DNA of 40,252 nucleotides from Chitinophagaceae bacterium (GTDB taxonomy: Bacteria > Bacteroidota > Bacteroidia > Chitinophagales > Chitinophagaceae). Shown in pieces: positions 1-40,252 of this stretch. Numbering within the stretch: the first letter of the stretch is position 1; the number at the start of each line of letters is the position of its first letter. The stretch spans positions 1-40,252 of the forward strand of contig CANGWB010000015.1 of the NCBI GenBank assembly GCA_947457465.1. Direction: 5' to 3'. The notes below the pieces were generated by a model. It worked only from the letters and a program-made list of their open reading frames with translations, was not told the DNA's origin and ran no database searches. Position numbers and translations under genes: made by a program.

Positions 1-1160
1 AGGCTGCTGCTACTGAATTGACAAGATTCAAATCGCCCTGGTTGACCGGAGATTGTGAATGGACTCTGGCGATGGTGAAAAAAGCGGTCGTTAATTTGGC
101 CCTATCCCTTCAAAAACCGGTTCTGAGTTTAACCAGCAGTGATTACAATGAGAACGGATTGGGCGATCTGATCGTAGAAAAAGGAGAAGCCTACGAAGTC
201 AACCTGCAAGTTTATTATTTACTACGCGATTCGATCACCGGATGGCCTGGTGGAAAACCTAATGCGAACTTACCAGGTCACCCAGAACGCTCAGAACCAT
301 TTCCCAAGCGAGTACTGCTTTTCTCCCCCCACCCCGACGATGACATCATTAGCATGGGTGGAACCTTTCAGCGCTTGCATGATCAGGGACATGATGTGCA
401 CGTAGCCTACCAGACCAGCGGAAATATTGCGGTGACAGATGAGTTTGTCACCCGCTATCTAGACTTTGCCGTGGGCTTCGAAGCGATCGCCGGTATCAAC
501 AATAAACGATCGACAGAGATCTTGCAGGAAGCACGGCGATATATTGCCAAGAAGAAATCGAATCAGACCGATACCAAAACGATCCGTGCCATCAAAGGAT
601 TGATCCGGCGCGGAGAAGCAAAAGCTACCTGTCGTTTTGTAGGCATCCCAGATTCGAATATCCATTACATGAATCTCCCCTTCTACGAAACGGGTACCAT
701 TGAAAAAAAGCCTTTGGGTAAAAAAGATATTCAGCTAACAAAAGAATTACTCAGAGAAGTTAAACCGCAGCAAGTTTACTGTGCCGGTGATTTTGCCGAC
801 CCACATGGCACACACATCGTTTGCTTCCAGGCGGTATTGGAAGCTTTGAAACATATCAAAGCCGAGGGGGATGAATGGATACAAGACTGCTGGCTCTGGC
901 TATACAAAGGCGCCTGGGAGGAATGGAGCATCGATGAGATCCAGATGGCGATTCCGATGAGCCCGGATCAAGTACTCCGCAAACGTCATGGTATTTTCAT
1001 TCATCAGTCGCAGAAGGACATGGTGCCGTTCCAAGGAACTGACTCCCGTGAATTCTGGCAACGGGCTGAGGAAAGGAATGCCAATACAGCCAAATTGTAT
1101 GCAGACTTGGGGCTGACCCACTATGCAGCCATGGAGGCCTTTGTGCGCTGGGAGTTCTAA
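1..1160 (+). CDS. nagB: Glucosamine-6-phosphate deaminase-like protein with PIG-L domain (3' part)
   Basis: The reading frame (codons from base 3) is open to the left edge, so the N-terminus lies outside the window. The first visible residues, AATELTRFKSPWL, resemble the end of a NagB isomerase/deaminase domain. A PIG-L/LmbE-type deacetylase domain follows: strand LLFSPHPDDD with the metal-binding HPDD at about base 330, and a second metal motif DPHGTH near base 800. Bacteroidota carry this two-domain protein of about 640 residues. The NagB part converts glucosamine-6-phosphate to fructose-6-phosphate and ammonia; the PIG-L part is expected to be a zinc-dependent N-deacetylase, though its substrate is not established here. 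Only about 385 C-terminal residues are seen. It ends 34 bases before the next forward gene. The family call is firm; activity of the deaminase half cannot be judged. Confidence 0.88.
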   Translation, partial: AAATELTRFKSPWLTGDCEWTLAMVKKAVVNLALSLQKPVLSLTSSDYNENGLGDLIVEKGEAYEVNLQVYYLLRDSITGWPGGKPNANLPGHPERSEPFPKRVLLFSPHPDDDIISMGGTFQRLHDQGHDVHVAYQTSGNIAVTDEFVTRYLDFAVGFEAIAGINNKRSTEILQEARRYIAKKKSNQTDTKTIRAIKGLIRRGEAKATCRFVGIPDSNIHYMNLPFYETGTIEKKPLGKKDIQLTKELLREVKPQQVYCAGDFADPHGTHIVCFQAVLEALKHIKAEGDEWIQDCWLWLYKGAWEEWSIDEIQMAIPMSPDQVLRKRHGIFIHQSQKDMVPFQGTDSREFWQRAEERNANTAKLYADLGLTHYAAMEAFVRWEF

Positions 1161-1194
1161 GTTTTTAGTACCTTACTTATCTAAACAAAAATCA

Positions 1195-1944
1195 ATGGCA
1201 ATGTTTGATTCGAGCAATCCTACGCTCAAGGAAAGAAGTTTTGAAAAATCAATCACCTCAGATTATCAGGGCGATGTCATGACGCTCAACGGGGCCCTGA
1301 ACAAATTTGGGATCCTGATGGCCTTGCTGATCGCCGCTACCATGTTCTCCTGGGATCAGTTCCAAAAAGGATCTGACCCCACCACCTTCATGCTGGTAGG
1401 CCTTTTTGGTGGCATGATCATGGCCATCATTATGATGTTCAAAATGACCTGGTCGCCGATATTAGCCCCCGGCTATGCGGTCATGCAGGGATTGTTTCTG
1501 GGTTCCATTTCAGCCTTTGTAAATGAGGCCTATCCCGGATTGCCCATGCAGGCGGTTTCACTTACGCTGCTGGTTGCCGGTGTTATGTTCCTCATTTATC
1601 GTTTTCGGATCATTCCCGTCACGCAACGATTCCGTCAGATCATTGTGGTTGCTACCGTGGCGCTTTCGATCTTCTATCTGGTTCAGTGGATCAGCTACCA
1701 GTTCATGGGTAGCCCGATAGCCGGTGCAACCATGGAGTCCAGTGCCTTTGGCATAGGATTCTCCATATTCGTCGTTGTTCTGGCCTCGCTGAATCTTTTA
1801 TTGAATTTCGATATGATCGAAAAAGGCGCAGAAATGCAGGCCCCAAAATTCATGGAATGGTACAGCGCCTTTGGGTTGCTGGTGACCCTGATCTGGTTGT
1901 ATATGGAGATCCTGCGGTTACTGACCAAGTTGCAGCGTCGATAA
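1195..1944 (+). CDS. Bax inhibitor-1/YccA family membrane protein
   Basis: A 249-residue integral membrane protein with about seven hydrophobic segments spread over nearly its whole length after a polar N-terminus of about 40 residues (MAMFDSSNPTLKERSF). The length, the NPTL..RSF start and the helix pattern fit the Bax inhibitor-1 (UPF0005, YccA/YetJ-like) family, whose bacterial members are proposed calcium-leak or protease-modulating proteins. An ATG two codons later is equally possible. An upstream in-frame ATG inside nagB was rejected because the extra residues are the other-frame translation of nagB. A strong terminator follows 20 bases after the stop. Confidence 0.85.
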   Translation: MAMFDSSNPTLKERSFEKSITSDYQGDVMTLNGALNKFGILMALLIAATMFSWDQFQKGSDPTTFMLVGLFGGMIMAIIMMFKMTWSPILAPGYAVMQGLFLGSISAFVNEAYPGLPMQAVSLTLLVAGVMFLIYRFRIIPVTQRFRQIIVVATVALSIFYLVQWISYQFMGSPIAGATMESSAFGIGFSIFVVVLASLNLLLNFDMIEKGAEMQAPKFMEWYSAFGLLVTLIWLYMEILRLLTKLQRR

Positions 1945-1963
1945 AGGCTATTTTGGAAAAAAT

Positions 1964-1991
1964 AAAAGCCCCGCTGTTGCGGGGCTTTTTT
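1964..1991. terminator. Bidirectional rho-independent terminator
   Basis: A 10-bp stem, aaaagccccg / cggggctttt, closes a 6-base loop and is followed by a T run on both strands. On the plus strand it ends the Bax-inhibitor-like gene. On the minus strand it lies directly beyond the 3' end of tRNA-Arg and would end that transcript. Confidence 0.85.
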
Positions 1992-1992
1992 G

Positions 1993-2066
1993 TGACCTCG
2001 TCAGGATTCAAACCTGAAACCTTCTGATCCGTAGTCAGATGCTCTATTCAGTTGAGCTACGAGGCC
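1993..2066 (-). tRNA. tRNA-Arg (anticodon ACG)
   Basis: The reverse strand folds as a 74-base cloverleaf: acceptor GGCCTCG pairing with CGAGGTC (one G-U), D arm with AGCTCAACTGAATAGAGC, anticodon arm TCTGA-CTACGGA-TCAGA with anticodon ACG, T arm with GGTTTGAATCC-type loop, and discriminator A. The ACG anticodon reads CGN arginine codons after A34-to-inosine editing. CCA is not encoded. The terminator stem begins about two bases beyond the 3' end. Confidence 0.95.
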
Positions 2067-2115
2067 ATCCCTTTTGGGGAGTGCAAAAATAGGGCAATTT
2101 TCGAAAAAAATAAAG

Positions 2116-2856
2116 CTAGATAGGAACCAATTTACCGTCCTTGAATAAATACCGGATCGTTTCCTTAATGGACTGAACGGCAGTCTTACCTTCTTTATCC
2201 GTGACAGGTTGTGTGCCAAACCGTTGGATCGTAATGATCCCGCGCGCCCGGTCTACATTGATCCCTGCCTGGAAACTATATAAACTCCCCTCCTCCACTC
2301 CGGCCCCTTCATTATCCTCCACCAATTTCAATTCCAGCAACTTATCGTTCCGTGAATAGAGATAATACCAAGTCGTACTGACCCCGTCTTTTGTAAAATC
2401 ATCTTCTACCGCCAATGCCAACTCGGTATTGGTAATGGGCAAAAGCGCAAATGCTCCTGGCTGTCCCAAAGAGCCGGTCTCAAACTGATCTTCAATAAAA
2501 AAATCCTTCACCCAGCTATTCTTTGTCTTGTCCCAGACCACCCGGATCTGTGAGACAGCCACCTGACAACCGGCACATTCATTGTCCTTCTGAGATTTCA
2601 CGCAGATCAGGTGCTGATATTCTTTATCAGCCAACTTGTACCGAAAGATCGTGTCCACCCACAAATACGGCTCCTCGGAAAGATCTCCATGCTTTTCTCC
2701 CAATAACCACACCTTGCTTCCTGACAGGTACTTCCCTTCAAAAAAGGCACTCACGATCTTCCACTTGTCCGCCTCACGGGGCAATGAAAAGGTTTGTCCC
2801 ATTGTTGAATTAGCATATCCAAAAAAAATCGCGGCAATGAATACTATCCGATGCAT
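2116..2856 (-). CDS. Secreted hypothetical protein
   Basis: A 246-residue protein with a clear signal peptide (MHRIVFIAAIFFGYANSTMGQ, cleavage probably after about residue 20). The mature part is polar and beta-rich, with two close cysteine sites (CVKSQKDNECAGCQ). It includes phrases such as WLLGEKHGDLSEEPYLWVDTI and ends KDGKLVPI. I do not recognise a family. It looks like a conserved periplasmic or outer-membrane-exposed Bacteroidota protein. It lies alone between tRNA-Arg and a divergent rlmH and has its own upstream region containing one arm of an intergenic repeat. Function unknown. Confidence 0.7.
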   Translation of the reverse strand: MHRIVFIAAIFFGYANSTMGQTFSLPREADKWKIVSAFFEGKYLSGSKVWLLGEKHGDLSEEPYLWVDTIFRYKLADKEYQHLICVKSQKDNECAGCQVAVSQIRVVWDKTKNSWVKDFFIEDQFETGSLGQPGAFALLPITNTELALAVEDDFTKDGVSTTWYYLYSRNDKLLELKLVEDNEGAGVEEGSLYSFQAGINVDRARGIITIQRFGTQPVTDKEGKTAVQSIKETIRYLFKDGKLVPI

Positions 2857-2906
2857 GGGCCGATGATTTCACAATGAAAATATGAAATGGAAGGGACAGG
2901 GGTATA

Positions 2907-2979
2907 AGGTAGAAAGTAGAAGGCTTAATCCATTCTACGTTCTACTTTCTACTTTCTACCTTCTACGTTCTACTTTCCG
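2907..2979. repeat. Intergenic TAGAAAGTAGAA-type inverted repeat
   Basis: A purine-rich arm (ggtagaaagtagaagg, 2908-2923) is followed by a pyrimidine-rich arm made of repeated ttctacttt / ttctacgtt units (2932-2979). The arms are imperfect reverse complements and could fold into a hairpin. The element fills most of the spacer between the divergent secreted protein gene and rlmH and ends 11 bases before the rlmH start. The same word recurs at about 9160, 12832, 13591 and 26937. Confidence 0.75.
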
Positions 2980-2990
2980 TATTTTTAACC

Positions 2991-3464
2991 ATGCGTATCT
3001 CCCTCTGGTCGGTCGGTAAAGTCCATGACCCCTATGTTAAAGCCGGGGTAGAAGAATTCACCAAACGCATCGGGCGCTATTACAAGGTGGACTGGCAACT
3101 CATCCCCACCCCCAAGAACGCCGCCACCCTCAGTGAAATGGACCTGCAGATAAAAGAAGGAGAGATCATTCTGGAATGGCTGCAACCCGACGATTATCTC
3201 ATCGCACTCGAAGAAACCGGCAAACAACACAGCTCAGAAGAGCTAGCCAACTTCATCCAACAACGCGCCAATGAAAGCCGTAAACGCCTCGTGTTTTTGA
3301 TAGGTGGTGCTTACGGACTCTCCGATGCCGTGCTCAAACGAGCCGATCATAAATGGAGCCTTTCTAAATTGGTATTCCCGCATCAATTGGTTCGACTCAT
3401 CCTCGCCGAACAACTCTACCGCGCTTGTACCATCCTGCGCGGCGAAAAATATCATCACGCATGA
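2991..3464 (+). CDS. rlmH: 23S rRNA (pseudouridine1915-N3)-methyltransferase RlmH
   Basis: A 157-residue SPOUT-class methyltransferase of the usual family length. It starts MRISLWSVGK and carries the C-terminal trefoil-knot SAM-binding signature: FLIGGAYGLSDAVL, then LSKLVFPHQLVRLILAEQLYRACTILRGEKYH. RlmH methylates pseudouridine 1915 in helix 69 of 23S rRNA on the assembled 70S ribosome. The stop TGA overlaps the ATG of the following rhomboid gene (ATGA), suggesting translational coupling. A TATTTTTA element (a weak -7 match) lies just before the start. Confidence 0.96.
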   Translation: MRISLWSVGKVHDPYVKAGVEEFTKRIGRYYKVDWQLIPTPKNAATLSEMDLQIKEGEIILEWLQPDDYLIALEETGKQHSSEELANFIQQRANESRKRLVFLIGGAYGLSDAVLKRADHKWSLSKLVFPHQLVRLILAEQLYRACTILRGEKYHHA

Positions 3465-4135
3465 CCCTCACCATCACCCTCTCCATCGTTCTTTTCACCA
3501 CCGCAGTATCCATTGGCGGATTCTCCAACCATAAACTGATCGATGACCTTATTTTTTATCCGCCCGCCATTACCAAACGAAATCAATGGTATCGATTCTT
3601 CACCTGCGGAGTTATACATGCCGACTGGGGACATCTGCTATTCAACATGCTCTCTCTATATCTGTTCGGTGATTTTGTAGAACAGGCATTCAACCAAGAC
3701 CTGCTCTTCGGAGAAAACGGAAAATCATATTACCTGATCCTCTACATATCAGCTCTTTTCTTTTGCCTGATACCGACCTTCATCAACCACCGCAACGACA
3801 GCTGGTATAAAAGTTTGGGTGCTTCCGGGGCCGTGAGTGCCATCGTGTTTGTAGGCATCTTGTTCAATCCGACTGCCAAACTGGGATTCTTCTTTATTCC
3901 ACCTATTATTCCCGGTTACATCTTCGGACCGCTCTATCTGCTCCTTTCTTCCATGATGAGCCGCCAAAGCCGAGATAACATCAATCACTCCGCCCATATC
4001 TGGGGAGCTTTATACGGACTGGCCTTTACGATCGCACTGGCCTTCCTGCTGAAAACAGACTATCAACCCGCACAGGAGTTTTGGTGGAAAGTCAGCGCCC
4101 ACCTGAATAGTCTCGGTATTCAATTACCGAGATGA
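3461..4135 (+). CDS. Rhomboid family intramembrane serine protease
   Basis: A 224-residue protein with about six membrane segments. It has the rhomboid features in order: HADWGHLLFNM (loop-1/helix-2 region with HxxxN), the catalytic serine motif SLGASGAVSAIVF, and the catalytic histidine helix NHSAHIWGALYGL. Rhomboids cleave transmembrane substrates within the membrane; the substrate here is unknown. The start was placed at the ATG overlapping the rlmH stop, because the upstream extension is out-of-frame rlmH sequence. Its last 12 bases overlap the convergent tilS gene. Confidence 0.9.
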   Translation: MTLTITLSIVLFTTAVSIGGFSNHKLIDDLIFYPPAITKRNQWYRFFTCGVIHADWGHLLFNMLSLYLFGDFVEQAFNQDLLFGENGKSYYLILYISALFFCLIPTFINHRNDSWYKSLGASGAVSAIVFVGILFNPTAKLGFFFIPPIIPGYIFGPLYLLLSSMMSRQSRDNINHSAHIWGALYGLAFTIALAFLLKTDYQPAQEFWWKVSAHLNSLGIQLPR

Positions 4136-5458
4136 TTCAATCTTTATTATATTACGGGTACTTTCCTTGACCCGAAACCGATGATCGATGCGATGGCCAA
4201 CGACCCAAACAATTCGTTGAGCACTTTCCAACACCCATACTCTCTCTTTTTCGATCAAGGATAATTTCTGATCGATCAGAAAACGGGCGATCTTCTTTTT
4301 CTTATTCAACCCAAGCGGATAGAAATAATCACCCGAACGCCATTTGCGCAGTAAAAGCGGAAATGTCAATTCAGCCGCATCCAACAAAGCGACTTCTGAA
4401 GAGGCAATTGAGGGATCCACCAGCATATCCGTCATTTTCACATCCAATCTACCTCCGGCAAAAACAACCTGCTGCTCTCCTGCCTCTACCCATTGCTCAT
4501 CCGCTCCCGAATCGTTCACCCGGGATAAAATGAAATGCTTCCGATGTCGGAGTATTCTGTAACCACCATCTGCAGAAATGATAAAATGCCCGGACTGGCT
4601 CTCTCCCAAACGGATCAATTCCCCCTCCTGCTTCTCTGTAAATCCGTACTTCGATAACCACTCATGCAACATCGCACGGTTCTCAGGCTGCAAGATCAAG
4701 GCAACGGATACCAGCTGCTCATGACCCACCACCCGCACATACTTTCGGAGCCACCTCTTCACGGCATCTGCATAAACAGTGTATACCGTTTGGAATCGCT
4801 CAATGTTGTGTTGAAGATTCGCATCTACTTGCGGATACAGGTCTAGCAGTAACGGCATCACTTGCAATCGAAGTTGATTGCGGGTATAATCAGTAGTTCG
4901 GTTGGAAGAATCTTCCACAAACTTTATGCTATGCTCAGCCGCATATTTTTCAATGGCCTGACGCGAGATCTTTAGTAACGGACGACGGATATGCCCATTC
5001 ACAGGCGGAATACCGATCAAGCCTTTTAGCCCGGTTCCTCGAAGAAAATTCATCAGGATTGTCTCTGCATTGTCATCGGCATGATGTGCCGTCAACAATA
5101 CCCCATCATTGCCAGCTGAACTTATCTGCTCACCGAACCATTCATATCGTAGCTTGCGCGCGGCTTCCTGAATGGACAACTTATTCTTATCTGCATACGC
5201 TGCCGCATCTACTTTGGAAATGTTCAATTTTTGCTCCCACGATGCAGCGATCGATTCGACAAATAGCTGATCACGATCACTTTCCTCCCCTCTCAATTGG
5301 AAATTCATATGAAGCCAGGTGGGATCGTAGCCGGATGCTTTTAACAAATGTGCCAAGACCACCGAATCGACTCCACCGCTGATGGCCAGAAAGACTTTAG
5401 CCCCCGGTTTCAGGCCGAATGAAAGCATCGACTCGGAAAAATGTTGCTGAATGGACAT
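4124..5458 (-). CDS. tilS: tRNA(Ile)-lysidine synthetase TilS
   Basis: A 444-residue PP-loop ATPase. The P-loop is SGGVDS at residues 27-32, followed by HHADDNAETILMNFLRGTGLKGL and DSSNRTTDYTRNQLR typical of TilS. The C-terminal TilS domain includes RKWRSGDYFYPLG and the basic KKKKIARFL segment. TilS converts C34 of tRNA-Ile2 (CAU) to lysidine, which allows AUA decoding. It is normally essential. Its start overlaps the stop of the upstream TPR gene by one base (TGATG), so the two are probably co-transcribed. It converges on and overlaps the rhomboid gene by 12 bases. Confidence 0.96.
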   Translation of the reverse strand: MSIQQHFSESMLSFGLKPGAKVFLAISGGVDSVVLAHLLKASGYDPTWLHMNFQLRGEESDRDQLFVESIAASWEQKLNISKVDAAAYADKNKLSIQEAARKLRYEWFGEQISSAGNDGVLLTAHHADDNAETILMNFLRGTGLKGLIGIPPVNGHIRRPLLKISRQAIEKYAAEHSIKFVEDSSNRTTDYTRNQLRLQVMPLLLDLYPQVDANLQHNIERFQTVYTVYADAVKRWLRKYVRVVGHEQLVSVALILQPENRAMLHEWLSKYGFTEKQEGELIRLGESQSGHFIISADGGYRILRHRKHFILSRVNDSGADEQWVEAGEQQVVFAGGRLDVKMTDMLVDPSIASSEVALLDAAELTFPLLLRKWRSGDYFYPLGLNKKKKIARFLIDQKLSLIEKERVWVLESAQRIVWVVGHRIDHRFRVKESTRNIIKIESSR

Positions 5459-5766
5459 CAGATCAGGTTATCATAAGCCCCCCGGAGTTCGCCTAGGGCA
5501 TGGTTATCGCTCAGTTTTTTCGCCACTTCCATTCCCTTTTCATAGACGGCAATCGCTTTTGATTCATCCCCCAATCGCTCATGGAGCTTACCTAGGTGGT
5601 AATAGCTACCCACATAGTCGGGGTTGCGTTCAAGGAGTTGTTCGAACAGCTCGCGGGCAGACTCGTCCTTTCCCACCTTGATCTCCTCCAGGGCCAGGGC
5701 ATGGTTCAGGAAGGGATCTGTCGGCTGATCAGCCAATAGGCTTCGAAGCATTTGTAGTCTGTCCAT
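5458..5766 (-). CDS. Small tetratricopeptide-repeat protein
   Basis: A 102-residue soluble protein made almost wholly of TPR helices. Residues of about 20-50 (NHALALEEIKVGKDESARELFEQLLERNPDYV) and 50-85 (GSYYHLGKLHERLGDESKAIAVYEKGMEVAKK) are two recognisable TPR units. The start is the ATG giving MDRLQMLRSLL; an upstream TTG is less likely. It is translationally coupled to tilS by a TGATG overlap. TPR proteins bind partner proteins; the partner is unknown here, and the coupling alone does not prove a tRNA role. Confidence 0.8.
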   Translation of the reverse strand: MDRLQMLRSLLADQPTDPFLNHALALEEIKVGKDESARELFEQLLERNPDYVGSYYHLGKLHERLGDESKAIAVYEKGMEVAKKLSDNHALGELRGAYDNLI

Positions 5767-5813
5767 GTGGATATTCAATAAGCAGCGGATGGAGGCAATC
5801 GGACGGGGGCACT

Positions 5814-5821
5814 TACCTTTG
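5814..5821 (+). promoter_or_regulatory. Candidate Bacteroidota -7 element for etfBA
   Basis: TACCTTTG matches TAnnTTTG, the -7 consensus used by the primary sigma factor in Bacteroidota. It lies 36 bases before the etfB ATG. No clear -33 TTG was seen at the usual distance. Confidence 0.45.
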
Positions 5822-5857
5822 CAGCATCAATAAAATCGAACTCAATAACCTGCTAAT

Positions 5858-6601
5858 ATGAAGATCCTGGTTTGCATCAGTAAGACGCCCGATACCACGG
5901 CAAAAATAGCCTTCACGGATAACAACACGAAATACGATACCAACGGCGTACAGTGGATCATCAACCCCTACGACGAATGGTATGCACTAGTCCGTGCCAT
6001 TGAATTGAAAGAAGCCGATGCCTCGATTGCACTGCACCTGATCTCGGTCGGTGGTGCCGATGCAGAACCCATCCTTCGTAAAGCACTGGCTCTTGGTGGC
6101 GATGAAGCCATTCGGATAAATATCGACAGCGATGATAGTTTCGTGATCGCTACACAGATCGCAGAGGCGGCTAAAACTGGCGGATATGACCTGATCCTAA
6201 CCGGTAAGGAGACCATCGACCACAACGGATCTTCGCTGGGGGGAATGGTTGCGGAACTACTCGACCTCCCTTATGTATCCCTGGCCACCAAACTGGAATT
6301 GAACGGAACCACCGCCAATGTGACCCGCGAGATCGATGGCGGACAGGAACTGAATGAAGTACCAACCCCCGTAGTGATCAGCGCGCAAAAAGGAATGGCC
6401 GAAGCCCGCATCCCGAATATGCGCGGAATCATGGCCGCTCGCACCAAACCACTCAAGGTGGTGGAGCCCGTAGCCTGCGAAGCACTTACCACAACCGTTT
6501 CTTTCGAATTACCCCCTGCGAAGGCCGGCGTGAAACTAGTGGATGCCGAGAATGTGCAGGAGTTGGTGCGTTTGTTGAAAGAAGAAGCGAAAGCGATTTA
6601 G
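5858..6601 (+). CDS. etfB: Electron transfer flavoprotein subunit beta
   Basis: A 247-residue EtfB/FixA protein, the usual length. It starts MKILVCISKTPDT and has NGVQWIINPYDEWYALVRAIELKE and the conserved TGKETIDHNGSSLGGMVAELL segment. EtfB forms a heterodimer with EtfA and carries AMP while the complex shuttles electrons from acyl-CoA dehydrogenases to ETF:quinone oxidoreductase. Its partner lies 121 bases downstream. An acyl-CoA dehydrogenase lies at the right end of the window. The TAG stop runs directly into a purine-rich repeat. Confidence 0.96.
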   Translation: MKILVCISKTPDTTAKIAFTDNNTKYDTNGVQWIINPYDEWYALVRAIELKEADASIALHLISVGGADAEPILRKALALGGDEAIRINIDSDDSFVIATQIAEAAKTGGYDLILTGKETIDHNGSSLGGMVAELLDLPYVSLATKLELNGTTANVTREIDGGQELNEVPTPVVISAQKGMAEARIPNMRGIMAARTKPLKVVEPVACEALTTTVSFELPPAKAGVKLVDAENVQELVRLLKEEAKAI

Positions 6602-6661
6602 AGTTGAGGGATGAGAGGTGAGAGGTGAGAGATGAGAGGTGAGGGATGAAGGGTGAAGGGG
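6601..6661. repeat. Heptad purine-rich repeat between etfB and etfA
   Basis: About eight imperfect 7-base units of the form gaggtga / gagatga / gggatga / agggtga follow the etfB stop immediately. No pyrimidine-rich partner arm is present before etfA, so this is a one-armed copy of the repeats seen at 9301, 15031, 16804 and 26883. Confidence 0.75.
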
Positions 6662-6722
6662 AAAATTAAATAATTAGATTCTGCTTAGAAAGCACAATAA
6701 ACAAATTTAAATTTCGAATAAC

Positions 6723-7667
6723 ATGATACTTGTATTTCTAGATAACGTTTCCGGATCGATTAAAAAATCATCTCTAGAAGCCCTCTCCTATGGTGTCGCC
6801 GTTGCCAAGCAACTGGGAACGGAGGCACAGGCATTGGTTATCGGATCTGCAAATAGCGATCTGACTGAATTAGGTAACTACGGAGTTAGCAAAGTGCATC
6901 AGGTGACAGGACCGGAAGCCTTCGATGCACAAGCATATGCCCGGATCGTGTCCGATAAATCAAATGAATTGAACGCGTCTGTAGTGATCTTCTCGCATAG
7001 TCTGATGGGCAAGGCCCTGGCCTCCCGGGTTTCGGCTCGTTTGAAAGCGGGACTGGTAACTGGCGCCGTAGCACTACCCGACACCAGCAATGGTTTTGTC
7101 GTGAAAAAATCGGTCTTCTCTGGCAAGGCCTTTGCCAACGTAAAGATCAATACTGCTGTAAAAGCGATTTCGCTGAACCCGAATGCTTACACAGCCGTGT
7201 TGGGAGAAGGAAAAGCTGAAGTAACAACCACAACAGTGAGTGTAGATGCCAAAGTGAAAGTGGTTTCTTCAACCAAAAGCAGCAGCGATCGTACGCTGAC
7301 CGAATCCGAGATCGTAGTGAGTGCCGGAAGAGGCATGAAAGGTCCGGAGAACTGGGGTATGATCGAAGAGTTGGCCGATGTTCTGGATGCAGGACTGGCC
7401 TGCAGCCGACCGGTTGCCGATGCACATTGGCGGCCGCATCATGAGCACGTGGGACAAACCGGCGTAGCCATCGCCCCCAATCTGTATATCGCCATCGGCA
7501 TATCCGGTGCCATTCAGCATCTGGCCGGGGTGAACCGAAGCAAGGTGATCGTGGTGATCAATAAAGACCCGGAGGCGCCGTTTTTCAAAGCAGCGGATTA
7601 CGGAATAGTTGGCGATGCCTTCGAGGTAGTGCCTAAGCTGACGGCCGCGCTGAAGGTGGGTGCCTGA
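6723..7667 (+). CDS. etfA: Electron transfer flavoprotein subunit alpha
   Basis: A 314-residue EtfA/FixB protein. The C-terminal FAD-binding domain is well conserved: VVSAGRGMKGPENW, ACSRPVADA, EHVGQTGVAI, YIAIGISGAIQHLAG, KVIVVINKDPEAPFFKAADYGIVGD. It binds the FAD that accepts electrons from acyl-CoA dehydrogenases. It follows etfB in the same direction, separated by a repeat-bearing spacer ending in AT-rich sequence. It may be read through from etfB or have its own promoter, but no convincing -7 element was found. Confidence 0.96.
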   Translation: MILVFLDNVSGSIKKSSLEALSYGVAVAKQLGTEAQALVIGSANSDLTELGNYGVSKVHQVTGPEAFDAQAYARIVSDKSNELNASVVIFSHSLMGKALASRVSARLKAGLVTGAVALPDTSNGFVVKKSVFSGKAFANVKINTAVKAISLNPNAYTAVLGEGKAEVTTTTVSVDAKVKVVSSTKSSSDRTLTESEIVVSAGRGMKGPENWGMIEELADVLDAGLACSRPVADAHWRPHHEHVGQTGVAIAPNLYIAIGISGAIQHLAGVNRSKVIVVINKDPEAPFFKAADYGIVGDAFEVVPKLTAALKVGA

Positions 7668-7754
7668 TGTCACTGGTCATATCCACGACAAATTTCGATT
7701 GGCAATAGCTGACCCTGAGGGGGTTATGCCTAAAATATGTAGTTTTACGCGAGT

Positions 7755-8360
7755 ATGCAGAAGATTGAACTGGAGATAGTTGCTTTATCGCACAGCATGG
7801 CGCAAACCCATTCGTATGTGGTCGTGTTGGGTGAAGTAGGTGGACTCCGTCGGTTACCGATTATTATTGGCGGACCGGAAGCGCAGGCGATCGCCGTAGC
7901 ACTGGAGGATATGAAACCGGTTCGTCCCCTCACGCACGATCTTACCAAGAACCTGATGAATGCCTTTGAGATCGATCTATTGGAGGTGGTGATCAGCGAT
8001 CTGCAAGAAGGTGTATTCTTTGCCAAATTGGTTTGTAGCAGTCAGCACGATACCGTGGAGATCGATTCCCGGACCTCGGATGCCATTGCGATGGCGGTAC
8101 GATTCGGTTGTCCGATCTATACCTACGATGAGATCCTGGATTCAGCGGTGAGCAATGGCGATGAGCCGGCTGCCGGCACCAAAAAGAAACTCCCGGCCAA
8201 GGGTAAAGAGCCGGTGAAAGAAAAACCGGCAGGCAGTGCTGAATTAAGCGCTATGTCGGTCGAGGAACTGGAAAATCATTTGAACGAAGTACTGGAGCAA
8301 GAAGATTATATGCGCGCCATCGCGATCCGCGATGAACTCAACCGCCGAAAAGGCAATTGA
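7755..8360 (+). CDS. Bifunctional nuclease family protein (DUF151) with UVR-like tail
   Basis: A 201-residue protein. Residues 1 to about 135 match the bifunctional nuclease (BFN, DUF151) fold: LPIIIGGPEAQAIAVALE, RPLTHDLTKNLMNAF, and DSRTSDAIAMAVRFGCPIY. A Lys/Pro-rich linker (about 138-160) leads to a C-terminal helical hairpin, MSVEELENHLNEVLEQEDYMRAIAIRDELNRRK, resembling the UVR motif of UvrB/ClpC proteins. BFN domains are reported with DNase/RNase activity in plants and with redox or light-linked roles; the bacterial role is uncertain. One base separates the stop from the ispE ATG, so the two are likely co-translated. Confidence 0.86.
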   Translation: MQKIELEIVALSHSMAQTHSYVVVLGEVGGLRRLPIIIGGPEAQAIAVALEDMKPVRPLTHDLTKNLMNAFEIDLLEVVISDLQEGVFFAKLVCSSQHDTVEIDSRTSDAIAMAVRFGCPIYTYDEILDSAVSNGDEPAAGTKKKLPAKGKEPVKEKPAGSAELSAMSVEELENHLNEVLEQEDYMRAIAIRDELNRRKGN

Positions 8361-8361
8361 T

Positions 8362-9171
8362 ATGATACTTTTCCCGCCCGCTAAGATCAACCTCGGGTTG
8401 CGCATTTTGCGAAAGCGGTCGGACGGCTACCACGATCTCGATACTTGTTTTTATGCTGTCGGATTGACCGATGTGCTGGAGATTCTGCCAGCTGCGGAAA
8501 TGTCGTTGAACGTCACCGGCATCGTTCCACCCGGAAATCCCGATGACAATCTATGTGTGAAGGCCTGGCATTTATTGAAGGCTGATTTCCCTTCACTTCC
8601 TACTGTATACATGCATTTACACAAGAACATCCCTACCGGAGCTGGATTGGGTGGTGGTAGTGCGGATGGAGCCTATGCGTTACGCGGACTGAATGAAAAA
8701 TTCAACTTGGGATTGTCACGCGAGCAACTGATCGAATACGCAGTACAGTTAGGAAGTGATTGTCCGTTTTTCATCCACGACACCCCTTGTATCGGATCGG
8801 GTCGTGGTGAGCTTTTGCAACCGATCGATCTGTCGCTAAAGTCATATCATATTTTACTGATCAATCCCGGTATTCATATTTCGACGAAAGAGGCGTTTGC
8901 GGGTACCACCCCGATAGAAGATCGCAAACCGATACGAGAGATCATCGCGCAGCCAATTGAATCTTGGCAAGAAGAACTAATGAATGATTTTGAGTCCTCG
9001 ATATTTCCGAACCACCCTGAAATCGCCCGCATCAAACAGCAACTGATCGACGCCGGTGCGGTGTATGCGAGTATGAGTGGAAGTGGGAGTACGGTGTATG
9101 GGATTTTTAAGGGGGAGCCGGGGCGGTTGGAGTTTCCTGAGCACTATTTCATTTACTGGTGTAGAATGTAG
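8362..9171 (+). CDS. ispE: 4-diphosphocytidyl-2-C-methyl-D-erythritol kinase IspE
   Basis: A 269-residue GHMP kinase. It starts MILFPPAKINLGL, has DGYHDLDT, and the GHMP ATP loop PTGAGLGGGS at residues 91-100. The C-terminal motif SMSGSGSTVYGIF is also present. IspE phosphorylates CDP-methylerythritol in the MEP isoprenoid pathway. The start was chosen one base after the upstream stop. The last residues (YWCRM) and the TAG stop are encoded by the start of a GTAGAA-type repeat, suggesting that the native 3' end was changed by the repeat. Confidence 0.94.
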   Translation: MILFPPAKINLGLRILRKRSDGYHDLDTCFYAVGLTDVLEILPAAEMSLNVTGIVPPGNPDDNLCVKAWHLLKADFPSLPTVYMHLHKNIPTGAGLGGGSADGAYALRGLNEKFNLGLSREQLIEYAVQLGSDCPFFIHDTPCIGSGRGELLQPIDLSLKSYHILLINPGIHISTKEAFAGTTPIEDRKPIREIIAQPIESWQEELMNDFESSIFPNHPEIARIKQQLIDAGAVYASMSGSGSTVYGIFKGEPGRLEFPEHYFIYWCRM

Positions 9172-9208
9172 AACGAAGAAGGTTTAAACTTTCTACTTAA
9201 ATCGTAGA
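9160..9208. repeat. GTAGAA-type repeat overlapping the ispE stop
   Basis: The sequence gtagaatgtagaacgaagaagg is followed by tttaaactttctactt, so a purine arm meets a pyrimidine arm around a GTTTAAAC centre. The 19-base word agaaggtttaaactttcta (9177-9195) recurs exactly at 13604-13622. The first TAG pair of the element provides the ispE stop codon (9169-9171). Confidence 0.7.
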
Positions 9209-9300
9209 TTTACAACTGATGTTCAAGTTCACATATACGAACACGTCTGTGCTCCAGTCCAACCTGGACCTCCTGAATCACTAAGGGCCTTTGGTGTTTA

Positions 9301-9379
9301 GGGATGAGGGATTAGAGTTTAGATCACCCCCATCTCATCTCTCATCTCTCATCTCTCATCTCTCATCTTTCATTTCTCC
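9301..9379. repeat. Heptad repeat (CTCATCT)n upstream of rocD
   Basis: A short purine segment (gggatgagggattagag) is followed by at least five near-perfect tandem copies of the heptamer ctcatct, ending in tttcatttctcc. The array ends about 22 bases before the rocD ATG and would form a pyrimidine-rich 5' leader if transcribed. Being a 7-mer array it can slip and vary in copy number. Confidence 0.8.
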
Positions 9380-9401
9380 TCTGGGGAGCAATCTATTAGT
9401 C

Positions 9402-10607
9402 ATGAACACGCATCAATACATCGAACTCGAACATAAGTACAGTGCCCACAACTACCATCCACTCCCTGTTGTTCTATCGCGCGGGGAAGGTCCGTATGTA
9501 TGGGATGTGGAGGGCAAGCGCTACCTCGATTTTTTGAGTGGCTATTCGGCCGTAAATCAAGGGCATTGTCATCCGCGGTTGATCAATACGCTTGTTGAAC
9601 AAGCTGGTAAATTAACGTTGACCAGTCGAGCCTTTCACAGCGATAAGCTCGGTGAGTATGCTGAATTCATCACGAACTATTTCGGATACGATAAGGTACT
9701 GCCCATGAATACTGGCGTAGAGGCGGTGGAGACAGCCATCAAGATCACGCGCAAATGGGGCTATGAGGTGAAAGGTATCCCGGACGGGCAAGCGAAGATT
9801 GTGGTCTGTGAGCACAACTTTCACGGACGCACCTCTACCGTGGTATCCTTCTCTACCGACCCAACGGCTCGCGCACATTTTGGTCCGTACATGCCCGGAT
9901 TCATAACCATTCCTTACAATGATGTATCTGCCTTGGAGGCGGCCCTGGAAGATTCGAACGTGGCCGGGTTCTTGGTAGAACCCATACAGGGCGAAGCCGG
10001 TGTGGTGGTGCCTGATGAGGGGTATCTGTCCAAGTGTAAATCGCTTTGTGAAGAGAAGCGGGTGCTATTCATGGCCGATGAAATACAGACAGGTTTAGGG
10101 CGTACGGGTAAAATGCTGGCTTGTGATCATGAAGGGCTGCGACCCGATGTATTGATCTTAGGCAAGGCCTTGAGTGGCGGACTCCTGCCAATAAGTGCAG
10201 TGTTGACCGATAGTGAGGTGATGGACTGTATACATCCGGGTGAGCATGGCTCTACGTTTGGCGGAAATCCACTCGCTTGTGCCGTAGCGATGGAGGCCTT
10301 GAAAGTGATTCGAGAGGAAAAGTTAGCGGGAAATGCAGCGGAGTTGGGTGGATGGTTTCGGGAGCAGCTTAGGGCATTGGATCATCCAATGATCTCGCTG
10401 GTGCGTGGCAAGGGACTATTAAATGCAATAGTGATCAATGACCCGAATCCGGATGCAGCCTGGGATCTTTGTCTGCGCATGAAAAATAATGGCCTACTAG
10501 CCAAGCCCACGCATGGGGATAAGATACGGTTTGCACCGCCGTTGGTGATTACACAAACTCAGGTAGAGGATGCAATTGGAATAATCAATGGCAGTTTAGA
10601 AAGTTGA
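9402..10607 (+). CDS. rocD: Ornithine--oxo-acid aminotransferase
   Basis: A 401-residue class-III PLP aminotransferase of the usual length. Seen motifs are the N-terminal [33 protein letters not shown], the PLP-contacting [12 protein letters not shown] (Asp226), the Schiff-base lysine in LGKALSGG (Lys255), and the C-terminal [10 protein letters not shown]. The N-terminal block distinguishes ornithine aminotransferase from acetylornithine aminotransferase. It converts ornithine and 2-oxoglutarate to glutamate semialdehyde and glutamate, linking arginine and proline metabolism. The start is the ATG after the heptad array; an upstream in-frame start would translate the repeat and was rejected. 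The TGA stop lies within the first unit of the next inverted repeat. Confidence 0.95.
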
Positions 10608-10670
10608 GGTAGTTGAGAGAGTTTAGGTAAGTGATAACTCAACCTCCTAGACTCTCTCAACCTTCTCAAC
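10603..10670. repeat. Inverted repeat between convergent rocD and T9SS gene
   Basis: The left arm (10603-10627, gttgaggtagttgagagag...) and the right arm (10646-10670) are reverse complements at about 21 of 25 positions with an 18-base loop. The left arm carries the rocD TGA stop. The hairpin sits at the 3' ends of two convergent genes and may act as a bidirectional terminator or mRNA 3'-end stabiliser, although no strong T run follows. Confidence 0.75.
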
Positions 10671-10674
10671 CTGT

Positions 10675-12616
10675 TTACTCCTTCACTACCTTAACCGACT
10701 TCTCTCCTACTGAGATCAGATACTGACCTTTTGCCAGATTACTGATATCGAACGGAATGCTGTTGTTACCGGCCAGTACATTGACTTGGCGGGTTTGAAG
10801 GACTCGCCCACCCAGATCGATCAGTCGGATGGTGACGGATTTATTATCCGGTGCATTGAGCAGAACGGTTACCTGTCCGCGTGACGGATTCGGATACACC
10901 GACGCGATCTCAAAGGCAGACGGTTTATCACCCTGGATCAGCAGGATGTTGCTAAGCGTGCTGCGACCGTCAATATCCATTTGTTTGAGTCGGTAGTATT
11001 GCTTGAGACCGTTTGGATTGGCGTCCGTGAAATTGTACTTCAGTTGTGTCTGACTATTTCCACCAACGGCCAAGCTGTTGACAAATCCGATGGGTTCATA
11101 GTTCTGTCCGTCGGTCGAACGCTGCACTTCGAATCCGCTATTGTTAAGCTCAGATGCAGTTACCCAACGAAGTTGGTTCCGGAATCCGTCTTTGTAGCCG
11201 GAGAATGAAAGCAAGGAGACCGGAAGGGGGGGGGACCACGGGTGTTCCTTGGACGGTTGAACTAGCAACACCGCTTCCGGCACTATTTACTGCTCGTAGC
11301 TGAATATCGTAAGTAGTGCCATTTGTCAAACCAGTAATTAGCAATGGACTAGTGGTTACTGCCGGACTTGGAGTAACCCAATCAGTTCCGCCGTTAATTG
11401 AATATTCATAGTTGGTGATGCTGGCACCCCCATTTGAGGAGGGAGCAGTAAACGCCACTGAGAGTTGATTGTTACCGGGTGTAATGCCGGTGATAGTGGG
11501 TGCTGCAGGTGTAGTTCTGGGTGTAGCCGTTGAACCCGCTGTTGCAACCGTACCATCTCCAATGGCATTAACTGCGCGTATCCTGACTGTATATGCCGTA
11601 CCGTTTGTAAGTCCAGTTATTACAATAGGAGAAGATGTACCTGAACGCGTTGTGTAATTAGTGCCATCTACCGACCATTTGTAATCTGTAATAGCAGAGC
11701 CTCCATCAGAACCTGCAGTAAATGCTACACTCAATTGGCCATCTCCGGGTGTAATGGTTCCGATGGTGGGGGCTGCAGGGACTGTGACAGTTTTTTTTAA
11801 ATAAACATTATCAAAAAAAGCAGTTTGGGTGCTACCTGTTGAACCCTGCCAGTAACCACCAACGTATCGCATGCCGGTAGCCGAGGTATATGTGCTGTTA
11901 ACCGCAGTGCCTTGAGAGGTAAGAGTGCCGCTAGTAGGATCAGTAAAGGATGAGCTCCCATCATTACGCAGGAAAAGCTCCCAAGTATTGTTACTCGGAA
12001 TATAGGTTACTCTGACGCTAATATAGTCAGCTCCAAAGTCTGCAAGGCTTGCTGTATTGCTTGTTATAATATTAGTGAGTGTACCTTGCAACCCGTTATT
12101 GAAGTGTGCCAATCGGATGGGGTCGGTAGTTCCGCTTTGACCAAGTACAACCGCATACCCACTGCCGGCTGTGGCTGCTGTTACATTTGTACTCGCAAGG
12201 ACAAAAGCAACACCATAAGAATTCAAACCAAATCCGGACGGATCAGTCCTGATTTGACGCATATTAAACTCCCAGGTAATGGTTCCTGTATTGCTCGAAA
12301 GTGTGGTATTCCAACCGGAGATGGTGTTTATATCTTGATAGCCAAATCCCCAGCCATCAGCATTGGATTGTATCGATGCATCATTTGTTATATCTAATCT
12401 ACCACCATCAATTTTAGCTCCCCAATCTGTTCCAGATCTAGAAATTACCCAGTTGGCATCGTTTCCGATTACTCCTGCGGCAGCGGTGTAAGTAGATCCC
12501 CTACTCGTTCCAAAGTTGTCACTAAAAAGTGTCGTCTGCCCCCATCCCACTTGCGTAAGCATCATCATTGCCAGTAACAACATCAAAGAACGAACGGAAC
12601 GTGTAATGTTGATCAT
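10675..12616 (-). pseudogene. T9SS-sorted fibronectin type III protein, frameshifted at a C9 run
   Basis: Two reading frames together make one protein. Frame 1 (12616 to about 11225) encodes a signal peptide (residues 1-26, ending QVGWGQ), a lectin/concanavalin-like beta region (about 28-275), and two fibronectin type III domains (about 280-367 and 369-460, each starting PAAPTI..ITPG..QLSVAFTA). Frame 2 begins at PPLPVSLLSFSGYKDG, the block that usually precedes the Bacteroidota sorting region, and ends with a T9SS type A tail (SVYPNPSRGQVTV...GQYLISVGEKSVKVVKE). The switch falls on nine consecutive C (coding strand, 11226-11234). With eight C the product would be one protein of 646 residues. 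It could be a true mutation, phase variation or a sequencing error. The product would be exported by Sec and attached or released at the cell surface by T9SS. Confidence 0.85.
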
Positions 12617-13215
12617 AAAATACAGTTGAGGTGGTGGAGGAGTTTGAAAGAGTTGAGAGGCTTTATTTTTCGGAGGTCGAAAGTCGTTTTTATCGATCGG
12701 TTAAATCTTAAGCCATTATTAAGTGATTCTTATCAAACCATTAACGTAGCTATCATAAGGAAGTTAGAGCGTAAACCCCTATAAAAAAACCAACAAAGTG
12801 GCATGTGGAAAACGTGGGGAGAAGGACAAGCAGTAGAAAGTAGAAGGTAGAAGTAAAAGAGCCAAAAAGATACAGGTCACAAACTAAATTGAGCATCAAT
12901 CACCTGCACGGATAAAAGATCGTAAAATGACCCCCCTTTGGGTGAGTACCCGCAGAAAATAACTACCAGGCGTTAGGGTTTTCAATGGCAGCCATATAAA
13001 TGGAATAAATGGAATCCCCCTTCGCATCATGTAGAATGATTGATGAGCTTGCGGAAGCCGCGGAATAAAAGGAGAAAATTATTAAAGTCAGGTTAACGGA
13101 TCACAAAGAGTCCGGGCATGGGGGGGCAGGCAGGGGAAGTTGATGAGATGAGGGATTGAGTCATAATATGCCTCATGCATTTTGACAACTCCCCAATATG
13201 CACTTCATTTGCCAA
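12617..13215. other. 600-base spacer: repeat arms and a gene relic
   Basis: No intact gene. It holds three purine-rich repeat segments (12637-12661 with gagtttgaaagagttgagagg; 12832-12855 with gtagaaagtagaaggtagaag; 13143-13161 with gatgagatgaggg) and a decayed T9SS tail on the minus strand (described separately). The stretch 12670-12830 is AT-rich and probably holds the promoter of the fibronectin-III protein, but no clear TAnnTTTG element was found. Confidence 0.6.
12896..13097 (-). pseudogene. Relic of a T9SS type A sorting domain
   Basis: Translating the minus strand gives, in one frame, VNLTLIIFSFYSAAS then SSSIILHDAKGDSIYS (13097 to about 12990). After a frame change around 12966-12990 it continues LKTLTPGSYFLRVLTQRGVI and ends LRSFIRAGD with a TGA at 12896-12898. 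Strand order and spacing resemble the roughly 80-residue C-terminal sorting domain (beta strand, hD..G...YS, L.PGSYFLRV, stop). There is no start and no upstream coding region. It looks like the surviving end of a deleted surface-protein gene on the same strand as the neighbouring T9SS gene. Confidence 0.5.
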
Positions 13216-13605
13216 ATGAAACGCTCTACACTCATCGCCCTACTATTTGGATCGCTAACGGCTATCACCTGTTTTTTACCGTGGATGAGTATCGAGTCCA
13301 AAGACCTGCTGATTACCGGTATGGATACCACGGGTACCAAGTTCGGCAAACCCGGACTCCTCCACCTGATCCTAGCCGGCATCTACACCATTTTTACGTT
13401 GGTGCCGAAAGCATGGGGACAACGAGCCAATCTCCTGGTCATTGCCGTCAACGCCGCCTGGTGTCTTCGTAATTTCTTGCTGCTGTCCGCCTGTTCCGGC
13501 GGTGAATGCCCCGTTCGTTTATACGGATTCTATCTGCTGCTCATTAGCTCCATCGGCATGATGGTGGCTACGCTGTTTACCAAGAAGGAAGAAGGTAGAA
13601 AGTAG
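13216..13605 (+). CDS. Small hypothetical membrane protein
   Basis: A 129-residue protein with four hydrophobic segments (about residues 4-25, 45-65, 72-95 and 100-123) and a polar loop with FLPWMSIESKDLLITGMDTTG between the first two. An ACSGGEC cysteine pair lies between segments three and four. No family is recognised. An ATG 18 bases upstream (giving MHFICQ) is an alternative start. The last residues GRK and the TAG stop are encoded by a GTAGAAAGTAG-type repeat, so its natural C-terminus may have been replaced. Confidence 0.65.
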   Translation: MKRSTLIALLFGSLTAITCFLPWMSIESKDLLITGMDTTGTKFGKPGLLHLILAGIYTIFTLVPKAWGQRANLLVIAVNAAWCLRNFLLLSACSGGECPVRLYGFYLLLISSIGMMVATLFTKKEEGRK

Positions 13606-13633
13606 AAGGTTTAAACTTTCTATGTTCTACTTT
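13591..13633. repeat. GTAGAA-type inverted repeat shared by two convergent gene ends
   Basis: gaaggtagaaagtagaaggtt is followed by taaactttctatgttctacttt. Purine and pyrimidine arms flank a GTTTAAAC centre. The left arm supplies the TAG stop of the forward membrane protein (13603-13605). The right arm supplies the TAG stop of the reverse permease (13627-13629). The central 19-mer is identical to that after ispE. Confidence 0.75.
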
Positions 13634-15030
13634 GAATTTCTCCTCCACTTATAAATGGGCACCCCCAGCAACGTGATCGCCAATCCCAACACCGAATTGA
13701 TCACAGGTTGTTTATTATCCAGATAATTGGATATGTCGCTGTACAGCGTGATGATCAGATACGCGAACGTAAAAACGATAAACGCTATCGTTACGAATGG
13801 ATGTCCCCAGATTTTATACGGACGAGTAACATTGGGTTCACGCCGACGCAACAAAAAGATCCCGATTGCTCCCATCCCATAAGCAACCCAAGTGATGAAC
13901 ACAAACATATTGGCCAGCATATCGAACGAGCCGGTCAAGATGAATAAGCTTGTCCAGATACCATGCAACCAAAGCGCATTGGCGGGTGTTCCATGCTTAT
14001 GATGATCGCGACCCGTTGCCGGAAAGAACACCTTATCCTTTCCCATTGCATAGGTGATACGCGCCGTTGCCATCACATTGCCATTGATCGCCCCGAAAGT
14101 ACACACAACGATCATCGCCGCCACTACCGCCTCAGAGGTATTGCCCAGTGCAACCCGGATGGCATCTGATGCCACCAACGGCGACCCGGCCATCGTATCG
14201 ACAGGCAACACATAGAGATAGGCCTGGTTCACGGCCACATAAACCACTACACACGCGAGCACACCCACCCATAAACTGCGAGGAATGTTTCGCTGCGGAT
14301 CGCGGATCTCACCTGCCATGGAGCTCACATTGATCCACCCATCGTACGCAAAGAATGCACCGGTGAGTGCCGCTACGATGCCGCTGATCAGTCCGGTCGA
14401 AGGCATTGTTCCTCCGGTATAGAAATTGGCGACAGATCCGCCACCCGAAAAAAAGATTCCGAATACCAACGCCGCGATCACAGCCAGTTTCAATGCCGTG
14501 GAAAGATCCTGAAAATAACTTCCGGCTTTTAAGCTACGTGTGTTCAGCCAGGTGAGAAATAGTACCAGAAAGATCGCGAGCGACTTCACCCCGAAATCCT
14601 TCAATGGATATAGATCGCCTATGAATGGGATATGCCATACAAATGCATTCACCTGCTCTGTTGAAAATCCGGGTAAATGCAAAAAATGATCGGCGTAGAA
14701 TGCACACACAAAAGCAATGGCGGCAATAGCGGCGGTGTTGATCACGGAAAAAGCAGCCCATCCATATAGAAAGGCTGGAAAGTCCCCGAACAGTTTTCGG
14801 AAGTACACATAGATGCCACCATTCTCCGGCATCATCGCCCCTAACTCAGCATACACCAGGGCACCGAACAAGGAAAAGATACCGGCGATCACCCACACGA
14901 TCGTCAGCCATAAAGGAGATCCCAGCTGTGCGGCCATGTCGGCCGGTTTCATGAATACCCCGGAACCGATCACGCTACCGATGACAAGCGCGACGGTGGA
15001 ACGATAACCTATCTTTTTAACGGGGGACAT
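13627..15030 (-). CDS. APC-family amino-acid permease
   Basis: A 467-residue integral membrane protein with about twelve hydrophobic helices. It opens with the APC signature VALVIGSVIGSGVFMKPADMA in helix 1 and has ELGAMMPENGGIYVYFRKLFG, FAYDGWINVSSMAGEIRDPQRNIPRSL and TARITYAMGKD, typical of the APC superfamily near LAT/SteT-like transporters. It probably imports or exchanges neutral amino acids; the substrate cannot be read from sequence. The ATG is directly preceded by a pyrimidine-rich heptad leader. It lies downstream of the ABC-F gene on the same strand. Its stop is in a repeat shared with the convergent gene. Confidence 0.88.
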   Translation of the reverse strand: MSPVKKIGYRSTVALVIGSVIGSGVFMKPADMAAQLGSPLWLTIVWVIAGIFSLFGALVYAELGAMMPENGGIYVYFRKLFGDFPAFLYGWAAFSVINTAAIAAIAFVCAFYADHFLHLPGFSTEQVNAFVWHIPFIGDLYPLKDFGVKSLAIFLVLFLTWLNTRSLKAGSYFQDLSTALKLAVIAALVFGIFFSGGGSVANFYTGGTMPSTGLISGIVAALTGAFFAYDGWINVSSMAGEIRDPQRNIPRSLWVGVLACVVVYVAVNQAYLYVLPVDTMAGSPLVASDAIRVALGNTSEAVVAAMIVVCTFGAINGNVMATARITYAMGKDKVFFPATGRDHHKHGTPANALWLHGIWTSLFILTGSFDMLANMFVFITWVAYGMGAIGIFLLRRREPNVTRPYKIWGHPFVTIAFIVFTFAYLIITLYSDISNYLDNKQPVINSVLGLAITLLGVPIYKWRRNSK

Positions 15031-16882
<1,852 letters not shown>

Positions 16883-16883
16883 T

Positions 16884-16917
16884 AAAAAAGCCCCCTCACT
16901 GAAGTGAAGAGGCTTTT
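16884..16917 (-). terminator. Rho-independent terminator of the metalloprotease gene
   Basis: On the minus strand AAAAGCCTCTTCAC pairs with GTGAGGGGGCTTTT across a TTCA loop and runs into TTTTTT. It starts about 20 bases after the metalloprotease stop codon. Confidence 0.85.
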
Positions 16918-16936
16918 AAAGCTAGGTTATGATCGA

Positions 16937-19900
16937 TTAACGGTAGACTACGATGCTGACGGCCTTGGTGGTCACCTTACCGTTCTCATCGTTCACCAAG
17001 TAAACCTGATAGGTACCGCTAGGTTGACCAGAGATGTCCATTGGAAGAACAGCACCGTAACGAACGCCGCTGAAGCTCTTCGTTTGGATCTGCTGACCGA
17101 GTGCATTGAACACGCGGACTTCAAGCTTAGTCACAATATCCGTACTAATACCAATGTTGAACTGGCCGTTATTCGGACTTGGATAAACAATGATGGCCGG
17201 GAACTTGTCGATCGTCAGTTGACGCTCAGCACACTGGTTCACCAGGATCGTACGGGTAGCGTTGGAGGTACAGCCTGCTACTGTTACAGAGTAGGTTACT
17301 GCTCTAGGACCAACACCAGCCACTGTGGGATTAAAATTACCGCCCGTAACACCTGTACCAGAGAAAGTTCCTCCTGCAGGAGTAGCCGAGAGAGCTACAG
17401 GCTGATCGGATTTACAAACTGTGGTCGGCGGGTTGAAGCTTACGATCGGGAACGGATTCACATTCAGTAAAGCAAGCGCTGAGTTTACTGTACCACATCC
17501 CGCAGAAACGAGCACACGGAATACATAGTTGTTCTGACCTACTAGTGTACCGGGAATGGTATAGGATGAAGCTGTAGCACCTGGAATACTTGTGTAGTTG
17601 ATTCCGTTGGTGCTGAACTGCCACTGATACGTAAGCGTACCAACTCCTGTTGAAGCTACTACTGAGAATGTAGCGTTTGCACCCTCACAGACCTGTACAG
17701 ATTGTGGTTGAGTTGTGATAGTTGGGAAGGTGTTCACGGTCAATGTTGCCGCGTTTGATGTACCAGGAGAACAGCTGGTGTTCGAAGCCACCATACGGAA
17801 CTGGTTTCCGTTCTGAGTACCCAATACACCGGTGATCGTCAGGGTTGTTGAGGTAGCACCGGAGTAAACACCCCCATTGCTGAGGTTTGTCCAGCTACCA
17901 CCGCCATTGGTACTGATCTGCCACTGGTAGGAAAGTCCGGAACCGGCAGCGCCAGATGTGAAGCTGATGTTGGTAGCCTCACAAACGGTCTGACTTACAG
18001 GCTGTGCGGAGATCGTGATGTTGGAAGAGACGGTCAGGGTAGCAGCAGAAGTAGTAGCACTTCCGCAAGTACCGGTCACTACGCAACGGAATTGATTGTT
18101 GTTCTGAGAAGTAGCTACAGCAGCAATGTTGTACGTTGATGCAGTTGCACCACCGATGGGGTTCCAGCTGGTACCACCATCCGTACTGAGTTGCCATTGG
18201 TAGGTCAGTCCGGCACCAACTGCAGCAGTCGTGAAGCTGGCGGCGCTACCAGAGCAGAGAGCCAAGCTTACAGGCTGTGTTGTGATAGCCGTAGTCGGAT
18301 TCACAGTTAAAGTTGCAGCGCTGGAGGTCGTGCTTCCGCACTGACCCGTTACGATGCAACGATATTGATTGTTATTGATGGCTGTTGCGCCAGTGATCGC
18401 ATATGTCGCAGCTGAGGCACCCGAGATATTGCTCCAGGAGGTTCCACCGTTCGTGCTCACTTGCCATTGGTAGGTACCGCTGGAAGTAACCGAGAAGGAT
18501 CCGGCCTGACCGATACAAACAGCCAGGTTAGCAGGCTGACCAGTGATGGCTGGTCCTGAACCTGCGTTGATCGTGAAGGTCAGGGTAGCTGTCTGGTTCG
18601 TAGCACCCGCTCCAGCACCTTGAACCGTAACGGTATAGGTACCAGCCGCAAGTGTGTTGGTTCCATTCAGCGTTACATCACTGGTACCGGTAGGCGTTAC
18701 AGGGTTTGTACCGAATGAAACGGTTGTACCAGCAGGTAATGTAGAAGTGTTTGAAAGTGTTACGGGGTTATTGTAACCACCGGCTGAGTTTACAGGCAGT
18801 GTCACAGTCATGCTAGCAGGCGCCGGACAAGCAGCGGTAGCAGCAGTAGTTGAACCGAAGATGAATCCGAACGGCGGCGGAATGATCGTAAAGTTGGCGT
18901 TATTAATATCAAAGAAGATATTACCAACGGCCTCCACCTTCACACGACAAGTGGTGCTAGGTGTGTTTGGTACTGTGATCACTTCTGATCCGTCATTTGG
19001 AGTACTTGCTACCAGCGTAGTGAATGTAGTTCCTCCGTCTGTGGAGACAGAGATCTTCACGTTTGCACAGTTGATAGGTGCACCAGTTGTACCATTTACA
19101 GACCAGCTAACTGTTTCAGTTGTACCGGCTGTCCAGGTCACTGCAGTATTCTGTGTAGTGATCAGGAATGGTCCAAGGCTGGATACCGTTACCAACATGT
19201 CATCAGACTTATTGTTACCGCCACCAACGCGGTTATCCTTCGCAATGAAACGGAAGTTCAGCGGACGGGCTACAGAAGGAAGCACCTCCCACTGGAAGTT
19301 ATTGGACCCGTTCAAGATATATTGCAGAGAAGGAAATGTACGCTCAGGGATACTGTACGAAAGATAAGTACGGAACATGGGCCCGTTCGTTGCAGTGGCT
19401 GAAGGTATGCTTGGGAAGGCGCCTGTACGCACGTCAATCTGCTCCCAGTTGTAGGTAAGTACATCAGTAGGGTTGGGATCGGAAGCCGTACCAGTTAATT
19501 TGAAAGGAGTAGAAATGGGGATGATGTAATCCAATCCCGCATCAACTGTTGGTGCCGTATTACCTGTTGTTGTCTGAACGGCGCAAGTAGCACCCGTACC
19601 GGTTTTGATATAGTTGGTCACCTGCTCGATACTCTTCACGGAGAAAAGTTCGATACTATGTGCGGCCACATCGGTGGAACCGGTGATACCGGCATAACCC
19701 ATGATGGTTACACCACTACCGGGCTCAACATTCACACCGGTACCTTCCAAGTTGAAGGAGAATGTATGGTTGGCACCGAACTGGTGTCCGATCTCGTGCG
19801 TCAAGTAGTCGATCACGAAAAACTCAAGGAGTGAAGGGTTGCTATAGACAGTCCAACCACGTCCCTTGGTAGTATTATTACAAACGCAACCGATACAACC

Positions 19901-20839
19901 GGCGTTACCGTTGTCGGAGCCTTTGCTTTCGGTATGACCGATATCGTAGTTACCATTCCCGATCTGCGCATCGATAGCTGCCATACAAGTGGCACCGACA
20001 GGATTGCTCGGGTTAGCGATTGGGTCGGTTGCTGGATTGAAATAAACAACTTGGTTGTTGTTTGAAACCAGCACCAGACGAACGCCGAAATCACGCTCGT
20101 ATACCTGATTGGTACGAGTGACGTGGCTATTTTGTGCAGCAATAACAGCAGCTACGGAATCAGCCAATGAAGGAAGTCCGCCTGCAGGGATGAAATGCAG
20201 CGAAAATTCCGCTCCGGAGATCATTGCCAGACGATACGTACGAAGTTTTCCGTCATCTGCATTGTTCTCGATGCCTTCACGATTGGTCATCTGATTCTGA
20301 AAATTCTCCGTGAAACACTCAAAGTTGAGAGGGGCATCAGTCATATCGCTCCTGCGAGCAACCCGGTAGTAATTCTGATACATCTGATCGATGTAAACAG
20401 CCGAATTGGATCCTTTCAGGACCGTTGCATGTACACCATGCATGGAAACGTCAAAACGAATGTTGGCTGATGGATCATCCACGCCGACACCCGCATAGGA
20501 ATTGATGCCGGGGAATTTAGCGGCGAGACCTTCTTCCATGGAGGGCGCATTCACCACGCGGAATTTCTGCACGCTGCCATCTGGCATTGGGAAATCCACA
20601 ATAAAAGGAGATGCACTCACGGGCACATTACGCTCGTGTGGCGCATTGGCCATGAACTGCTTGAAGGCAGTCTCATCAAGACGAAAAAGTTTAAACGCAG
20701 AAGGACGCTTGCTTTTGCTGGCTTGGAACAGGTCCACACCCGCTTGGCTTTCGTCGGTCATTGACCAGAAGCTTCTGGATTGTCCGAAAGCAGAAGAAAA
20801 CATCAACACCGCGAACAAGGAGAGTAAAAAATTTCTCAT
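16937..20839 (-). CDS. Secreted reprolysin-like metalloprotease with Ig-like repeats and T9SS tail
   Basis: A 1300-residue protein. Residues 1-20 are a signal peptide ending SSAFGQ. A prodomain-like region (about 21-200) follows. The catalytic domain (about 200-420) has the metzincin zinc motif HEIGHQFGANH (His348, Glu349, His352, His358) and a Met-turn TIMGYAG (Met380). Then come PKD-like and beta-sandwich domains (about 430-750) and four Ig-like repeats starting near 763, 850, 940 and 1040, each with QP.....C, YQWQ.S.(N/D)GG and a C-terminal C. A further beta domain (about 1131) and a T9SS type A sorting tail from IVYPSPNNGQFNI (about 1216) to VVYR follow. It is predicted to be exported by Sec and T9SS to the surface or medium as an endopeptidase. 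The substrate is unknown. It has its own terminator. Confidence 0.93.
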   Translation of the reverse strand: MRNFLLSLFAVLMFSSAFGQSRSFWSMTDESQAGVDLFQASKSKRPSAFKLFRLDETAFKQFMANAPHERNVPVSASPFIVDFPMPDGSVQKFRVVNAPSMEEGLAAKFPGINSYAGVGVDDPSANIRFDVSMHGVHATVLKGSNSAVYIDQMYQNYYRVARRSDMTDAPLNFECFTENFQNQMTNREGIENNADDGKLRTYRLAMISGAEFSLHFIPAGGLPSLADSVAAVIAAQNSHVTRTNQVYERDFGVRLVLVSNNNQVVYFNPATDPIANPSNPVGATCMAAIDAQIGNGNYDIGHTESKGSDNGNAGCIGCVCNNTTKGRGWTVYSNPSLLEFFVIDYLTHEIGHQFGANHTFSFNLEGTGVNVEPGSGVTIMGYAGITGSTDVAAHSIELFSVKSIEQVTNYIKTGTGATCAVQTTTGNTAPTVDAGLDYIIPISTPFKLTGTASDPNPTDVLTYNWEQIDVRTGAFPSIPSATATNGPMFRTYLSYSIPERTFPSLQYILNGSNNFQWEVLPSVARPLNFRFIAKDNRVGGGNNKSDDMLVTVSSLGPFLITTQNTAVTWTAGTTETVSWSVNGTTGAPINCANVKISVSTDGGTTFTTLVASTPNDGSEVITVPNTPSTTCRVKVEAVGNIFFDINNANFTIIPPPFGFIFGSTTAATAACPAPASMTVTLPVNSAGGYNNPVTLSNTSTLPAGTTVSFGTNPVTPTGTSDVTLNGTNTLAAGTYTVTVQGAGAGATNQTATLTFTINAGSGPAITGQPANLAVCIGQAGSFSVTSSGTYQWQVSTNGGTSWSNISGASAATYAITGATAINNNQYRCIVTGQCGSTTSSAATLTVNPTTAITTQPVSLALCSGSAASFTTAAVGAGLTYQWQLSTDGGTSWNPIGGATASTYNIAAVATSQNNNQFRCVVTGTCGSATTSAATLTVSSNITISAQPVSQTVCEATNISFTSGAAGSGLSYQWQISTNGGGSWTNLSNGGVYSGATSTTLTITGVLGTQNGNQFRMVASNTSCSPGTSNAATLTVNTFPTITTQPQSVQVCEGANATFSVVASTGVGTLTYQWQFSTNGINYTSIPGATASSYTIPGTLVGQNNYVFRVLVSAGCGTVNSALALLNVNPFPIVSFNPPTTVCKSDQPVALSATPAGGTFSGTGVTGGNFNPTVAGVGPRAVTYSVTVAGCTSNATRTILVNQCAERQLTIDKFPAIIVYPSPNNGQFNIGISTDIVTKLEVRVFNALGQQIQTKSFSGVRYGAVLPMDISGQPSGTYQVYLVNDENGKVTTKAVSIVVYR

Positions 20840-20943
20840 GTTTTGGTTTTAAGAAATGACTAGGATCAGGCACCGATTTGACGGTCCCCCAACATCGGTT
20901 AAAATTAGGGATTTATTAATCACAGCCCTCTTCCGTTTGTCAA

Positions 20944-20975
20944 CAAAAAAACCCGGTCTCCAAAGAGACCGGGTT
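20944..20975 (-). terminator. Rho-independent terminator of groES-groEL
   Basis: On the minus strand AAACCCGGTCTC pairs with GAGACCGGGTTT across a TTTG loop, followed by a T run. The 12-bp perfect stem lies 42 bases after the groEL stop. Confidence 0.9.
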
Positions 20976-21016
20976 TCGGTTTAGATGTCGTTTTGACGGA
21001 ATTAATCCGCTGATTA

Positions 21017-22657
<1,641 letters not shown>

Positions 22658-22692
22658 TTACTATTAGGTTATGTGTTTATTGTATAAGTGGA

Positions 22693-22974
22693 TCAGACGA
22701 TGGCCAGGATGTCAGACTCCCGCATGATGAGGTAGTCTTGCCCTTCGATCTGGATCTCGGTACCGGCGTATTTTCCGTAGAGTACGGTATCACCTGCTTT
22801 AACGGTTACGGGTTCGTCTTTTTTACCAGGACCGGCCGCCACAACAGTTCCGCGTTGTGGTTTTTCCTTGGCGGTGTCGGGAATAATGATTCCTCCGGCG
22901 GTCTTTTCTTCAGCGGCTGCTGCTTTCACGATCACCCGGTCGTGGAGCGGGGTTACGTTGACTTTCTTAGCCAT
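22693..22974 (-). CDS. groS: 10 kDa co-chaperonin GroES
   Basis: A 93-residue co-chaperonin. It contains [12 protein letters not shown], the mobile loop [29 protein letters not shown], and [13 protein letters not shown]. It caps the GroEL ring. The start is the ATG giving MAKKVNVT; an upstream in-frame codon would add residues from the leader. No CIRCE operator (TTAGCACTC/GAGTGCTAA) is visible before it. A leader hairpin and a TAACTTCG element are. Confidence 0.98.
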
Positions 22975-23007
22975 AATCGTATTGGTTTTAAAATTTTTTG
23001 AATGATT

Positions 23008-23029
23008 GCCAGCCGACAGATCGGCGGGC
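23008..23029 (-). promoter_or_regulatory. Hairpin in the groES leader
   Basis: The two nine-base arms GCCAGCCGA and TCGGCGGGC (plus-strand reading) pair with one mismatch across a CAGA loop. It lies about 33 bases before the groES ATG and just downstream of the candidate -7 element, so it would fold near the 5' end of the mRNA. Its role (stability or temperature response) is only a guess. Confidence 0.5.
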
Positions 23030-23031
23030 GG

Positions 23032-23039
23032 CGAAGTTA
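23032..23039 (-). promoter_or_regulatory. Candidate -7 element for groES-groEL
   Basis: TAACTTCG on the minus strand is a TAnnTTTG variant with C at the third T. The same TTCG variant precedes nusB and glnS in this window. No -33 element at an ideal distance was seen. Confidence 0.35.
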
Positions 23040-23168
23040 CTGTAAATAACATGCCAAGGGGGGCGGGACTGCAATTTTTGCAGTCGGAACTGAAAAAGAT
23101 TCCTTATTCGGGGTACTTGTGCCTGAAAGAGCAGAAAAACTGTCAGCTATTCAACCCTGATTCTGTCC

Positions 23169-23176
23169 TATCTTCG
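23169..23176 (+). promoter_or_regulatory. Candidate -7 element for nusB
   Basis: TATCTTCG, a TAnnTTTG variant, lies 18 bases before the nusB ATG and supports that start over the longer upstream reading frame. Confidence 0.4.
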
Positions 23177-23194
23177 CGGCCGCAAGTTCTTATC

Positions 23195-24142
23195 ATGATC
23201 AGTCGCAGAAACATTCGGGTCAAAGTCATGCAGACCCTTTATTCCCACTCCACGCTGGATGCGGTTGAGCCCCGTCCCGACCCGGTCAAATCCCTACAGA
23301 GACATTTCGATCAGACCCGTGAGCTATTGGTCTTTTTACTTTGGTCCCTGACAGAAATCGGCCGACAGGTAGAATCCTACGCCCATCGAAAAGCGTCGAA
23401 GCACCTACCCACCGAAGAGGACCTTCATATCAATACCAAACTGGCAGGCAACGAGATCTTATGGGAGATACAACAGGACCCTACCCTGGCTGAACAGTTG
23501 AAGAAGAGCCAAACAGCCCGAAATGGCGTGGAAGATCTCATGAAACGGATCCATGCTCAATTGCTGGAGTCGGAGCACTACAAATTATATATATCCAAAC
23601 CCGAGCGAAATCGCGCGGATGAGAAAAAAATATTACTTCAGATCCTAAACGATCACCTTATTGAGTTCGAGCCCTATGAGGAATGGTTGGAGGACAATTT
23701 TTCCAATTGGGAGGATGATGCAGAAGCGATCCTGCAATTGATCACTCAATACCTGCAAAAGCCCGGTAAACTGAGCGGCAAGAAAGACGGTGTATCCTTC
23801 GATCAGTTGATTCCGGCTGATAAATGGTCCTTCGGAAAAGACTTGCTCACCACCGTGCTGGAAAAGTCTGATCACCTGCAAAGCCTGATCGTACCCAAAC
23901 TCAAGAACTGGGATCCGGAGCGAATCGCCAGCCTAGATATGATCCTCATGAAAATGGGTCTTTCCGAGCTCTTGTATTTTGAGACCATTCCGCCTAAGGT
24001 GACACTGAATGAATACATCGATCTGGCCAAAGATTACAGCACCGCTCAATCCGGACAGTTCGTAAATGGCATCCTGGATGCGATCCACCACGAACTGGTA
24101 CGCTCCGGAGAATTGAAGAAGATCGAGTTCCGAAAATCCTGA
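23195..24142 (+). CDS. nusB: Transcription antitermination protein NusB
   Basis: A 315-residue protein. The N-terminus MISRRNIRVKVMQTLYSHSTL and the C-terminal helix block (KNWDPERIASLDMILMKMGLSELLYFETIPPKVTLNEYIDLAKDYS) match NusB. The protein is about twice the length of E. coli NusB because of an all-helical insertion between these ends (about residues 30-210), as usual in Bacteroidota. NusB with NusE (S10) binds boxA RNA and promotes rRNA antitermination. The start follows a TATCTTCG promoter element; a 63-residue upstream extension reads across the groES leader and was rejected. Downstream genes in the same direction are the DUF1573 lipoprotein, yajC and coaE. Confidence 0.94.
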   Translation: MISRRNIRVKVMQTLYSHSTLDAVEPRPDPVKSLQRHFDQTRELLVFLLWSLTEIGRQVESYAHRKASKHLPTEEDLHINTKLAGNEILWEIQQDPTLAEQLKKSQTARNGVEDLMKRIHAQLLESEHYKLYISKPERNRADEKKILLQILNDHLIEFEPYEEWLEDNFSNWEDDAEAILQLITQYLQKPGKLSGKKDGVSFDQLIPADKWSFGKDLLTTVLEKSDHLQSLIVPKLKNWDPERIASLDMILMKMGLSELLYFETIPPKVTLNEYIDLAKDYSTAQSGQFVNGILDAIHHELVRSGELKKIEFRKS

Positions 24143-24152
24143 TCTTCCATTA

Positions 24153-24160
24153 TATATTTG
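24153..24160 (+). promoter_or_regulatory. Candidate -7 element for the DUF1573 lipoprotein gene
   Basis: TATATTTG, an exact TAnnTTTG match, lies 9 bases before one ATG and 15 before the next. It sits in the 33-base gap after nusB, suggesting an internal promoter with a very short leader. Confidence 0.5.
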
Positions 24161-24175
24161 TCCCATTACATGTAT

Positions 24176-24631
24176 ATGAAAAAGACGATCCTAATCGCAA
24201 TCATCGGCATCAGCCTCCTGACTTGTAAGGAATCGAAGAAAGAAACAGCTCCTACAGAGGCGGAGATCCAAAAAAAAGAGGCGCTGGCGAAGGCACTGGC
24301 CGATACCCTGAACCTGACTGAAGTGGAGTGGCTCGATCCGGTCGACCGTTCTTTGGGTAAACTCAAGGCAAACGAATCGATCGATATCATTTGGCACTTT
24401 AAAAACGTAGGTAACAAGCCGCTTGTCATCGAAAACGCTTCTGCTTCCTGCGGATGCACCGTACCGGAAAAACCGGAGAAACCCATCGCCCCCGGCGAAG
24501 AAGGACAGATCAAAGCCACCTTCAACGGAAGTGGTCAGGGCAGCATCATGAAACAAGTCCATGTTTACGGAAATCTGAAACCGAACCGAGAAAAGACATT
24601 GAGCTTTTCCGGGGAAATCGATATCAAATAA
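24176..24631 (+). CDS. DUF1573-domain lipoprotein
   Basis: A 151-residue lipoprotein. The signal MKKTILIAIIGISLLTC has a lipobox cysteine at residue 17. A charged Ala/Glu/Lys segment and then a single DUF1573 beta-sandwich domain follow (about 55-151: IIWHFKNVGNKPLVIENASASCGCTVPE...PIAPGEEGQIKATFN). The SCGCT motif is characteristic of the family, which resembles ASH/MSP-type domains. It is common in Bacteroidota; the function is unknown. An ATG two codons upstream is possible. It lies between nusB and yajC and is probably co-transcribed with yajC. Confidence 0.87.
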   Translation: MKKTILIAIIGISLLTCKESKKETAPTEAEIQKKEALAKALADTLNLTEVEWLDPVDRSLGKLKANESIDIIWHFKNVGNKPLVIENASASCGCTVPEKPEKPIAPGEEGQIKATFNGSGQGSIMKQVHVYGNLKPNREKTLSFSGEIDIK

Positions 24632-24657
24632 ATTTTATTCAACCTTACAATTCATTT

Positions 24658-25053
24658 ATGATCAATCGCATCCTTAGCCTCTCTGCACTCATTGTGTTGT
24701 CACTTTCTTCTTGTATGCCCCCTCCCGGTGGCAATGCCTCCGGCAAACCCAGTAGTCCTTTGGGGGATTACGGATCGCTGGTATTCATGGGTATGATCAT
24801 CCTGGTCTTCTGGTTATTCTTCATCCGCCCGCAGGCGAAAAAACAAAAAGAACAGAAGAAGTTCATTGAGGACATGGGCAAAGGAGATAAGATCGTTACG
24901 ATCGCCGGTATCCATGGAACCATCAATAAAGTGAATGAGGATGGAACGATCCAACTCGAGGTGAATCCGGGTAGCTATCTCAAGATCGAACGCTCTGCGA
25001 TCAGCATGGACTGGACCGCAGCGTTGAACAAACCCACTCCTGAGAAAAAATAA
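24658..25053 (+). CDS. yajC: Preprotein translocase subunit YajC
   Basis: A 131-residue protein. A lipoprotein-type signal with Cys19 (LSLSSC) precedes one membrane helix (about 40-60, LVFMGMIILVFWLFFIRPQ). The YajC hallmark RPQAKKQKEQKKFIEDMGKGDKIVTIAGIHGTI follows. YajC associates with SecDF in the Sec translocon; secDF is also in this window, 3.3 kb downstream. A lipobox before the membrane helix is unlike E. coli YajC. Upstream frame was rejected because it overlaps the previous gene out of frame. A terminator follows. Confidence 0.94.
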   Translation: MINRILSLSALIVLSLSSCMPPPGGNASGKPSSPLGDYGSLVFMGMIILVFWLFFIRPQAKKQKEQKKFIEDMGKGDKIVTIAGIHGTINKVNEDGTIQLEVNPGSYLKIERSAISMDWTAALNKPTPEKK

Positions 25054-25058
25054 ACTTC

Positions 25059-25083
25059 AAACCGGCCTCGTGCCGGTTTTTTT
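25059..25083 (+). terminator. Rho-independent terminator after yajC
   Basis: The 8-bp stem aaaccggc / gccggttt with loop ctcgt is followed by a run of T. It lies six bases past the yajC stop. Confidence 0.88.
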
Positions 25084-25100
25084 CATTCGTATTTTCAATC

Positions 25101-25700
25101 ATGCTTCGAATCGGACTGACTGGCGGGATCGGTAGCGGCAAATCGACCGTTGCCGGGATCTTTCAATCTTTAGGGATCCCGATCTACTCCTCGGATGTCG
25201 AGGCCAAACGTTTGATGCGCGAGGATGCCGCTGTTCGGCAGGCGATCGAAACCGCCTTCGGTAAGGATGTCTACGTGAACGATCAGCCCGACACAAAAAG
25301 ACTGGCATCCATCGTCTTCCAAGATCCGACCTCTTTGGAGAAACTCAATCAGATCATACATCCCGCTACGATTGCAGATGCCAAAAAATGGATGAGCCTG
25401 CAAACCGCCCCGTATGTAGTTAAAGAATCAGCCTTGATCTTTGAAAGTGGTGCGGGGGAAGGACTAGATCTTATTGTATGCGTGTATGCTCCTAAATCAC
25501 TTCGTATCCAACGCGTGATGCAACGAGAACGTGTTGATCGGGAAACCGTACTGGCCCGAATGAACAAACAGATCGATGAAGAGCTGAAGCGTCGGTTGTG
25601 CGATCGTATGATCTTGAACGACGAGCAACAACCCTTGTTACAACAAGTGCTGAAGTTGCATGAAGAGCTGTTGACCCTGAGTAAAAACGGATCAGTGTAA
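25101..25700 (+). CDS. coaE: Dephospho-CoA kinase
   Basis: A 199-residue P-loop kinase of the usual length. It starts MLRIGLTGGIGSGKST with the P-loop at residues 8-16. It also shows YSSDVEAKRLM (substrate-binding Asp), HPATIADAKKW, and RQRVMQRERVDRETVLARM-type lid residues followed by a DRMILND motif. It catalyses the last step of coenzyme A synthesis. A TATTTTCA element (weak -7 match, 25090-25097) lies only 3 bases before the ATG. The last 9 bases overlap the convergent aminotransferase gene. Confidence 0.96.
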   Translation: MLRIGLTGGIGSGKSTVAGIFQSLGIPIYSSDVEAKRLMREDAAVRQAIETAFGKDVYVNDQPDTKRLASIVFQDPTSLEKLNQIIHPATIADAKKWMSLQTAPYVVKESALIFESGAGEGLDLIVCVYAPKSLRIQRVMQRERVDRETVLARMNKQIDEELKRRLCDRMILNDEQQPLLQQVLKLHEELLTLSKNGSV

Positions 25701-26882
25701 TGCCGCGAGGGCTTTTTTGATTCTAGCCCAACCTTCCTCGATCTTGGTCATGCTATTGGCAAAAGAGAATCGAACACAGGTTGGCTCTCCGAATGCATCG
25801 CCCATCACGGAAGAAACATGCGCGTTATTCAATAGATACATACTGAGATCGGCCGCGTTGGAAATCACAGTCGTGCCATCTGTTTTTCCGAAATAAGCAC
25901 GCACATCGGGAAATACATAGAATGCGCCCTCAGGTTCCGGGCAAATCAAGCCGGGTATTTCATTTACCAGTTGCAGCACACGGGTGCGTCGGTTGGTGAA
26001 TTCTTGTACCATGTCCAAGGTCGGACGAAGGTCAGATACCAAAGCAGCTACAGCAGCTTTTTGCGCGATGGAGTTGGTACCGCTGGTGAATTGCCCTTGT
26101 ACTTTTTCACAGGCCTTGGCAATGGTGGCATTGGCCGCGATATAACCGATGCGCCAACCCGTCATCGCAAAACCTTTACTGAGTCCGTTGATCACCACTA
26201 CCCTATCTTTTAATTCAGGAATCGCCGCCAAACTGAAATGCTTGCCGACAAAATTGATGTACTCATAGATCTCATCGGAGAGGATCATGATCTGCGGATA
26301 TTTCAGGAAGACCGCCGCCAAGGCCCGCAACTCCGATTCTGAATAAACAGCACCGCTTGGATTACAAGGCGAGGAGAAAAGAAACAATTTGGTGCGGGGT
26401 GTGATGGATGCTTCCAGTTGCTCGGGACTGATCTTGAATCCTTGATCTGCTGAAGTGCGTACGGTCACCACTCTTCCTCTTGCAATCTTCACCAGTTCAC
26501 TGTAAGTCACCCAGAACGGCGTAGGGATGACCACTTCATCTCCTTCATCTACCAGTGATAGTATTGCATTGGCCAGACTTTGTTTGGCCCCGGTGGAAAC
26601 AACAATATTTTCCGGAGCATATTCGAGCCCATTATCTCTTTTGAGTTTGGTGCAGACCGCTGCCCGTAAGTCGGGAAAGCCCGCTACAGGCGTATAATGA
26701 CTCCAGTTATCCTGTATCGCCTGTATGGCAGCTTCTTTGATGTGCTGAGGCGTATCAAAATCAGGTTCACCCAAACTCAGATCGATCACATCGATTCCTT
26801 GCGCACGCAACTCCCGGCCCAGTTTGGCCATTTTAAGTGTTTCCGGTTCGTTGAATCGATCGAGGAAGGATGATAAAATCAT
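25692..26882 (-). CDS. Class I pyridoxal-phosphate aminotransferase (aspartate-type)
   Basis: A 396-residue fold-type I aminotransferase. It shows DLSLGEPDFDTP, YTPVAGFPDLR, STGAKQSL (phosphate binding), SPCNPSGAVY (Asn174), SDEIYEY (Asp203, Tyr206) and the PLP lysine in GLSKGFAMTGWRIGY (Lys236), plus a C-terminal VRFSFANS arginine. This pattern fits subgroup Igamma aspartate aminotransferases (AspC/AatA-like) of Bacteroidota, transferring the amino group of aspartate to 2-oxoglutarate; other acceptors are possible. The ATG directly follows a pyrimidine-rich heptad leader. Confidence 0.92.
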   Translation of the reverse strand: MILSSFLDRFNEPETLKMAKLGRELRAQGIDVIDLSLGEPDFDTPQHIKEAAIQAIQDNWSHYTPVAGFPDLRAAVCTKLKRDNGLEYAPENIVVSTGAKQSLANAILSLVDEGDEVVIPTPFWVTYSELVKIARGRVVTVRTSADQGFKISPEQLEASITPRTKLFLFSSPCNPSGAVYSESELRALAAVFLKYPQIMILSDEIYEYINFVGKHFSLAAIPELKDRVVVINGLSKGFAMTGWRIGYIAANATIAKACEKVQGQFTSGTNSIAQKAAVAALVSDLRPTLDMVQEFTNRRTRVLQLVNEIPGLICPEPEGAFYVFPDVRAYFGKTDGTTVISNAADLSMYLLNNAHVSSVMGDAFGEPTCVRFSFANSMTKIEEGWARIKKALAALH

Positions 26883-26983
26883 GGGTGAAGGGTGAGAGAT
26901 GAAGGATGAAAGATGAAGGATGAAATTAAGTGTTAAGTTCTATTCTATATTTTCTACTTTCTTCTTTCTACTTTCTACTTCTT
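26883..26983. repeat. Mixed heptad and GTAGAA-type repeats
   Basis: 26883-26924 is a purine heptad arm (gggtgaa gggtgag agatgaa ggatgaa agatgaa ggatgaa) touching the aminotransferase ATG. 26937-26983 is a pyrimidine arm of the second family (ttctactttcttctttctactttctacttc) that supplies the TAG stop of the serine hydrolase (26968-26970). Two repeat families sit next to each other in one spacer. Confidence 0.75.
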
Positions 26984-28221
26984 AGCTGGTGTGCGTGGAT
27001 CGCTCTGCCCAGTTCTTTCATGAACGGGAATCCGACCGAATCGTAATCATATTTATCATCATTGAAGATCCCGTCCGAGTTGCAATAGATTATGGCACTC
27101 AACAGGAACTCGATGTTGTTTTTGGTGTCATGAAAATAGGCCCCGTCGATCAAAAAGCCGTAGGCATCCCCCACCTTGTTATATACACGGATGGTTGGGT
27201 CATTGCTGCCGCGCTCAGACCCGAAATAGAGAAACTTCACATAGGTATCCCAGAACTCCTTCTCGTCGTATTGCGGATCATCCGACTCGCCGGGCAATAG
27301 AGACATGTACTTACGTAAGAAAGCTAAATCAGTAGGCGTCAGCAAAAATCGTTGTTGTACTGGAAGTGACTCCGGGAAGAGGACACTTCGTACCATCCGA
27401 TGTAAATCCTCTAAAGGCATTCGATTCTTCGTTGAAAAATCGAATGGCTCATTCACCAATGCTCCTCTCGACATATACCCCACGCCCATTCGTTCGCTTC
27501 GAGCCGGATGCGTTCGAATGCTCATGGATGCCGGTTTCCAATAAATAATATCCCCATTGGCATCCAGGAAACGAACGGGATTGGTGTGTCGGTTTTGTTC
27601 GGCCGATAAGGGCAAGCTCAACCGATGGATGATCTCGGTGCTTTGATACCCCATCTGGTGAAGGGTCTCGTTGATGTAATCAGGCCCAAGGAATTCATAG
27701 AGGCGGTTATATGCATCGTTATCGCTGACCAAAAGGATCTTCTTGATGTAGTGAGCGATGGTGGGTCTACCATCTGCCGCCGAACGGTCGCCCAAGACAG
27801 GGGTTTGCTCAGGCCGGACGGAGTCCGTCAGCATGGTCGAGTTCATGTCCAGCCCAGGCAGACCCAGCTCATTCAATTTCTGGAGAGCCAGGATCGCCAC
27901 CGGCAACTTGACGGTCGAGGCCGGATAGTAGTATTCATTCGGGTCCGCACGATAGGTATGCTCCTCGAACTGCACCCGCCCCTTTTTGTCCCGGTGAATG
28001 GCAGTGTAGAGGATCTGTACCCGACGATCGGTTGGACCGAAAATGAGCGAATCAAAAACTTCCGGCTTACTCTTTAATATTTTGTATATCAATGAATCGG
28101 ATGGCATTTTATACAGAGCTTTCGGGTTGCGTTTCGGTGTGGTTTGCCCGGTGGTTTCTGGCGCTGCCAGGATGAACCAGCAAAGAATCGACAGGAGTCG
28201 GAGTAACGGCAAGCGGTACAT
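26968..28221 (-). CDS. Class A beta-lactamase-fold serine hydrolase
   Basis: A 417-residue protein with an N-terminal signal/anchor (about residues 4-20) and a beta-lactamase/transpeptidase-like domain. It carries the SxxK motif STVK (Ser102, Lys105) within YYPASTVKLPVAI, an SDN motif (166-168, LLVSDNDAYN), and KVG in place of KTG near the C-terminus (YNKVGDAYGF). It is longer than typical class A enzymes (about 290). Bacteroidota have many such proteins of unknown substrate, so resistance should not be assumed. The start is the ATG giving MYRLPLLRLL, because the upstream in-frame TTG lies inside the promoter element. The final residues SRK and the stop come from a repeat. Confidence 0.86.
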   Translation of the reverse strand: MYRLPLLRLLSILCWFILAAPETTGQTTPKRNPKALYKMPSDSLIYKILKSKPEVFDSLIFGPTDRRVQILYTAIHRDKKGRVQFEEHTYRADPNEYYYPASTVKLPVAILALQKLNELGLPGLDMNSTMLTDSVRPEQTPVLGDRSAADGRPTIAHYIKKILLVSDNDAYNRLYEFLGPDYINETLHQMGYQSTEIIHRLSLPLSAEQNRHTNPVRFLDANGDIIYWKPASMSIRTHPARSERMGVGYMSRGALVNEPFDFSTKNRMPLEDLHRMVRSVLFPESLPVQQRFLLTPTDLAFLRKYMSLLPGESDDPQYDEKEFWDTYVKFLYFGSERGSNDPTIRVYNKVGDAYGFLIDGAYFHDTKNNIEFLLSAIIYCNSDGIFNDDKYDYDSVGFPFMKELGRAIHAHQLRSRK

Positions 28222-28227
28222 AAGGCT

Positions 28228-28235
28228 CAAAGATA
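28228..28235 (-). promoter_or_regulatory. Candidate -7 element for the serine hydrolase
   Basis: TATCTTTG on the minus strand matches TAnnTTTG and is separated from the ATG by only six bases, implying a leaderless or nearly leaderless mRNA. Confidence 0.5.
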
Positions 28236-28312
28236 GGATTAGACCTGATTTAAGCTTTTAGAAATCAAGAACAAACGAGCGAATTCACCGCCCCTGATTC
28301 CCTCGAAACCGC

Positions 28313-28320
28313 TATATTTG
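28313..28320 (+). promoter_or_regulatory. Candidate -7 element for secDF
   Basis: TATATTTG, an exact TAnnTTTG match, lies 55 bases before the preferred secDF start, leaving a leader that contains a hairpin. Confidence 0.5.
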
Positions 28321-28339
28321 CCCTCCTTAAAAAATGATC

Positions 28340-28359
28340 GCCCCGACGCTTGTCAGGGC
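28340..28359 (+). promoter_or_regulatory. Hairpin in the secDF leader
   Basis: GCCCCGAC pairs with GTCAGGGC across a GCTT loop with one C-A mismatch. It lies between the promoter element and the preferred ATG. It would hide the ATG at 28334 region from use and might regulate translation; no known riboswitch class is recognised. Confidence 0.4.
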
Positions 28360-28375
28360 CCCAAAACCGACACGT

Positions 28376-31300
28376 ATGCAACTGAAAGGACTGGTCCGAT
28401 TTTTCACCGTGCTGCTGATCATCTACTCTGTTTATCAGCTCTCGTTTACCTGGTTTGTACAGAACCATGAGAAGAAAATGGAAGCTCAGGCAACAACCTG
28501 GCTTAACAAGAACTTCATCCCGGCCGATAAAAAATATCCCGGAAACAAGGATTCACAGCAAGTGTACCAGGATGAATTGGATCGTAACTACCGTCGCTAT
28601 CTCGACAGTTCGTTGAAGGCTACGGAGAATACAACCATCTCCTACGGTATCAACGGCGCGATCAGCTACAAGACCGCAAAAGAAGAAGAACTGAATCTTG
28701 GTCTCGATCTGCAGGGTGGTATGAACGTAACCATGGAGGTAGAAATGACCGGACTGTTGAAGTCGCTTGCTAATAACTCTGCCGATCCTAGTTTTCAATC
28801 TGCCTTGGTAAATGCCGATAAGCGTAAAGCGAACAGCGATGCAGATTTCATCGGACTCTTCTTGGAAGAATATAAAAAGCTGGCGCCCGGTCGTGCACTG
28901 GCCGGTTTGTTCGCTGCCGGAAGCTCAAACGAGATCAACATCAAATCGACTGATGAAGAGGTTATTGCCTACATCCGTAAACAAGCTGGTACAGCCTTTA
29001 ATCTGACCTTCGATCGTCTGCGTACCCGTATCGACCAATTCGGTGTGGCACAGCCTTCGATCAATCCTATCCCTAGCCGCGGACTGATCAGCGTGGAACT
29101 ACCCGGCATCAAGGACAAAGAACGTGTTCGTCGCTTGTTGCAAAGCACCGCCAACCTGCAGTTCTGGGAAGTATATACACTGGCGGATGCCGGTTATCAG
29201 AACGGCTGGCAGAAGATGATCACCAGCTTCAATGCCAAATATGGCGGCATGGTCGACACCACGAAAAAAGACAGCACAACGGTTGCCGCAAATCCGGCCC
29301 CTACTGCTGATACTACACAAACCGTCAAACTGGCTACTGACTCTCCTGCTACAAAAGCCGTAGCCAAAACTGAACCCGCACAAAAGCTGACCATCGACAA
29401 ATTCCTGATGCTCATGCAACCGAGTCAGGACGAGAAAGGGCGTGTGATCTATCCGTCTGCGATCGGTCAGGTTGCCGTCAAAGACACCATGGCCTTCAAT
29501 GGCTATCTCCGCGAATTCAAGAGCAATTTCCCCAGTGATGTTGTCTTCGCCTATGGCGTACCTGAAAAAGATCAAAAAGGAAAAGCATCTGAATTTGTAG
29601 CGCTCTACGGATTGAGAACCTTCAACCGCAGCAACGCCAAATTGGAAGGTGATGCAATCTCCGATGCGCGTCAGGATTTCGATCAATACGGTAAAGTGCA
29701 GATCGAAATGCGCATGAAGCCACAAGGCGCTTCCATTTGGAAAAAAATGACAGAGGAGAATATCGGTCGCCCCATCGCGATCGTATTGGATAACATCGTT
29801 CAATCCGCCCCCAATGTGATCAGCGCCATCCCGAATGGCATCTCTTCGATCACGGGCAGCTACACACAACAAGAAGCGGCTGACTTAGCCAACATCCTGA
29901 AGATCGGTAAGCTTCCCGCACCTGCCAAGATCGTACAGGAGCAACAAGTTGGTCCCACCCTCGGTAGCGAAGCGATCCGCAGTGGCTCTATGGCCTTCCT
30001 GATCTCCTTTGTGGTGATCTTCTGCCTGATGTTGGTTTATTACAACACGAGCGGCTGGGTAGCAAACATTGCCTTGATCCTGAACCTGCTTTTCACCGTA
30101 GGTATTTTGGCCGGACTCGGTGCCACACTAACGGCTCCAGGTATCGCCGGTCTGGTACTCACTATCGGTATGGCCGTGGATACGAACGTGATCATCTACG
30201 AGCGTATCAAAGAAGAACTTGCCAAAGGGAAAAGTTATCTGTCAGCCATACAGGAAGGATACAAGCGTTCCTTGCCACCGGTACTGGATGCTCACGTAAC
30301 TACTCTTTTGACCGCGTTTATCCTGTTCTACTTCGGACTGGGTCCGGTGAAAGGTTTCGCGACCACACAGATCATCGGTATCCTGCTCTCTTTGTTCTGC
30401 GGAATCCTGGTGAGCCGTTGGGTATCCGACATCTTCACTGACAAGAAAAAGCACCTCGAATACTTCACCGGCATTTCCCAAAAAGTATTCAAGCATGCCA
30501 AATACAAATTCATCGAATACCGCAAAGTCGCTTACGTGATCTCCATGGTTGTTCTCGCCTTGGGTATCGCGGCTTACTTCAACGGATTCGACCAAGGGGT
30601 TGAATTCGCAGGAGGTCGTAGCTATGTTGTCAAATTCGATCAGAAGGTAGATGTGGAAGCGGTGCGTAATGATCTCAAAGCAAGCTTCGAGGGAGAGAAT
30701 CCGATCATCAAAACCATCGGAGACAATTCAACACTCGATATCACTACCGCCTATCTGATCCGTGATAACAATGCAGGTATCGACGCCAAAGTAGAGGGTA
30801 AACTCTATGAGGGACTGAAGAAATATCTGCCTGCCGGCATGACACTGGAACAATTTGAAGCGGGTGCCGGAAAGATCGGTAAGCAAGCCTCCAAGAAAGT
30901 ATTGCCGACCATCTCTGATGACCTGAAAGCCGGTGCCGTGCAGGCCACCATTTTCGCGATCATCGTGATCTTCCTGTACATCTTCATCCGTTTCCGCGAT
31001 TGGAGATACTCCTTCGGTACCATCGTTGCCTTGCTGCACGACGTACTGGTTACTTTGGCGGTGTTCTCTTTCGCGCGTTCCGTGGTTCCTTTCCCGCTGG
31101 AAATCGATCAGCACTTTATCGCCGCGATCCTGACGGTGATCGGATTCTCGATGAACGATACGGTGATCGTGTTTGACCGTATCCGTGAAGACAGCCGGAT
31201 CAGTCCGACAGCCCCCCGCGCTGAAGTGATCAACCGAGCCATCAACGAAACATTGAGCCGTACCATTATGACTTCACTTACCGTATTCCTGACCGTCCTG

Positions 31301-31459
31301 ATCCTGTTCCTGGTGGGCGGTGAGGTGACAAAAGGTTTCGCTTTCGCGATGCTGATCGGGGTGATCACCGGTACCTACTCTTCGATCTTCGTAGCGGCTC
31401 CGATCCTGGTTGACCTGGGCGGGAAACGTCCACTTGGAAAAGCAGCCGATAAGAGTTAA
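28376..31459 (+). CDS. secDF: Fused protein translocase subunit SecDF
   Basis: A 1027-residue fusion. The SecD half has an N-terminal membrane helix (MQLKGLVRFFTVLLIIYSVYQL), LGLDLQGGMNVT (about 108-115), a large periplasmic P1 domain and six-helix block from about residue 535 (GMAVDTNVIIYERIKEEL). The SecF half starts near residue 718, has GVEFAGGRSY (about 741) and helices including GFSMNDTVIVFDRIRED. Residues of about 297-338 form a Thr/Ala/Lys-rich low-complexity insert in P1. SecDF uses proton motive force to pull exported proteins. The fusion is usual in Bacteroidota. An ATG 42 bases upstream gives an atypical extension and was not chosen. A bidirectional terminator follows. Confidence 0.96.
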   Translation: MQLKGLVRFFTVLLIIYSVYQLSFTWFVQNHEKKMEAQATTWLNKNFIPADKKYPGNKDSQQVYQDELDRNYRRYLDSSLKATENTTISYGINGAISYKTAKEEELNLGLDLQGGMNVTMEVEMTGLLKSLANNSADPSFQSALVNADKRKANSDADFIGLFLEEYKKLAPGRALAGLFAAGSSNEINIKSTDEEVIAYIRKQAGTAFNLTFDRLRTRIDQFGVAQPSINPIPSRGLISVELPGIKDKERVRRLLQSTANLQFWEVYTLADAGYQNGWQKMITSFNAKYGGMVDTTKKDSTTVAANPAPTADTTQTVKLATDSPATKAVAKTEPAQKLTIDKFLMLMQPSQDEKGRVIYPSAIGQVAVKDTMAFNGYLREFKSNFPSDVVFAYGVPEKDQKGKASEFVALYGLRTFNRSNAKLEGDAISDARQDFDQYGKVQIEMRMKPQGASIWKKMTEENIGRPIAIVLDNIVQSAPNVISAIPNGISSITGSYTQQEAADLANILKIGKLPAPAKIVQEQQVGPTLGSEAIRSGSMAFLISFVVIFCLMLVYYNTSGWVANIALILNLLFTVGILAGLGATLTAPGIAGLVLTIGMAVDTNVIIYERIKEELAKGKSYLSAIQEGYKRSLPPVLDAHVTTLLTAFILFYFGLGPVKGFATTQIIGILLSLFCGILVSRWVSDIFTDKKKHLEYFTGISQKVFKHAKYKFIEYRKVAYVISMVVLALGIAAYFNGFDQGVEFAGGRSYVVKFDQKVDVEAVRNDLKASFEGENPIIKTIGDNSTLDITTAYLIRDNNAGIDAKVEGKLYEGLKKYLPAGMTLEQFEAGAGKIGKQASKKVLPTISDDLKAGAVQATIFAIIVIFLYIFIRFRDWRYSFGTIVALLHDVLVTLAVFSFARSVVPFPLEIDQHFIAAILTVIGFSMNDTVIVFDRIREDSRISPTAPRAEVINRAINETLSRTIMTSLTVFLTVLILFLVGGEVTKGFAFAMLIGVITGTYSSIFVAAPILVDLGGKRPLGKAADKS

Positions 31460-31477
31460 TTGAACTCCTCAAAATAG

Positions 31478-31506
31478 AAAAGCCCCGATATTCGGGGCTT
31501 TTTTTA
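31478..31506. terminator. Bidirectional rho-independent terminator
   Basis: The 11-bp stem aaaagccccga / tcggggctttt with loop tat is followed by a T run. It lies between convergent secDF and the IscA-type gene, with A/T runs on both sides, so it can serve both. Confidence 0.9.
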
Positions 31507-31527
31507 TGCGAGGCATTTTCAGGATTA

Positions 31528-31875
31528 TCAAACGGCGAATGAGGTTCCGCAACCACAAGTAGAACTGGCGTTCGGATTGGTGAACGTGAATCCGCGATTA
31601 TTCAACCCTTCTTCCCAATCTACTTCCATGCCCATCAGATATAATTGATGCGGCTTTTCCATTATACACGGTATCCCTTCGACCTGAAAGAAAAGATCAT
31701 TCTCTTTTGACTGATCGAATCCTAGAACATAAGATAAACCCGAGCATCCGCCCCCTTTCACACCCAACCGGAGCATTTGAGTTGCATCAAATCCGGGATC
31801 TGCCATCAATCGCTTGATCTCTCGAATGGCTCCTTCCGTGAGGCGCACAGGCGCTGTATCGATCATTGTTTCCAT
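31528..31875 (-). CDS. HesB/IscA-type iron-sulfur cluster assembly protein
   Basis: A 115-residue A-type carrier. It has the three conserved cysteines: Cys44 in GVKGGGCSGLSY and Cys107/Cys109 in STCGCGTSF. Such proteins (IscA, SufA, ErpA) receive Fe-S clusters and pass them to apo-targets. The exact subclass cannot be told from one sequence, and no isc/suf genes lie nearby. The promoter element is only four bases from the first ATG, so the second ATG (31866, MIDTAPVRL) may be the real start. Confidence 0.92.
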   Translation of the reverse strand: METMIDTAPVRLTEGAIREIKRLMADPGFDATQMLRLGVKGGGCSGLSYVLGFDQSKENDLFFQVEGIPCIMEKPHQLYLMGMEVDWEEGLNNRGFTFTNPNASSTCGCGTSFAV

Positions 31876-31879
31876 AGGG

Positions 31880-31887
31880 CAAAGTTA
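31880..31887 (-). promoter_or_regulatory. Candidate -7 element for the IscA-type gene
   Basis: TAACTTTG on the minus strand matches TAnnTTTG, four bases before the first ATG. Transcription would start at or inside the first codons. Confidence 0.5.
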
Positions 31888-31914
31888 ATCGATCTACATA
31901 GTTCGCATTCGGCT

Positions 31915-31922
31915 TACTTTTG
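31915..31922 (+). promoter_or_regulatory. Candidate -7 element for the membrane protein-mutase pair
   Basis: TACTTTTG matches TAnnTTTG and lies 14 bases before the ATG at 31937. Only 27 bases separate it from the divergent element of the IscA-type gene. Confidence 0.5.
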
Positions 31923-31936
31923 TTAAAGCTTCTATT

Positions 31937-32434
31937 ATGGATACCACCCTACTCTCCCTGATCCTTTCTGTATCAGCCCTGGTGCTGAGTGTGTTGGCGT
32001 TTACGTCAAAAAATCGAACCTCGCCAGCCCCCGCTGCCGGATCCGATACCCGTTCCCTTCGACTACAAGCCTATGAGCGATTGGTGCTGCTGACCGAGCG
32101 GATCGCCTTGCCGAATTTGATTTCTCGGCTATCGCAAACCGGACTATCTGCACTGCAGATGAAAATTGTATTGCTGGAAAACATCAAACAGGAATTCGAC
32201 TACAACAGCACCCAACAATTATATGTTTCTGAGATCGCCTGGGATTCGATCCGGAATCTGAAAGAGCAAAATCTGGCCTTGATCCACCAGGTATCAGCCT
32301 CACTTCCTGCGGAAGCGAGCGGTTCAGAATTGAACAAACGCCTACTGGAATTGATGATGCAACAAACAGGCAGCCCCCTGCATGAGATCGTAACCAAAAC
32401 ATTGAACCAGGAAGCCAAAATACTGATGAAGTGA
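31937..32434 (+). CDS. Single-helix membrane protein preceding acyl-CoA mutase
   Basis: A 165-residue protein. One N-terminal membrane helix (about residues 4-23) is followed by a short Pro/Ala-rich linker and a helical cytosolic domain ([27 protein letters not shown], then [21 protein letters not shown]). No function is recognised. The stop TGA overlaps the ATG of the acyl-CoA mutase gene by one base (TGATG), so the two are translationally coupled. This suggests a shared process, but direct interaction is unproven. Confidence 0.78.
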
Positions 32435-33996
32435 TGGATAACCGCGATCAAAAAATCACCGACTCGGGTATTGAGATCAAACCCGTTTATACAGAAGCCG
32501 ACCGACCCGGTTCTGCTTCAGAATTGCCAGGATCCTTCCCCTATACACGCGGTATCCAGTCCGACATGTATCGCGGGAAATTATGGACCATGCGGCAGTA
32601 CGCCGGTTTCTCTACTGCAGAAGCCAGCAATGAACGGTATCATTATTTATTGAAACAAGGTGTAAGCGGACTCAGCGTCGCCTTCGATCTGCCCACTCAA
32701 ATCGGATACGATAGCGACCATGCACTCGCAGAAGGTGAAGTCGGTAAAGTAGGCGTAGCCATCGATTCGATCGAAGACATGCGTAGGCTGTTCAAGGACA
32801 TTCCACTGGAATCGGTGAGCACCTCCATGACCATCAATTCGACCGGATATATTTTGCTAGCCCTCTATGCCGCACTTGGCAAAGAACAAGGCGCGGATCT
32901 GAAAAAACTTACCGGCACCATCCAAAATGATATCCTGAAAGAATACGCAGCCCGCGGCACCTACATCTATCCGCCCCGCCCTTCCATGCGCATCATCACC
33001 GATATCTTCGAATGGTGCAGCCAGGAAATGCCCAAGTGGAATACCATCTCCATTTCCGGATATCATATTCGAGAAGCCGGTAGCACGGCGGCACAAGAGA
33101 TCGCCTTTACACTCAGCAACGGAAAGGCCTACGTACAAGCAGCCCTCGAAAAAGGATTGAACATCGATGTTTTTGGCAAACGACTATCCTTCTTTTTCAA
33201 TGCACACAATAACCTGTTTGAAGAGATCGCCAAATTCCGAGCCGCCCGTCGCATCTGGGCCAAACTCATGAAAGAACTCGGCGCCACCGATCCCAAAGCC
33301 TGTATGCTGCGCTTCCATACACAAACAGGCGGATCGACACTCACTGCCCAACAGCCACACAATAACATCTCCCGCGTCACGATTCAAACACTGGCTGCTG
33401 TTTTGGGCGGGACACAATCGTTACACACCAACGGATACGATGAGGCACTAGGATTGCCCACCGAGGAAGCGGCCCGCATCGCGCTCCGCACGCAACAGAT
33501 CGTGGCCTTTGAAAGTGGAGCTGCCGATACAGCTGACCCGTTGGCCGGATCTTATTTCATCGAATCACTCACCGATGAGATGGAGCAAAAAGCAAGGGAA
33601 TGGATGCAGAAGATCGATGAAATGGGCGGAAGCGTGTCGGCGATTGAACAGGAATTCATGCAGCGGGAGATTGCCCGAAGCGCCTATACGTATCAGCGAA
33701 AAGTGGAGTCCAAGGAGCAGATCATCGTTGGGCAAAACGCGTATACAACAGCAGAACACCTGCAAACACCCATCTTAAAAATTGATGACTCGATCCGTCA
33801 GATACAATTGGAACGCCTACAACAATTGCGTGCCAATCGAAATGCAGAAAAGGCCAATAGTTGCTTAGCCGAGGTTCGTAGCCGAGCCGTGACCGGTGAA
33901 AATTTGATGCCGTCTGTATTAGAGGCTGTCACCCATCAATGTACGCTGGGTGAGATTGCGGATGAGTTGCGTGGCGTGTTTGGAGAGCACAAATAG
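32434..33996 (+). CDS. Methylmalonyl-CoA mutase family large subunit (catalytic domain only)
   Basis: A 520-residue protein matching the TIM-barrel catalytic domain of B12-dependent acyl-CoA mutases: [63 protein letters not shown] and [15 protein letters not shown]. Tyr56, Arg174 and His211 align with the Tyr89, Arg207 and His244 of the Propionibacterium methylmalonyl-CoA mutase, favouring methylmalonyl-CoA over isobutyryl-CoA. The C-terminal cobalamin-binding domain (DxHxxG) is absent, so a separate small B12 subunit would be needed; none is in the window. It is coupled to the upstream membrane protein and stops four bases before convergent glnS. Confidence 0.92.
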
Positions 33997-34000
33997 AGCG

Positions 34001-35662
34001 TTAAGACTTCTTCGCCTCTTTCGCCCAAGCATCTTTCAATCCAACGGTTTTATTAAAGACCAGCTTTTCCGAGGTGCTATCCTTATCCAATACAAAATAT
34101 CCCAACCGCAGGAATTGGAATCGGTCGGATAATACTGCCGTTGCCAACGCAGGTTCTGCATAAGCGGTTTTAACCACTTGCAACGAATCGGGATTCAGAA
34201 AAGATTTGAAATCACCTTCGCTGTCGGTCGGATCTTCTACGGAAAACAGTCGGTCATATAAACGCAACTCGACCGGAACAGCTTCTGCTTTACTTACCCA
34301 GTGCAGAGTGCCTTTGACGGAGATACCACTGGTATCTGAACCGCTTTTGCTTTCCGGGAAATAGGTGCAACGTAGTTCGAGCACCTCTCCGTTATCGTCT
34401 TTGATCACTTCGTCGCAACGAATGATATACGCACTTTTGAGACGCACCATTTGTCCGGGGGCCAAACGGAAATATTTCTTCGGCGGATTTTCCATGAAAT
34501 CGGTCCGCTCGATCAGGATCTCTGAACTAAACGGCACCGAACGATGTCCGCCGTTTTCAGCCTCGGGGTTATTCTCGCTGCTTAACATCTCTACCGGACC
34601 AGGATGGTTGGTGATCACCACTTTCAATGGATCAACTACCACCATTCGACGCAGGGCAATTTGATTGAGGTGTTCGCGTACGCAGAATTCCAACAAGCCC
34701 ACATCCACCATATTCTCGCGCTTCGCTACGCCGATGCGGCTGCAGAACTCACGGATGCTATCCGGCGTGTAGCCACGACGGCGCAGTCCGCTGATAGTAG
34801 GCATCCGGGGATCGTCCCACCCTTGCACATGACCTTCTTGCACCAATTGCAAGAGTTTACGTTTGCTGGTAACCGTATAATTGATATTGCGTCGGGCAAA
34901 TTCGTATTGATGAGACGGATAGATCTCTAATTTATCGATGAGCCAGTCGTAGAGTTCGCGGTGGGGAACAAACTCCAACGTACAAATGGAGTGTGTGATG
35001 TTTTCGATCGAATCGCTTTGACCGTGTGCAAAATCATACATCGGATAGATGCACCATTTATCGCCAGTGCGATGGTGATGTGCATGTTTGATACGATACA
35101 GGATCGGGTCGCGCATCAGCATGTTGATGTGCGCCATGTCGATTTTGGCACGCAGTGTGTGTGTGCCGTCGGTGAACTCTCCAGCCTTCATGCGTAGAAA
35201 CAGATCGCGGTTCTCTTCGATAGATCGGTCGCGAAAAGGGCTGTTCACTCCTGGCTCCGTAGGCGTTCCTTTTTGGGCAGCCATCTGCTCGGGAGTTAGG
35301 TCATCCACATAGGCAAGCCCCAGGTCGATCAGTTTGCAGGCGTATTCAAATAGTGTATCGAAATAATCACTGGCGTAGCGCTCGTGCTTCCACTCAAAAC
35401 CGAGCCACTTAACATCGGCTTTAATGCTTTCAACGTATTCGGTTTCTTCGGTCACCGGATTGGTATCGTCGAAACGAAGGTTGGTATAGCCGGGAAAAGT
35501 TTTGGTGAGACCAAAATTGAGACAGATAGCGGAGGCATGTCCGAGATGCAGGTAGCCGTTGGGCTCCGGTGGGAAGCGGGTAACGATCTCGGTGTATTTG
35601 CCGGACTTCAGATCATTTTCAATGATCTCTTCTAAAAAATTCAAGCTACGTTCTTCTGACAT
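34001..35662 (-). CDS. glnS: Glutaminyl-tRNA synthetase
   Basis: A 553-residue class I aminoacyl-tRNA synthetase close to the E. coli length. It shows RFPPEPNGYLHLGHASAICLNF with HLGH (39-42, the HIGH motif), FDDTNP, YPMYDFAHGQSD and VTSKRKL (265-269, KMSKS equivalent with Thr for Met). The C-terminal beta-barrel anticodon-binding domain starts near residue 340. It charges tRNA-Gln directly. A TATCTTCG element lies nine bases before the ATG. It faces the mutase gene with a four-base gap and no terminator. Confidence 0.97.
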   Translation of the reverse strand: MSEERSLNFLEEIIENDLKSGKYTEIVTRFPPEPNGYLHLGHASAICLNFGLTKTFPGYTNLRFDDTNPVTEETEYVESIKADVKWLGFEWKHERYASDYFDTLFEYACKLIDLGLAYVDDLTPEQMAAQKGTPTEPGVNSPFRDRSIEENRDLFLRMKAGEFTDGTHTLRAKIDMAHINMLMRDPILYRIKHAHHHRTGDKWCIYPMYDFAHGQSDSIENITHSICTLEFVPHRELYDWLIDKLEIYPSHQYEFARRNINYTVTSKRKLLQLVQEGHVQGWDDPRMPTISGLRRRGYTPDSIREFCSRIGVAKRENMVDVGLLEFCVREHLNQIALRRMVVVDPLKVVITNHPGPVEMLSSENNPEAENGGHRSVPFSSEILIERTDFMENPPKKYFRLAPGQMVRLKSAYIIRCDEVIKDDNGEVLELRCTYFPESKSGSDTSGISVKGTLHWVSKAEAVPVELRLYDRLFSVEDPTDSEGDFKSFLNPDSLQVVKTAYAEPALATAVLSDRFQFLRLGYFVLDKDSTSEKLVFNKTVGLKDAWAKEAKKS

Positions 35663-35671
35663 AATGGAGAG

Positions 35672-35679
35672 CGAAGATA
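35672..35679 (-). promoter_or_regulatory. Candidate -7 element for glnS
   Basis: TATCTTCG on the minus strand is a TAnnTTTG variant, nine bases before the glnS ATG. Confidence 0.4.
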
Positions 35680-35694
35680 CAAAATGGTGACGGG

Positions 35695-36183
35695 TTAAAA
35701 GCGGCAGAGACGACGTATCAATTCGGCGTGACTAGGGAACTGTTCGATGAGCTCCGCGGCGCTTGCCATTTCATGATCCCGGAAATCAAAACCCGGCGAC
35801 ACGGTACAGCTCACCAAACTATAATCGGAGAACCGTGCTGGAACAGCCGCAAACCAATGGTTGGCTGGAACAACCGCCTGCAAGGCATCCCCTCTACCCA
35901 TTCGGATCAGCTCCATGCGATCGGGTGACCGGAGGATGTATAATTCCAGCTGACTTCCTTCGTGAAAATGCCAAAGCTCATCGCTTTTTATCCGATGAAA
36001 ACCCGCAAAGTCACCGGCCTCCATTAAATAGAAAATTGCGGTGGAATGCGGGCGGCCCGCCGGAAACGGATCCTGCTCGATGTTGCCCAAGAAAACTTCT
36101 TCAGAGCAATAGGTCCGCTTGTAATATCCCCCCTCCGGGTGTGGCTCCAAACATAGTCGGTCGATCCAATCGGTAGCGGTCAT
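35695..36183 (-). CDS. Cupin protein of the DUF985 family
   Basis: A 162-residue single-domain cupin. It has LEPHPEGGYYKRTYCS, STAIFYLMEAGDFAGFHRIKSDELWHFHEGSQLELYIL and the second cupin strand block (VPANHWFAAVP...VSCTVSPGFDF), all typical of DUF985/cupin_5. The metal or ligand is not known. Its ATG overlaps the stop of the upstream S15-type hydrolase (TGATG), so the two form a coupled pair. Downstream glnS on the same strand lies 32 bases away and has its own promoter element. Confidence 0.9.
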   Translation of the reverse strand: MTATDWIDRLCLEPHPEGGYYKRTYCSEEVFLGNIEQDPFPAGRPHSTAIFYLMEAGDFAGFHRIKSDELWHFHEGSQLELYILRSPDRMELIRMGRGDALQAVVPANHWFAAVPARFSDYSLVSCTVSPGFDFRDHEMASAAELIEQFPSHAELIRRLCRF

Positions 36184-38069
36184 CAGAATCCTTTTTTAGG
36201 GGACTGGCTGCCACCTACTCCTACTTCGCTTGAACCAAACACGGTGATCTCCGATTTGATGAAATCTTTTTCCTCAGCCTTATAAATGTTCTCCACGAAC
36301 TGTTGGGGATTGCGATCGATGTAGGGGAACCAGGTGCTTTGTATTTGGACCATAATGCGGTGTCCTTTTTTGAAGGTGTGTAAAACATCTTGCAACGGCA
36401 CATTTACATCGGTAGGCTGACCGGGCACGAAGGGTTCCGGCTTTTCAAAGCTATTGCGGAATCTTCCGCGGAACACTTCGCTGCGTACCAATTGCTGATA
36501 GCCGTCCATGATAATATTCTTCGGATTATGCTCGTAGTTCGGGTGGTTATCGGGGTACACATCGATGAGCTTGACGATGAAGTCGGCATCGGTGGTGGAT
36601 AGTGCTACTTTGAGTTTTGCATTGATCTCACCAGCGAGAGTGACGGGATCAGTGAGCGGGTCGGTTTCGAAGGTTAGTACATCCGGCCTGCGAGACGCAT
36701 GTCGTTGATCATCGCTCATGAAATTGCGGGGGGTGAAGGTCAGTCCCTCTGTTTGTGAAGTATAAGGCACCGGTTTCGCGGGATCACTCACGTAAGAAAA
36801 TCGCTGTGTGGCATCGGTGGGTTGATTCACATATAATTTTCCGTTTGCTCCGAAATACAATTTTGCCGGAGGAATATCCGCTGGAGGCCATACCTCGAAT
36901 CGTTGCCATTCTTTGGTGCCGGTGTTGTACATCAAGGCTTCCGGTAAATTAGGGTTCGGGGCATCTTTCAAGTGGTGGGCGAAGAAAGGCGCCTCGACAC
37001 TACGCAGAAAATAGCTCGAAATACTATCGCCGAAGTAGATGTGATTATGGGTGTTTTGCTTGGTCTCCCTCGACCATTGTCCGTGTGCCCAGGGGCCCAT
37101 GATGATACTATTCTTAGCGCCGGGCGTGGTACGCTCGATCGTCTTGTAAATGTTCAATGGCCCGTACAGATCTTCTGCATCGAACCAACCACCGACAGTG
37201 AGTACTGCGGGTTTAACCTTTTGCAGATGTGGCAGAAGGTTTCGTTTTTGCCAGAAGGTGTCGTAATTAGGATGGTCGATGATCTGTCTCCAGAAGAAAT
37301 TATCGTAGTGATATTTTTCGGTGATGTTCTTGAGTGGACCCTGACTTAGATGGAAATTGTATCCGTCTTTCGGATTGTTGGCATAGAACCGCATCATCTC
37401 TGGCATATACCAATCGGTGCGGGTGGTATCTTTTTTCTGGTAGCCAAATACTGCGAAAGCGGCGGTGTAACTCTGCAGGAAGGCACCCATGTGGTGGAAA
37501 TCATCGAAGAAGAAATCCGAGATCGGGGCTTGTGGAGAGCAGGCCTTAAGGGCTGGATGTGCATCGGGCAGTGCCGCTGCCGTATAGAAACCGGGATACG
37601 AGATGCCGTACATCCCAACCCTACCGTTGTTACTGGGCAGGTTCTTCACCATCCAGTCGATGGCATCATAGGTGTCGGAGCTTTCGTCAATAGCTTTCTT
37701 ATTCTTCGGATCGTTGCCGGGAATGTTGGGTGTCATGTTGTTGAATTCACCGTCGCTCATGTATCGGCCTCGAACATCTTGAAACGCTAGGATGTATCCG
37801 TCGCGTACCAGATAACGGGAGGGATGTCCACCCGTATTGAATCCCCGATAATCAGAGGCGTTATAGCAGGTTCGATTCAGCAAAATGGGGTAAACTTTGG
37901 ATCGGTCTTTTGGAATGTAAACAAGCGTAAAAAGTTTCACCCCGTCGCGCATGGGTATCCGATACTCAAAAACATCGTAATTGGCTTTCATATATTCTAC
38001 GTCTGAGGTCTGCGCCATGGAATGAAAACCAACGACCGAAGCAATGAACAGGAGAAGGAAGGTCCGCAT
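36183..38069 (-). CDS. CocE/NonD family (S15-type) secreted hydrolase
   Basis: A 628-residue protein with a signal peptide (about residues 1-19, ending HSMAQ). An alpha/beta-hydrolase domain follows: RDGVKLFTLVYIPKD, DVRGRYMSDGEF and the nucleophile elbow GISYPG (Ser157), with Asp297 (GGWFDAED) and His329 (PWAHGQW) completing the triad. A C-terminal jelly-roll (X-Pro dipeptidyl-peptidase-like) ends near VQIQSTWFPYIDRNPQ. The family includes cocaine esterase, glutaryl-7-ACA acylase and X-Pro peptidases. Substrate unknown; periplasmic ester or amide cleavage is likely. It is coupled to the DUF985 cupin. Confidence 0.92.
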   Translation of the reverse strand: MRTFLLLFIASVVGFHSMAQTSDVEYMKANYDVFEYRIPMRDGVKLFTLVYIPKDRSKVYPILLNRTCYNASDYRGFNTGGHPSRYLVRDGYILAFQDVRGRYMSDGEFNNMTPNIPGNDPKNKKAIDESSDTYDAIDWMVKNLPSNNGRVGMYGISYPGFYTAAALPDAHPALKACSPQAPISDFFFDDFHHMGAFLQSYTAAFAVFGYQKKDTTRTDWYMPEMMRFYANNPKDGYNFHLSQGPLKNITEKYHYDNFFWRQIIDHPNYDTFWQKRNLLPHLQKVKPAVLTVGGWFDAEDLYGPLNIYKTIERTTPGAKNSIIMGPWAHGQWSRETKQNTHNHIYFGDSISSYFLRSVEAPFFAHHLKDAPNPNLPEALMYNTGTKEWQRFEVWPPADIPPAKLYFGANGKLYVNQPTDATQRFSYVSDPAKPVPYTSQTEGLTFTPRNFMSDDQRHASRRPDVLTFETDPLTDPVTLAGEINAKLKVALSTTDADFIVKLIDVYPDNHPNYEHNPKNIIMDGYQQLVRSEVFRGRFRNSFEKPEPFVPGQPTDVNVPLQDVLHTFKKGHRIMVQIQSTWFPYIDRNPQQFVENIYKAEEKDFIKSEITVFGSSEVGVGGSQSPKKGF

Positions 38070-38125
38070 GATTATAATTTTTAGATAGAAAAGAGAAACT
38101 GTAAGGTAGTTTTTTTTAGGTTAAG

Positions 38126-38133
38126 TAGTTTTG
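38126..38133 (+). promoter_or_regulatory. Candidate -7 element for the META lipoprotein
   Basis: TAGTTTTG matches TAnnTTTG and lies 15 bases before the ATG. A T-rich stretch sits about 10 to 20 bases upstream. Confidence 0.5.
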
Positions 38134-38148
38134 TAAAAACGTGAACAG

Positions 38149-38613
38149 ATGCGGACCTCATTTCTGATTTTTTTATTGATTTTTTTATGGGCTTGCAAGG
38201 AGAACACCGGCAAGCCTAGTACTCAACAGATAAGCCCCCCCTCACCTACGCTTCCGATGACGAACAAGGTCGATTCCTCACTGGCAGGCAGCTGGGTCTT
38301 GGCCGGACTTCCACAATCCGCCACCCCTTTTGAAAAGTTATACCCCCGCCAACGACCAGTGATATTCATTCAGTCAGACTTACAACTGATTTCCGGATCT
38401 ACCGGGTGCAACCGGTTCAGTGCCACGATCGCAACTATTGGCGATAAACTAACCTTTACCGATTTTACCAGCAGCACCCTCAAGTGTATCGGCGAGGCGG
38501 AACCAAACTTTCTAAAGGGATGGGAGGAGACAAAAAAATATCGCTTCCAAAACCCTGATGAGATGTTGTGGGGATCTGATTCGGTAGTCTGGATGGTGTT
38601 TAAGAGACGATGA
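38149..38613 (+). CDS. META-domain (HslJ-like) lipoprotein
   Basis: A 154-residue lipoprotein: signal MRTSFLIFLLIFLWAC with lipobox Cys16, a Ser/Thr/Pro-rich linker, and one META domain (about 45-150) with LAGSWVLAGL, ISGSTGCNRFSATIATIGDKLTF and a Cys in TLKCIGEAE. META domains occur in HslJ (novobiocin resistance/heat-shock) and in Leishmania META1; in Bacteroidota they often follow lipoprotein signals and have no assigned role. It is divergent from the S15-type hydrolase gene and converges on the PLP protein gene two bases away. Confidence 0.88.
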   Translation: MRTSFLIFLLIFLWACKENTGKPSTQQISPPSPTLPMTNKVDSSLAGSWVLAGLPQSATPFEKLYPRQRPVIFIQSDLQLISGSTGCNRFSATIATIGDKLTFTDFTSSTLKCIGEAEPNFLKGWEETKKYRFQNPDEMLWGSDSVVWMVFKRR

Positions 38614-38615
38614 AC

Positions 38616-39284
38616 TCAACCCCTCGCACCGAACAGTAAACTACCGATCCGAAGCAGGTTGCTTCCCTCCTCTATGGCCAGCTGGTAATCACCGCTCATG
38701 CCCATGGACAGCACTTGAAAAGGGTGCAGCAACTGGCTGCTCTCAAGCTGTTGGCAGGTCTGATAGGTTTGTGAGAGGGATCGGAATTCCGAGCGGACCA
38801 ACTCTTTATCATCGGAGAAACTTGCCATGCCCATCAGTCCGACTACTCGAACATTCGGGTAGTTGGAAAGTTTGCCCAAGAGTTCGTTCAGCTCCGATAC
38901 GTTCAATCCGAATTTGGTCTCCTCCCGAGCGATATGCATTTGCAATAAGCAGTCGATCACCCGCTCGTTTTTCCGACCTTGCTTATCGATCTCCTTTAGC
39001 AAGGATTCGGAGTCGACACCATGTATTAAATGAACAAAAGGGGCAATGTATTTTACCTTGTTGCTTTGTAAATGTCCGATGAAATGCCAACGAATATCTG
39101 CAGGCAACTGCGTATGCTTATCGCAAAGCTCTTGCACGTAGTTTTCACCGAAATCACGTTGTCCCGCTTCATACAGTGCCTGTATGTCTGAGATCGGTTT
39201 TGTTTTAGATACCGCAACTAAGGTGAGGTGTTGGATTGATAACTCCTCCACTAACTTTTGATACGCTTGCAAATCGGCTGGCAT
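38616..39284 (-). CDS. YggS-family PLP-binding protein
   Basis: A 222-residue alanine-racemase-fold protein. It shows VAVSKTKP with the PLP lysine Lys27, DFGENYVQEL, WHFIGHLQSNKVKYI, HGVDSESLL and LSMGMSGDYQLAIEEGSNLLRIGSLLFGAR. YggS/PROSC proteins hold and distribute pyridoxal phosphate and affect amino-acid balance; they have no racemase activity of their own. The start lies four bases after a TATTTTTG element. It follows the acyl-CoA dehydrogenase on the same strand by 20 bases. Confidence 0.95.
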   Translation of the reverse strand: MPADLQAYQKLVEELSIQHLTLVAVSKTKPISDIQALYEAGQRDFGENYVQELCDKHTQLPADIRWHFIGHLQSNKVKYIAPFVHLIHGVDSESLLKEIDKQGRKNERVIDCLLQMHIAREETKFGLNVSELNELLGKLSNYPNVRVVGLMGMASFSDDKELVRSEFRSLSQTYQTCQQLESSQLLHPFQVLSMGMSGDYQLAIEEGSNLLRIGSLLFGARG

Positions 39285-39288
39285 GTCG

Positions 39289-39296
39289 CAAAAATA
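39289..39296 (-). promoter_or_regulatory. Candidate -7 element for the YggS-type gene
   Basis: TATTTTTG on the minus strand matches TAnnTTTG and is only four bases from the ATG, implying a leaderless mRNA if used. Confidence 0.45.
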
Positions 39297-39304
39297 AGCG
39301 ACCG

Positions 39305-40252
39305 CTATTTGATCAGTGAACGACTGATGACGATCCGCTGTACTTCACTTGTTCCTTCATAGATCTGGGTGATCTTGGCATCGCGCATGAGTCGCTCTAC
39401 GTGATATTCCTTCACGAAACCATAGCCACCATGAATCTGTACCGCTTCCGTGGTGGTCCACATAGCGGTCTCCGAGGCAAAAACTTTCGCCATGGAGGAG
39501 CTCACGGTATAATCGATCCCATTATCTTTTTCCCATGCAGCTTTTAAACAAAGCAAACGAGCGGCTTCAATGCGGGTGGCCATATCAGCCAGTTTGAAAG
39601 CGATGGCTTGGTGGTTGATGATCTCGGTACCGAATGCTTTTCGGGTTTTGGCATATGCAAGTGCAAGTTCATAGGCGCCAGAAGCGATCCCAAGCGCCTG
39701 CGCGGCAATACCGATCCGACCGCCAGCAAGTGTTTTCATGGCAAACTTGAATCCGAACCCGTCTTCTCCGACGCGATTTTCTTTCGGCACTTTCACATCA
39801 TTGAACATGACTGTATGTGTATCGCTTCCGCGAATACCCAATTTATTTTCCTTGGCAGCAACAACTACACCTGGCCAATGTTTTTCTACAATGAGACAAT
39901 TGATTCCTTTGGGCCCTTTGGCTGGATCTGTTTGGGCTATTACGAGGTACACAGAGGCAGTTCCTCCATTGGTGATCCAGTTCTTGGTGCCGTTCAGCAG
40001 ATAATGATCGCCTTTGTCCTCTGCCGTGGTTCGTTGGGAAGTGGCATCCGATCCCGCTTCCGGCTCACTGAGCATGAACGCCCCAATGTATAATTCACCG
40101 TCTTTTTTTCCTTGTGCCAACGGTTGGAGGTATTTTTCCTTCTGTGCGGGTGTTCCAAATTCCTGCAGCCCATAACAAACCAGACTATTGTTTACACTCA
40201 TGCAAACGCTGGTGCTGGCATCGACCTTGCTGATCTCCTCCATGGCGAGTAC
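39305..40252 (-). CDS. Acyl-CoA dehydrogenase (5' end outside the window)
   Basis: The frame is open to the right edge, so the N-terminal helical domain is missing. What remains (about 315 residues) shows the middle beta domain FMLSEPEAGSDATSQRTTA and NGTKNWITNGG, the C-terminal helical domain with TRKAFGTEIINHQAIAFKLADM, AVQIHGGYGFVKEYHVERLMRDAKITQIYEGTSEVQR (catalytic Glu in YEGT) and a short tail. This fits short-chain or butyryl-CoA-type dehydrogenases, which oxidise acyl-CoA to enoyl-CoA with FAD and pass electrons to ETF; etfBA are in this window. The exact chain-length preference is not readable. Confidence 0.95.
   Translation of the reverse strand, partial: VLAMEEISKVDASTSVCMSVNNSLVCYGLQEFGTPAQKEKYLQPLAQGKKDGELYIGAFMLSEPEAGSDATSQRTTAEDKGDHYLLNGTKNWITNGGTASVYLVIAQTDPAKGPKGINCLIVEKHWPGVVVAAKENKLGIRGSDTHTVMFNDVKVPKENRVGEDGFGFKFAMKTLAGGRIGIAAQALGIASGAYELALAYAKTRKAFGTEIINHQAIAFKLADMATRIEAARLLCLKAAWEKDNGIDYTVSSSMAKVFASETAMWTTTEAVQIHGGYGFVKEYHVERLMRDAKITQIYEGTSEVQRIVISRSLIK

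Follow-up and report, generated by a model that had tools for sequence, protein, structure and literature searches.

Why should the imperfect inverted repeats in the spacers of a Chitinophagaceae genome set the purine arm before the pyrimidine arm, whichever way the flanking genes point? The question arose from a sequence-only reading of the window, by which we mean the whole stretch of 40,252 nucleotides analysed here. We extended the analysis to 828,351 nt (including 9,441 N) of the same uncultured Chitinophagaceae bacterium (G000), to a sister species (G188), a more distant relative (G007) and a further one (G176), and to a wider sample of family and genus (Chitinophagaceae) sequences, of which L181, L235 and L251 are loci. 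Genes were called with our own ORF/dicodon caller, without curated annotation, and start positions are uncertain. We excluded any spacer holding over 5 N and, from the wider-sample counts, 2 of the 80 family loci because their contigs match genus contigs in length; further overlap between the family and genus samples is possible. Below, R denotes a purine and Y a pyrimidine arm or tract, and R-first or RY means that the purine arm lies earlier on the + strand. Terminators were called by a folding-based scan for a hairpin with a U-tract. A strict purine-segment finder was rejected, as it missed T-containing words and muddled the picture (nearest tract: 3’ R 29, 3’ Y 15, 5’ Y 21, 5’ R 15; adjacent pairs: RY 10, YY 1, RR 1).

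Repeat-built arms in the spacers

In the 24 window spacers examined, which together with their flanks make up 3,495 nt, we count 12 period-7 and 2 period-9 tracts. In 200 first-order Markov resamplings the average was 0.02 period-7 tracts, never more than 1, and 0.03 period-9 tracts. The imperfect repeats first noticed by reading are thus real, and they reach beyond the window: arms are present in 54 of the 459 G000 spacers, with units of 7-9 nt (periods 8 and 9 also occur beside 7). Nor are they equally common in coding DNA, since over 828 kb 61 period-7 tracts are intergenic and 7 lie in genes. The features of the window are as follows.

2901..2921, + strand: purine arm with the GTAGAAA word, in a divergent spacer
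2933..2977, - strand: pyrimidine arm of TTCTACT heptads, 6.4 copies
6597..6660, + strand: single purine tract of AGAGGTG/AGAGATG heptads, running over the stop codon of the ETF-domain gene 5858-6601
9158..9182, + strand: purine arm across the stop codon of the GHMP-kinase gene 8332-9171, in a weak hairpin with the following CTTTCTAC
9293..9322, + strand: purine arm of the second hairpin in the spacer after the GHMP-kinase gene
9333..9382, - strand: pyrimidine arm with 7.1 copies of a TCTCATC heptad, preceding the class-III aminotransferase gene (start set at 9402)
10603..10627, + strand: purine arm with the 9-nt unit AGTTGAGGT, over the stop of the + strand gene ending at 10607
10646..10670, - strand: pyrimidine arm pairing with 10603..10627 (84% complementary), in a convergent spacer
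12624..12660, + strand: purine-rich stretch with no partner arm, beside the start codon of a - strand ORF that ends at 12616; the tract searches did not call it
12832..12853, + strand: single purine tract, GTAGAAR
13582..13610, + strand: purine arm covering the stop codon of a + strand ORF that ends at 13605
13615..13633, - strand: pyrimidine arm that overlaps the convergent permease gene at its 3’ end
15031..15071, + strand: purine arm of a hairpin with a long loop, in a spacer flanked by two - strand genes
15155..15182, - strand: pyrimidine arm on the + strand; on the - strand, the purine tail where the ABC-transporter-domain (ABC-F-type) gene 15178-16803 stops
16804..16837, + strand: purine arm on the + strand of the strongest hairpin (28-nt arms, 89% complementary)
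16838..16852, - strand: loop of the strongest hairpin, with a TAnnTTTG-like box
16853..16880, - strand: pyrimidine arm on the + strand, purine arm on the gene’s own strand
26883..26924, + strand: purine tract with the TGAAGGA word
26938..26980, - strand: pyrimidine tract with another word (TTTCTAC)

The spacer at 10603, initially taken for a heptad repeat, is in fact built of 9-nt units. Folding z scores (+/- strand) mark strong hairpins at 16804 (-7.8/-6.9), 10603 (-6.2/-6.6), 15031 (-5.1/-4.1), 2907 (-4.8/-3.9) and 13591 (-4.6/-3.4), and a hairpin on one strand only at 9288-9383 (-3.0/-0.7). Neither 9160 (-0.9/-1.1) nor 26883 (-1.6/+0.4) is a strong hairpin; the latter lacks one because its two arms carry different words, and folding found no significant hairpin between 26883..26924 and 26938..26980. 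A partner arm for the purine tract 6597..6660 was looked for and none was found, and 12637-12660 gave no fold. At the gathering score, the only Rfam match in the window is a tRNA. On the strand of the - strand gene itself, 16804..16837 is a pyrimidine arm just before the ATG at 16803. The TAnnTTTG-like box in the adjoining loop aligns by eye with a box upstream of the orthologous gene in relatives without the arms. A terminator-like hairpin at about 16884-16918, likewise seen by eye, adjoins the arm 16853..16880.

Arm order and position at gene ends

At each two-armed site of the window the purine arm comes first. The same holds in the 828 kb, where repeat-built inverted repeats are 33 R-first, 3 mixed and 0 Y-first (n=36), and strong inverted repeats 29 R-first, 4 mixed and 0 Y-first (n=33). 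Neighbouring arms in G000 gave RY 19, RR 2 and YR 1, the last being, by eye, a coding pyrimidine stretch. A whole-genome pattern search returned 8 R-first matches at 6 places and no Y-first match. Arm order is not random, and its symmetry under reverse complement is likewise supported. Unrelated words in the Chitinophagaceae sample obey the same order (RY 7, YR 0; sides p=2.6e-7). Y-first exceptions were seen only in relatives, at C71:24667 and C71:28160-28228 of G007, at L181, and at L251 under another definition; some words are also mixed in purine content. Purine-first order was rejected as a rule covering every kind of inverted repeat: plain, non-repeat ones in G000 are 17 R, 6 Y and 12 mixed, and those of the wider sample 41 R, 7 Y and 23 mixed in convergent spacers, 36 R, 24 Y and 42 mixed in tandem ones, and 4 R, 7 Y and 7 mixed in divergent ones. 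Over the 80 family loci, 6 R and 1 Y were counted among 10 repeat-built inverted repeats, and 51 R and 12 Y among 127 others.

Tract-bearing spacers number, for convergent, tandem and divergent neighbours respectively, 15/45, 38/237 and 10/100 in G000, 8/38, 11/190 and 3/83 in G188, 7/11, 9/75 and 1/24 in G007, and 3/17, 8/83 and 4/30 in G176; convergent or co-directional genes flank 53 of the 63 in G000. Purine tracts lie within 10 nt after the stop in 39/45 cases in G000, 14/17 in G188, 9/10 in G007, 10/20 in G176 and 36/56 in the wider sample, and pyrimidine tracts in 3/43 both in G000 and in the wider sample. Before starts, pyrimidine tracts stand at a median of 32.5 nt in G000 and 47 nt in the family and genus sample, and within 10 nt in 8/38 and 10/33 cases. 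These distance counts leave out tracts with a purine content of 0.4-0.6 (48 in the wider sample, 13 in G000, 1 in G188, 6 in G007 and 15 in G176). The arm order had been read as giving every gene a pyrimidine-rich 5’ leader and a purine-rich 3’ tail. The tail is supported. The leader is not supported as a rule, since pyrimidine tracts are not tied to starts; the purine-rich stretch 13138-13160, some 37 nt upstream of the ORF at 13198, does not fit it either.

The chief rival to a functional reading, which we consider somewhat unlikely, is neutral repeat growth combined with a stop-codon filter: short repeats would spread in spacers and encroach on gene ends, only the purine strand, with its TGA, TAG, TTGA or TTTAG, could abut the 3’ end of a gene without lengthening the protein, and arm order would be a by-product. 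Indeed, all 45 of the 45 purine tracts that face a stop in G000 carry a stop codon themselves, as do 48/56 in the wider sample and 14/20 in G176, and 26 of the 45 in G000 overlap the gene’s own stop. However, purine tracts lying clear of the stop are still concentrated near it (0.68 against 0.34 expected in G000, n=19; 0.49 against 0.12 in the wider sample, n=39), although in G176 only at 0.09 against 0.04 (n=11). Moreover, the filter does not act in divergent spacers, yet all 7 of the 7 repeat-built hairpins there are R-first in G000, and by inspection an R-first pair at C8:9604-9798 of G176 is made of words without a stop codon. With 6/20 purine tracts in G176 and 8/56 in the wider sample also free of stops, a stop-codon cassette was judged insufficient as the entire cause.

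Related genomes, terminators and pairing

Of 72 spacers orthologous between G000 and G188, 9 have called tracts in both genomes and 2 only in G188 (though by eye in both), while none has them only in G000. In some of these spacers the two arms are built of a different word in G188. Spacers with tracts evolve more quickly than those without, as neutral growth would have it: their median identity to G188 is 0.88 (11 spacers) against 0.95 (44), and their median length difference 17 nt against 0 nt. Exchanging arms between the two genomes made pairing only a little weaker, from -36.2 to -33.6 and in 6 of 8 spacers, which counts against a terminator role; 2 single-arm spacers and 1 identical one were left out of the 11, and one of the spacers used, at C23:2481 of G188, has a doubtful gene call or split. 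With the effect in 6/8 spacers only, the exchange is weak as a covariation test and was rejected as such.

Spread of REP- or MITE-like palindromes by a transposase, with order fixed by descent from one palindrome, appears improbable to us. Like the REPs described in PMC3733652, the repeats are dispersed, extragenic palindromes that sit chiefly in convergent and tandem spacers, many arms end by eye in AGTTGA/TCAACT, and presence varies in distant relatives, with a tract in G007 only in 5 of the 64 spacers common to G000 and G007 (8 in both, 0 in G000 only) and with many G000 tracts absent from the family and genus samples. Nevertheless, the Y1_Tnp (RAYT) profile has 0 matches in G000, while the control gave matches in 5 of 14 genomes; sites are common with G188, where the 72 spacers show no clear empty site; and one site can carry different words in the two sister species. 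A single founder palindrome was judged insufficient, as unrelated words in other genomes keep the same order. Among the functions first offered for these repeats, a 3’ element is supported, a mobile hairpin is disfavoured in spite of the tracts found in G007 only, and none of the findings calls for pairing between mRNA ends.

Convergent spacers with tracts are depleted of U-tract terminators: in G000 0/15 have one, against 17/29 without tracts (p=7.9e-5), in G188 3/8 against 22/28 (p=0.04), in G007 0/6 against 2/3 (p=0.083) and in the wider sample 8/21 against 88/129 (p=0.013). The count of 0/15 was also obtained by an exact-stem scan, and a simpler tract definition gave 1/19; the scans undercount, because the terminator-like hairpin of the 16804 spacer was called by neither. 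By eye, the three G188 cases are the repeat hairpin itself, an ordinary terminator beside the hairpin, and a doubtful gene call. Tandem spacers of G000 show avoidance too (3/33 against 53/185, p=0.017); those of the wider sample show none (20/64 against 136/533, p=0.37), and those of G188 and G007 no significant one. G176 runs the other way, both in the shares of its spacers with tracts and in terminators, which are called in 1/1 against 8/12 convergent and 3/5 against 23/68 tandem spacers. One G176 hairpin has, by eye, an ordinary terminator in its loop, and in the 15031 spacer of the window the folding scan also called a U-tract terminator. Under the stop-codon filter, terminators would be missing since repeats overwrote them or the spacers were free of them. 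No direct swap of a terminator for a tract was found in convergent spacers compared with G188 and G007, the classes agreeing in 13/13.

In G000, arms pair better with their own partners than with those of other spacers (score 13.8 against 10.2, 21 pairs, permutation p=0.0003), as they do in G188 (5 pairs, p=0.03); the 3 pairs of G007 fit foreign arms better (21.2 for own against 25.2). This bears on whether the pyrimidine arm recruits Rho and so stops transcripts entering the next gene, which we hold to be quite improbable. G000 encodes the RNA-binding domain of Rho, and arms such as CTCATCTCTCATC are C-rich and G-poor, but the pyrimidine arm is paired with an earlier-made complementary arm, Rho would not need the fit to own partners, and purine-first order would be left unexplained.

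Proposed bidirectional 3’ ends and their known counterparts

Arm order, anchoring at stops, rapid change at sister-species sites and avoidance of ordinary terminators in convergent spacers are observed. From these we infer, tentatively and with somewhat less than even confidence, that the repeat hairpins are bidirectional 3’-end elements doing part of a terminator’s work. Each would be an imperfect hairpin whose arms repeat a degenerate unit of 7 to 9 nt in tandem. Its purine arm would begin at or just after the stop, with the complementary pyrimidine arm next, and a convergent spacer would offer a single hairpin to both genes. Purine-first order would make the last-made arm pyrimidine RNA on purine DNA in either direction, the weaker kind of hybrid, as the hairpin forms in the wake of the polymerase. 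Classical U-tract terminators take this hairpin and weak-hybrid design to its limit. Mean 9-bp hybrid energies with the arm as RNA are -9.5 (Y), -11.4 (R) and -11.6 (coding) kcal/mol in G000, which leaves pyrimidine arms only about 2 kcal below average hybrid strength and far off the -1.7 of rU9:dA9. The repeats themselves may allow the arms to tolerate 7-nt gains and losses, because re-pairing in a shifted register is possible. Divergent spacers need no terminator, yet in G000 10/100 of them carry tracts and all 7 of their repeat-built hairpins are R-first, which speaks against termination. It also counts against it that in E. coli a terminator directly after a gene is described as repressed by the ribosome (PMC4824070).

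Bidirectional intrinsic terminators, with a hairpin after the stop, an A-tract first and a T-tract last, have the purine-first order as well. Unlike these, 15/15 convergent tract spacers of G000 gave no hairpin with U-tract in the scan, and the arms are long tandem repeats. The nearest counterparts are G-rich heptamers, GGGAATC in Xanthomonas and GGGGA(T/C)T in Nostoc, described as degenerate, tandem, mostly intergenic and few between divergent genes; their G strand is the sense strand up to 50 bp from the stop, which it often overlaps, or the antisense strand up to 50 bp before a start, and for Xanthomonas 70 and 75 inverted pairs are given as convergently oriented, an arrangement that we read as G-first (PLoS One 2015, PMC4692102). 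G000 shares tandem 7-nt intergenic units, the purine strand near the stop and purine-first inverted pairs. In contrast to the single fixed, G-rich word of Xanthomonas, read there as a quadruplex, many words occur here, some without G3 runs, and they differ between relatives and are swapped at one and the same site; Nostoc has only a few inverted pairs by that paper’s account; and what the words share here is their purine content, not their G content, with terminator avoidance seen as well. That our repeats act as a G-quadruplex or other DNA structure, as proposed for GGGAATC, is very improbable: the strand rule and stop-codon bias are the same (PMC4692102) and some local words have G3 runs (TGAGGGA, TGAAGGG), yet words without them (GTAGAAR in G000, AAAAAGT in L235) obey the same rule.

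TAACTGA heptamers of Beggiatoaceae, Cyanobacteria and five Bacteroidetes are likewise intergenic and tandem, with stop codons on one strand limiting entry into genes, but as reported they use one word, in 169 direct sets against 1 indirect, and in that genome lie mostly just before starts (PMC4679880). REP and BIME elements resemble ours as extragenic hairpins mainly between convergent or co-directional genes; REP families are tagged GTAG or CGTC, the GTAG ones being tied to RAYT transposases (PMC3733652), whereas G000 has no fixed sequence and no Y1_Tnp match. By inspection, words vary between spacers and sister species, with no conserved tagged family sequence of the REP type. Among the literature matches listed for Bacteroidetes and Chitinophagaceae, judged by titles and abstract openings, none beyond the cited papers describes a purine-first layout. 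New here are the word turnover, the independence of the word and the terminator avoidance; the strand rule and stop bias are described for Xanthomonas (PMC4692102).

A broader proposal, which we regard as rather unlikely, is that Chitinophagaceae possess a class of terminator set by architecture and not by sequence or U-tract, with slippable, re-pairing repeat arms, purine-first order and a weak last hybrid both ways, in which words drift and give way to others but order and place persist, and that Xanthomonas arrived at the same design independently. If the hairpins do end transcripts, ordinary terminator finders would miss many ends in Chitinophagaceae, where in G000 15/45 convergent spacers carry tracts, and purine-first order would be a sequence-independent sign of a bidirectional 3’ end, testable in other phyla. 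If they are not terminators, the polarity across the family sample becomes a puzzle of how repeats grow where genes end. In both cases the sister-species pairs, which keep site and order but change the word, are a natural experiment in which the layout is kept and the sequence replaced.

Short tandem repeats in spacers and the words they are built from

Among the 24 window spacers examined there are 12 tandem tracts of period 7, whereas 200 resamplings gave 0.02 on average. In the genome of origin (G000; 2.06 Mb, 100% complete, 46 contigs), whose contig C15 is the window and of which about 828 kb was read in stretches with genes from our own gene caller, such degenerate tracts lay outside genes in 61 cases and within them in 7, those of period 9 in 21 and 12, and those of period 8 in 3 and 0. 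Their words are TGAAGGR, TGAGAGR/TGAGGGA, GTAGAAR and 9-nt TTGAG/TTTAG units. Of the listed window sites, five clearly outdid shuffled sequence in folding on either strand and 9288-9383 did so on a single strand only; 9160 and 26883 did not. Inside the large minus-strand gene at 16937-20839, direct repeats 270-300 nt apart (17604-18478) may reflect domain repeats in a surface protein.

The TGARRGN word occurs in 8 of 42 genus genomes and is strong in G000 (136), in the more distant relative G007 (102) and in the sister species G188 (85); in several other genus genomes, e.g. G176 (195), GRRAGTN is found instead. Family loci came from 80 relatives retained for the ABC-F-type protein of the window, including Terrimonas, Sediminibacterium, Flavihumibacter, Lacibacter, Chitinophaga and many Chitinophagaceae MAGs, with a few from outside Chitinophagaceae, and carry 66 extragenic and 11 genic tracts of period 7, and 28 and 1 of period 8. 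By these relatives, G000 belongs within Chitinophagaceae or close to it. At the looser tract threshold used for the polarity test on 78 of the 80 loci plus 12 genus genomes (the wider sample), 137 tracts were extragenic and 59 within genes. The layout is not tied to one word.

Purine-first order and its exceptions

The sequence-only reading had held that the purine arm always leads, and this order is real: neighbouring arms in G000 run purine-pyrimidine 19 times, purine-purine twice and pyrimidine-purine once, the last being, by eye, a coding pyrimidine stretch. Strong inverted repeats were purine-first, pyrimidine-first and mixed in 29, 0 and 4 cases in G000 (n=33), 9, 0 and 3 in G188 (n=12), 8, 1 and 2 in G007 (n=11), and 4, 0 and 3 in G176 (n=7). 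With a looser threshold in G000, repeat-built inverted repeats gave 33, 0 and 3, and plain ones, built otherwise, 17, 6 and 12; the strict order is therefore a property of the repeat-built class. The commonest-word pattern has 8 purine-first matches at 6 places in the whole G000 genome; among 149 genomes of the order it recurred purine-first at one place in a second genus, and no pyrimidine-first match was found. In the wider sample, where 37 loci or genomes contribute tracts and some are mutually related, skewed tracts lay purine-left in 35 cases versus 9 and pyrimidine-right in 24 versus 6 (p=2.6e-7), opposite-type neighbours were purine-first 7 times and never the reverse, and repeat-built hairpins numbered 17 purine-first, 1 pyrimidine-first and 8 mixed.

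Exceptions to the order are the GTCCRAT word of genome G097, whose arms are near half purine, and pyrimidine-first hairpins in G007 (two sites) and at loci L181 and L251. One G007 site (L094 4667-4753; C71:24667) is a GC-rich hairpin of GTCCTCC-like units, counted among the plain ones since no called tract overlaps it; the other lies at L094 8160-8228. A pattern of two GTCCRAT units matches the G097 genome 4 times forward and 15 times in reverse, and at L167 and L168 these heptads adjoin short GTCCGC-GCA-GCGGAC palindromes.

Position at stop codons and relation to U-tract terminators

On the coding strand, the distance from the stop to the start of the purine tract is at most 10 nt in 39/45 cases in G000, 14/17 in G188, 9/10 in G007, 10/20 in G176 and 36/56 in the wider sample, which bears out the purine-rich 3' tail proposed from the sequence. 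Pyrimidine tracts fall within 10 nt after stops in only 3/43 (G000) and 3/43 (wider sample), and purine tracts within 10 nt before starts in 5/40 and 6/46, respectively. The pyrimidine-rich 5' leader proposed alongside is not supported as a rule, since only 8/38 (G000) and 10/33 (wider sample) of pyrimidine tracts lie within 10 nt before starts. The purine-rich stretch at 13138-13160, which precedes the ORF at 13198 by about 37 nt, does not fit it either. From these distances, the anchor is the stop codon and not the start. In G000 the purine tract overlaps the gene's own stop in 26 of 45 cases, and the anchoring is due in part to the tract supplying that stop codon. Non-overlapping tracts still cluster near stops in G000 (0.68 vs 0.34 expected) and the wider sample (0.49 vs 0.12), and in G176 reach only 0.09 vs 0.04 (n=11). 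The strongest rival explanation, repeat growth filtered by stop codons, accounts for this anchoring, but leaves the purine-first order of divergent spacers (7/7 in G000) unexplained.

Tracts occur in 33% of convergent, 16% of tandem and 10% of divergent spacers in G000, an order also seen in G188 and G007; the counts in G176 are 3/17, 8/83 and 4/30. Their relation to terminators was assessed with a folding-based scan requiring a U-tract (convergent spacers up to 250 nt) and with a simpler tract definition (spacers up to 400 nt). Terminator scans undercount imperfect stems: one visible by eye in the window spacer 16861-16936 escaped two of them.

Table. Spacers with a terminator, tract-bearing vs tract-free
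Genome; convergent, folding; tandem, folding; convergent, simpler; tandem, simpler
G000; 0/15 vs 17/29 (p=7.9e-5); 3/33 vs 53/185 (p=0.017); 1/19 vs 16/26; 6/41 vs 57/190
G188; 3/8 vs 22/28; 1/9 vs 45/164; 3/8 vs 23/29; 1/14 vs 47/166
G007; 0/6 vs 2/3; 0/9 vs 13/61; 0/5 vs 2/4; 0/16 vs 15/57
G176; 1/1 vs 8/12; 3/5 vs 23/68; 2/5 vs 8/10; 4/13 vs 28/68

With the simpler definition, the wider sample gave 8/21 vs 88/129 for convergent spacers (p=0.013) and 20/64 vs 136/533 for tandem ones. At L062 5565-5755 in G176, purine-first GTACGAA heptad arms stand at both edges of a convergent spacer, with an ordinary terminator, by eye, inside the loop.

Judged from sequence, the layout fits a bidirectional 3'-end hairpin. 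Purine-first is the sole order in which pyrimidine RNA is the last-transcribed arm in both directions, and by nearest-neighbour energies the pyrimidine-RNA hybrid is some 2 kcal per 9 bp weaker than that of the other arm, a real but modest weakening compared with a U-tract. Classical bidirectional terminators have the purine-first order too. Against a 3'-end hairpin stand the divergent copies, G176 as a whole, and native elements in loops (a promoter-like box and, in one hairpin of G176, a terminator). The box is TAnnTTTG-like and lies in the loop (16838-16852) of the strongest hairpin, which precedes the ABC-F-type gene. By eye it aligns with a box found before this gene at loci L030-L040 of relatives that have neither arm; the arms flank a native promoter-like element and did not bring it along.

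Turnover between relatives and known heptamer repeats

G188 and G000 have a median protein identity of 96.8% over 138 orthologues. Among 72 orthologous spacers, tracts were called in both at 9, in G188 alone at 2 (where they are visible by eye in G000 too) and in G000 alone at none; under a broader definition, 13 of 57 had them in both species and 1 only in G188. Of the 64 spacers compared with G007, 8 carried tracts in both genomes, 5 only in G007 and none only in G000, and many G000 tracts were absent from samples of other relatives. Sites thus persist between the sister species and turn over as relatives become more distant. At the convergent spacer C4:9110-9166 the arms are built of TGAAGG in G000 and of GTAGAA in G188, and words also differ at C4:13792; at other sites the arms differ by 7-nt units. 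Median spacer likeness is 0.88 with tracts (n=11) vs 0.95 for others (n=44). In G000 (p=0.0003, 21 pairs) and in G188 (p=0.03, 5 pairs), an arm pairs better with its own partner than with an arm taken from another spacer, an advantage absent from the 3 pairs of G007 (own 21.2 vs other 25.2). Exchanging arms between G000 and G188 weakens pairing only slightly, so strict covariation is without support. Against window 2066-2990, the tRNA-side sequence of G007 (L075) continues, by eye and at a contig end, directly into the SPOUT methyltransferase gene, and gene 2116-2856 and the adjoining hairpin are both missing.

In PMC4692102 the authors interpret the GGGAATC heptamers of Xanthomonas as quadruplexes, observe that assembled transcripts start or stop more often at quadruplex-capable repeats than at controls, and could identify no function in gene regulation. 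As described there, these heptamers and the present repeats have in common the strand rule, a bias towards stop codons and inverted pairs in convergent orientation. The rule also holds for words such as GTAGAAR, which argues against a quadruplex as common cause. Those three traits were thus already known from Xanthomonas; relative to that description, the additions here are word turnover and terminator avoidance. Among cultured Chitinophagaceae, loci of Flavihumibacter stibioxidans YS-17 (L215) and Lacibacter luteus TTM-7 (L241) carry tracts of this kind. The named isolate Flavihumibacter fluminis RY-1 (L211) carries several GTGAGAC-type heptad tracts in the same layout, and may offer a cultured model.
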